From NCBI GenBank assembly GCA_963402885.1, contig OY727093.1:4278001-4342000 (forward strand): a stretch of 64,000 nucleotides of DNA. Direction: 5' to 3'. A program made the position numbers and the translations under genes. Within the stretch, counting starts at the first letter, position 1. The number at the start of each line of letters is the position of its first letter. The notes under the pieces are model-generated. The model ran no database searches and was not told where the DNA came from. It was given only the letters and a program-made list of their open reading frames with translations. This document shows positions 1 to 64,000 of this stretch, piece by piece. Source of the DNA: Antedon bifida. Its lineage: Eukaryota; Echinodermata; Crinoidea; Comatulida; Antedonidae.

Positions 1-149
1 AACACATTTGTGTCCGCAACCCCTGTAACATACAACTTAATACAAGTTAAAAATGAATAAAAAATATACAGATTATATTACACAATTTAAAATACACCTA
101 AACAATTAAAATAAAGTTAGCGATTATCAAGCAGATATTTTTTCAATTT

Positions 150-300
150 TGACAGAAAATTTTTCAAAGGAAGAGTAACTTGGTCTTGGTCTTCCTATGG
201 GTCGTTTTACTTTCCTGTTAGTTTCCTTCATTGTTTGTTTGATTGGGGTATCATCCGGTAATCTAATTATGTGTCCATACCATTTTAGTCTTCATTTTAG
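150..300 (-). mobile_element. LINE 3' end remnant (reverse-transcriptase C-terminal region)
   Basis: Read on the minus strand this stretch gives KWYGHIIRLPDD followed by KRPIGRPRP. That is the usual C-terminal signature of non-LTR retrotransposon ORF2 proteins (W-GH-x-R-x-D followed by a GRP box). Only this short tail is visible, and the region between it and the GPCR gene shows nothing else. It is a decayed 5'-truncated LINE fragment; the clade cannot be decided from so little sequence. Confidence 0.6.
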
Positions 301-353
301 TTGCTGTATACAATTAATTGATAATACATTGTATGAATACTTCATTATGTTAT

Positions 354-1409
354 TTAAGAACTATTAACTAATGGGAATAAATTATTTAACTTTCTGCGAA
401 TTCTTTTATAGAAAACGTCAAAAAATGCTTGTCTAAAATTTTTATTTACCACATTATATATCAGAGGATTCACAGATGAATTTAAATATACACCAAGACG
501 AAGAATATTTGTTACCCACATACTGATACTGAATGTTCTATAACCTACTCTAAATACCATAAACGGCGTTATACAAGCAACATAAACTGTAACTGTCACA
601 AAAACTGTAACGAATGTTTTTTTCTCAGATTTAATTCTGGGATCAGTTCCTCGAAGATTTGGTGCCGGTACGGCAGTAATGGTATGGGACTTTCTTAATG
701 AATAAAGCATACACGAATATAAACATATCACAATAAAAATTAGTATCATGATGAAAGTAGCTTGTATCTTTGAATACATTTTGTACTCTAGCTTATGAAC
801 GCACCATGTTAGTTTATTTGAGACACCTCTATACATATCAGGCCAAGGAAGAATGACGGATACTGGTTTGTAATACAAAAACACTACAGCACTCACAGAT
901 AAACTGATAATCCATAAAGTTACACAGATTTTTACGGATCTTGAAAGTGTACCAAATCCACTTGTTTGAAACCAATAAGGTCTACAAACTGCCATATAAC
1001 GTTCAATAGAAAGCCAGAAAATCGTTAATATAGCCACATGAAAAGCACACTCAGTTAGATAAATCAAATAAACGCAGAAAAAATTATCTATTTCTTCAAT
1101 CTCAATAGAAAATTGAAACAGGTTTTCGCCTTTCCATATTCCAATAGGCGCTGTAATTAGAAACAACGTATCAGCTATTGCCAAATTGGCTAGATACACG
1201 TACACTGACTTGCGCAGTTTACTTACTATAACGATAAACGTCGTTATGTTGCCGATTACGCCCAGAACGACAACAATATGAATCGCATACTTAACCCAAT
1301 ATCTCTCAAAATCTCTATTCAGGAAAATATCGATGTAATCATCATATTGACCCGTTTTAAACGTTGAGTTCCCGTATTCAGCTACCGGTATACCTTGTGA
1401 TGTTGTCAT
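354..1409 (-). CDS. Rhodopsin-family (class A) GPCR, intact single-exon copy
   Basis: This is a seven-helix receptor of 351 residues from the ATG at 1409; an in-frame ATG at 1460 would add 17 residues. I prefer the inner start because the following residues align with the start of the related copy near 6582. The extracellular N-terminus has an N-glycosylation site (GNST) and an acidic YDDYIDIF stretch shared with the paralogues. Class A marks are LANLAIADT in helix 2, ERYMAVCRPY at the end of helix 3 (E/DRY box), CITPF in place of CWxP in helix 6, and NSSVNPLIYNVVNK in helix 7 (NPxxY box). The layout resembles peptide-type receptors, but the ligand cannot be named. It is the only open copy of a local family of at least three, all read on this strand apart from one inverted piece. 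Confidence 0.88.
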   Translation of the reverse strand: MTTSQGIPVAEYGNSTFKTGQYDDYIDIFLNRDFERYWVKYAIHIVVVLGVIGNITTFIVIVSKLRKSVYVYLANLAIADTLFLITAPIGIWKGENLFQFSIEIEEIDNFFCVYLIYLTECAFHVAILTIFWLSIERYMAVCRPYWFQTSGFGTLSRSVKICVTLWIISLSVSAVVFLYYKPVSVILPWPDMYRGVSNKLTWCVHKLEYKMYSKIQATFIMILIFIVICLYSCMLYSLRKSHTITAVPAPNLRGTDPRIKSEKKTFVTVFVTVTVYVACITPFMVFRVGYRTFSISMWVTNILRLGVYLNSSVNPLIYNVVNKNFRQAFFDVFYKRIRRKLNNLFPLVNSS

Positions 1410-1460
1410 TTTATTTCTAAAATGTTGATATATAAATAAAATACATAAATGTCTTCGCAA

Positions 1461-2686
1461 ATCTGATTAAAGCGACGATGACTGAAATAGCTAAGTAGAT
1501 AGATAAGTTTGTTTGACTTGTTTACAAGCAATAATGCTCTGCTCAACTTTTCTTTAGTGCCTGTTAGTCGCAATACTTTTTAGTATAACAGAGATGTAGG
1601 TATACATATATATAAGTATATACCGAGTTCATCGTTTAAAACGCGGACGTGGTAATTGCGAGCAAAATTCAATTCAATTGTTATAATATTGAGTCCTCGT
1701 GATGGGGCGTGAACATTGCACACTTGTCATTGAATTGTCGTAGCCAATCACTGATTCTGGTTTGTGGGACAACATTCACAATTATACAAACAATGAATGT
1801 TTATGAGTTGGATGGTGAGAATATTTCATGACTTGAAAGATTGACTGCTGCACACCCGATAGAACCGGAAAATCTTTAAAAATGTTTGACCGAGAAACCG
1901 AGATGTGTTTATTAAGAAGTGGGCTACTTCAATAAAATTTATTATCATTATCTGCAAAAAAGTTAATGAATTATTTGTAGTCGTAGAATTAAACCATTAT
2001 TTGTGTTACAGAATACCTTCCAAGAATTACAGCTTTTATAATACTTAATACTTTTACAAAGATATAAATGACATCTGATAGATAAGAAGATGTAATAAAA
2101 CACTTACAAATAATTCATTATCTCCAAGCATACGAATATAATTATATTGAATAGTAAACAATCATCAGATAATTTAATTATAAAGTTTAAAAATAAACGA
2201 TTCCCGGTATAGCGTAATTATTAATATTTTTTTATTGAAACAGCATTTTGATATTAATTGCTTTTTTAAACTTTAAATTATTCATTATTTTAGATGGTAC
2301 AGTTAATAATTATCAATAGACAAGTTTCATGTTTGGAAATTGAAAACCGTATATAATATATTCATATAATGAAGGAAATGTTAGTACTAAACTAAGCGGA
2401 AAACTGCGTAGCTTGTCCACGTAGAATCTGTATCTATCGTGAGCGGAAACCGCCGCTCCGCGTTGTATGTCGTCATTGTAAATTTAATTGGCCTTTATGC
2501 TCAGCAACAGACACGCGATCGAAGTGAAAATCGCAGATATTTGTAGTATAGAAAACTGTAAAAAGGGGAGAATCTTCTCGCGGTTCGCGCCGCATTCGTC
2601 TGGTGAAAAAATACTCTGAATCCAACACACTACTTAATGTCTGGTTCTACAAACATGATTTTCTTAATGATGTGATTATTTAATTA
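1461..2686. other. Gene-free spacer between GPCR copies
   Basis: No coding region with domain or codon support is visible on either strand. The sequence is AT-rich with TATA-like runs near 1605-1625 that could belong to the promoter of the intact GPCR gene, but nothing proves this. Confidence 0.5.
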
Positions 2687-3137
2687 CTAACTAATCGCTA
2701 CTTTACTTTTTCTTCCGGATCCTGCAGAAAAAACGTCAACAAATGCTTGTCTAAAACATTTATTTATCACACTATATATTAAAGGATTTAAAGATGAATT
2801 TAAATAAATTCCTAAACGACAAACATTTAAAAACCAAGATACATCCGATCCAATGATATTATAATAATATAATATTCCTAACACATACAAAGGTGTCATG
2901 CAGAAAACGTAAATTGTGACTGTAACAAAATTTGTCCAGAAAATTTTCCTCTCCGATTTAGAACGTGTGTCGGTCTCGCCAGAATTTTGCATAATGTGCA
3001 TAAAACTACAATAACAATATTTAACACTATAGAAATAGTAAATTGCATCGTCCACACAATTATGCATAGTTTATAGTAGCTAGTTTTAATAATACAAATA
3101 GTCGCACGGTTTGAGATACCTCTATACATATCAGGCC
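2687..3137 (-). pseudogene. GPCR pseudogene, C-terminal half
   Basis: The second extracellular loop through the C-terminus of the same GPCR family is recognisable: MYRGISNRATIC, then KSERKIFW, FCMTPLYV and LNSSLNPLIYSV. The reading frame changes once in the third intracellular loop near 2990-3010, where a few codons are also missing compared with the copy at 5534-6582. At its upstream border (3137/3138) the receptor sequence stops abruptly inside a half copy of a small inverted-repeat element. Helices 1-4 are missing from this side; the helix 1 part lies inverted at 3563-3733. Confidence 0.8.
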
Positions 3138-3255
3138 ATCGTATACGCGTAACAAAAGAATATTTAGCGCTCGCGTACTAGATCCCCGATAAATTCTAGC
3201 GTTTCCATAGAATCGCTACGCTCTGTCGTGTTGCGATTTTATGGAAACCAGGCTT
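3138..3255 (-). mobile_element. Half copy of a small TIR element (MITE), partner of 3736-4002
   Basis: These about 118 bases are the reverse complement of the left half of the complete element at 3736-4002, including the terminal CCAGGCTT and the internal TACTAGATCCCCGATAAATT stretch. The copy breaks off at TCGTATACG, directly against GPCR coding sequence. The two copies face each other in inverted orientation and enclose the displaced GPCR N-terminus. Confidence 0.75.
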
Positions 3256-3562
3256 TACAGGAGTAACCAAATTTAAGAAACAAATTTACCGTTAACTTTC
3301 TATTGTCGATCGTTGTCGTTCTGGTGTGTAGTAGGCTTTAATAATCTCTTTACTAAATTTCGTCTGTGAATAATTTTGTTCGCAAATGGTCACGCCCGCT
3401 TTTTAATAGACACATCGTCTGCCAGATGAAATTGGTATATTAACCTACGTGCAGTTTATTTGGAAACTAAGACATCTTATTTTGAAAGCAAGAATACAGT
3501 CATCGCATACGGTATATAGGCATTCTTTTAATTTCGAAACAAAGGAACTTCTGAAAGACAGT

Positions 3563-3733
3563 ATGAATATTTCAGGTCTAATATTTAATACAAGTGACTA
3601 TGATGCGTTTATTGATATATTCCTTCCAAGTGACTGGGAAAAGGTTTTTCGCAGTATTTTTGCTGTTCTTCTTGCTTTTGGTATTGTCGGCAACATAATG
3701 ACATTCATCGTTATAGTGAGTAAATTACACACC
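3563..3733 (+). pseudogene. GPCR N-terminal fragment, inverted relative to the family
   Basis: Starting at ATG 3563 the plus strand encodes a receptor N-terminus ending in helix 1: YDAFIDIFLPSDWEKV, then FGIVGNIMTFIVIVSKL. This is close to the intact copy and to the copy at 5534-6582, but on the opposite strand. The match ends exactly where the TIR element begins at about 3735. It is most simply the missing N-terminal part of the pseudogene at 2687-3137, flipped by recombination between the inverted element copies on either side. Confidence 0.78.
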
Positions 3734-3735
3734 TC

Positions 3736-4002
3736 AAGCCTGGTTTCCATAAAATCGCTACACGACAGAGCGTAGCGATTCTATGGAAACGCTAGAATTT
3801 ATCGGGGATCTAGTACGCGAGCGCTAAATATTCTTTTGTTACGCGTATACGATTCATCGCCGACAAAATCGGCAAAGTTGAACATGGTTGAACATGGTTG
3901 AACTGCGATGAATCGGGGAGTCTTCCCGATTGCGTCGGCGACATCTGCGCGTGTAGCGATTTTAATGGAAACGCTGTAGCGACTTTATAGAAACCAGGCT
4001 TT
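3736..4002. mobile_element. Small non-autonomous DNA transposon (MITE) with about 26-bp TIRs
   Basis: The left end AAGCCTGGTTTCCATAAAAT and the right end (reverse complement AAGCCTGGTTTCTATAAAGT) form terminal inverted repeats of about 26 bp with two mismatches. The element is about 267 bp, has no coding capacity and contains sub-repeats of GCGATTxTATGGAAACGCT. It interrupts GPCR sequence on its left side. Confidence 0.78.
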
Positions 4003-4299
4003 ACACAAAATAAAAGAAACTTGACAAATGTTCATCCTCAAACTATTGAATTGTGACGTTATTTGATTGGACGCGTGGCAATATTATTTTCATCAAAAGC
4101 AGCATAATGATTATCCTATGAATAATTTAATTACCTTCCTTTCGAATTATAATTTAAGATTAGTACATTTAATCAAGAACTACGATAAATAATTATAATA
4201 TTTATATAGAAGCTAATGTTAACCATATTATTTTAGAGGGTGCTAATATTTTATTAAAACTTTACGCAGTTTGTAGGCTAATAGACTTGTTTAAAGACA

Positions 4300-4480
4300 T
4301 AGTTGCAAGATTTGAGATATATCAATAAATATCAGGCCAGGAAGAAGACGGATGCTCGTTCGTAAATTACAAAATATACCTATTAGCCAGACACAGACTT
4401 TAAAAGATCTTGAGAAAGTTCAAAATCTACTTGTTTTTACCTGGTAAGTTCTAAAAACTGCCATATAACATTCAATTTAC
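4300..4480 (-). pseudogene. GPCR fragment, helix 3 to second extracellular loop
   Basis: The minus strand matches the family between the ERY motif region (around 4465) and the MYRGISN loop (around 4310). The order of identical words is the same as at 6000-6170, for example CTGCCATATAACxTTCAAT and ATATCAGGCCA. Frames are broken repeatedly. It overlaps the loop that is also present at 3110-3137, so it is either a separate decayed copy or part of the scrambled one. Confidence 0.6.
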
Positions 4481-4620
4481 ATTTTTCTTTATTGAAAACA
4501 CAAGAAGATTTGATGCACGTTTTAACGAATTAAGATTCTGTCTTACCAGGGAATAATTAATGTAATGTAATTTAACTCTTCCCTGGTCATACCAGTTCAT
4601 ATTTTTAAGTACCCGGATGC

Positions 4621-4779
4621 ATTATTTTTTTCCTATCCAATTAAGCCAGAAATCATGAATAAATCATTACCTCTCTGCATGCTTATATAGCGCCCTCTAT
4701 AATGTTCCATATTATGTCATAATTATTCTAATGAATTATTCATGATTTCTGGCTTAATTGGATAGGAAAAAAAATAATG
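4621..4779. mobile_element. Short palindromic MITE with about 43-bp inverted ends
   Basis: Positions 4621-4663 and 4736-4779 are nearly perfect inverted repeats (core CCTATCCAATTAAGCCAGAA). They are separated by about 70 bp, so the element could fold into a long hairpin. It has no coding capacity. No clear target duplication is seen. Confidence 0.7.
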
Positions 4780-5533
4780 TTAACCGGATTCTAGAATTGC
4801 TATTGTTGTAACCTAAACTCTTCTTAAAGTCTACGTCTCCTACACTGTGAGCGGACTAGTAGAGGCAGGGGAGTCCCTCTAGCCTAGGCCTACATCAGGA
4901 AATTGTTATGTATAATTTATGATGTTGGCCTAGAATTGGTAGGTACCTCTCTCAAATAGTTTGTTTAACAAGTTTCAATGGGTATCTTCTTCTAAGATCC
5001 AATAACATAAGTTATTTTAACTGTTTCATTTTTTTTTCTCCAAGATTCATCATTATCATTTCAAATTGATCGTTTTCAAACGATCGTCGTTGAACTACTG
5101 TAGCTTCGAATAACGTCGACTGGAAAACAGGCTTTTTAAGGAGGAACATATCAATGAAAGCACCATATAGTCCTATTGACTCGTGTTAGATGTTGGATTT
5201 CCGTGTTCAGATATATCAGGGACTGCATTGGCCAGTGAAATATTTCCTGTTTTACAATTTAAATATATATACTTGAATACAATAAAAGTACGGCAACGGC
5301 AAGTATTGGCAACAACAAATGTGATACCACACGTGGTGGTCATGTCAGCGGTTATATCAGTTCTTTAATTAAACATAAACTTTAAGCTCAAATACTTTAT
5401 ACTCAAGCTAGGCCCTACTTTATCTCAAAGCGAGGTGATAAGAAGAAAGCTATGGCGATGATGATGAATAATTTATTCTTCTATGGATGTGAATTCCCGA
5501 AAAAATTTTTAATTTTTTGATAGACAAATGGTG

Positions 5534-6582
5534 TCAACGATGAAACATATCAATTAATTTCTGCCGGATAATGTTATAGAAAACATCAACGAATGCTTGT
5601 CTGAAATCTTTATTTACTAAATTGTATATTAACGGATTTACTGAAGAATTTAAATATGTTCCCAAACGACAAATATTCAAAAGCCAGGACACATTACATT
5701 CAAGAATACCAAACAAGTACAATACTCCAAATAAATATAACGGTGTCATGCAGAAAACATAAACTGTGACTGTGACAAAAACTGTCCAGAACATTTTCCT
5801 CTCAGATTTCAAACGTGGGTCGTTCTCGCTTGAATTTGGCATCATTTTTCGGGATGTTCTTAAAGCATAGAGCATACGCGAAAATAAAACAACTATAATA
5901 ACATTTAACAGCATAGTTATTGTAAATTGCAGTGTCCACAAAATTGTACACAGTTTAATGTAGCTTGCCTTAAAACAACATACAGTTGCACGATTTGAGA
6001 TACCTCTATACATATCAGGCCAAGGAAGAATGACAGATACTCGTTCGTAAATAACAAATAATATAGTATGTACTGACAAACTAAATATCCACATAATTGT
6101 GCATATTTTTAATATCCAAATCCACTTGTTTGAAACTGATATGGTCTACAAACTGCCATATAACGTTCAATGGAAAGCCAAACAATCGTTAAAAAAGCTA
6201 CAACTACAGCACTATTAGGAAAGTAATCTAACAGTCCACATACCCAACCGTCCCTTCTTACTTCAATATTATATGGTATCGCAATAAACTCGAGTTTCCA
6301 TACTGGCATGGGTGCCATAATTAAATGCAACGTATCAGCTATTGCTAAATTAGCTAGATACAGATACACTGATTTACGTAATTTACTCACTATAACGATA
6401 AATGTCATGATATTGCCGACAATTCCTAAAGCGACAACAACAGGAATGATATTGTAACGTAAAATCGTCTCCCAGTCACTAGGAAGGAACATATCTATGT
6501 AATCGTCGTATTGACTCGTGTTAGACGTTGAATTTCCATATCTCGCTGCGTCACTGGATGTATTGTCGATTGATAATGCCAT
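5534..6582 (-). pseudogene. GPCR copy with one frame-shifting gap
   Basis: All seven helices of the class A receptor are present. The first frame (6582-6109) runs from MALSIDNTSSD through helix 1 (VVALGIVGNIMTF), LANLAIADT and ERYMAVCRPY to SGFGY, then hits a stop. The second frame continues upstream of 6094 with LKICTIMWIFSLSV and runs to the NPLIYNLVNK box and C-terminus at 5534. Against the intact copy about 16-17 bases of the second intracellular loop are missing, which accounts for the frame change. The rest is well conserved, so the break is recent, or it is an allele or assembly difference. Confidence 0.78.
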
Positions 6583-7050
6583 TTTTGTTCATAAAATCTC
6601 TATTTTCCTACCAGTTGAACTGTGCTTCAAAATTAAATGTAACTAAGTAGGCCTACGACGAAGGCCAATGTTTGTAGGTTCGGTTGGTTGGTTATTTTAT
6701 TCGTGAAGAAAGTCATACGACAGTTTCACTTCTTAACTGGCGGTTGTCGCAATACTATTGCGTGTAAACGATGTGTTTAAAACTAATATACTGTATGTAC
6801 GGTACCACAATAATCTGGTAAATAATTTATCAAATACATTTGTTTTAATGCACTGCCATTTCATCTGGTAAACTATTTATTTGACGGAAGAAGATTCGAG
6901 GAAGTGTTATAATCTAAAACACACATGAAGTGGAGATGAATACATTTTTAATTCAACGAATTGATTCTGTAGTACCAATTTCTTAATAAAGTGCAGATTT
7001 CGATGTTTTAGTTGGCATATAAAAGTACATTTTTGAGCACATTTTATTTT

Positions 7051-7339
7051 TACTCGGGGTACCCGAGTCTAGGACTTACTCATTTTCTCCATCTGCGATT
7101 TTTAAAGTACTACTCCTCCCTTATTCGTTGTAGTATTGAGCTGGGATTTCGCATGAATATACTAAAGGCACATGTCCTCAAAGCTATAGAGCCGGATTTT
7201 TTATTTTCAAACCGGATGCAGCCATATGACGTCTCGAAGATGGTACCATATAGCTGTATTTAGTAGGTTATTGATGTGTATGTGACGTCACATCCCGTCT
7301 TATGACGTCATTACAGCTTCATTTGCTGTACCCCGAGTA
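7051..7339. mobile_element. Short TIR element, copy 1
   Basis: The sequence starts TACTCGGGGTAC and ends GTACCCCGAGTA, a perfect 12-bp inverted terminal repeat with TA at both ends, as expected for a TA-targeting MITE. Inside are several TGACGTCA words. A second copy lies at 7856-8171. Homology between the copies continues about 20 bp past the right end (GCACATTCGTGCTT), so the true border may be a little outside the inverted repeat. Confidence 0.65.
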
Positions 7340-7428
7340 TCGCACATTCGTGCTTATTTGTTAATTAATTTGTTTAATTAAGAAGCCACAATGTGTGACA
7401 CACACCACAGCGTTATGTAGTTATATGC

Positions 7429-7500
7429 GGCTTCTTGGCGTAGTGGTTATCACGTTTGCTCAACACGCAGAAGGTACCTGGTTCGAGCCCGGGCCAAACC
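7429..7500 (+). tRNA. tRNA-Val(AAC)-like sequence, probable pseudo-tRNA or SINE head
   Basis: The 72-nt sequence follows the tRNA-Val layout: GTAGTGGTTATCAC D-arm, anticodon stem TTTGC/GCAGA around loop TCAACAC (anticodon AAC) and a good T-arm CCTGG-TTCGAGC-CCGGG. Position 33 is C instead of the near-universal U, and the acceptor ends (GGCTTCT against CCAAACC) mispair at three of seven positions. It is followed by a T run, as for RNA polymerase III, and by a tail shared with the unit at 7716. I therefore call it decayed. Confidence 0.5.
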
Positions 7501-7504
7501 TTTT

Positions 7505-7570
7505 TTTTTAAACTTTATGGTGAAAAGTACTGTATACGCAATATGATAATTTTACACAGTATATCTTATT
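7505..7570 (+). repeat. Shared 3' tail of the tRNA-like units, copy 1
   Basis: The stretch beginning AACTTTATGGTGAAAAGTAC recurs at 7797-7850 directly behind the second tRNA-like unit. A tRNA-like head with a conserved unrelated tail is the plan of a tRNA-derived SINE. A local tandem duplication of a tRNA with its flank would look the same. Confidence 0.55.
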
Positions 7571-7715
7571 TTTATTATTTTTTTAAATACTTATTTTGTG
7601 TACTCGGTAATTATCACTTTTACACATGTTTATTTTGCTTTGTGCTTATTACCATATTTATTTGTAATTTAAATGGATTAAAAAACTTTCTGTAACCCAC
7701 ATTTTTAGTGTAAGA

Positions 7716-7786
7716 GGTTTCGTAGTGTAGTGGTTGTCAAGTCTGCTTAACACGCAGAAGGTCCCGGTTCGAGCCCTGACGAAACC
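7716..7786 (+). tRNA. tRNA-Val(AAC)-like sequence
   Basis: The acceptor stem GGTTTCG/CGAAACC is perfect. The D-arm and the anticodon arm TCTGC-TTAACAC-GCAGA are intact, with U33 and anticodon AAC. One base is missing from the 5' side of the T-stem compared with a standard tRNA-Val, leaving three of five T-stem pairs, and the 3' tail is shared with the copy at 7429. It is better preserved than that copy and could be a working tRNA gene, but the weak T-arm makes a SINE or pseudogene at least as likely. Confidence 0.5.
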
Positions 7787-7855
7787 TATTTTTCTTTAAC
7801 TTTATGGTGAAATATACTATATACGTAATATGATATAGAGTATATCTCGTTTTAT

Positions 7856-8171
7856 TACTCGGGGTACCTGAGTCTAGGACTCTCTCATATTTTCCTCTTC
7901 TTCTTCCATCCGGACACTATTGAGCAAAAAGTGCGATTTATAAAGTACTACTCCTCCCTTATTCGTTGTAGTATTGAGCTCGGATTTAGCATGAAAATAC
8001 TAGAGGGACATGTCCTCAAGGCTATAGAGCCGGATTTTTAAATTTCATACCGGATGCAGCCATATCACGTCTCGAAGATGGTACTGTATTGCCGTATTTG
8101 GTAGCGCGGTTATTGATGTGTATGTGACGTCTTATGACGTCATTACAGCTTCTTTCGCTGTACCCCGAGTA
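7856..8171. mobile_element. Short TIR element, copy 2
   Basis: This is a direct copy of the element at 7051-7339 with the same 12-bp inverted ends and the same internal order of words (AAAGTACTACTCCTCCCTTA, then ATAGAGCCGGATTTTTxA, then ATGACGTCATTACAGCTTC). It is 27 bp longer, mainly through a short insertion after the left end. Confidence 0.65.
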
Positions 8172-8814
8172 TTGCACATTCGTGCTTGTTTTGCTTTTTT
8201 CTGTTCAATTAGATAAGAGTATTATATCTTTCAAATTTGAGTGTATGAATACAACCTTTCAAGAAAAATATGTTTCCTAGCTGGCATCCAAGTATAGTCA
8301 TTTTACTTGTTTTTTTTTTATAGAAATTACAATTAGGCCTAAAATATAATAGTTCAATATAAAGTAGATTCTGTAAATGTCAATGTCAATAAATTTCGAA
8401 TCTATTTAAATTTCGGTCAATTCCCATTTGATATAACATTATTTAAATATCGGTAAATTTCAATGTCAATAAATGTTGATTTCGGTATTTTCAAATGTTC
8501 TCACTGTATCTATATTTCCCCAGTATCATAATGTTATACGGAATTTTCCTGAGACACTGTGAAAATAATTTGGTATGCGGAGATACAGTATTGAGAATCG
8601 GGTAGAATGTGATATCATTAATGTTAATTTAGTGGATTTCAGTTAAAGTATAAATTGCCATTTACTATCAATCGACAGTACACAATAAATCGTCAGCTAC
8701 AATATTAAAAAGTAAATAATGGAATAAAGATAACGACTTGATAAAATAGCAATACCATTACAACGCAATAGCCAGGCCTACACTTCTTCAAACAAACCGT
8801 GAATTACTTTCGTC
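8172..8814. other. Upstream region of the first CUB gene
   Basis: No coding region is visible. The last 60 bp before the first ATG (GTGAATTAC a few bases ahead of it) are conserved ahead of the other two signal-peptide exons at 11439 and 14437, so this is probably 5' untranslated or promoter sequence duplicated with the genes. Confidence 0.45.
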
Positions 8815-10954
8815 ATGGATCACCATCTGTTTAAGGTTGTTTTCCTCTTTGGTAAGTCTATATTATTAATTTTATGCCGTATTGACCATCACTTATTCCA
8901 TCTTCTATACGAAGGTTGGCCACCATGACTCTACCTCTAATACGATTTCTTCTCACTATCTTTGCCTTTACGTAAGAAGTTGTTAAGCTCCATTTTTCGA
9001 TGTCATCAATCCATTTGATTCTCCCTCTCTCCCATTCTTCGCTGCTCTCGTTCCTTCAATAGATGTATTGTTACTTTCTAACAACCAATGTTGATAGAGC
9101 AATGCTATCCCATCTAAATAACAACTACACATGGTACAGTATGGTATATTTTATACACACAAACATAAGCAGATATGGAGTACGGTATAAAAGGAAACGG
9201 TACAGTACAGTTACGTCGCATGGCATCATCAGAGAGGCCTACACATAAACTGTGACAGTTATACGCAACAAAAAGGAAAGAACAACCTGGAAGATAGAAT
9301 TTAAAGCTACACGTCAAAGTAAACAATTACTGTATCTCAGCCATAATCATTCAGCGTACATTGAGAAAAGACTGACATGGTATAGGGTGTGGGGCGAGAT
9401 TTGTTTCTCCAAACAAGACTTAGTGTCGCCCGTTAGATGCACTTGTGTCAATACTCAATCTTCATCTTCTGTCAGTTCTATATTTTCTATTTCATTTATA
9501 ATTAAATGGTATCTTTCAGATCCTTTACTTGATCATGCGGCCTACTTGTTGTTGAGTGTGTGATGAAAAAAAAATAGTGAATCTTCGATACATTCCATGG
9601 AACAAGAAGATAATTAAGATAATTGTAGATCTCTTCTGTCTTCCCATTGTATGTAAACTGTCTATTCAAAACTCAACTCATTCAAATACTTCTTTCGTAT
9701 AAATAATTAAATAGCTCATTACACTTTATTGTACAGTTTTGCAGATTCATTATTCCGCAGCAGATTTTGCAGAATGCGGCGGGCCACACAATGTTACTGA
9801 TCCGTTCGGAACTATAACATCTACGAATTTTGGAGATCCATCTTGGCCTTTTTATGACCCGAATTCTTCTTGTGTTTGGAACATATTTGCACCACTTGGA
9901 TATGTAAGTAAAGCAATGCTTTCATGACATACAGGTGTTACGCGCAAACTTGAATTCGATGCGCTATCATGATATTCTTGCACAATGTTCTTATTTTCAC
10001 ATTAAATGATTGTCGTATCCAATCATTTCAAGTAATAGATTGAAACCAATCGTTCCAATGTTTAATGTGTTACTATGTACATCATCAGATAAATAAGTTC
10101 TTGGTTCTATAACAATACGCCGCATTTACACTTTGTTTAAAACATTTTTAAAATACACATTAAACTTTAAAATCTTCAGGCAAGTTATATAAATAATGTA
10201 TAGGGCCTATAGGTTTAAAAATCGAACAACCGAAACGTTTTAAATTTTCCTGTTTTAAACTTAAATTTTTACTTTGATTTAGCTCATTGAAATAAAGTTC
10301 AGTTTTGTTGACTTCGGGAAAACATGTCGTCAAGATTACATCTACCTTTATAACAACAAAAGAGCAGTGGGAGCAGTAGCTGCAGAGGTTTGCGGACAGA
10401 TTATACCACCACCATTCGTGTCAGACTACAATTACGCAACCATTCTATTTTCGTCAGATTTTAGTGATGAATCATTGGGATTCAAAGCAACCTATCGTCG
10501 CATTGTTAAAGCGCCAGGTAAGCATAAACCCTGTTTTCCACTTGGTGAAATAAACTTTCATGAGTTCTGATTTGTTGCGCTTTTTTTTATGAAATTATGA
10601 ATACGCATGCGCATAGCTGTATATAGCTTTTTTTATACGTGGAATTCGCCTAGTAGAAAACTAAACACGTACCATAACTTATCCCAAGCTTGACGTGGGC
10701 CTATAAAACGTTTTGAAAATTGCAGTTATAGATACCATAGGTTGTAATTTTAGTTACATTTCACTTGTTTCCTCTGTTGAGTTTAAGACTAGATGCCATA
10801 AAATAAACTGTGGCAAAATATAATCTGAGCTTGCGATTATTGTTAGGGTACCGATAATGTATTTGATTAAATTGGCATTTCTTATTTTATAGATTCTTTG
10901 CCTTTACTGCAAGAAGAAATGAATGCAAAGAGAATGGAAGCTGACGAAATTTAA
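8815..10954 (+). CDS. Secreted single-CUB protein (tandem paralogue 1)
   Basis: Four exons: 8815-8851, 9737-9903, 10283-10517 and 10893-10954. They give 166 residues with canonical GT-AG introns and matching phases (1, 0, 1). The start MDHHLFKVVFLF begins a hydrophobic signal peptide that ends in exon 2. Residues 27-135 or so form one CUB domain with four cysteines (AECGG, SSCVW, KTCRQ, EVCGQ) and acidic residues where calcium-binding CUBs have them. A short charged tail (LLQEEMNAKRMEADEI) and TAA follow. The exon structure equals the first CUB of the protease gene at 14437-21542, so this is a protease-less relative. A role as inhibitor, decoy or partner is only a guess. Confidence 0.8.
8870..9060 (-). 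mobile_element. LINE 3' end remnant inside intron 1
   Basis: On the minus strand the reading KERESSEEWERGR, KWIDDIEKWS and then KAKIVRRNRIRGRV resembles the last segment of non-LTR retrotransposon ORF2 (GRxxxKWxDDIxxW). It lies antisense in intron 1 of the single-CUB gene. No other part of the element is visible. Confidence 0.5.
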
Positions 10955-11438
10955 TGTTAAAACCAATTTCTATATAATACATTTTTGCAGTTCAAAGCCA
11001 TTACAATTGTATAGAATAAAACAATAGAATTGAACAAAAAATAAAATCTATTTTTATGTGGCGGGTTTTTTTTCTCAATAAAATAGGCTCTCAACTTGAA
11101 AATAGTAGATAATGTCCATATAAATCTAAACAACCAACACATTTTATATGAAAATACTAAAAATTTACATATTCTTACCTGGTTAAACATAGGATATACA
11201 ACATTAGCACCATTCCAAATTAGGTTAGTAACTACCACCAATGTTTAAATTAAACTCAATGTCAACAGTTTTCGAGAGAAATATTAACAGATTAACACAT
11301 GCTTCAGTAAAACTATCAATCAATAAACAATGAAATAAAGATAAAACGATGCTAACAAAACAGATGTAGGCATATCATTCATTATAAATAAATACCGCAG
11401 ACTATTCTACTTCGACTCAACTGTGAATTACATTTGTC

Positions 11439-12776
11439 ATGGACTTTCTGTTTAAGTTTGTTTTCCTATTAGGTAAGTCTATCATTTTAAATTATTTTAA
11501 GATTATACCGGTACTAAATTAGAGGAAGTTACTTGTCAATAACTAATTTTAATACAGTGCAATAATCTATTTACACTAAATAATAGCAACATATGCTGTA
11601 ATGGTTAATACTCCCCTCTAAATATGTAGATATGGAAATATGGTATGTCTATTAAAGGCAATACAGGCGTACATATACAAGGAGACCTGGATTAAATACA
11701 ATACAATTTCACTTTATGATATTAACAAGGAGACCTACAAAAGCAAACAAGTTGTCTCAAGTTTACGCAATATACATAAAAACAGAAGCAGTTATGCAAT
11801 TTTGTGAACTCATTACAAAGAGTAGAAAACCAAGATCAACGACCATGGCATGCACACATACACTGATCCACCAGTGCCAACGCAGTGAATTAATTAACAT
11901 AGTCAATTGTGTCTCTGGTTATAATAACTTAATTGGTATATAGAACCGTTTATACTTATTATACTTTATTTTTACAGCTTTATGTCTACAGAGTTGTTTT
12001 ACAGAACCTATGTACTGTGGTGGTCCTCATAATGTCACTGATCCATTTGGAACAATTACTTCTACGAATTTTGGAGATCCATCTTGGCCTTTCTATGACC
12101 CGGAGTCTCGCTGTACTTGGAACATATATGCACCAGTTGGATATGCAAGTAGATCAATCTTAATACTTATTTTCGCGTGTTTTCTCTTTCCAATCACATG
12201 TTTTTTGTTTTCAATTACATGTTTGTTGTTTTCAATCACATGCTTGTTGTTTTCAATCACTTGTTTGTTGTTTTCAATCACATGTTTGTTGTTTTCAATC
12301 ACATGTTTATTGTTTTCAATCACATTTTTGTTGTTTTTAAAAACTGTTTTATTTACTTACTATGTAAATTCTGGGACAAAATAGGCATATTATGTGATTT
12401 TACAAATAATTACTTAATGCTCGTTAAACAAAATTTAATAGGCCTAAGTCATTAAAATCACCATCAAAATGAAGAACATAAAAGCAAATGTTTAAGTAAC
12501 AATTTTAAATTTAAATTTGTTCTTACTTCATTTAGGTCATTGAAATTAAGTTCAGTTTCGTTGACTTTGGCGAAACATGTGGACAGGATTCGATACTCAT
12601 TTTTAACAACTATGAACCAGTAGGAGTAATAGTTCAGGAGATTTGTGGACAGAATATACCGTCACCACCGTTTGTGTCAGAACATAATTACGCTTCCATG
12701 ATATTTATATCATTTACGACTGGTCCTCAAGCTTTAGGATTTAAAGCGACATACCGTCGCATTCCTAAAACGCCAG
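11439..12776 (+). CDS. Secreted CUB protein (tandem paralogue 2), last exon not found
   Basis: Three exons are clear: 11439-11472 (signal peptide MDFLFKFVFLL), 11978-12144 and 12536-12776. Together they encode one four-cysteine CUB domain ([20 protein letters not shown] at its start), very like paralogue 1. The donor after 12144 is GC (GCAAGT) instead of GT. The third exon ends in phase 1 at a good donor (GTAGGC), but I see no convincing last exon before the next gene at 14437. If the intron is retained, a stop follows after ten codons. The gene is either short like paralogue 1, with an unrecognised tail exon, or it splices onward into the next gene. Confidence 0.65.
12177..12340. repeat. 20-21-bp minisatellite in the intron of CUB paralogue 2
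   Basis: About eight tandem units of TTGTTTTCAATCACATGTT, with single-base variants, start some 30 bp behind the GC donor. All three plus-strand frames and one minus frame stay open through it, giving spurious repetitive proteins. Confidence 0.85.
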
Positions 12777-14436
12777 GTAGGCTTAAAACCTATGTTCCAT
12801 TAGCAAATTGAACATTACTGAGTTCTGATTGGTTGAGTAATTCCTTCACGTCACAGGTGGTGGAAAAAAAACGCATGCGTCAATATTTTTTAATCGGGCG
12901 AACAAATTCGCCTAATGGAGAACATAATTATAACCTTAGTCCACTAGGCAAACAATTCGCAGGAATCAATAATAAAATACGCATGTGAATAAAATAACGC
13001 ATTTGATTCACGTGGAACCGATTTTAAGATTTATTTATTTTCCTATTTATAAGTCAAATGTCTTTTCTTTTTCCTCTGTTGAATTTAAGACGAGATACCA
13101 TTCCAATTTAAAGTATTAATATCCTGCAACATGATATACTGTTTCATTTTCGACAAAAAAGACTTTCTTTATTATTAATTATTTTTTATACTGGGTAGCC
13201 TCTTCAGTCTAAGACTGTTCTCCCAGAGGGCCCAGTGTATATATATAATGAGTGGCAGTGGTTGTGTGTGAACTAGTACACCGGGGTAACCCACTACTAG
13301 TCTCGAAAAATGTACTAGGTTCTTTAAAGTGCACAGGAGCCAGATGCGTACACTGGACCTACGATTTATAGTCTTTATCCTATAATGTCAACCTAAATAT
13401 TCATTATCAAATTGGGGTTTTTTTTATTAGATGTATTAAATTAGTCACTAGAAGACATGTCGACGATGTATGTACATTGTTAATAAACAATATAATCCAA
13501 TTCAATACAACGCCGGTGACGTCACGAAGTGACACTAACGTGACAATGGATACAAGATACTACGCAAGTGAAATTAATTTTGTGTTTTCATGAAGACACA
13601 CTAATGCCTTAATATACTATCATTAACTAACAAGAAAACAATCAAACTACACCTTCTATAATAGCTGAATTGTCTAGCCTTACAGGCGTGTAAATAAAAA
13701 ATGATAATCATAATTATTTAGTTGTACTTTCTTATTTTCCAAGTCAAATGTCACTTCTCTTACCCTTTTTTTCAATTTAAAAGTAGCATACATCATAATG
13801 GGTCATGTTCACATCATAGAAATAAACCAATACATCTTACTTCAAGACCCGCAAAGACGCTTCTTCTCTTTGAGGTTCTACGGTAGCTAAATAACAGCTA
13901 CACTATGTCAGTTGTTGACGGAGGCTCGCTGTTAGCTGTAATATTGGGGTTATTTTCTATGAACATTACCTATTACTATATATTTGAAACCAAGTGAAAA
14001 TGTTTCAATATTCTACATATTAATTTATTAACAAGAATACAATAATAGGCCTACTACACCTTTTATTAGCCGAATTATCTAGCCTTAGGTATGTTGGGCG
14101 TTTAAATAAAAAATGTAAATATAAACAGATAACACGTTTCGTCCTGCTTTATAAGACACTGACAAATGATTGGTCATCAATTAAAATAAATATGTGCAAC
14201 AAGAAAAATTCAGTTTAGAAACTTGCGAAATTAACCACATTTATCGACCAAATGGTAACTAGTTAAGGGTATGAATAGGCCTAACTGATAAACACATGTC
14301 TCAGTTACAATATCAAACCGTAAACAATGAAATCAAGATAAAACGACGCTAACAAAACAGAATAAGCATAATTATCATTTATGAATAAATAACCGCACAC
14401 TATTTTACTTCGACTACACTGTGAATTACATTGGTA
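12777..14436. other. Spacer between CUB paralogues 2 and 3
   Basis: No coding exon could be supported. Short stretches match the intron of paralogue 1 (TTCCTCTGTTGA, then TTTAAGAC, at 10769-10790 and 13072-13092), so part is duplicated intron. At about 13190-13390 lies a more GC-rich block (CTCTTCAGTCTAAGACTGTT, then CTCCCAGAGGGCCCAG) that looks like a dispersed repeat. Confidence 0.45.
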
Positions 14437-17400
14437 ATGGACAGCTGTCTTCTTAAGTTTGTTTTCCTACTAGGTAAGTATATTGAATTATTTAAAATAC
14501 TAGTATGTAAATATGTTGGACTTAAAATGATAGAGGCATAGAGTTAAACAAAATATGAGTAGACAAAGATTATGAAAAACAAAACAGTATGTACATTGTA
14601 ATTCCACTTATGCTGTAATAGAAGAGGCCAATACAGAACAAACCATATGTTATGGCTTTATCCCGTCCATTACGTATTACACTTTATTTTACAGTTGTAG
14701 GCCTACATAGATGTTACTCTACAGAATACGAGTATTGTGGTGGGCCATATAATCTTACTGAACCATTTGGAACAATAACATCTACGAATTTTGGAGATCC
14801 CTCCTGGCCGTTTTATAACCCGAATTCTCGCTGTGTTTGGAACATAATAGCACCAATTGGATATGTAAGTAGACAATGCTTTCTTGACAGACATGCATGT
14901 TATACGCAACACAAAATTCAATCAATTCAAAACTGCGCAATGACAACGTATTTTATATTAACTTTAAATCTGTTTTTTCTTTAATGTAGCTCATTGAAGT
15001 TAAGTTCAGTTTCGTTGACTTTGGGAAAACGTGTGGACAGGATTATATATACATTATTAACAACTATAAACCAGTAGGAGGACCAGCTCAGAAGATTTGT
15101 GGACAGACTATACCGTCACCGCCATTCGTGTCAGACTATAATTACGCTTCCATTCTATTTTTATCAGATTCCAATCAGAATCAAGCATTAGGATTTAAAG
15201 CAACATATCGTCACGTGATTGTTCAAGCGCGAGGTAGGCAATAAACTTGTTTTTCCACAAGATAAATTTATTCACGCAAACCAAACCATCCTGGTTGGTT
15301 GGGAATTTGTTTACATCACAAAAAGTAGATGGCATTATGCGCATGCACATAAACCATCGCTTTTATTTCACGTGGAATTAATTCACCACATAACAGTGGA
15401 AATAGACTCATCTCATATTATTAAGACGTTTACTGAATTAACACTACAAATACTGCAGTTCTATTTTCTTCCAATATAGCCTATTTTCTGTTTAAATGCT
15501 TGCATGGTATAGAAATAATAAATCTGCCAAAACACTTTCTAATCAATAAAATCATAAAATCTGAGGTTAGAAACTGAATATATTTCTTATTTTATCTAGC
15601 TCAAGGCCTACAAAACGTATATTCTTTGACACCGTCAGGATGTGGCGGACCACAGCATCTTACCGATTCATTTGGAACCGTATCAACTATGAATTTCGCT
15701 GACCCTTCCTGGCCGTTCTATGATCCTAATTCTATATGCACGTGGTTGCTAGAAGCGCCGATTGATTATGTAGGTAAAAAGATCCCGTGAGAAAACGACC
15801 AGTTACCTTTCTGTCATTTGGTCAAGACTCTAGAACTTAAATTATTGACAATTTTTGTTTATTGTTTATTTTAATTTGTAAAATGTCTTCTTCAAGACTC
15901 TACATATAATGTTTGTTTATGGTTTATCACGCACAGTATTAATTCAAATAATATGCAAAATACGCTCATATGCTGCGTTTAAGGAAAGGTTAGAGTTGGA
16001 CTGCGCGTGGTTATCAAATTAAGAGTATTTGAATTCGTAAAATTTCTTCTAGTTCATCGAAGTGGAGTTCCAATTCCTAGAAGTCGGGGATTCTAAAACA
16101 GTAAAATGTGGATACGACGCTGTGTACATCTTTGACAGCAAAGAACCAATGGGAGCTCCGGATGAGTTTATTTGTGGAAAGACATTGCCGTCATCACCTT
16201 TCCTGTCCACTGGCAATCACGTGTTTATTGGATTTGTGTCAGACGATAGTGGTCATGAGTTAGGATTCCAAGCAACGTATCGTCACATTATTAAACCAGG
16301 TAGGTATGTAAACACATACAGGAGAACTGGTCTTTACCCGCAAGTCGAGAAGCTGTGAAATCGGAGTATCAAATACAGGAACTGAGGAGTTGGCATTCGC
16401 ATGGGCATGGGTGGGGCTTGGCAAGAAATACTGATTGACAGGGAATAGGCCTATTGCATGTCAATGGGTGGTACTCCAATGATAAAAAGATGGTCTTACA
16501 GCTTCTTCAAAAAACGGATGATGACGATGAAATGAGTCATTTTCGATAAATGAAAAACTGAGCGGTTGTGGAACCAATCTTTATTTCGTTTTAAAAATAT
16601 CATTAGATTATTATACACACGACAGCTCCTATACTAAAATGACAGATTTGATGATTACTGTTTACAGACCCAACGCCTCCAGCAACCGCGTCGTCAGGAT
16701 GTGGTGATCTAAAATACCGCATGGACAATCATGGTACAATAACCTCAATGGACTTCGATGGATCAACGCACTATAAGCCGGATGCTGAATGTACATGGAT
16801 TATTACAACAGATCCAGAAAAGGTATATGTGCCAATTCTATCAACATTCTCTTTTAAATAAACTCACTCTCGTATTTAATCATTAAAAAATAATATAGCA
16901 TAATATTTTCTATTTGTTCTGCTTCTGGTAACATTTGTAACATCTATCGGAAGAGTAGAAAAGAGTAAAGCTTTAAAAACAAAAAATATGCTGAGAATAT
17001 TCTTTTCTCAAAGATATAATGTGTACTGAAAAAAATACTTTGCCACTATACTAGCAGGAAGGCTAGATCCACAGGACTCCAAGGGTTAGGACCAGCAACG
17101 TCTAAATATGTTGAACAGTCACCACAATTGCTGTTTTAATGACAATTTTTCGAAATTAAATTTTGTAGAAATACTTTGGACCATCATCTAAATAATAACA
17201 TTTTTCTTTTACAGCTCGTGACTCTGAGATTCATACACTTCGACTTAGAAGATAACGATTGCACTCGTGATGTCATCTTCGTCTATGACGGTTCTATCGA
17301 GGAAGAATCACCACCAATTATTGGTAAATTCTGCGGTTCCAATCTTCCGTATCCTCTCGTTTCGTCTTCTAATTCGATGACAGTGATGTTCCTCAGTAGT

Positions 17401-20400
17401 TCATCTGTTCAGAAAACTGGGTTCAAGATAGAATATAACGCCACCGAAAAAGGTATAGCCCCCTAAATATCAAACAGCATTACTGTCTAAAGATTTTGAA
17501 TTTAAGAATGGAGAAGAAAGGAAGGGGGCAGTGAGAAGGAAGAGGGCAGTGAGAATGAAGAAGAAAGGAAGAGAGAAGGAGAAAGAAAAAGACATGGAGA
17601 AGGAAGGAAGAAGGAAAAGAAGTATTTTCCGACAATCGGCAGTAAACTCTGCACTAAAAAAGATCAACCACTATTTTTTTAGTATGTCACAAAATAAATA
17701 ATGTTTTTTCTTCAAAGTCACTTGTCCTCAAGGAAGTTTCAAGTGTCTTGATGACTCTTGTATTGATGGTATACAGCTTTGTGATGGAAAATTTGACTGC
17801 AAGGACGAGAGTGACGAGTCTGGATGTCCAGGTAAAAGATTTATTCATTCATAAAAAAAACTAATACGGATTTCTCCAAAACATCCTCAACCTAAATGGT
17901 TTCTGTTTGGAATGGTGTACCGCAAACATTACTTCTAATATTGGATTAGGCACAGAACACGTTAAAAGGACGCAGAAGACTCCGGTATCCTTCAATGTGA
18001 AGCGGTGAGCTACGATGCAAAAGTAGCGCCATAAGGACATGTTATATCTCAGATGCCACCATTCATTTTGTTTTTATAAAGTAGTGGCACAATTTATTTT
18101 ATAGAACAAATTTTCGTTTTTGTTTTTTAAGGAAATCGGTTGGACTGTGGGAAGCCAGTGGTAACCAAAGGGTTGATTGTTGGTGGCACCGCGGCAGAAC
18201 CAGGCGCATGGCCTTGGCAGGTAAGTTACAATACATCTTACTACAAGTTTAAATCCAATATATTTTCAGTACTGTACCATCTAGTAACGACGTACGCATA
18301 TATTACAAGTTATGAAAGTTAAACCATCCATGGTCAAACTAAAATTTGCAAAAAGTTGTAATAAATATATGAATTTATATAGAGCGAAACGATATCTCTG
18401 TTTCCACATGTTACACATTACATTACACACCCTTGCAAATAAATATTTTGTAAACAGTATATTGAAGCATTTACTTATACTTTATATATAAGGTACAAAT
18501 CACGAAGGTATCCTCCGGTAGTCATAACTGTGGCGGGACGCTGATAAACAGACGGTGGATTATTTCGGCCGCTCATTGCTTTATATAGTAAGATATAGTC
18601 AACTTTGTTAAATAGGTTTAGAGAAATATTGTACGAATTATTGTACGAATTATTGCACTATCAAGCTAGTTTGACAAAAAAAGTGTGGTGTGTCCAAATA
18701 TGGTAGTCATATGACGTCATCGTATCCATATATGGGCACATCACATTTTAATAGTGTAGACAAGGCTTTAAAAAAACAAACCGGTCGACGTTGGGGTTCA
18801 AATTGTAGGCTACTGAAGTCAGACATTAACGCACAGTAGTATGCCTACTTCTTTTCATACGCGCTTGCTTACACTTGCCAGGGGGCTCGCTGTGATAGCA
18901 AATGCTTTTTCATAACGTGTTGGACATTATTTACGTGTGTTTACTGGTTAGAGGATGCACTCACTAAACTACAAGAATAATACATACATTTTAAGTAGTG
19001 TCATAATGGTACGGTATAAGGCTCTGAGAGGATGGGGTTTATATTTTGGCAAAATTATCAAAAGGGTTATTTCACTAAAATCAAGAGAGCCGGAAATTAC
19101 GTATAATTGAAGCATTTTAAAGGATATAATCTTAATATTAAACACTCAGTTTCATAGAAATAATTAATACACGTAGCTAACGTCGCATAAATATTTCATT
19201 TAGAAAATATGTTATATACATTGTTGCTCTAAAGCAAGTATTAAGTGACAAAGGGCAAGAGTTACATTAATTACATTTCAAAACCCATGTTATATCAATC
19301 TCTGCGTGTAAGGTTTAAACGTTACATGAATGTTTTATTTAAAGATGTATTGTCCCCCAAAATCATGAAAAATAAAGATTTTTAAAATCGGACTTTGAAT
19401 AGGCCATTTTGCAGTTTTAATGAAGTTGTTCACTTCCATAAGAAAAAAAACAGGGGAAAAAATTATTTCACCTATAAAAAGACAAAATAAACAGTTAAAT
19501 TACCCAAAAACTCATTGTCTTCCAGACAATTTGACAATTTTTTGCTTTAAATTACATTTTTCTCAGGTAAATACATTTTTTTCAGACCCAATTTTTTGTA
19601 AGAGTGAATAACTATTATGTGACATTAAAATAACATATTCAACAAAAAAATTAAAAAAAATATTTGTTTAGGGGGACAATATATCTTTAAAATACTGTTA
19701 CAGCAATTGCCGTTTGCAATGCGTGCTTTATAAGTTATACCTAATGGATATTGTTTGTCCATACAAAACATGTGCGATACCGTATGGTACGCCAATAAAA
19801 TAGTATTATCAAGTAACGTAACGCAGAAACGCAAAGGTTACTGTATCCATACATATCTTGGCTACTGGGCCATTTGAAACACATTTGGTTAGTACAATTA
19901 TGAATCTCGATATTGTAAATGAATGCGTTGTGTCAAAGTGAGAACCACACATAAGGGGCATAAAAGTATGGTGTGATTTACAAACTCAGCAAGAGGTAGT
20001 ATTATTATAACATAACAGAATCATGCAAATTCTAGCCTAAATGTATGGTTTTAATTTTCTTTACCAGTGAACCTTATGCATCATCATACAAGTTACATTT
20101 AGGAAGCCACAATAAACACTTCACAGATAACACTGAACAGGTTTATCAAGTGGAGACGATAATCATGCACAAACAGTACAACGAGGGTTTGTACAATGAC
20201 TATGATATCGCAATGGTCAAACTACAAGAACAAGCCACCATCACAGACTACGTTCGACCTGTCTGTTTACCAGAGACTATGGATGTTTACCCAAATGGCA
20301 ACGAGTGTATCGTCACAGGGTGGGGTGAAACAAAAGGTACGTTTACAGCTTACTATATGTTTGCATTATGTCTACTGATACCAATGAACACTCATACCAA

Positions 20401-21542
20401 AATTTGCAGTTATCAAAATTGCGCCCTAAAGGCTTTAAAGGTACAAACGTATAAGGTTTCCTGTTGTGATGGCACTAGTTACTCTTCGTCGTCATGCATG
20501 ATTAATTTACAAAAATGGTTATATGCAATGTATAACCGTAAATGATGCACTGCCGTAGTCGTAAATAAAGTACGCATTTTTGTTGTGTTATACGTGAGAT
20601 TTGAACGGCATACTAAAATCAGTAGAACACTATATTGATAAAATAATCAAAGCTTGTATGCAAGATAGGCCTATGGTTATATTTTAACAGGAACCGGATT
20701 TGAAACAGTGTTGAAAGAAGCGACAGTGCCAATAATCGAGACCACCGTCTGTAATAGCACCAATTACTACAATGGAGATATATCAATTCGTATGATGTGT
20801 GCTGGAGACGGCGGGGAAGACACTTGTACGGTAAATATGCCAAATTATTGGTTGTTCTTTCCGCTAAAGCTTGGCTTTTCACGTATGCTTGGTTCCCACT
20901 AGAGACGCAACGCAAACACGTAGACGGAACGTAAAGACGTAGACGCAACGCAAGCGAGTTGACGTAAGCACACCGCATGTGCGTTGACAAATCACAAGCG
21001 ACAGTTCTAGAAGTAGCCTATAAATAAAATTGTATTATAATTTATAAATAACATTTTTGTTAGAATGCTACGAATGGTAAGCTACGTCGAAATTGTCAAG
21101 ATACAGACAAGGAGGGTACCAAAGAAAACAAAATAGCTGTTTAAATACATTTTAATGAAAACAACTCGCTCTATTTTACATTTACTACCAATGATTCTTA
21201 GGTTTATACTTTTATTATTTATTTTATTACCTATTACCTGTGTATTCTAAAAATGTACACATCCATCTTTAGTGCATAGTGATATTATTACTTAGTATCT
21301 TAAATGGTGACGATATTATATGTACTGGTTTTAGAACAAAACAAATTTTGAACAAATATTATGCTCTTTTTCAGGGGGACAGCGGAGGTCCATTAGTTCG
21401 TCAAACGGATACGGGTGCATGGAATTTAGTGGGGGTAACCAGTTGGGGTACTAATTGTGCGATCGCTACCAAACCAGGTGTCTACACAAAAATATCCTAC
21501 TTTAACGACTGGATAACGCAGACTATCACTGATAACCTATAA
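14437..21542 (+). CDS. Secreted CUB3-LDLa-trypsin serine protease
   Basis: Thirteen exons give 711 residues in one frame: 14437-14473, 14695-14864, 14990-15233, 15600-15769, 16053-16299, 16668-16822, 17215-17452, 17718-17831, 18132-18220, 18493-18587, 20068-20336, 20691-20830, 21375-21542. Order: signal peptide; CUB at about 27-149, 165-287 and 302-419; LDLa 421-457 (six cysteines, [13 protein letters not shown] calcium box); trypsin domain 474-711. The catalytic triad is His516 (AAHC), Asp566 (YDIA) and Ser659 (GDSGGP). Asp653 sits at the base of the S1 pocket, so cleavage after Lys/Arg is expected. Cys464 in the propeptide and the RPVCLPE cysteine suit a two-chain active enzyme. The activation site reads TKGLIVGG, with Leu rather than Arg before Ile474. 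Layout suggests an extracellular cascade protease, for example in immunity or development. Confidence 0.88.
18655..18770. mobile_element. MITE of the CTCTGTCTACACTATCAAAC family, truncated copy
   Basis: This copy in intron 10 of the protease gene carries the family core (CTAGTTTGACAAAAAAAGTG, CCAAATATGGTAGT, CCATATATGGGCACATCACA) and the right end AGTGTAGACAAGGCTTTA, but lacks most of the left inverted repeat. Eight further copies lie in the introns of the large receptor gene. Confidence 0.7.
19338..19691. mobile_element. MITE with about 21-bp TIRs
   Basis: The left end TTAAAGATGTATTGTCCCCC and the right end GGGGGACAATATATCTTTAA are inverted repeats with one mismatch. The element is 354 bp, non-coding, and lies in intron 10 of the protease gene. 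A relative with a clear left end occurs at 47560-47720. Confidence 0.72.
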
Positions 21543-22271
21543 TCAATTTGTAGATAAACGACAACTAAAATTACAACTAACAAGTAATTATTTATTACTA
21601 TAACTTTCGAGTTACAGACCAAGATAAGTTCGTCAAATCTTTGAAATATAAAATGGAATATCTGTTTTTTGTTGATAGAATAAGATTGATATTATTTGTA
21701 TGGTATTAAAAAAAAGAAATTCAACTGAAACCAAATATTCGTAAATCATTCAGGAAAATACAAAGTTGTACCCTTCTGTTTGGTTTAAGCTTGCTATACT
21801 TGTGAAATAGTGAACTATTATTTTTCAAAACTTTTTTAAACTTCAATACAAGCTAACAATAATTAAAAAACACATGTAATGCATGTAATTGTACAGTTTA
21901 TCTACTAAATAATTCAATAACCTTCTAAAAAATGAATGACTCCTCGCTTTTCTTGATAATTTATAATTGGCCTCACTAACGTCGATATGAATCGCATTGT
22001 AAAATAATTGGGTTTTCTTTGTTCAACCATCTTTAAAAGAGTTTTGCCTAGCCTGTTAATTGCTATTCATGGTCTTCTATGGTAAACTAATAATAAACAA
22101 AACAGTATTTTGAATGTCCCTAAAAACATTTTACCTTTAAATATCAATTGTGCACTGAATGTATGTGATTGTAAAATTTATGTACTAAAAAATCCAATAA
22201 ATTAATAATAAATTCACATTTTTTCCTAAAAATTATCTAAAAAGTCTAAATCAAGAAATAGAAAAGTTGGT
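21543..22271. other. Convergent intergenic region
   Basis: This about 730-bp stretch separates the stop codon of the protease gene (plus strand) from the stop codon of the large receptor gene (minus strand). AATAAA words at about 22087 and 22196 (plus) and a TTTATT at about 21590 (polyadenylation signal for the minus strand) are plausible ends, so the two 3' untranslated regions may overlap. No coding sequence is visible. Confidence 0.5.
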
Positions 22272-25200
22272 TTATAACTCAGCATCCACAGCAGAATTAT
22301 TGTCAGGTAAATTTTGAGGTAGACTATCACTCCCTGAAGGTACAGTAACACCGGACATCGATGTGTCCGGCACTGTGTCCGGTTGGAAGCCACCATTGGT
22401 TGCACCTTTGTTTGTACCATTGGTTGCACCATTGGTTGCACCATTAGGTGACTCAAAGAAGATTTCTGATGTATGTTGACTTGATCGTCTATTGAAAATA
22501 TTACAATATCGAATTTAATAATAATGATGTGGATGATGATGTTATGAAGGATAATTGGTTTTATGATCACTTGATTATTTGTTATAAATAGTATAGTATG
22601 ATTTCAGCGAATAGTATATTCATTGTTTGAAGGTTTGCATGGCGAAATCAAATGTTGATAATGTTTGCGGTACACAACATATTAGTCTGAAAAGAACTGT
22701 TGAGTTTTCAGAACTAATATACGTGGTGTATTGAAACTTTATATCAACATAGTATATTCATGTTGATGATGACGTTTCAATGGATTCAATACTGAATGGT
22801 AATGTTGATGATAAAGACTTATTATTTTTTAATTGTCTGAACAATGATAATAATGATTATGACTTTAAATAAAAGTTGTGTGTATTATTATTGTTTATAC
22901 AGTTGACGATGACTACAACAACGAAGTCGACAATGATTATTTTAAATTAAAAATCCACAATACATAATTTAAAAAACTACAACAAATCAAGCAAAATTGA
23001 ATAGATACTATTATTATTTTTGGGAAAAGGGGTAAGAGAACCTAACAAACTGCACATGATATCTCTCTTTTTTTTTAGCAAAAGCAAAACGTGATGCGGT
23101 GAAGATTACTCATGCATGAATGTTCAACTTAAACCTTCCTTTACAACTAAAATGTTGAACCGATCCCGATCATGTGTTCGCCGAATGTTCACATGTGGCC
23201 AAAAATCATTTGCATACATATTAGATATAAAATCAAATAATTTACTTGTATCGACCATAATCGGGTGGATTTCAATTTGTTTGTAGAAAACTATGTCTCT
23301 CGATCGCTTGATTGGCCTCCCGCTTACAGGCCCGTCAAGTAACATGAGATATAATGTCATCTTGAATATTAACTAATAAACTGGTGCTTGCAGAAAAAAA
23401 GCCAGCTGACTTGATATGAATGCATGCTTACATAACAATAATAATTCAAAAAACAGAATTCAACAACAATAAAACAAATGACAGATTGATAATGACAGAT
23501 GGAATTGATCAGGAAAATGACATATGCTAATGCAGTTAGGACTATCTATAATAATATATTGTGGAATGTGCTATATAAATGCATTAACATTATACAGTAG
23601 AACCCTTATGAAGGGGACACTTACATGACCCAACAATGTCTGAATAGGGGTTATTTGTAAATCATCATTTGTTTCAAAAGAAAATGTCCCCTGAATAAAG
23701 GTGTCCCTAAAAAGAGGTGTCCCTGAAGAGAGTTGTCCTTAAATAGGTGTCTCTTTAATAGGTGTCCCCTTAATAGAGGTGTACCTGAAGAGAGTTGTCC
23801 TTAAATAGGTGTCTCTTTAATAGGTGTCCCCTTAATAGAGGTGTACCATGAATAGGGGTGTCCTTAAATAGGTGTCTCTTTAATAGGTGTCCCCTTAATA
23901 GAGGTGTACCATGAATAGGGGTGTCCCTGAAGAGAGTTGTCCCTAAATAGGTGTCTCTTTAATAGGTGTCCCCTTAATAGAGGTGTACCATGAATAGGGG
24001 TGTCCTTAAATAGGTGTCTCTTTAATAGGTGTCCCCTTAATAGAGGTGTACCATGAATAGGGGTGTCCTTAAATAGGTGTCTCTTTAATAGGTGTCCCCT
24101 TAATAGAGGTGTACCATGAATAGGGGTGTCCTTAAATAGGTGTCTCTTTAATAGGTGTCCCCTTAATAGAGGTGTACCATGAATAGGGGTGTCCTTAAAT
24201 AGGTGTCTCTTTAATAGGTGTCCCCTTAATAGAGGTGTACCATGAATAGGGGTGTCTCTTTAATAGGTGTCTCTTTAATAGGTGTCTCTTTAATAGAGGT
24301 GTACCATGAATAGGGGTGTCTCTTTAATAGGTGTCTCTTTAATAGGTGTCTCTTTAATAGAGGTGTACCATGAATAGGGGTGTCCCTAAATAGGTGTCTC
24401 TTTAATAGGTGTCCCCTTAATAGAGGTGTACCATGAATAGGGGTGTCCTTAAATAGGTGTCTCTTTAATAGGTGTCCCCTTAATAGAGGTGTACCATGAA
24501 TAGGGGTGTCCTTAAATAGGTGTCTCTTTAATAGGTGTCCCCTTAATAGAGGTGTGCCATGAATAGGGGTGTCCCTTTAATAGGTGTCCCCTTAATAGAG
24601 GTGTGCCATGAATAGGGGTGTCCCTTTAATAGGTGTCCTCTTAATAGAGGTGTACCATGAATAGGGGTGTCCTTAAATAGGTGTCTCTTTAATAGGTGTC
24701 CCCTTAATAGAGGTGTGCCATGAATAGGGGTGTCCCTTTAATAGGTGTCCCCTTAATAGAGGTGTACCATGAATAGGGGTGTCCTTAAATAGGTGTCTCT
24801 TTAATAGGTGTCCCCTTAATAGAGGTGTGCCATGAATAGGGGTGTCCCTTTAATAGGTGTCCCCTTAATAGAGGTGTGCCATGAATAGGGGTGTCCCTTT
24901 AATAGGTGTCCCCTTAATAGAGGTGTGCCATGAATAGGGGTGTCCTTAAATAGGTGTCTCTTTAATAGGTGTCCCCTTAATAGAGGTGTACCATGAATAG
25001 GGGTGTCCTTAAATAGGTGTCTCTTTAATAGGTGTCCCCTTAATAGAGGTGTACCATGAATAGGGGTGTCTCTTTAATAGGTGTCTCTTTAATAGGTGTC
25101 TCTTTAATAGAGGTGTACCATGAATAGGGGTGTCTCTTTAATAGGTGTCTCTTTAATAGGTGTCTCTTTAATAGAGGTGTACCATGAATAGGGGTGTCCC

Positions 25201-26117
25201 TAAATAGGTGTCTCTTTAATAGGTGTCCCCTTAATAGAGGTGTGCCATGAATAGGGGTGTCCCTTTAATAGGTGTCCCCTTAATAGAGGTGTGCCATGAA
25301 TAGGGGTGTCCCTTTAATAGGTGTCCCCTTAATAGAGGTGTACCATGAATAGGGGTGTCCTTAAATAGGTGTCTCTTTAATAGGTGTCCCCTTAATAGAG
25401 GTGTGCCATGAATAGGGGTGTCCCTTTAATAGGTGTCCCCTTAATAGAGGTGTACCATGAATAGGGGTGTCCTTAAATAGGTGTCTCTTTAATAGGTGTC
25501 CCCTTAATAGAGGTGTGCCATGAATAGGGGTGTCCCTTTAATAGGTGTCCCCTTAATAGAGGTGTGCCATGAATAGGGGTGTCCCTTTAATAGGTGTCCC
25601 CTTAATAGAGGTGTGCCATGAATAGGGGTGTCCTTAAATAGGTGTCTCTTTAATAGGTGTCCCCTTAATAGAGGTGTGCCATGAATAGGGGTGTCCCTTT
25701 AATAGGTGTCCCCTTAATAGAGGTGTGCCATGAATAGGGGTGTCCCAAAGGAAGGGTCCTACTGTATTAAAAATAATAATTTGAAAAATATGTTTTCCTA
25801 CCTTTGTGGAGTATCACTAATATTACTATCTAAAAATATCAGAAAATAATGTGCTAAAATATCATACAACCAGAGATGTTGTTTGAAACAAGTATAACTG
25901 ATTTGCATCTCTGTATCTAGACAGATGCTAGTGTAAAACGTCATATGTGACACTGCATTTACCTTAACCATACAATAATTCCTAATATTTATTTCATTGT
26001 GGGATGTAAAACAACAAAAAACGTTTCAGGGTTTATAGAAATAATTCTAAGTACTTACTATCTGTTTCTTGCATTTCTTCAAGGTCAAACTTACTATTAT
26101 TCAAGTCCTTGTTTGAG
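22272..26117 (-). CDS. Receptor cytoplasmic tail exons
   Basis: Exons 26059-26117, 25802-25829 (28 nt) and 22272-22488 join in phase (2, 1, 2) to complete the tail, ending DAEL-TAA at 22272. The tail is acidic and Ser/Thr/Asn-rich, with FDLEEMQETD, a basic-serine site QRRSSQ and a short in-frame repeat NGATNGATNGTNKGATNGG. There is no tyrosine and no dileucine signal of the usual type. The 3.3-kb last intron contains the large minisatellite at 23593-25767. Without the 28-nt exon the last exon is read in another frame, so its inclusion would decide the C-terminus. Confidence 0.72.
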
Positions 26118-29100
26118 CTAAGTAAAAAAACAAAAAGCCTTTGTGTTAACGTTATTGTATATATAGCGGTTTTGTAGTATTTTTATATTAGGGAGCTTTT
26201 TATTCACGACAACCGAATGTTATGTTAATTTTATGTTAATTCATTGTGGATGCGGAGAACAACGTATTTCTTTTTGTGACAGTCATATCAATTGTGTTTT
26301 TCAAATCAAAAAGTATGGTCAAAAGTAATGATAAAGTTGACTGAATTATTACTGTATCACTTTTTTGACAGTAATAAGAAAGTTGACTGTATAATTACAG
26401 TACTGTATCACTTTTTTGACAGTAATAAGAGAGTTGACTGTATAATTACAGTACTGTATCACCTTTTTGACAGTAATCACAGTTGACTAATATTTCTGTA
26501 TCACCTTTTTTGACAGTAAGAACAGAGTTGTATGTATTATTTTCATATCACTTTTTCGACAGTAATTATAGAGAGTTGGCTGTATAATACAGTATCGTAC
26601 TGTATCACCATTTTGACATTAGTGACACAACTGACTGTATCACTTGTTGACAGTAATGTTGACTGTATCACTTATTTTAATGTACTGTATTACCTTTTTC
26701 TGTCTTTAATTACAACAAAGATCATCACGGCCAAACACACAGCAAGGAAACTGATCAGAGTGATAGCCCATGGTTGAAGACCATTTGCATCCACCGGTGT
26801 TGGATTCTCAACAGGCCCTATGATGTACTCAAACTCGCTACCATCTTTGCTCTCGGAGAGCATAGCCTGTACTTGTTCAGTTGTCATTGCGGCCACTTTG
26901 TTGTTGGTAGGGTCACTTATCCAAAATTTAACTTCCAAGTTTGAGTTTATCTGGACGAACGAGTAGTACTCAATATTATCTGATCTAAATATGAAATATT
27001 GAAAAAATGCATTTATTGTTTCTGAATAATATGACAGTACATAGATACAACATCAATCTCTCTAATAGATATGATTATAATATAACATACAAGATAAACA
27101 CTGTTTTTGTTGTCTTGGAGTAGAGTTGAAAAAGTCGTGAGTTAGAACCCTGGCACTCTTGGTCAAGATTGAACCCTGGCCCTATGAATTGGAAGGCACG
27201 CACGTTTACCACCAAGCTACAGCTCCACTAAAAATACTAATTACTAGACAAATTTAAGTAGCCTTGCAAATGTAATATAGAAAAAATAACAACATACTTG
27301 TAAACAGATTCACGAGGAGCTAAACAAGCTAGAATACTCTCAGAACAAAAGTCAGTTGCCTGTTCCGCCAAAGACTCGGCAAACGCCAATTGTTTCTCTT
27401 CATCAAACTGTAAGAACAAAAAAAGGTCACATAATATAAGGGCTGGTGAAGCACATCACACAATGACAGTTCTGTGCAACTTTGTTTTTCCTCTACACTC
27501 CTTCCTTCTTCCCCTTCAACTATTTGGTAGGTTGTAACATTGAAAATGAATAAACTATAATACAAAATTATTAATCAGTTATGAAAACTTCAAAACATAT
27601 CTTTTCAATCAAAACAAGAAAAAATAATACATTTTAAAAGATAAACCAGTACAAAAGTTTAAATTACCTTACAATTGATTCACATTCAATGGCGGCATAA
27701 TATGTTCCCTAACTTTGATTTTAAACAATTTCCATATATTTTAATTTTTTATTGACAGTAAATTTCTTCAGTAAAATAAATAGTACTTACAGACTCGTAT
27801 GATTCCTCAGTAAATGTTACCAAAGTACCTCCTACGTCTATTGGATCTACAAAAGTGGACATGACAGGTTCCTTGGTGGTAAAACCAGAAACTGAAAAAA
27901 AGAGAAAAAATATCTGTCATTGAACACAAAAAAAAAAGTAAAAACTGAATGTACTAAAAGCGGTTATATGATTAACTAGAGTCAGCTAGAAGACAGCATA
28001 GTGAAGGGAACTGGACATAAAATACTTTAGTAGTTAAATGAATAACATAAAATAAGATGTGATTAGTAGATAAAACAAAAGAAGCCCTTCTTTGGGACAC
28101 CTCTGTTAAAGGCTCCACTTTCCTGTGAACGAATATGGGGAAAATTATGTTAAATGTTTTGGCAATTTCAAACTGATTTTCCACTAGGCAAATTGGTTCG
28201 CGCAAATCAAAAGCGTTAGGTTATACGCATGTGTAGAGAGGGATTTGGAAGACTGAAACATGAATGCATGTAAGTTGGTGCTTTCAATTCGCGAGAACAT
28301 ATTCTCTTGGTAGAAAACAGGAAAACAGTGTTTTCATTAACACCACAGGCAACCCCTATTCAGGATACACCAATAATGGGACACCTAATATTGAGTTTAG
28401 GCTAGGTGTCTCCTTTATAGGGGTTCTAAAAAAAACTTTTTGTGAGAAATTACCTGTTGCATATTGTAAATCGAATCCACCTGCGGTTCCATACTCATCA
28501 CTGAAGAAGCGAATCCACATCTTATTGTTTTTTATGACGACAGGGATAGGAAGTGCTTTGCCAGTATAATATTGCTCAATGTTATTATCTGCTATGTCAC
28601 CAGGGCCCATTAAAAGAAAATCGTGCCTATAAACAACAAAAATATATTGGTTGATGGAAGATCAGATAAATTTTAAATGCCAATGAAAATACATTTCTTT
28701 GAACTTTTGGTATATTACTTGCTATCAGAGTTTTTGTGCTACATTTTACTTAATAATGACTCACCCATCTTCAAGATCAAAACTGTAAAACTCAACTTGG
28801 ATATAACCATCAGTATCTGGTATGGATATTACATATACACAGTCTTGATTGTCGGGATAGACTTTAGGATAGTTAGGAGAGGTGATTTTTCCGGTAGCCT
28901 CATTTCTTTCGGTGTCACCGCAAACACCAACTGAAACACAAATGAGATAATAATTTAAGTTAAGAATTAAAAGCTTTCTCTACCAATCTTTTCAAATAAG
29001 CAAACCTGAAACATTTAATCTTTTTTTTCTAAGACCAGTCAATCACATGATTACTCAATCGTTTAAATGTTTTATTACTTGCTATATATACATATAAACA

Positions 29101-32100
29101 CCTCAGGCAAAGAACATTAATTCTAAACCGCCCGGTAATATACTGAAATTTAATTAATTAATTTGAAACGATAAAGATGAGGAAATCTGTGAGAATAAGA
29201 AAAAGCCCAACCAAGACTCGAATTTGGACCGCCTGCTTGATATGCAGATGTCCTAACCATTAAATCATAGTATTGTTCAAACTCGATTGGATAGCGACTC
29301 TTTAACATTCTCGGCGTGGTACGGCGGAACAGCACTAGTCCCTCAGTTGTATGCACGCGCACCAGAAATCAAATTGATACACCCTATACATCTATTCAGT
29401 ATTTTTATTCACGAAGCGGGATCTCCGAAGAGATACTTTTTATATATATAAACACATCAGGCAAAGAACATTAATTCTAAACCGCCCGGTGATATACTTA
29501 AATTATTAACAATTATTATATTATTATTATATATATGCTCTGTGTAGCAGAAAATCTTACAATATACCATTTCTCTGGGATTTCTTGTGATTTTTTGGTT
29601 TGTGTATAAATAAAATCAGAATAACTGAAGTGTATTGCAGCGCTTTCATTAAATTGTCTATTTTATTAAGTTAACTAATGAATACATATTACAGTTTAGA
29701 AGTGGTATTTTTTAATACATAAATCAGCTGTGTTGATGATGGAGAAGGGCATAATTATAAACTAAAAATATAAATAATAATATTCACCTGATGGTGTTGT
29801 AACAGTTTCTATGTCCGATAACAATGGCCATTTACCATCTATCGTGTAAGTTGCAATCGTGAAAACATACTGCGTGCTTGCTGTTAGACCTTTCACCAGC
29901 AGCTCGTCAGTTTTTCCACCCGTAACGTTTATGTAGGTCTGACTAATAAGAGCAGAGTCGATGAATACTTTGTACCCGCTGACTTCGCAGCTCTGAGGTG
30001 AAGGAGTCCAGGTTAATCTGACATCATTGGGTGAAAGAGCTTCACCACTAAGCTTTGATGGATTCACGTCGCTGCGAGCTGATTGATAAAATTAGATAAA
30101 AATAGTAATACACTGGCCTCTATCTTTGTTAATAGCTATGTGAACAGATGTTAAGTGTAAGTATAAAGTTTAAAATAATTCTTTAAAATCTAAATGTGTC
30201 AAACTTCACCATGGAGCGAGTGAGCCTCAAACCCTTGCCGATGTTATGATACGTAATTACGGCCACTCACTCGCTTATACCACACTCATTCGATACATTG
30301 CCTACAGAGTTAATTTTAATAAAAACAATTTTTTTTAAATAATACAGACAGAAAATAACTTACTGTTATTGATAATTTCACAAATGTAGAACAAGTTCAT
30401 GTCACATTCCAAGTCGTTAAATCGTCCGTTATTTCGCAATTCCACACAGTCCTGGTTACCGATCTGGTCATTTGGTTGGTTCGTTTGCCAATTACTCTCA
30501 CCCCATGATCCAATGGAAGAACAATCAACCCATGTCCAATCATTCTCAACAGACTGGTCATGAAGACCTAAAACATTATCATATCTGTAATATTAGTACT
30601 ACTGTAGCAGTAGGCTGTTGACCAAATGTTTTTTGAAAATGTTGTAGATGTTAGTAGCACAGCAATATCGATTATTATTATAAAACTTTATTTCCATTAA
30701 GCTCTGTCTACACTGTCAAACTAGTTTGACAAAAACAGTGTGATGTACTTAAATATGGTAGTGATATGCCCAGTTCCAAATATGGCCACATCTTCACATA
30801 AACATTGATAGTAGACAGAGCTTTTGGACAAGAGCGCAACTCAAGTAATTTGGCTGTTACTAGCCTTCAAATAACTATGGATCAACCAAATTGTTGCTTG
30901 TGATTGATTAATTAATTTGCGTTGCGCCTAGTCGATGCGTTGGGTCAAAGTGGCAATCAAGCTTAAATCTGCAGGCCTTGTCTTTTAAGGCGAGCGAGTG
31001 CGATCACTAACACACTCCTAAAATGCCCTTGAGGAGTGCGATATACAACATGCTTAAATTTTGTAAACTTCTACACACCAACATACAAACAGCACACCTA
31101 CAGCACCCCAGAATGTATTGAGGAGTGCAATTTGTAGCACACCTATAATATTCAAAAGACAAGGCCCAATCTGACTTACCGACCCACCAGTCGCCTTGTG
31201 TTCTCTCCATCACGTTCTGCAGCTCAGCCTCTGTGTCAATGATAGCCAGATCACCACCTGATGTGGCTTGGCAGTCGGCTCTTGCATCGTGCCAACTCAC
31301 AGAATTGTTGACAAATTTATAGCATGCATAGTCTATGAGTTCCCATCCACTTGGGCAATGGCCTAAGTTCAAAATAAATAAAAAATTACAGTACTTATAT
31401 TTGAGAAAATGTTTCTTAATGACTAAACATGACCTTTACAGTACAGTATGTCAAAAAAGACATTGGGGCCCTTTGTTAAAAAAATAATTCTGCTCGAGAC
31501 ACTTGCTTAACTGTATTCAGTAGTAAAATCTTGTACAAGCTTTTGTTGATGGTCTTTTCCATGTTTTACTGTATTTATTCTGTTTTCATCTATCTTTTTC
31601 TTTGGATGAATAAATGAAATACAGACATTTTGAGAATGTAAGGTAAGTCATATTATTTGCCAAAAATAAAAACTACAAGATAGGGAGACTATTTAAAGTA
31701 TATCTTTAATTTTTGATATGTAAAGATGAAAACTATGTTCGTGCAAGTGTCAACATTACCTGAAAATGAAGGTATTTTAACAGTTGTAGACGTGTCAAAG
31801 GTCAACAGTCGAAGTTCACTGTACGCTGCAATCAAGAACGTATACTGTCTGTTTTCCTTAAGTCCACTAATTCTCACTGAATTTGTTGAAGCCCCAGGTA
31901 CAATGATGGTGGATTTTATGGGATCAGAGTATTCAATCTGGTAGCCGTCAACATCACAGATAACGTCAGATACTTGCCAGGTTAGCTCAACAGTGCTTGG
32001 GTTTATCACTGATCCTTTGAACATAGACGGATTGGCTGCATCAGGATCATATTCTGTCAGGGAAGGAAATGCCATAATATTTATAATAGTATTGATGCAT

Positions 32101-35100
32101 CAGTAAATAAAGTTGCTTATTAATTGTGCAGGGTTCAGATGGTGAGAATCAATCCAGGAGCAGCATCACTAAAGAAGCTATCCTGGAGCAGTGGTTCCAG
32201 AAAAAGCCGCCCCATGAGAAACAGCCAAGACCAGTATCTTTAGAGAAGCATCCTAGAAGAAGCTACCTTGGGAAGAGAAGCAGCCCCAGATCAGTAGCAA
32301 CAGAGAAGCAGCTCTTGAGCAGCATCAACAGAGCTAAGAGACTAAGCAGCCCCAGAGTGACTACCCCAGAGTACAGCTCCAAAGAAGCAACTAAGAGACA
32401 CAGTCCACTACAAAGGCCTGAGCAATTGACTCTATTTTTTAATCAACATAATTTAAAAATATTTTTTTTTAAGAATCAAACATTAAGCAGTTTTTATCAC
32501 AAAAAAAGTCAAGACATGATAATATAACATACCTTCTGAGATTTCACAAATGTACTGTGAATATTCAGAAGTACAGACATCATCTCCAAAACCCTCACGT
32601 AGGATATTGCTAACATAGTACCCACAGTTCTCAGTATCTGTGTTATCTGGTTCATTGTCAAGCCAGAAGCTGGATGCCCAGGAGGAGGGAGGGCTGCAGT
32701 CTAACCAATGCCAATCACCTTCCACTGCTTGATCAGAATATCCTTTAAAGCAAATGTTATATAGTTACTTGTTGTGTTAACCGTCCTCATTTTTTAGAAC
32801 ATAAGGCTTTACTGTTTCAATGGAAAATGAAAAAGTTATGCAGTTTAATATAGGCCTAGTGTAGCTTGCTTACAGACAATATTTTCAGATGTGACCAGAA
32901 CAATTTAAGAAAGCAGTTTAAACAGTAATTCAATTTAAGAAAGCAGTTTAAACAGTAACTCTTAGAGAACAGTATTTTTCAAAGTTACTAGTGCCAAAAC
33001 AACTTGAACTGTCCATCTTGTTAAGGACTGTATAAAGGGCCACCATGATGAACTTTCTTCTGGGTCTCTAAATGTGACCAGGGAAATATGTGACCTATAA
33101 AGATGATACATTTTGTGCAATAGAATATTTCTTCTTTAATAAGTATCTAAAAATATGATGCTATAAGGACTGCTAAAAAAAGGTGCACCAATATACAAAC
33201 ATTACAGTGCCTTATTTGTTGACAAAATTAGTCGCATACCTATCCAATAACTATTAGTATTTGTTTTATTGCGAATGTACTCGCTTTCCGTCTTGGTTTT
33301 AATCAAGACTAGGTCTCCATTTTCGGCTTTCATACACTCCTTTCTAGCTTCACTCCAAGATACGGGCGTGGCAGATGTGACAAATCGGTAGCATGCACCT
33401 TCATAGCCAGTCTCCCAACCATCAAATCTGCTACAAGGATCTGAAAAATGAATAATAATAATAATAACGTCGAGAGGAAAAAAAACGGTACTGGGTTTGG
33501 TCTACTAGCGTTCCTGCTCCCAAAATTCATCCATTCATAGAAGCACTGATGAAGACAGTCTATCGATGGTGACTAATAGAGTGGTCCCGGGACATGACAA
33601 TACTTCAACTTTATATACAAGAATAAGATCTATAAGATCTACTATTATAGCTTCCTGGTAAAACATTTCATACCTCCAGCAGGTAAAGTTGTAGCGCTGG
33701 CGACTGCTTCGTATGCCAATGTACCGGTGGTAAGTACGGCAGCTAGCTCAAATTGGTACGTGGTTGATGGTTGCAGACCAGTGACATTAGCGGCATTGGT
33801 AAGAGCACCTGGCACAAACATAGTTTTCTGGAAAAAATAATACATTTTCAGGAGAACATTCCTCAACTTATGAAATTATGACAACATATTGTTTACAAAA
33901 TAAATACCAAAATTACCATTGTGTTGTTAATGTTGTATCTAATACTGTAGCCTTCAATATCACAATTTATATCAGTTGGTCTCCACGTCAAAAGAGCATT
34001 GTCAGGAGAAAAACTGACAGCAGTAAACAAACGTGGGTTGAAGTCCTCTGGTACGAAATCTGTGAAATTAAAACAAAACATTATTAGCACGGTACAATGT
34101 TAAATCTCTAATATTCAAATTAAAATAGGGAGGGGCGTGCTATACTTTGTGGTTTCAACGAACCAAATAAAAAGTTGTTGACAATACCAGCTCAATGTGC
34201 TACATTATATTCGTGAGAAGAAATATGTTCATGAGTTTTAGCATAATGAAGGGAAATATATGTTTTAACACTACGGCTTAGCCTTATCTTGGGGACATTC
34301 CTACGAGGGGATACTTGGTGAGCCCTGAAGGTGTCCCTTTAATTGGGGTTCTACTGTATTGTTATATATTGATATAATGTCAGACAACATACAGACAATC
34401 ATTTGAACTGCTGTTCCTTAATTTCATATAGTTTTATAAAGTACATATAGAAGTTGAGTTCCCTTAGAACATACGGTAAAATAATGTAAAGTTGAGACTG
34501 TATATTATGTGTAAGACGATACCATAATGAGAAATGAAATTAAAGGAAAAAAAATAATAAAACAAGATATAACTGTCCATACTTTTGGGGATGACTTGAC
34601 AGATGTACTGGGAACGGCTTAAGCATTGTAGATCATGGTATTTGCCATTCGATCGTAGCTGGCCACAGTCTTGACTTCCAACAACGTCATCAGGTTGTTC
34701 TGCTCCCCAATTACCGAGTGTAAAGTTACTGGGAGCAGTACAATCAACCCACTGCCATTTGCCCTCAACAGCAACATCATAATAGCCTAAAAATAATTGA
34801 TAAATATGACAATTTTCTGTTGACACACAGGCCGAATACATATTTTTATAGGAATAAAAGTGTATTCTTTATATGTTATTTTATCATGTAGAACACATGC
34901 ATCCTATATTAAATAATTGATGTAAAGCTCTGTCTAACTAGTCTGACAAAAAGAAAAGTGTGATGTGGCCAAATATGGTATTGATAACCTTAAATGGTAG
35001 TGATATGACATCATCATGTTCATATATGGGCACATCACATTTTTTTTTGTCACATAAAGTTTGATAGTGTAGACAGAACTTACTTAAGGTAAGACTTAAG

Positions 35101-38100
35101 TCGGATACAATTTAAATCTAAATTTGTCATGATTTTTATTTAAAGTCAATTTTAATTTTGATAGCCTTATTTAGTATCCAATTAAGTTTCTAAGTTTCCA
35201 GCAAATAAAGTAGTAGGCCTATTTAATTTCATTTCACATTAGACTCACCAATCCAGTAATCACTAGTAATATTCCTAACGTTCATGACATAATCTAATGC
35301 TTCTGGAGTATCAATTTTAGCAAGGTCAGAGTTCAAAGAAGATTGACAATCTGCTCGTGCTTCGTCCCAAGTACGACTTGTCAAAGAGAACTTGAAACAG
35401 TTGTAGTCGTAACCAATCTCATATCCAAACGGACATTGCACTAAAAACAAACAAAAACATAATACATTATACAGTATGTCCTAATTATGTTTTAAATAAT
35501 GGAATATATAAAAGATCAATTTGCTGTTCTGTTATTGAATTATTAGAGCAATATACATTGGATAGATCAAATGGCAACAGCTCAATAATTGCAACGATGG
35601 AATTTTCTCAAAATGATCACAAATTAAAATATTTTCCACACCTGATTCATTAAGTGTTCTGATTGGACGGAATTGGCCATATGACAAATCTCCGACCATT
35701 GTTGTTGCAGCAATGGAGAATATGTAAATGGTCCCTGGTATTAGATCACGGACAACCGCTGAACTAGTATCCGCACCGGCGACCTCCATGACCATGGTTT
35801 TAACGCCATCTTGGTAGTTGATTTTATAGCCAGTGACATCACAGTTCAATCTTGACGGTCTCCAACTGAAGCTTGCCGATACAGGGTTAAGTGCTTGACC
35901 TCGGAAAAGAGTAGGATTTGCCTCATCTGGAGAAAATGCTAAAAACACAATAAATAAAGCATTATTAAATTGAATACAAATCAATAAAACACCAAAAAAT
36001 CAACCATTATATTATTAACTACCACTTACGTTTTTTGCGCTTTTCACAAATGTAATCATTTTTATTTGAACACGTCTCGTCTTCCCATTGTCCAGCATCA
36101 TTCATCTGACCGCAATCACTCTGACCGTTGCTATCATCAGGTTGGCCACGAGCCCATTGTGAACGTTGCCAGATGTTTGGTGAACTACAATCTACCCATC
36201 GCCAACTGTCTTCTGTAGCCTGGTCATAAAATCCTTCAAAAGTATACATTAAAATAATATCAACTTTTTTGAAGATTGCATTTGTGAATATGTATTCAAA
36301 ACCACCTTTTTGATAAAACACCAACTATAACAAAAGACTATATATGGTTTACAATTTATGTTGTTTAGAAGGTTATTTAAAAATACACATTCATCGTGTA
36401 GCACATGGCATATGATCTTGTATATTCTACATCCCCTAATTTGCATACATTGAATTAAGCATTTTATAACATAATTGGAGTCACAAACCTGGCATACCAA
36501 GGTGATACCTCTAATACTTATATTATTTTTCTACTTGCAGTAGGTGTATCCATTTTTCCATCTCAACTCATAAAAATATTCCCTCCATTTCCATATTGTT
36601 ATTATACAAAAAAATGGTCTTACCTATCCACCAATCATTTTTCATATTAGTCATGTTTTGTATGTAGGCATGCTCTGATTCGTCCTCGATAATTACAAGA
36701 TCGCCATCTTCAACACTCATGCAGTCTTCTCGTGCATCTGACCATGTCCGAGAAACCTCACTGAAGCGGTAACAGGTGAAAGAGGGTCCTACTACCCAAC
36801 CATCTGGACACAACTCATCTATTGTTGTCATTTAAATATTATTTTAATAAAATTTAATTAAATGCAATTATACAACTGAGGAAAGTATGTATACTGTTAA
36901 TACCTCCGCCAATGGAGGTTACATCTTGATGTATTTGTCTGTTTTCTGGAAGATAACGTCAAAACTACTAAACAGATTTCACAACTTTCACCATAGATAG
37001 ACATTAGTTTATGGATGATTCCATTTAATTTTAGCAGTATGCAATGAAAAGTTATGTGATCTTTGCACGACTTGTTTCTTTGTTATATCTTCACAAACAG
37101 AAGTCATAAATACACAGACTCAGTGCTTTTGAACTTCAGATCATTATAGTTGTAACATACAGTAGCCTGATGGCGTAAGTGGAATACAAGTTTTGGTTTA
37201 AGAGGCAATACAGTAACCAATGTCGGTTTAGTAATTTCATAATATATCATAAGTTTTGTGTTTAACATACCTACTGGCTTGAATGTTTTTACTGTGGCAG
37301 ATTGTTCATAAGGTAACAAGCCAAATGTCTGCAGAATTGATGCAACCTCAAAGATGTAAGTAGTATCAGGCACTAAGTTATCAACCAAAAGACTTGTAGT
37401 TTCAGATCCATTGATACGAAGTGTAACCTTTAAAACAATATGGATGTTGTGTAATTATTGTAAATCATATTTAACAAAAGGAGACTTAAATATGCAATCC
37501 CACTGAACTTATCTAAAACTTGGTTTCCACACAAGGTAAGTGTTTCGCGGTAATTTAGAAAAATCATACCAAGAACATCATTACAACGGTGCAACATCTG
37601 GGCTCAAACAAGACAACAAGACAAAAGTAACTAACTGAGGGCATTACATTGTTATCTAACTTTTGCTTTCTGCCAAAACTATGAATACAAAATTGAGAAA
37701 ACCCCTGCATGATTTTCGTTGAACCAATGGTGGTAACTAACGAAGTTCCACCATCAAGTGATACCATTTGTACTGGATTTGTTGGCTAGCTAAAACCACC
37801 TTGGTCAGTTTATCTGCCACTAAGTTTTATTGGCACTAAAGTAAAACTTACTATTCATTTGAAAAATATCACTGAAAAAAAGTCAATTGCGATCTAAACT
37901 GATTGGAGGTGATTGAAACAATGTGGAAAAGACACAACTTACATCTCCATTTGTTCCATTGAAACGTACACTATAACCTAGAACATCGCAATAGCGGACT
38001 GGTCTGCGCCATGTCAGGGTAACAATCGATTCTGTTGAAGCAACTGCTTGAAATCGAGTTGGAGCAGCATCGTCATCATTGTATACTTTGGGGGAAAAAA

Positions 38101-41100
38101 TAGATAAAAAAAATTGATGTCATAATAAATTGAAATACAAGAGAATATTTAAATATCTTTAAAATAACTTTATAAACAAATGATGAATGTGCAGAATGAT
38201 ACACAGTACTGTAAAGATGAAACTCTTAAAAAAGTGAGACTAAAAAAAAAATACCAAATGCAACTACTGTAAAGCTTGTAAATATGCATTTCAATTAAAC
38301 ACAACTTATATATTAGATTCGCTGTGCTGAAAATAGTAACATTTTCAAAATCTTTTCATAACAGATTTCTTAACATGACGTGGATTTACTGGAGATGCTC
38401 TATATCTCATCTCTATTTTATTAAACTTTTTTTTTTGCAAGAATGAGAAATAACATAACATATGTAATAAATAAAATGTATTTGTAGAAGCAGACAACAT
38501 CTTTGGAATGACTGCAACAAACATAAACCTGTCGTATTGGAAACAAACCTACGCCTGCATTGTTCACACTGTTCATTGGAGTTGTTCAACATACTTACAT
38601 CTTTCGTATTGTTCACACACGTATCTCATTGGCATTGTGCAATCTTTATCATCGTAAAGTCCTGTGGCTCTTGAAATCTGAGCACAATCTGCACCATTTC
38701 CATTATCAGGTTGACCAGTTGCCCAATTTGATTCGGCCCAATCTGTGTTGGTTAAGCAATCAACCCAAAACCATTCTTCTTCTATAGATCCGTCATAAAA
38801 ACCTAAACAAATTCAACAGAAATAGAAAAGTTATATTAAAAGGACACAGTTAATATAAACCTGTAGGCGTATATTTGTAATATTTTGGTTTTCTTAATTT
38901 AAGTTTTTTGTTTTATCATTTAAATCTGGAACTGTAGCCTGGTGTAATGCTTATTTCGACTTTTGCCTACAATTGCGGACTTTCAACTGCAAGCAAGGTA
39001 GAACAATTATGCAGTGCTAATGTCTTGTCAGAATAATAACTGGCTTTGATTGGTCAAAGGCAGGTGCTTAAGCTCTGTCTACACTATCAAACTAGTTTGA
39101 CAAAAAAAGTGTGATGTGCCCAAACATGGCAGTGATATGCCCAATATGGTAGTGATATGACATCATCATGTCCATATATGGGCACATCACATGTTTTTGT
39201 CACATAAAGTAGACAGAGGTTTATGCTAAACTAATTTGAGTTAGGTCAGATCTAACTTGAATATAAGCCCGTCCGTAGTCTTTTAGCCCTTACCAATCCA
39301 CGAGTCATCTCCTATAAGCTTATTAACATAATCATTTTCTGTCTTGTCATTAATTATAACAAGATCACCACCAGGAGTAGATAGACAATCTAAGCGAGCA
39401 TCAAACCAGGTCTTGGATTCCGAACTGAATTTATAACATGTCACATTATCATTTCCAGCGCTGTAGCCTTCTGGACATTTATCTAAAAAACAAAATGGTA
39501 GATTACAATTTAAAAATATTATTATACCTAATACAAATGAGTAAACTAAAATATTATGAAAACCCTACTTTTTTTACAATACATTATTAAACATGTTTAT
39601 AAAATTATGGCAATAACACGAATAGAAGAATAGATATAAAGGAGTAGACCAATTCTAATCTCAATGATAATCATTTTTAAAAATCAGGCATGAATGGACA
39701 GTTCTGGAGGAATAAAAATCCAACGTCGGATATCGAATATAGTAGAGAGAACTATGATAACCACAAATAGACGACACCTTGACAAATTCTAAGTACTTAC
39801 ATATAGCTTTCCAGCTGAGATCAAATCCTTTTGACGTTGTGGATAAATCTGAAGTCAACTGTATGTTCAATCCATTGCTGGTACTAACAATGCTCTCAGG
39901 GAGTTCAGAGCCGGTTAGGACCTAAATAAAAACAAACAAAATTAGCACAAAAATACCCCAGAAAATCGAAGTTTAACATCATGGTTATTAGGCTAATTTA
40001 CTTACAACTGTTTGATCGCCCAATTGGTCTAGAGTGACACCGCCAACAATGAGGAAGTCTCGTCCGGTCTCCAAGTCAAATGAATTGAATGTAAGTTCAA
40101 TATTGAATTCTCCTGAAACCTGGATAATCCAGATGCAGTCTGCATTGTTGGGATAATCCATCGGATAACTGGGAGACGATATCTGGCCGCCTGATCCAAA
40201 TAATGAATTAATTCCACACGAATCTGAAAAATGAATAATACTGATTGATTAATTCATTCAAGCTGAACCCATATATTACAGCAAATGCTACAATCTGAGT
40301 CATTTTCTAATTATATTATACAGAGTGCCACATATCAAATATATCAGATGTGGTGCCTGTATTATGTTTATGTTAAGGTTAGCTGTATTGCTTATGATGT
40401 AGTGCACCAAATGTGATACGTGTGACACTGTATGATACTGGACAAATTATACATTATACATAAGTTGCCCTCAAGGAGTTACAATTTACAGCACACTTAA
40501 CTTCTACACACCAAAATACAAACAGCACACCTGGATGTGTTGAGTTCAATTTGTAGCGCACCTGCAAACAAAAAGACAATGTCTGAAGCTTACATACCAT
40601 CATAGACATCAATGATGTATCCATCACCAGTAGTGGTTGCATCCGAGGTAAACATGATCCACAATTCGTTAGACTTCGTGGAAAAGGAATCCAATTGCTG
40701 GGACATAGACCCAGTCGCCGTTAAAATTTTAGAAGATAATTCCATTGGATTCTGCCCACTTCCAAATGATAGGAAATCATACCCTTCCTCTGCAAGAAGA
40801 AATAGAAAATATTACTATACATGAAATTACGGGATTGTATTCTACATTTTGTATTATATTATTAGGTCTTCTTGAAAAACACTATTGTGTTTTAAAACAA
40901 GTGAAAACTAATAAAATAGTAAATTATAAATAGTATTATTATAGGATAATTGAATAACTAGTTCAGAGTAGCTTGGTGTCAGGGATCCAAGTTAATTGGT
41001 CAGATGTTCGCACTACTCTGACGTAATTCAAAATCGCAAGTAATTCTTGGGTGGGCTCAAACTGGAATTCATACCTTTAAACCACTGATGTTGCATCGAT

Positions 41101-44100
41101 GATTTAGCTTTTATTGTTATTATTCATGTTGGTGCAGTATCCGCTGCTTCCTTAGACTTGAATCTAACCCCTATCCAATCTTATTACATTTACGTCAGAA
41201 TTATGGCAAACGTTTGATCAATTATTATTGTATTATATGTTCAAAATGGGAATTAATCTTTCAAAACTTACCAACATCCAACATTCTAATTTGAAATCGT
41301 ATAAAAGATCCTCTTCTGCTTGATATCTGATACAAACAGTACTCATTGTCATCATACGGACTTGGATTGTTCACAGATTTCAATTCGATTTTGCCACCAT
41401 CAGGAATTACTAACTTGTTCTGAACGCAACCTGTTTATAATACACATACATACATAATATCTTACTATAATAATAATAATAATAATTAAATTTCAATTTA
41501 TTTTACTTGTGCCTTCAAATCCACTCAATTTCCTATGATCATTGACAATACTCAGTTAGTTGCATAGGCAAATTTTGTAATACAGCATCTTATCATATTA
41601 CATGTGGTGCCTGTGTCATGAAAGATACCAGGTATCAAACACATGAGATGATCACTGAATCCAGTTTCCTCTTAATATGACTTCCCCTGAATAGGGTTGG
41701 TCGAAATGTTCATTAGACAGTAATTGAGGGTTACTGTAACTAATAATTTGCACATGTATACATTTAGCCAGTTGCAAATAGGTATAGTATCAATGTTTAA
41801 AGAGAAGATACAGTAAAACCTATTTGCTATAAGTACAGCACAAAAACTTTTTTTAAAGAACCACATAGGTCTACTAACTTGGTTTGCTGTACACAGACAA
41901 CTCAAATCCACCAGCAGTAACCGAGTCATCAGACATGAACTGTATCCAGGCATTGTTGCCATCCACAACCATTTTGGAGGGTAGATTTGGACCGCTGAAT
42001 CTACCAACAATTGATGCAACATCCAACTCGTCGTCTCCTACACCCACCAAAATATAATCATAACTGAAAGAAAATAAAATTTATAAAATATTGAGTGAAT
42101 ACTGATATTATTCTTTTTATTATTTGATGTTGACAAATACAACTTGGAATTTTCAAATTCAATAATAATATTAATATGAACATAAAAAAATCTGGATTTG
42201 ATTTTAAGAGTGTCAATGGCCATAGCAAGCAATATTCAGATGAGGTAAGGCGAAATTTAGAATCTTTTGCCACTTCTCGTCTATTTAAATTTATGTACAG
42301 CCCATTGAGAGCTTGCTTGTATGCGCTATATAAGAATGAATTATTATTATTATTAATGTTTGTTTTTTATCTATCTACGGTGTTTTACTTTACTTTTTCC
42401 ATGCAAACCTTTAAATAGTTATAGGTATTGCTTACCTATATTCTACATCAAATTCATTAAATTGTATAACGATTCCGTTATTTTCAGATCCCATGATTTT
42501 CCAGACACAGTTGACATTGTTTTCATAATTGTTGGGATACAATGGACTTGTGATATCCTGAGAGCCAACAGTGACATTTACTGTGCTTCCACATGTTGCT
42601 TGTGGCTTTTGTGAATCTAACATGGTTTTAGACTTGTCGGTAATAAGGTCTAAAAATAGAAAAACAAACATAATTAATCACAATAATTGATTTGATCGAC
42701 TTTGTTTCAGAAATATATGACATCTACAAAATGAAAAAAAATCAGAAAACTTTATAGAGCTCACTAAAAATGAGATTTTCTCCCATTTAACGTACATGAA
42801 AACCTACCTCGTCATGGGTTTGAGCCCACCCGAGAAAACCTTAAAGATCTCACAAGTTTTTATTTTTAATAATTGCAAACTCTTTATAATAAATACGTAG
42901 ACAGATTTGCCAATATACTCATAATATTTATACAACATCATTAGGAAGTACTGTACATAATTTTCAAGAATCTTAATATTGGGGATATCGATAATTATTA
43001 TGTTATGGATCAAAAACTTACACTTCCGATTGGTTGAAAGAGTTTCACATGATTAAATCTATTTTTATTAATATGTGTGACAAATTCGTTCGTTTCGTCA
43101 GAAAACAACAACAGGCAAGAAAGTAGAAAGAAAGAAAGTGTATATTATTTTATTTAAAAAGCATTATACTCACCAGGGTCAACCTGCTCAGCAGACAAGC
43201 TAAATCCGCGTCCAGTTATTGAATAATCCGACGTCATGGTAAACATAAGGACGTCGGATGTAGAAAAGATGGTACTAGGAAGAACATCACCTGTCACGAC
43301 AGTCTGTTCACTAAATGACAATCGATCATACTCGTGTTCAAGATCAACATCGAAGAAGTTGACAGCGATGACGTCACTGCTTTTACTTGCCGTTAAAGTC
43401 CACGTACAATTCTCGTAATTTGGATATTGGTTGGGATAGTTGGATGACTGGATGCGTAGGGATGTACCAGATTTTAGCGTAAACGCATACTGACATTGTT
43501 TACTCAATGGAAGTTCTAATAAAGAAAAGTTAGTTTAATTTTGCCATCTAATGTGCATGATAAGCCAGTGTACAAAATAATTTAAAATGGTTATAATTTC
43601 TATCTTCTTTTCTCAATCGTTTTTCCTTATAAACGAACACAAATTTATTTTAAAAATATATAATTTATTAAATGAAATATACAAAGGTAGAGTTACATGG
43701 GGTAAGGGGACAGTGAAAGGCATGGTTCAAGAGCTGTCTGTGTCATATTGCGTGTAGGTCAAGATACTTTACTCTCAACGCCATGTCCTTCAGAAGGGAC
43801 GTAAGGTTGTTGGTCCATACAATGCACACATGTGCAATACTTGGTACACTATTCAAGTAGAGATGGGGGTCATCTCCCAGTGTGTTGATCACCACCTAAG
43901 GACCTAATTTCCACTTAAACAGAGGATACGTTTTCATCAAACTTGCTTAATAATAATTACCTGCTTCTTCTTCTTTATAAACGATCCAAAACCCAGTTCC
44001 TTGGGTGAGAGACGATCCAGAAACAAAACGAATTTCAACGGAATTGCTCATGCTCAGGTAATCTTTGGGGATGGTTGTACCACTTAACGTCTACAAAATT

Positions 44101-47100
44101 AAACGGTTTATTGAATTAAAAGTTTTCCTTTGCTATGGACGAGTATTATCTCTGATGTTGAGACTTATACAGCTGCAGCTTGTGTGTCCCTCCCATGCCG
44201 ATAAACTAATTTAAATTGCATGCTATATGTGAGGGTTTATGAATTCTAATCACATGATTGGGAGTTGGTACCAACACTTTTTTAATTTTTTGATCCAATC
44301 CAATAATGTAAAACAATTTGAGGTTTTGAGAATTATTGACATATTGTTATTATTATATATCTATCCTGGCTTATATTCAATTATTATAGAACAAATAACT
44401 CAGTAATAATAATAAAAACCGGCTCTCACCAACATCTGTGGGTTTTCAACTCCACTGTTTAAATCCGTGATTATTAAGGAATCGTCCATACCAATAAGAT
44501 CTATATCCATGAAACTCAACCTGACACGAGACTTGGCATCTGGAAGTGTGACTTGGTAAGCACAGTTCGCATTCGGTGGGTAGTGATTTGGAAAGTTAGG
44601 AGAGGTTATGTTGCCAGTACTATCTGTAAAGGGCGGCTGCCCATTACAAGCATCTAAAAAGAAATACAGTTATTAATAAGGAAGGGATCATGTAAAATTA
44701 TTCTACTACTGCAGTAACTACAGTTTACCTTTTAACCTGTTCCTGCAGGTTATTTGACGAATTTCTTTTTGGGTAAATCATACACATTGTTTATTGCAGT
44801 GACTGCCTTATTGAACCAATTTCAATGTATGAAACAATTGAATCAATTTCAACAAATTTATTGCAGTAAACAAAAATATTTTTGACACAATCACTAAGTT
44901 AGTGTTAATGCTTATATTGAATAGCATACTAAATAGAGTAAATTTGTTGAAAAAAACATTAATTTTAAAATGGTTGCATTTGACGAAATTGGCACATCGG
45001 CCACAGGATACCCCAGTACAAATATTATCTACTAAAAACTGGTATTCTAATTTGATATAAATTTGATGCCACTTTTAAAAGTAGAAACACAAAGAAAATA
45101 TAATACATGTGAAGAATTAAGTCTTATCCATAGCATTTCAAGCTACTGTATTCAAAATTTGCTTTAAAGAATAATAAACCAAAAACAAACCGTTGGTAAA
45201 ATTCTGTGTAGCCACTGTGATAGCCTCACTGTATCCAACATTTCCCCATGCTGTGAAAGCGCTGATGCTAAACATGTACATGGTATTAGACTGTAGCCCA
45301 TCAATGACGGTCATGTCACTGTCCTTGCCAGGAATTACGGTTTGGATAGATGGGTTACCGTACTGTATTCTATACTCCAGTACTTCACAATTTTGTGGCG
45401 ATGGTGTCCACTGTAATGTTACACTGAAGGCAGACGTTGCCTCACCAGAGAAACTTCTTGGGTTGATATCATAATCTAACAAAAAAAAGACACAGACATT
45501 TTAAATTCTAAAAAGGGTAGAGGTACTAAGAGAGGCGAAAGAGGAATAGAGGGTTAGTTAGGAACACTTTGTTAGTAAATGTACACCTGCTATGTCATTG
45601 TTAAAGCTCTGCCAACACTATCAAATTTTATTTGTGCCTATATATGGATATGATGATACCACATCACTACCATATTTGGGCACATCACACATTTTTGTCA
45701 AACTTGTTTGATAGTGCAGACAGAGCTTTACTGTACTATCAAAAAAATAATTTCAATTACAGTATTTACCAAATTCTACAAATTCACAAACGTATTCGTT
45801 AATTTGATCACATGACTTTACATTCCAGGTGCCAGATGACATCATCACCACACAATCTTGATCATCTTCTTCGTCAATTGGTTCATCGGGACCCCACTGC
45901 TGCTGTTGCCATGGTGATGTGACGTTGCAATCACCCCAAAAGAAACTACCCTCCTCAACTTGGTCATTTAGTCCTAAGAAGAATTGTATATGATTATGGT
46001 TTATTTTTCAATAATATTCTAAAGAAAGTAAACAACGATTGGCTGACGGTATGAAATATTCTATAAAGGTGAAACAAGTTGTATCTTCTGATTACACAAG
46101 AAACATGCAGAATGGGTCAGAGTTGGCAGATATATGAAGTGGTCTTTAAAATAACACAAATATTTCAAAATTGGAAAGAAAAGATTTGTTTAAACTATCT
46201 TCTAGCTAGCTAAAATACTATAAAAAACTAAGTCATGAAATATATTGCATATTTATCATAATTACTTAAATATTATTGTAATGAATAACGGATTCATATT
46301 TATATTGCACTTTCTACAATGATAACAGTCTAAAAAAGTAAATGTTACAAAAAAGTTTCATCTTTCTTGAACTACTGTACCAATAATGTTTGGATTCCTA
46401 AATAGTCTAATTTGTCAAATGAAATTTATGCCAATTAAATTATACAAAATTTGAATATTTATGCAAATTACAAAGACCTACCAATCCAAAGATCTCCACT
46501 TGTCCTATCCATCAACATGGTCTTCTCTTGTTCATCTCCAATTATTACAAGAACTGCATCATCTTCCATACACTTTCTCTGAGCATCTGTCCATGTTAAT
46601 GACTCGCTGCTAAACTTGTAACATACACCATTGATCTTCTCATATTTATACGGACACTCTCCCTCTGGTAAAAAAAAACGCCTTTATGATTATAGTAGTG
46701 AAATATGTGTCATCGTCTTATTTAAACAATTTAAGCTTAAAATATCAAATTATCCAAACCAAAAGTACTGAAAATTCATTAAATAGAGTAGAACTGAAAC
46801 GACTTTTCAAGCACTTTTGGTTTATTCAACATATATTCATACTAAAGATCTGTCTACACTATCAAACTAGTTTGAAACTAGAAAAAGTAAGTGTGATGTG
46901 CCCAAATATGGTAGTGCTATGACATCATGTTCATGAGCACACTTTTTTGTCAAACTAGTTTAATAATGTAGACATTAAGCACATGCTGGGGAAAAGGGAA
47001 ATGGAACAACTGGCACCCACACCTCAAATGCATTCAAGCAAGTCAGAAAAATGTAATAGGCCTTTTCTATTATGTAAAGATACTGTACCCACATGTATTA

Positions 47101-50100
47101 TCAAAACTATAAGAAACATTAAACATAAAGGAAATAATAAAAAAATAAATAATAATAAAATAATATATTGAAGTATCATTTAATTTTTTTTTTCATTCAT
47201 TTTAAAATGTGTATCTCTCTGGGCATACCTGCTTTAGCAAAAGTTGTTAATCTAACCGACTCGTTTGCTACAAGAGGCAGATCATCATAAAATGCTTTTG
47301 CGTTGATCATAAACGTGTAGTTACTTTCTGGTTCCAACCCTGCAACCATACCATAACTTGCATTGCCGCCTGCTATGAAATGAGTAACAGAATCCTCTCC
47401 TCCTTCTGTAATGGTATAGCCGATGACATCACATCTTTTAGGGGAAGGAGTCCATGTTAAGTTGACACGGTTGTATGAAATAGTTGTACCGTCGAGCATG
47501 CTAGGGTTTTGCATCTTGGTGTCAATCCCTGTAAATAAATACCGTTAAAATAATATTAAAGATGCATTGTCCCCCAAAAACATGAAAAATGAAGATTAAT
47601 AAATCAGACTTTATGGCATTTCGCAGTTTAAATTAAGTTATTCACCTCTGTCAAACTATTATGCGACATTATTGGCATATTTGACAAAAACATTTTTTTT
47701 TCAAACAATCTCTTTAACTCTACAACCAATAGTGCAATTAAATACTGTGTATTCTTTACTAAATATATTCAAAATGCATTTAGTAGGGTGCAGAGTGCAC
47801 AATGATTTTGTTAGAATTAGAATCCGTTGTTTCCTTCTTTTTTTGGTATGAATCACCCACCTTTATTGTAATTTCTTCTCCATTTCATAAAATAACATAG
47901 GTGTTAATGAAAGTTTTGTATATAATAAAAATCTATAATTAATTCCTTAAATTTATAATGTAAATCACATAGTAAAAAAAATGTAAATCATGTAATTGTT
48001 GATGTTTGATTTCAGTCAAAATAAATGTTAAATTGATTTGAATGACAAACCTTCTTTTGGAATTTCACAGATGTAATAATTGGTACGTCCACAATTAGCA
48101 TCATTCCACTGACCAGTGATGGTTAATTCACCACAGTGTTCGATGGTATTCAAATTCCCTGGTTGACCTGGTGCCCAGTTGCTTTCCTGCCACGTGTTGG
48201 ACATTGAGCAATCAGACCAGTGCCAACTGCCCTCAGTAACGATGTCATTGAAACCTTTAAAAAAAACAAGTTTACCAAATTATAAATAAGGATAAGATAA
48301 GACTTTGTTTAATTACTAGCAATAATTTTAATAAAAATTGTTATAAACTTTCACTGAAAATCATATTGAAAAAAAAATGTTTTCATAATTAATTCTTTTA
48401 AGATATTACTTTGTTTGGAAAGGTACTCTTCAATATTTGTATTATTATCCATTTATTATTAATTTATTTATTTTCAGTCACATTCGACAGCCACAGAACG
48501 GATTAAAAATATTTATAACAATATAAAATATTTAAAACATTATAAAAACTTTAAACAATATCGCATATCTTATTACAAAAACATTGAAATCACAAAAAAT
48601 AGAAAATATCTTTTTCAATTTTTTAATTTATTATTCATTGAAAACATTATTTCCATTTATTAATATCGTTTGCATATAGAAAAATACAAAAGAGTGCAAA
48701 GTACAACAATCTAGACAACACAAAAGAAATAAAAAAATAAAACAAACATCGTACCAATCCAATAAGTGTCTGTCAGAGTAGTGCGTCTAACATACAGAAG
48801 CTTAGCATTAGTGTCAATGTTGATGAGATAGGCCCCATCTCCTGAACAATCATTCCTAGCTTCCTCCCAAGTTACGGCCTCCTTCACAAACTTATAACAG
48901 CTGTTATCATTCCCTTCATCATAGCCTAAGGGGCACACAACACCTGTAAGATAATAATATTTAGTTTAGTGATTTATAATAATTTATTGATTAGATTTAA
49001 TAAGATTTATAACACGCAAAAATCCACCCAAGGTAATCAAGGTGTTTTAGCATTTGAAATTAACAGAAAGTCTTATTCTGATTAAATACACAGTAAATTG
49101 TAAATTTAAAATACTATTATGGCTTTTTGGGTGAAAGGATGCGATGTTACTGTTTTCAAGTTTCAAGTCTTCACAGCAACATAATAGAAAGTGCGTTCCA
49201 GAAATGTTTAACAACTGTAGCAAAATCTTTAAACCTGCTGCATTTTAGTGAATTATAAATCGTTTTTTGACCAATTTTAATTAAATAAAGACAAAAATGC
49301 ACTGAGTAATTTTTAAAAAAAGGTTTTAAAAAATAAAAAAGTTTATTGTACAAAAACCGTGAAAACAATGGCACAAATATCAATATCAACATGAAAAAAA
49401 AGAAGCCACAATATAATATATACAATATATATACATACCGGTTAAAACTCTTTCTACACTGTCCGCTGGTAAGGTTCCGTAAGTCACAGTTTTTGCTGAT
49501 ACGGAGAATTCATATTCAGTAAGCGTGTCAAGCTTAAAAAACACTTTAGCGTTGCCCCTTGGATCATCTACGTCATAGTAGGTAGGTGATTCTCCAACTT
49601 TAGTGTTGTTAACAACGTAGCCAAGTACGTCACACAGTCGAATAGAGGGCGTCCAGTACATCTGTACAGTCGTTGGCTCCAGGAGATCCACACGAACAAG
49701 GTTTGGATTAACAGAAGTTTCATTCAAATCTGAAAACAAGGTTTTTCTATCGTAACTGAAAATCTTGAAAAGAAGCCACAGGCTTCTTCTTTTTTTAGTA
49801 CTCTTGGGTGGGCTTCCTTTCAAGATGGGCTTCGATTCGAGATGAGCTTCTTTTCTAGATTACTTTTGCAAACTAAAGAGGGGCTTCTTTTCGAAATGAA
49901 TGCTGTACATTTTGTAAATTGATTGCTACTACAATAACATGATTTTTAGACATTATATGTCCATTTTACAATCACAATTGCAAACTGTAAAATAAACTGG
50001 ATATTGCATATAGAACATTTAGTATTATTGAATGTTAAGTATTTGTTGAATGATCAGAATATCCGTTTAAAGATTGATTGATCCTATTTAACTCAGCTCT

Positions 50101-53100
50101 GCTTCAAGAATAGTAGAACAAATATTTTCCCCATTCAACTCATAGACAGTATTTCTGTACTGTTAAATGGTTACTTGAATTTACCTCTAGGAAAATATTC
50201 ACATACGAATGCATTAGTCTCATTGCATGGTTGAGATTCCCAGCCATTGGCTCCCAGCATCACTGCACAGTTAGGTTCTGTATACGTATAATTAAGCTGA
50301 AAGTTGTCATATGCTGGACGTTGACAAGTGTTGATTTGTGACCATGTGTTGTCAGCATCCCAATCATAGAGACCTATTCATATGGAAAGAAATAATACAC
50401 AAATAATCATGAATGTTTATTAGGTGAAAGATGAAATGATATTTTCATGAGGCGAAGCTGAGTGAAAATAAAACATTTCATCTTTCACCGAATGAAATTA
50501 TTTGTACCATTGCACCAGTATAAAATCTTCATTGGACGCAGATAATTACAGATGGGTTAATATAACATAACATAATGACACTAAGAAATATGTTACCAAT
50601 ATAACATTTCTTTAAATGCCATTTGTTTTGTATATATTATTTTAGCATGTAATAGTAATAAATTGAGATACACAATATTACTTACCGAACCAAATGTCAA
50701 TGTTGTTTGCCTTTAAAATTTCATTAAGATTATCCTCGGCTTCTTCTGAATCAATAATAACTAGATCAGCTTCGTGTGTCTGTAGACACTGCCGCCTTGC
50801 CTCTACCCATGTTAATTCGCCTGGGTTCACTAGGTAGCATTTATTGTTTAGCACATTGAGTTGATAATTCAAAGGACATTCTGAAGAAAAAATGAGCGAA
50901 ATACTTGGCCATGTTTAGATAGTGACAGAGGGCTTGCTATTTAATATTTCGGACAATATTGAAGGTAAAGATAACTCAAGATTTCACTAAGCTTTTTAGT
51001 CGCGTGGACGCGACTCTATAGTTCACTATGACGGTCGGTCGGTCCGTCGGTCCGGTATCACTATGCGTTTAAGCACGCAACTTATGGCTGTGGCTACTAA
51101 TGATAATAATAATAATATATTTTTCTTAAAATCAATAGGAATTTTTAAATATATATGTTTGCAAAAATAAATTCAATTTATTGTTGTTGATAGTTGTTGC
51201 AAAAATCATACATACAATACATACATACAAAGCAAGTAATATAATTAGCATTTTGGCTAATAGCACAGTAATTAAACTTGGACTAAAAGAATAAATTTGA
51301 ACAAACATGAAATTTCTTACATGCATATGTATAGTACATACCACATAAGTAATTATAGATTAAAAACTGTAATACAATTTTTCTGAAAATATTGCTTTGG
51401 AAAGCACAAAACAGTTTACCTAGTTGGACATCAGTGGCGTCTAAAAGCTTTAAGCTGCCCTCTATAGGACCCTCTGTGAAGGCAAACGTGATTAGCTCAA
51501 TAGAGTAGTTGGTGGCAGGCGTTAGATTGTTTAACCTTGCTGAGGTCACTGTAGGCTCAAACATCTGGTCTGACACAATTGAACCATTTGATGATGTTAT
51601 GAGTTGATATCCAGAAACATAGCAACCAAGCGAAGATGGCGTCCAAGACAGATCGATTATATGTGCGGTTTTAGATGAGACCATGAAACGTGAAGGGTTT
51701 TGTTCATCACTACCAAAGCCTAGATAAATAAAAAATACCGCAGAAAAAAAAAAATAATTTATGCCCTGGAACAATGAATACAGAAAATTTGGAGCTGTCT
51801 AATGCGTCCACCCAAGGGTTCATTGAAAATACATCAATACATTTTAATCAATTATCAACGTCTTATATAAGTCAAAGATGCTCTCTAGGTGGCATGCCAT
51901 CATGAGATGTCGTCTTGTAGTAATTAGTCCGTACAGTTTTTTTTTAATTTATACATAATTTGACTTTCTATGGACCAAAGACTCCAAAATAAAAGATTGA
52001 ATTGAATACCTTTATCTTCTTTGCATATGTATGGAAAAGTCTGATTACACATATCATCAGTATATTGACCATCCATGTTGAAGCGTACACAGTTCTCTAC
52101 AGTGCTGTTTGTCGGCTCAGTCACAGCCCAGGATAAGTTACCAGCAGGAACGTATTGGCAATCCACCCAAACCCACGATCCTTCCTCTGGTAGGTCACTT
52201 AAGCCTGCCAAAAAAAATTGTAATTAGTTTTTGACATTAATTGGTTAGTAAATTTACTTAATATGTATCAAGGTTGAAACAAATGGAATGAATATGAAGG
52301 ACCTTATTATCATAATTGAATAATTTGAAAATATAACAAATGGGTTAGTGTTGCACTTATTACTAGTAATAATGTGGAATGTGGAACAACTTTTGACATT
52401 TACATTGCAAGATACATTTTTCATTATTTTAAATTGCACAATTTGTTCAATCTTCTTGCACATTTAAAATTCTTTAGTGCAACTTTAATTATAAACAGGA
52501 GTTTTATTATCATTTCTGCACAATTTGAAAAGCCAATGTTTGTTGCTTTTTGTTTTTTTTTGCACAACATTACTACTAAAATCAAATATAGCATTTACCA
52601 ATCCACCAGTCTTGGTTAGCCTCAGTCATGTAACGTTGTATGTATGCAGCCTCCGCTGCATCTTGTATGACAACAAGATCACTGTTAGGTGTTCGAAGAC
52701 AGTCTTGTCTGGCTACAACCCACGTGTTTGGTTCCTCTACAAACTTGTAACACGTCTCACCATCATTACCAGCAATGTAACCATCAGGACAATTGTCTGT
52801 AACAATTAAATTTATCTAGTATTAAGATTTATGATTTCTTTAAATATTTGTGTTTATGTTTATGGTGTTCTTAGGAATTCTACTGTTAGATTTGATAAAA
52901 CTTACAATAAAAACTTTATATTATGTATGTCTTTATACACCTTAATACATTTAAGAAAATATTTGGATGATGAAATTATTATCCTGTTCGAAGGCTCGAA
53001 TCTAACCCCAACCATCAGAGTGGTCAAGAGGTATGAATGCCAGGATGTCATGGGTTCGAGTTTCACAAAATTACAAAATTACACATTTTTCATAATTCAT

Positions 53101-56100
53101 AATGTAGTAGGGCAGAGTATGGCATCTGGCCAAGAAAATGTTACTTACAAATCACTCGGTAGCTGATGTTAAAACCTTTAGCGTTGTTTGTACCATCACT
53201 TTCAAATCGTAGAGACAAACCATTCAAGTTACTATAAACATCATCAGGTAGACTGTTTCCCGAAAACTCCTAAAATAACATAAATGATTTCACAGGTAAG
53301 GTAAAAATCTATCTAATGGCCATTTCGGAATAATGTCTGAGACAAGGCTTTGACTTTACAGTGATAGGAAAATCAATATTTGTTTTTTTTAAGTAAATTA
53401 AAAGTAATACAATTTTCTCTTTGGACAAAAAGCCCAGCTTTTTCGTTGTACAGTATTTTAGTGTATTCTGTATACCAAATAAATAAAAAACATAATCTCA
53501 AAACACATCAATAATAATGATTGATATTGTCATTCATACCAAATATTCTCTGTTTGATCCATCGCTGACACCACCGACAAACAACCGATCATAATACGAT
53601 TCCGTCTCAAAATCATGGAAGGTAAGATGAACTCTGTAAAGTCCAGTGATTTGTATGATCCAGATGCAGTCGGCATCATTAGGATAAGAAAGAGGATAGC
53701 TTGGTGACGTTATTACGCCATGATCTTCAAATAAACTCTCAATTACACAACCATCTACAAAGAAAAAAGATATATAGATCTACAAATTGAAACAAGAAAA
53801 CTCATTCCACTGCACTTTGATGCAATTTTTCACTTCCAGGATATTAACCTTTAAAGTTATTTTTTCCTACAAAAGGGGCAAAAATCATCATGAGTTTGGC
53901 ATGCATCACTGTCCTTAAGCTCTGTCTGCACTATCAAACTAGGTTGAAAAAAAAGTATATACAGTATATAAATATGGTAGTAATATGTCATCATGTCCAT
54001 ATATGGGCACATCGCATTTTGTTGTCACATAAAGTTTGATAGTGTCGACAAGGCTTTAAACAGTATAATCTAAAGCTCTGTCTCAACTCTTACAGTCGTT
54101 TGTCATGACAAAGCTTACTTTGTAAATATTTTGTAATTTGTTTTTCTGTCTAATTTTTTTCTTTACTGTCTACTTTCACATTAAGATATAAAATATATAT
54201 AGATGTAATATAGAGATATAATAAAGTTCAGTTTGGTTCAGTACTGTATATTGAATCCATTTATTTTGTAATGTTATTAAAAATCATGCTCACCATCAGA
54301 GACTTGAAACTTGAACCCTGACACGCTGTCTCTGATTGTAGCAGCAACCCACAGAGTGCTATCAGAAATGAGGAACGATCCAACACTGTTGCTCCCTGTC
54401 AGAACTCTTTGCCGTGATGCCACATTAGCAGGGTTCGAGCCGGTTCCAAACTCAAGCGTTTCATACAGGTTTTCTATCAAAGAAAAATATAAATACATGC
54501 AATTGTTATGATAACCAATCGAAATATAGCCAGGAACAATATATATTACATAACTACTTTGAAGTAGCTTTACGTCAGGGAGCTACAGTAAATTGGTTAA
54601 TGTTTGCCCTTACGTCAGAGTAGGGCAACAATTTGACCAATTAAGGAGACATGATTCTCCCATCATGTGTTGACCGCTTATGCCAATCTGAAACAGGGAA
54701 CTACAGTTAATTGGTTAATGTTTGCCCTTACATCCTTTAGTTGCTGTGCATGTGGAAAGTTTTTTGATGCAGCATTTCTTCATTTACATGTTACACGCCT
54801 CACATATGATAAATATGTGACACTGTAACACAGACCTTGCCAATGATACTGAACGAATTGCTGATTAATATATTACTATACAGTAGAACACCCCCTTTGG
54901 GACACTACTATTCAGGAGGTTTTTCATGAAACATATGAGGGGCATTATATTTTTTAACACTACAACCAAGCCTATTCAGGGGACACCCCTATTAAGGGGA
55001 CACTTCTTTGGACTCAAATGCGTCCCCTTAATAGGAGACTTACTATTAATACAATTATATTATTAATTATATTTATATATATATATATATAATTATAATT
55101 ATACAATACCTAATACCAAATCTGTGAAACCCAACTGTATATGTTTGCCACGTGGTGCCTTTATAATCCACTGACAGTAGCCTTTGTCAGTTGAAGCATA
55201 ACTAACGTCATATTTCTCTCCAGATGTCAATGTATACTCATGGATACAATCTAGAAAAAAGAAAATTTAGGATATTTTGACAAAAGAGATTGAATTAAAA
55301 ACTCTGTGACAAATTTCACACAACCCTGAACATTTTCGGAAAATGATTTTAACATCAAATTAAATATTCAATTCTTCATGTTTTGTCTCAGAAACGATTT
55401 GCGCTAGAGTTTTCTTCACAAAAGTATGTAAGTAAAGTAAGTGCAGATACCAAATGAGTTGGCAGTGACCATACTGCCATAATCATCTGTCAATGACAGC
55501 CTACGGCTCTTCTGAAGAACCAGGCTTTCAACTTCAATGTAAGTTCTTCGTGTCAGATTTTCTTTAATTATTTGACTTCCTAATTCGTAGCCAAATTTGT
55601 GCAAAGCCAAAGCATTAAAGGACAACTTTACCAAGAACCATATTTTGACAACGTATTAGGGATGCACATATGATTTCAGAACAATTGCAAGATTTACAAT
55701 ATCGCCGCATGCAGTCGCCTTAGAACCGTCGCCGTAAATTGTGGTTAGCGAAATCTACCTCATGAGTTGAATTTATGGTTCTCGGTAAAGTTGCCTTTAA
55801 CTCTCTACATGATAATTTTACTCTCAACTACCTCTATTTTTCTATTTTATTCTCCCAAGATTCACCGCCATAACTGTACAGTATGCATGCATCTTAACTG
55901 TAAAATATTGACTTACCAATTGCAGGGGACACAGTTAACATAAATCCTTTTTTCGAACCAGAAGAATCCGCATTAAATTGAATCCAGGCATTCTCAGAAT
56001 CGAGGACAATGTCTTCTGGTAGATTTGAACCTGTGAAGATGGCGTACCTTGATGCCATGTTGGATGGATCATTACCGGTTCCAATCACCAACGTATCATA

Positions 56101-59100
56101 ACTGTAAATGGTAATTAAACAGAAGTATTATCATTATTGGCAGTAGAATCACTAATAAGGGGACACCTTCGGGCCCCTAAAAAGTGTCCCTTTAATAGGG
56201 ATGTTCACTGAATTGTTAAAGCATCAATAAAAGTTCACAGGAAAATGGCCCCATAATAGGCCCCATCATGATGATGATGAAATGGCCAGACGGCCAATGT
56301 TATCGATCTATAGTTTCCCCTATGTTACCTTTTTTTTTTTATTAAATAAGCACTTTCTTAACATATTACACAGTCAAATCCCTATCCATATTTATAAATA
56401 ATGAGAGGCGTTATCTTAAAAATAAACTTGTAGTAATTATAACTTGAGTTTTTAGTATTTTTATTCAACTTCACAGTTCTACTATAATTAAGTAAGATTA
56501 AGTGGAAAAAGTTGCAGGTCTGGAGCATTAGCAGTGAGTCAAGTCAACTAACCTACAATAGGGACTTTATGAAACACGACGGGAAGCCATAGGACGGTGC
56601 TTATGAATAATTTATGCATGAGCTTTAAAAAAGTGACCGGAGCTTAGCGTGAAATTCCTTCTTAACTTTTTGAGAACGATAAAGTTGCCATTTTCCCGTT
56701 TACGGAGAACGACTAGAAATAAAACTCTAAACAATATTTGAACTTCTAATTTAATTGTTTAATGAAAAAACATTTTTACTGAGTTAAAATGGCTGTGTTA
56801 AAAGCAGCGTTTAAATGCGAGGCCATATAGCTAGGCCTATGCTATCACCAGAGCCAAGCGATTTAGAAGGGGAGGGATCGAAGAGATATACTACTGGTCG
56901 TCGTCTTCGCGCAATCGTGCGTAACTAATAAAACAACTATGTTGACTCTAGCGAACATAGGATATTTGTCGTCCTCTCCCTAACCGTCGTGTTTCGTAAA
57001 GTCCCTAATACTTACAGGTACTCAACATCAAAATCAGAGAAGTCTATTTTAAGTCTCTGGTCAGGATTTCCAATCAACAACCAAGTGTATACAATATCAT
57101 TGGGATATTGATTAGGATACTCAGGACTTTTTATTACAACTGTCAGACAAAAAAAGAATTGTATAAAAAAGTATATCAGGAAGAATAATTCAGGATTTAT
57201 AAAACAGTAAATGAATACTACAAATAAACTATCCAAGTGTTTACAGTGCGTGCCGTCATGTGTCGCAGCAATTTGATTTTAATAAGTGATATTCTTGCCT
57301 TTTAAATATTAAATATTAACTAGACATGAAACTCGTCACTTTGACGAGTTAGTTATCCGCACCACGACAAACGCCACGTGCACGTCATACGTTGGAATAT
57401 TGCACACAGATAAAGATTATGGCATTATGACAAGAACTGAAGAATATGACATGCTGTTAGTGCTGAATTTTGTGTCATATAGTATATACATGCAAACAGT
57501 ATAAGCTGTATACATATTACATACAGTGTAGAATAGGTGAAATTACGGGACCCGCCATTTATTCCAATTTTTAACATGGCGACGGTATCAAAATGAAACA
57601 CTTAGATAGCAATTTCAGAAGGAAATTATCTCAGGAACAACATATTAACGTGTAGAAGAAATTTGAATACGTAAAATATAGATGCGCACCCTTTTAAATG
57701 TGATGAACTATTACGCAAAATATGAAAATACGACTTTTTTTATTCAACTGGCCATATGATGACGTCACAACATCCGATTGGCAAAATTTTTACATGAATT
57801 CGTATCTACAATCCAATAGCTTCCAGAAAACGTTTTAATCGTGATTATCACATTTTATTCTTACGAGCTATTACAGATTAAAATTTACTGTAAAGATGAA
57901 ATTAATGACCCACGTAATTAAAATTTTTAGGCATGATGACGTCATAAAAATTAAAATATTTTTATCTCATGCTAAAGAAAGTTGATTGACCTACACAATA
58001 TATAAATGTAGGAGAAAAAGGAATACAGATAAGCGCGATGCGCTCCATTGAATGTGATGAGCAATAACGAAAGAGACAAAAATCCTATATTTTACATTCG
58101 TGTGGCCATACGATGACGTCACAATGTTTTTTTAGCCTTATTGATGCATGATCCGATATCTACAACTCATCAACTTCTAGATTTTGTAATAAAAATAAAC
58201 GGTTAACGGTTTACTTTAGAAACTATGACTGTTTAAAAAAAGACATAATTTTGACGATTTTTTAAGCTTTTTCATAAAAAACGCGCACGAATTGTCTAAT
58301 TCAACGTGTTCGTATGGCGTTATTTAAACTGGAAAAGGTCTAAATTGTTTTCAAAATCACTGGGAAAGGCTTGAAAAATATAATTCAAGAGAAAAAAATA
58401 TGTTTTTAACGCTATGTGCGCACCGCGCGCATAAAAAATTGCGCGCCCGTGGGAATTTTTGACATGCTCAAAATGACAAGAAACGCGTAAAAAGTTGATT
58501 AGAAATTAATTTTGCGCATTTTGAAATTTTAAATGCGCGTGCGCGCGTAACTTCTTGTCAAACATGCCATTTTTAATCCGTAGAAAGTTTGCCCCTGATA
58601 TGATTTAAATTTTGTCAAAGTGTCAATACTAAATGACTTTTGGTTTTTAATCTATGATCAATCATTGAAATTCATAAAATTGCGCATAAGTCACGTTGCG
58701 CAACTATGACGTCATTCAAAAATAGGAGGTGCACAACTTCACGTAAATGCCCATATGTTGTCAAAGTTATGAAATGTTATGTTTACACATTTTAGAGGAA
58801 CACGACTCACAAAAAGGAAGGAAGGAAAGAAGAATAATACAGAAAAAAAATATTGATCTCATACAATTACAAGGAGTTATCCGCTTGGTATACCAAGCGG
58901 ATAACTAATAAGGTAAAAGGTAAATGTGAGTTATATGAACATAGATAAATGAGCCGTGTGGAGATCGTAATGCCTCAGCATTGGTTGGGTGGTCATTTTC
59001 CCCTTAACCTGTCTATAATTTTGAAGCAGGTGCTCATTTACATGTTGGTACTGGTGTTCTTATCGGAAATATAACCTGGGTCTTCCTATATGATAGTAAA

Positions 59101-62100
59101 TTGTCCTAACCACTCTGTAGAATTTCAATTCAGTTTATAAAAATAAAATGATGTATATGAAAATATTATTTTATTGATTATTTCATTTTGGCTGTCAAGG
59201 GTGAAGCAAATTAACTGAATTCACACTTGTATATTGCAACTGTTTTTAAAGAAAACTCGGTTAAACCTCTATGATATCACATTTTAAACAGACGAAAAAA
59301 TGATAGTAAATTGAACTTTGCCCCTAATTTTTTACACCACCAAGGACAAATTGCACTATAGACTGGCTATTAACCAATCAGATAGCATGAAAATGTATTA
59401 TTTGAAATTAATCCTACCTCCATTTGCTGGAACATTGTATGTATAATTAAGTGTTGTGGTTGGAATCGCATCAGATGGCTTGTTATGAACTTCTGGAAAA
59501 AAGAAGAAATTTGACAGTTAGAAATGTGTCAACCATGATAGCTCCAGCACAATTAACAAGTCCCTAGCCATGTGTAGATTGAGGGTTCAAACACCACCCC
59601 CCCTCCCCCCCACCCCTTTTTTTGCTTGAAGCTTTTTTCTTCTAGAGACAAGCAGCGGAAGTATGGGTTAAACATGCCAAATCCCTGTAAAAATGTGGGG
59701 GTCTTTCAATCCATGACACTTCACAAGGGTTTTAGCAAACACAAATATTTCTTGCAACCACCTAACTTTAATTGTAGAGCTCTACGGAAGTTGTGTCATG
59801 TTCCTCCATCCTTAAGCTCTGTCTACACTATCAAACTCTATGTGACCAAAACGTTTGATATGCTCATATATGGACATGATGATGTTATAGCACTAGCATA
59901 TTTGGGCATATCACTACCATATTTGGGCATCACTTCCATATTTGGGCAAATCACAAACTATTTTGATAGTGTAGACAGAGCTAAGACCTTCTATGAATTT
60001 AGGCCATATACTTTTTTTGAACAAAATGAAAATGAACATAAATATAAATATTTCAACCTACTGTTCGTAGTCGAAGTTTGATACACTTGTATAGTCAATG
60101 CAAACCCACGTCCACTGCTAGAGTAGTCACTAACAAACGTAATAGTAACTTTGGAATCTTGTGTTCTTAACTGATCGTATACCACTTGATTTCCAGTAAA
60201 TTGCAAACTCTCACCATTTTCGCGAGTGATATACATGGCATCATACATGTTTTCCATGTCAATATCCAGTATATCAATCACAATTTGACCAGAGGAAGCG
60301 GAGATTTCATAAACAGATTTCATTAGATTTGGATAATTATTTGGATAGTTCGAGGAAGTCAAGCGTAACAATGAGCCGGTCTTAAGTGTTTCTGTTATTA
60401 CATTTTGTTTACGATCTGGAACTGTAAAGGAAATAATAGATAACATATTATTAATCATAACACACCTAAGAACATTCTTGCCATTTGATTGCTTCGATAT
60501 CATATCAGGTGGCATTAATAATTTCAGTCTATTCAATGGAAATATTCTGCTAAATTATTCTATTCAACGGCCAGATTGTTGTACAAATGTTGAGGTTGTT
60601 GCAACTCAATACAGTAGGCCAATAATAAACCAGTCTATAGTAAGTCGTGGATTAGCCTTTAGCATCTGATTTTTGTTTATAGTATTTAATAGTGTATTTC
60701 TATTCAATTACCAACCTCCTGGACTGTCCTCTATGTGCATTCGAAACCCAGATCCACTTGTAGATCCCATTGAGTAGAAGGTAACATAAACCATGCTAGC
60801 ACTGGTCACATAATTTTTAGGTAGATTTTTGCCATTAAGGCGCTGTAAAAACAAAAACATATGAATATTTACAATTAGTACAATATGCATTAAAAAAAAA
60901 AGAGAAAAGGTTCAAGCTAACACTGAACAGGCCAATAAATAAAAACATGACAAAACAAACCACAAAAAATGCAGGTGAAAACGCTAGAGATTGTTGAACC
61001 AGGACTCTTAACCACCAATAATGGTAATGATGCAACAAAAACGACATTTGTTTACCAAATATTTATCTGGATAGCTGTCATCCTCAATCTGTAGATAGTC
61101 ATCACTACTAATGTCAAAGGCATCAAAGACAAATTCAAGTCCACTGGTGTCATCTGATGAATGTAGCATATATGTGCAGTTAACCTGTTCAGGGTAAACA
61201 TCGGGCCAAAATAAAGATGAAATATTTGCTGGGCTACGGAAGTGTAGAAGCTCATCACAGTCAGTTTTGACTACAAAAGAAATAATTACATAACATAATA
61301 ATAATAATACATAACACAAACACACAAATTGTTGCATTGCTGTTGCAGTGAGTAGCCTTAATTAATGAATGGATGGACCTTTCACAGCATTTTTGAAATA
61401 AATGGATAACTTTAACATAGCCTAGACTAGGCCTAGTAGTCCCTAGTAGGTCTAGGCCTAGTTAGTATTAGGCCCTAGGTAGTATTCACCATTCTTAGTA
61501 GGGCCTGGCCCTGGCTAGCTAGGCCCTAATAGGCTCATCCTGGTTGACACATCTACTACAGACAGCAGCATTAATAACTATGATAGTATCCTTTAAATCA
61601 ATTCTTAATCTTACTTTATATAGCCTAACAACGTCAAATATTAAATTAGCAGATTTATAAAGATATGATGAAAAGAGCGGTCAAATTAAAACCGAAAAAC
61701 AATCATGCTCTGCTAAAAAAAAAATCTATTTTTAAAGAGGGCGCAATAACGAATAGTAAAAATAATATTCGGCAAAATTTGATTAACATTAAGTACATAG
61801 GAGGCCTCAGAGTGGTCGACCACCAAACCAAGTCAGGAAATATTAAAAACATTAACTGGATTGTTTAAATACATTAAAAATACATGTAATTAAAATTTTT
61901 TTCTTGTTAATGCCATTTTTACTAGAAAACTTACATGAAAAACTGTAATTTAAAGAAAAAAATAGTCACATATTGTCAATTGTCAAGGGTTTTGGTTAAA
62001 TCCCATTATTTGGTCTTTTTTTAGTCTTTTGTCTATGGAAATAAATAGCTTAATTAAAATGGCCTATTTCAAATGTTATTAATCTGGATCCCCATTGTTA

Positions 62101-63449
62101 AAATACATTATAAGCAACAATACATTTTTCTTAAATTTGGTAAGCTTCAGACTGCTGACCATGGATGAAGCTCTGTCTACACTAGTCAAAATTTATGTGA
62201 CAAAAAAATGTGATCATTTGCCCATAATGATATATTTGGGCATATCACTACCATATTTGGCCACATCACACTTTTTTGTCAATCTAGTTTGATAGTGTAG
62301 ACAGAGCTTAAATGGACTGACATTTAAGACTAGTTTTTAAATAGTATAATATTTAGACAAAAATAGCGATTGTTATTTCTTTAATGATAGGAATCTTTTA
62401 AAAGGTCTGTACGTACCTGAAGTATTGTACGATAACGAGAATCCTTCTGCATTGATAGATTTATCCGTGATAAATCGAAACCAAACTTCTCGGCCGTTTA
62501 GTTCCAAAGTATCTGGGATATTGCTGGTAGAATCATCTCCTGTTAGATACTCGGCATTTTCAATATCACTAGAATCGCTACCAATACCGTAATACAAGAT
62601 GTCCAGCTTATTTTCCAGTTGAAAATCGTTAATTGTGATTGTATACTGGTACGCTAACGGAACGTCAATGATGTATGTGCAATCTAGGTTATTGTCGTAA
62701 CCACCAGCCGGATTATTTGAAATATCACCTGTAATATCACGGTAGGTTCCACCGCATGACGATTGCCCTGAAAGAAAAAGTCATAATACTGTATATGAAG
62801 ACAGTACGCAATCACTTTTTCTCCTTACAGATATCCGGTCCTGCTGTAGGCTAGTAATGAAGAATTCTGATCTAGAGAATTACTTTGTCAAAATCCTGCT
62901 CGAAATCACCGAAGAGACAATTAATGCTATAAAGGCCTTATAATAAATATTAATACAAAATTACACAATAATTGGGCTTTCGGTCGATTTTGCTAAGTGC
63001 AACATAACATCTAAACCACTAACATGAATATAATTATGCATAGAACTATCGCAACACCTGTTAAACCAACTTTTTTTAAAAAGAAATAACATTAATGCAT
63101 TATTTATTTTGCATATTGGATCACCGGTAAAAAGGTGATAGATTTAGTTTTTTTAAATTTCATATTAGTAAAAAAAAATGCCTTAGTCTATATAATCAAG
63201 TAGTGCAACATTGTATTCAATCTTATCTTCCTTAGATCATGGAGTTACTTCTACATGCTTAGAAAGCGTGCTAGATATTTGCGCCTCTTAGGCTTAACAC
63301 AAGTTAGTAAAAATAAATTAAAACCAAGACGTTCGAAGAAAAAAAAGATTATAAAACTACATACCGTTACTAATGGAAACATTAATAAAGTTTAGAATAA
63401 CTCCTATTACCAGTAACCTGTAACCCAACATTCTCGTCGGTTCCTTCAT
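22272..63449 (-). CDS. Giant type I membrane receptor with 12 CUB, 9 C-type lectin and 9 FN3 domains
   Basis: Fifty-eight exons on the minus strand, all with usable splice borders, join into one open frame of 3,768 residues. Exon coordinates are given in the sub-entries. Order: signal peptide, CUB1-6, (lectin-FN3) x4, CUB7-11, (lectin-FN3) x5, CUB12, a stalk of about 140 residues, one helix near residues 3642-3662, and a tail of about 105 residues. Every domain enters and leaves in phase 1. CUB domains have at most the first cysteine pair; each lectin has seven cysteines and each FN3 one. The ectodomain is built for protein and sugar recognition at the cell surface. The tail has no tyrosine, so no ITIM, ITAM or NPxY motif. 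I do not recognise a named homologue, and a recognition, adhesion or endocytic role is inference. The total exon length is exactly divisible by three, which supports the model. Confidence 0.85.
23593..25767. repeat. 63-bp higher-order minisatellite inside a small TIR element
   Basis: The region is built from variants of a 14-15-bp monomer GTGTCCCTTTAATAG. The commonest combination is a 63-bp unit of four monomers (GTGTCCTTAAATAG, GTGTCTCTTTAATAG, GTGTCCCCTTAATAG, then GTGTACCATGAATAG with short spacers); other blocks repeat two- or three-monomer units. The array is bounded by TACAGTAGAACCCTT on the left and its near-perfect inverse AAGGGTCCTACTGTA on the right. It lies in the last intron of the receptor gene. 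There are roughly 30 higher-order units; exact numbers were not counted. Confidence 0.92.
26291..26690. repeat. About 50-60-bp imperfect tandem repeat next to a splice donor
   Basis: Eight or so diverged units contain CTGTATCACTTTTTTGACAG followed by TAAT and GTTGACTGTATAAT. The array abuts the 5' splice site of the transmembrane exon (26693, minus strand), whose surroundings (CTGTATTACCTTTTTCTGTC) resemble the repeat. Confidence 0.8.
26694..28930 (-). CDS. Receptor CUB12, membrane-proximal stalk and transmembrane helix
   Basis: Exons: CUB12 28765-28930 + 28454-28626 (phase 2 inside); stalk 27791-27891 and 27298-27407; last stalk part plus helix 26694-26984. CUB12 has one cysteine pair (GVCGD, DCVYV). 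The stalk runs FTEESYESFDEEKQLAFAES, a two-cysteine stretch DFCSESILAC, then VQINSNLEVKFWISD; alternating helices and strands right outside the membrane resemble a SEA-type domain, but I see no GSxxx cleavage motif. The helix is PWAITLISFLAVCLAVMIFV followed by basic KDRK, giving a type I orientation. Confidence 0.78.
27161..27227 (-). repeat. tRNA-like SINE remnant
   Basis: The minus strand reads like a decayed tRNA: TAGCTTGGTGGTAAACGTGC as A box, TTCCAA in the anticodon loop position (Gly-TCC-like), and GGGTTCAATC as B box. It sits in an intron of the receptor gene and has no clean acceptor stem. Confidence 0.4.
28335..28432. mobile_element. Fragment of the TACAGTAGAACCCC element family
   Basis: Words such as CAACCCCTATTCAGGATACA, AATGGGACACCTAAT and TTTATAGGGGTTCTA match the monomers of the minisatellite-bearing element at 23593-25767, here without the expansion. 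Similar short pieces lie at about 34295-34361, 54893-55045 and 56141-56214, all in introns of the receptor gene. Confidence 0.5.
29084..29511 (-). repeat. tRNA-like unit flanked by 70-bp direct repeats
   Basis: The sequence containing TCAGGCAAAGAACATTAATT and CTAAACCGCCCGGT occurs at 29084-29152 and again at 29441-29511. Between them the minus strand has a tRNA-like segment at about 29205-29275 (TTTAATGGTTAGGACATCTG, then AATTCGAGTC). It is probably a SINE that was duplicated or lies between two partial copies of another repeat. Confidence 0.55.
29788..39482 (-). CDS. Receptor lectin-FN3 block B: five CTL+FN3 pairs
   Basis: Exons: CTL5 39294-39482 + 38599-38802, FN3-5 37943-38085 + 37271-37427; CTL6 36624-36818 + 36030-36233, FN3-6 35642-35938; CTL7 35249-35440 + 34583-34786, FN3-7 33917-34059 + 33674-33827; CTL8 33240-33440 + 32533-32742, FN3-8 31760-32053; CTL9 31180-31362 + 30364-30567, FN3-9 29788-30078. 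Calcium-site motifs are better kept than in block A: QPD in CTL5, 6 and 7, EPD in CTL8, QPN plus FND in CTL9. QPD is the galactose-type signature in vertebrate lectins. FN3-5 and FN3-7 alone are split by a phase-0 intron at the same place. All lectins have the WVDC/WLDC cysteine and all FN3 domains one cysteine (CDV or CEV before xGY). Confidence 0.83.
30697..30823. mobile_element. MITE of the CTCTGTCTACACTATCAAAC family
   Basis: The left end TTAAGCTCTGTCTACACTGT and the right end GTAGACAGAGCTTTT are inverted repeats around the shared core with TTTGACAAAAACAGTGTGAT. It lies in the intron between the two exons of CTL9. Confidence 0.75.
31010..31145. repeat. Dispersed repeat, partner of about 40470-40585
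   Basis: Both places share CTTCTACACACCAA, ATACAAACAGCACACCT and CAATTTGTAGC in the same order. Each lies just downstream of a receptor exon in an intron. The class of element is unknown. Confidence 0.5.
34922..35083. mobile_element. MITE of the CTCTGTCTACACTATCAAAC family
   Basis: The copy has TAAAGCTCTGTCTAAC at the left and AGTGTAGACAGAACTTA at the right, with the core words CCAAATATGGTA, CCATATATGGGCACATCACA and CACATAAAGTTTGA. It lies in the intron that splits CTL7. Confidence 0.75.
39068..39223. mobile_element. MITE of the CTCTGTCTACACTATCAAAC family
   Basis: The copy begins TTAAGCTCTGTCTACACTAT and ends AGTAGACAGAGGTTTA, with the usual core. It lies in the intron that splits CTL5, about 70 bp upstream (plus sense) of the first exon's donor. 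Confidence 0.78.
39801..44653 (-). CDS. Receptor CUB block B: CUB7 to CUB11
   Basis: Exons: CUB7 44430-44653 + 43961-44090 (phase 0); CUB8 43174-43515 (single); CUB9 42436-42649 + 41879-42063 (phase 2); CUB10 41272-41430 + 40598-40789 (phase 1); CUB11 40006-40223 + 39801-39921 (phase 0). All five keep the first cysteine pair. Closest matches in block A follow the same order: SSNYPNQYPN and SDYSITGRGF in CUB8 as in CUB3, FDVEY and NAWIQF in CUB9 as in CUB4, SPSYPMDYPNNADCIWIIQ in CUB11 as in CUB6. The CUB9 second exon ends at the donor GTTAGT. Confidence 0.82.
45191..52796 (-). CDS. Receptor lectin-FN3 block A: four CTL+FN3 pairs
   Basis: Exons: CTL1 52599-52796 + 52010-52204, FN3-1 51420-51719; CTL2 50686-50880 + 50185-50373, FN3-2 49439-49729; CTL3 48755-48943 + 48051-48254, FN3-3 47229-47528; CTL4 46482-46664 + 45770-45973, FN3-4 45191-45475. 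Each lectin starts with CP(x)n-CY(K/L), has TWxxAR..C in helix 1 and ends YIC/YVC, i.e. the long-form fold. All carry an extra cysteine after the W-x-W strand (WVDC, WSDC, WGDC; TC in CTL2). CTL3 keeps QPG...WND, while CTL1, CTL2 and CTL4 look poor at the calcium site. Each FN3 has a single cysteine in the motif CDVxGY. CTL2 is the most divergent. Confidence 0.83.
45601..45730. mobile_element. MITE of the CTCTGTCTACACTATCAAAC family
   Basis: The copy begins TTAAAGCTCTGCCAACACTA and ends AGTGCAGACAGAGCTTTA. The internal core is inverted relative to several other copies (CCATATTTGGGCACATCACA). It lies between CTL4 and FN3-4. Confidence 0.75.
46843..46979. mobile_element. MITE of the CTCTGTCTACACTATCAAAC family
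   Basis: The copy begins CTAAAGATCTGTCTACACTA and ends TAATGTAGACATTAAG. The core CCCAAATATGGTAGTG is kept. It lies between FN3-3 and CTL4. Confidence 0.7.
47560..47720. mobile_element. Partial relative of the MITE at 19338-19691
   Basis: The left end TTAAAGATGCATTGTCCCCC and the following ATGAAAAATGAAGATT match the element in the protease intron. The right end is degenerate (CAATCTCTTTAA). It lies between FN3-3 and CTL3 exons. Confidence 0.55.
50423..50489. repeat. Inverted repeat (hairpin) of 16 bp
   Basis: GGTGAAAGATGAAATG at 50423-50438 is exactly mirrored by CATTTCATCTTTCACC at 50474-50489. The spacer is 35 bp. It is probably a small MITE or its core. Confidence 0.6.
50991..51090. repeat. 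GC-rich hairpin followed by GGTC repeats
   Basis: AGTCGCG-TGGA-CGCGACT forms a 7-bp stem, followed by CTATAGTTCACTATGACG and a run of GGTC units. In this AT-rich intron it stands out and looks like the end of a dispersed element of unknown class. Confidence 0.5.
53149..61270 (-). CDS. Receptor CUB block A: CUB2 to CUB6
   Basis: Exons: CUB2 61056-61270 + 60716-60842 (phase-0 internal intron); CUB3 60062-60421 (single exon); Thr-rich linker 59418-59492; CUB4 57016-57139 + 55917-56101 (phase 2); CUB5 55110-55250 + 54294-54473 (phase 1); CUB6 53540-53754 + 53149-53269 (phase 0). CUB2, CUB5 and CUB6 keep only the first CUB cysteine pair; CUB3 and CUB4 have no cysteine at all, although their cores are otherwise normal (SSNYPNNYPN, FDVEYLYDTLVIG, GFMLTV). 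The CUB2 donor GTTGGT is weak but is the only one that keeps phase. The intron order 0 / none / 2 / 1 / 0 is repeated in CUB7-11. Confidence 0.8.
53915..54058. mobile_element. MITE of the CTCTGTCTACACTATCAAAC family
   Basis: The copy begins TTAAGCTCTGTCTGCACTAT and ends AGTGTCGACAAGGCTTTA, like the right end of the copy at 18655-18770. It lies between CUB6 and CUB5 exons. Confidence 0.75.
57322..58910. mobile_element. Unclassified 1.6-kb element bounded by hairpins
   Basis: The left border has the hairpin AACTCGTCA-CTT-TGACGAGTT followed by AGTTATCCGC. The right border ends with a perfect 30-bp palindrome at 58877-58906 whose arm also reads GTTATCCGCTTGG. The interior has many TGACGTCA words and GCGCG-rich stretches unlike its surroundings, and no long open frame. 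It fills most of the intron between the Thr-rich linker exon and CUB4. Confidence 0.5.
59812..59985. mobile_element. MITE of the CTCTGTCTACACTATCAAAC family
   Basis: The copy has clean ends TTAAGCTCTGTCTACACTAT and ATAGTGTAGACAGAGCTAAG. The internal CATATTTGGGCA word is tandemly repeated, so this copy is longer than the others. It lies between CUB3 and the linker exon, about 75 bp from the CUB3 donor. Confidence 0.78.
61420..61545. repeat. TAGGCC/CTAG-rich low-complexity block
   Basis: The block is made of TAGGCCTAG, CCCTAGTAGG and AGGCCCTA words in no fixed period. It lies in the intron between CUB1 and CUB2. TAGGCCTA is frequent across the window, but this is its densest cluster. Confidence 0.55.
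62168..62310. mobile_element. MITE of the CTCTGTCTACACTATCAAAC family
   Basis: The copy begins AAGCTCTGTCTACACTAGTC and ends TGATAGTGTAGACAGAGCTT. The core TTGGGCATATCACTACCATA is present. It lies about 105 bp downstream of the CUB1 exon on the coding strand. Confidence 0.77.
62417..63449 (-). CDS. Receptor exons 1-2: signal peptide and CUB1
   Basis: Exon 63365-63449 starts at ATG 63449 (MKEPTRMLGYRLLVIGVILN), giving a hydrophobic signal peptide; a second in-frame Met is at codon 7. It ends in phase 1 at GTATGT. Exon 62417-62767 holds a complete CUB1 (about residues 30-145) in a single exon. It has one cysteine pair (SSCGG, LDCTY) and the closing GFSLSY strand. No upstream coding exon is visible before the window end, so this is taken as the N-terminus; an unseen 5' exon cannot be excluded. 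Confidence 0.75.
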
Positions 63450-64000
63450 TGCCAAACGTTCCGAGAGTGCGTGTGGACAAGATCACGAGAAGGTTACAAG
63501 TACAGCTAATAGGCGTAGGTCTACACATTGTTCGAAACACTTATAGAACTAAGTCAATCTTATCTAATTATTATCTTTTAAAAAAAACATCCCAACCCAA
63601 TGGTATCTTACTCATTATGATAACATGTTGATTTGAGCAAGCATTATCGATTAGCTATACTCCCAATGTAAATAACTAAACCTCAGTCATCCCAATTTTG
63701 AACTCCCGCAAATATTTTTACTTGGACTTCGAACAAACTTTGTGAACATGCTATTAAATTAGCAGAATCATCATTAGTTGTGATGACAGTGTCTGGTACC
63801 AGCCCTAAAAGCACACCTTGTATTGATGGTTTCAATTAAAAAACATTTAGTTAAGATAAATTCCAACCTAGATTATAACTAGTGAGATGATAATGGCATG
63901 GCGTATGTACAAAAGGTAAATGCAGTTAGTTGATTTATCAGACAGTTATCTAAAAGGCGCGTTACATAAAACGAACTCAACCTTCAATTTCATAACGGTT

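Follow-up and report, generated by a model that had tools for sequence, protein, structure and literature searches.

What does the minus strand of this 64,000-nucleotide stretch of DNA (hereafter the window) encode between positions 63449 and 22272: one very large gene or several adjacent ones, and does the product belong to a family that already has a name? Using a splice-aware gene search that started from domain seeds and included two choices made by hand, we obtained a minus-strand gene of 58 exons running from 63449 to 22272, whose coding sequence of 11,307 nt consists of 3,768 codons and a stop codon. Our own search thus returned the same number of exons, the same number of residues and the same outer coordinates as the initial annotation, and the one continuous open frame described there is present in our final model, which has consistent phases and no internal stop (in 3,768 random codons of the minus strand, about 237 stops are expected). 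The explanation that we favor, and to which we assign as a whole a probability of roughly 60%, is that this is a single intact metazoan gene that encodes a giant type I membrane protein with 30 recognized domains.

Gene model and domain order

As seeds for the model we used 54 domain-like open segments, picked by eye from the three-frame translation of the minus strand from 64 to 20 kb. Exon borders were set by a small splice-aware dynamic program that combined codon scores with splice-site scores (the splice matrices being retrained on the model's own exons), with exon penalties of −17 and −12 and a check for stops at split codons. (A lenient exon penalty of −6 gave 58 exons in a first pass and then 166, the translation containing 12 stop letters if the final one is counted, and was set aside as over-prediction.) Two parts of the model reflect guided choices. 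Exon 1 was seeded with the coordinate of the initial annotation in mind (the unseeded run gave 63411-63528), and the inner borders of CTLD9 (exons 48 and 49) were corrected by hand to agree with those of the other CTLDs. Three small exons, 6, 56 and 57 (75, 59 and 28 nt, respectively), have no Pfam domain of their own and are tentative because they are present at a penalty of −12 but missing at −17 unless seeded; with these three left out the frame is still open, with 55 exons and 3,732 residues (penalty −17, before the CTLD9 correction).

Note that GT-AG borders are imposed by the method and therefore are not evidence for the gene model. In the final model the 57 introns have a median length of 462 bp (range 84-3313), and reading through from the preceding exon meets a stop in every one of them. 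Phase 1 accounts for 44 introns, phase 0 for seven and phase 2 for six, and all borders between recognized domains carry phase-1 introns. The scores of 56 of 57 donors reach at least the 90th percentile of GT sites on the strand, and 54 of 57 acceptors reach the 90th percentile too (the lowest, at 56.8, is that of exon 38, the weakest acceptor of the model); there is some circularity in these percentiles, given that a nearly identical model served to train the matrices. The uniform cysteine counts described below serve as a partly independent check of the model, since a wrong chain of exons would be expected to scatter them.

When the whole protein was scanned against Pfam in five pieces (E up to 1), CUB was matched in three stretches of six, five and one domains (E = 9.7e-89, 2.3e-92 and 3.1e-21), Lectin_C in stretches of four and five domains (E = 1.4e-66 and 1.5e-84) and fn3 likewise in stretches of four and five (E = 1.3e-26 and 2.6e-54), in agreement with the 12 CUB, nine lectin and nine FN3 domains that had been counted before. 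The order is signal peptide, CUB1-6, four CTLD-FN3 pairs, CUB7-11, five CTLD-FN3 pairs, CUB12, a juxtamembrane domain, a membrane helix and a tail, all on the minus strand. The signal-peptide exon (exon 1, 63365-63449) comprises 28 codons plus one base, ends in a phase 1 donor and was recognized by eye from a basic start followed by a hydrophobic core.

Several repeats lie within the introns of this gene. A two-kilobase minisatellite occupies 23699-25746 in the last intron, and its unit is open in all three minus frames; we considered this region (about 23.7-25.7 kb, with minus frames of up to 131 residues) as a coding tail and rejected it because the frame shifts repeatedly and the repeat sits in the last intron. 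A short unit resembling the minisatellite recurs in another intron, at 54971-55003. Short tandem repeats whose units span about 19-21 bases, one with CCATATTTGGGCAT, are found in introns at 59887-59954 and 39111-39159 and are possibly part of a dispersed element.

Elsewhere in the window, 354-6588 holds, mostly on the minus strand, a cluster of related GPCR genes, or fragments of such genes, of the rhodopsin type, with a 370-residue open frame at 357-1466, other frames that are split over two frames or partial (5537-6588 and 2690-3177) and a plus-strand piece at 3410-3772 that looks GPCR-like by eye. Pfam 7tm_1 matched all four of the frames tested from this cluster, and a search of viral contigs with a neighboring GPCR frame gave two stretches that matched the pattern, neither of which was confirmed. 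From about 9715 to 21539 on the plus strand there is, by eye, a gene with several split CUBs followed by a trypsin-type serine protease. Four of its frames were compared with Pfam, and one matched CUB (17143-17463), two matched trypsin (20036-20542 and 21273-21539) and one had no match (15578-15787). A tRNA-Val gene (anticodon AAC) was found at 7715-7788 on the plus strand by both ARAGORN and Rfam, and Rfam (gathering threshold) and tRNA scans of the window reported nothing beyond it.

CUB arrays and CTLD-FN3 units

CUB1 is encoded by exon 2 (62417-62767). Block A starts with CUB2 (exons 3-4, 60716-61270; inner intron of phase 0), which is followed by CUB3 (the single exon 5, 60062-60421), CUB4 (exons 6-8, 55917-59492; inner introns of phase 1, after tentative exon 6, and phase 2), CUB5 (exons 9-10, 54294-55250; phase 1) and CUB6 (exons 11-12, 53149-53754; phase 0). 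Block B starts with CUB7 (exons 25-26, 43961-44653; phase 0), followed by CUB8 (the single exon 27, 43174-43515), CUB9 (exons 28-29, 41879-42649; phase 2), CUB10 (exons 30-31, 40598-41430; phase 1) and CUB11 (exons 32-33, 39801-40223; phase 0), and CUB12 (exons 51-52, 28454-28930) stands by itself near the membrane. Each of the 12 was assigned from the gene model and Pfam, together with the cysteine count for CUB3 and CUB4 and a match to solved structures, the best of which is cubilin, for CUB11. Ten of the CUBs have two cysteines, both of which are lost from CUB3 and CUB4; going by the cysteine counts, the cysteines of the second CUB disulfide are present in none of the 12. Calcium-binding CUBs are marked by a triad of E, D and D, and this triad is found in nine of the 12 domains (CUB1, 3, 4, 6 and 8-12) and is missing from CUB2, 5 and 7.

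Comparison of the two arrays suggests that CUB2-6 and CUB7-11 probably arose when a block of five or more CUBs was duplicated colinearly inside the gene. The colinear pairing gave the highest summed identity of 120 pairings (175.0, the next being 167.8), with identities of 29, 36, 38, 26 and 45% for CUB2/7, 3/8, 4/9, 5/10 and 6/11, respectively. Moreover, the inner introns read phase 0, absent, phase 2, phase 1 and phase 0 in both blocks, so that all five pairs agree, and full agreement of this kind arises in just two of the 120 pairings. (This comparison leaves out the extra phase-1 intron of CUB4 that follows tentative exon 6.) Two of the pairs are weak ones, as CUB5 shares more identity with CUB8 (29%) than with CUB10 (26%) and CUB7 is 30% identical to both CUB6 and CUB11 and 29% identical to CUB2. 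A tree of the CUBs grouped CUB4 with CUB9 (84/84), CUB6 with CUB7 and CUB11 (82/89), and CUB3 with CUB5, CUB8 and CUB10 (80/79); none of its nine inner branches reaches full support, and long branches were flagged, CUB5 with CUB10 among them.

The first four CTLD-FN3 pairs consist of CTLD1 (exons 13-14, 52010-52796) and FN3 domain 1 (exon 15, 51420-51719), CTLD2 (exons 16-17, 50185-50880) and FN3 domain 2 (exon 18, 49439-49729), CTLD3 (exons 19-20, 48051-48943) and FN3 domain 3 (exon 21, 47229-47528), and CTLD4 (exons 22-23, 45770-46664) and FN3 domain 4 (exon 24, 45191-45475). The other five consist of CTLD5 (exons 34-35, 38599-39482) and FN3 domain 5 (exons 36-37, 37271-38085), CTLD6 (exons 38-39, 36030-36818, with the weak acceptor of exon 38) and FN3 domain 6 (exon 40, 35642-35938), CTLD7 (exons 41-42, 34583-35440) and FN3 domain 7 (exons 43-44, 33674-34059), CTLD8 (exons 45-46, 32533-33440) and FN3 domain 8 (exon 47, 31760-32053), and CTLD9 (exons 48-49, 30364-31362, with the hand-corrected inner borders) and FN3 domain 9 (exon 50, 29788-30078). 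The gene model and Pfam define all of these domains, complemented by the cysteine count for CTLD1 and the FN3 domains, by sugar-site residues for CTLD2-8 and by a match to solved structures for CTLD9. A tree of the nine units left all six of its inner branches open.

Site 2 of mannose-binding protein has five residues, namely those of EPN or QPD, an E before C, and WND. Counted by eye against this site, the complete canonical set is present in none of the nine CTLDs, and the label "lectin" in the initial annotation was accordingly too strong. CTLD3, 8 and 9 retain four of the five residues by eye, CTLD2 has none in place, and CTLD5, 6 and 7 have the galactose-type QPD without the glutamate before the fifth cysteine. 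Because the sugar sites are incomplete in all nine CTLDs, glycan binding may be the wrong reading; as judged from these residues, sugar binding by some of the CTLDs is possible.

Long-form CTLDs have six cysteines. Each of the nine CTLDs of this protein has seven, and each of the nine FN3 domains has one. In an alignment, the seventh CTLD cysteine lies within a "W.W.DC" stretch; eight CTLDs share one column for it, and that of the divergent CTLD2 is shifted by one column. The single cysteine of the FN3 domains occupies the same column in all nine, in the context "C[DEY][VI]". The odd cysteine is also kept at the ends of the arrays, in CTLD1, CTLD5, FN3 domain 4 and FN3 domain 9. Pairing inside each CTLD-FN3 unit leaves no cysteine over, which makes a within-unit disulfide the simplest reading, whereas pairing of each CTLD with the preceding FN3 domain would strand the four domains at the array ends with free cysteines. 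We predict that a disulfide probably joins the extra CTLD cysteine to the lone FN3 cysteine in each of the nine pairs, and the fact that CTLD2 keeps its odd cysteine despite having lost its sugar site suggests that such a bridge is structural. The counts alone (nine and nine) would also permit two protein copies to bond to each other, CTLD to CTLD and FN3 to FN3, as a covalent homodimer; however, 18 inter-chain bridges per dimer seem unlikely, and, going by the same counts, pairing within the units uses up every cysteine, array ends included, so that we leave the homodimer a small chance. Building on the within-unit bridge, it is conceivable that CTLD and FN3 together form a composite recognition module of a new sort, disulfide-locked, inherited as a unit and present here in nine copies, in an unnamed family of block-duplicated giant receptors, a tentative proposal that we hold with the odds somewhat against it.

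Gene number, membrane anchor and tail

At the borders of the arrays the gaps are 352 bp (CUB6 to CTLD1), 537 bp (FN3 domain 4 to CUB7), 318 bp (CUB11 to CTLD5) and 857 bp (FN3 domain 9 to CUB12). These are ordinary intron lengths here, with scarcely enough space for one gene to end and the next to begin, which argues for one gene; this is by far the simplest reading and much the likeliest, in line with the earlier view that several adjacent genes are improbable at this locus. Two tandem receptor genes, one with CUB1-6 and four CTLD-FN3 pairs and the other with CUB7-12, five pairs and the membrane anchor, might be suspected from the same domain order repeated in both blocks and from a short, M-led hydrophobic stretch at 45050-45142, within the gap between FN3 domain 4 and CUB7. 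Yet only 537 bp separate these two domains, the donor and acceptor scores at this gap (4.3 and 7.7) are ordinary for the model, and frame and phase are continuous across it. Moreover, when translation is continued beyond FN3 domain 4 a stop appears after about 17 residues; by eye, this extension contains a very short hydrophobic stretch only, with no membrane helix after block A. We regard a division into two genes as highly improbable.

The gene model closes with exons 53-55 (26694-27891), which encode a juxtamembrane domain of about 140 residues and then a single membrane helix that starts near residue 3640, followed by the tentative small cytoplasmic exons 56-57 (25802-26117) and by exon 58 (22272-22488) with the end of the cytoplasmic tail and the stop codon. 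The membrane helix was called from hydrophobicity and from the fold of exon 55, for which AlphaFold, given this exon alone, returned a model of low confidence overall (mean pLDDT 62.5); three strands and a short helix, themselves poorly supported, are followed in it by a long helix with a pLDDT of 79-91. Beyond the basic stop-transfer residues the tail counts 101 residues, of which tentative exons 56-57 contribute about 29. One long hydrophobic helix, the basic residues after it and a frame that continues past it bear out the single membrane helix and short tail of the initial annotation. The same features speak against a reading in which the gene mainly makes a secreted or matrix form, the membrane form is minor and the protein is a structural component of matrix or mucus; long tandem CUB or FN3 arrays occur in matrix proteins too, and the small uncertain exons leave space for alternative ends, but we consider this reading unlikely. 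With respect to the membrane form, the tail has no tyrosine and hence no ITAM and no NPxY motif. The RGD motif is absent from the protein, a scan for KGD, LDV and DGEA gave two matches, both in the second CUB array, and 38 N-glycosylation motifs fall within the first 3,640 residues.

The juxtamembrane domain had no match in Pfam. (A SEA-type identity, an idea based on shape only, was sought and not reached.) Its placement is like that of the neck of collectrin, and its alignment to human collectrin slightly beats shuffled sequences (p = 0.016 local and 0.012 global), as might be the case if the protein were a receptor for endocytosis or transport whose collectrin-like neck docks a transporter. 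The same shuffle test against ACE2, however, gave p = 0.39 (local) and 0.22 (global), and the domain had no match in the PDB either. Pfam Collectrin (PF16959) was not reported at E up to 10 (HMMER filters drop most weak matches), whereas a control collectrin was matched by it with 172.8 bits. We judge a transporter-docking neck to be unlikely, no more than a lead.

Known families and proposed function

Within the open-access literature, Pfam and the PDB we found no named family with this domain order, and some phylum may quite well have a family that is already known but still without a name. A CTLD exon found no match among viral contigs, and one FN3 exon gave 102 stretches that matched the pattern in bacterial and archaeal genomes, none of which was confirmed. 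Every module of the protein is common, and we place it among the domain-shuffled giant receptors.

Among known proteins, those of the CSMD type are very large type I membrane proteins (about 3,500 residues) in which CUBs alternate with sushi domains ahead of a short tail. The protein described here is likewise a giant type I protein with many CUBs, a second module and a short tail, but its second module is the CTLD-FN3 pair, and no sushi match was obtained with Pfam over the whole protein (E up to 1). Cubilin has EGF repeats and then a CUB array, and lacks a membrane helix of its own, CTLDs and FN3 domains; the long CUB array is shared, whereas here Pfam gave no EGF match and a membrane helix is present. 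Members of the mannose receptor family (LY75, PLA2R, MRC1 and MRC2) carry a cysteine-rich domain and FN2 before 8-10 CTLDs and have neither CUB nor FN3 domains. That family (group VI) resembles our protein in being type I receptors with tandem long-form CTLDs, and it is among the best solved matches of the CTLD9-FN3 unit, the best being LY75. Unlike in that family, Pfam reported no cysteine-rich domain or FN2 here, and the LY75 domains aligned with the CTLD9 unit lack the extra CTLD cysteine. Attractin is a type I protein with single copies of CUB and CTLD along with kelch, PSI and EGF-type modules; like our protein, it is a membrane protein of type I that combines CUB with CTLD, but here both occur in many copies and Pfam gave no kelch, PSI or EGF-type module. 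The attractin family is listed as group XI of the CTLD proteins (PMC514892). A table line in the same source offers a precedent for the joining of CTLD and FN3, the Fugu protein CFN3 ("Protein with CTLD and FN3 domains"), which by that table description resembles our protein in pairing the two; the word CUB is absent from the main text of the source (PMC514892). Lancelet APEC proteins, described as having a fucolectin domain, two C-type lectin domains, CUB and APEC, are similar to ours in that CTLDs adjoin CUB in an invertebrate protein and differ in having a single CUB, APEC and fucolectin, with no FN3 named in that description (PMC12373286).

Starting from what the DNA gives directly, that is, gene anatomy, domains, cysteine counts, calcium-site residues and the continuity of the frame, we propose that exon shuffling with phase-1 exons would have assembled the ectodomain of 30 recognized domains, and that a block of at least five CUBs would then have been duplicated inside the gene. 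The CUB arrays may bind protein ligands in a calcium-dependent manner, since extensive CUB arrays that retain calcium residues are suggestive of protein ligands, cubilin being an example. The nine CTLD-FN3 pairs, each locked by its predicted disulfide, would add many weak contacts to glycans or proteins. Since the tail has neither tyrosine nor a recognized signaling motif, we infer that the protein does not signal on its own and that it most likely serves in adhesion or ligand capture, or signals via a partner. A calcium-dependent adhesion or ligand-capture receptor built by exon shuffling is the function that these sequence features make most likely, and the sequence fits immune, epithelial and reproductive roles alike.

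Our analysis adds to the initial annotation the block duplication, the odd-cysteine pattern and the juxtamembrane domain. The gene illustrates how exon shuffling may produce a 30-domain receptor from modules bordered by phase-1 introns, with a second round of building that probably duplicated a block of five or more CUBs as a whole. The strict cysteine pattern predicts a covalent two-domain recognition unit. Should the family turn out to be widespread in one phylum, it would bring a further class of surface receptor to that group's recognition candidates.
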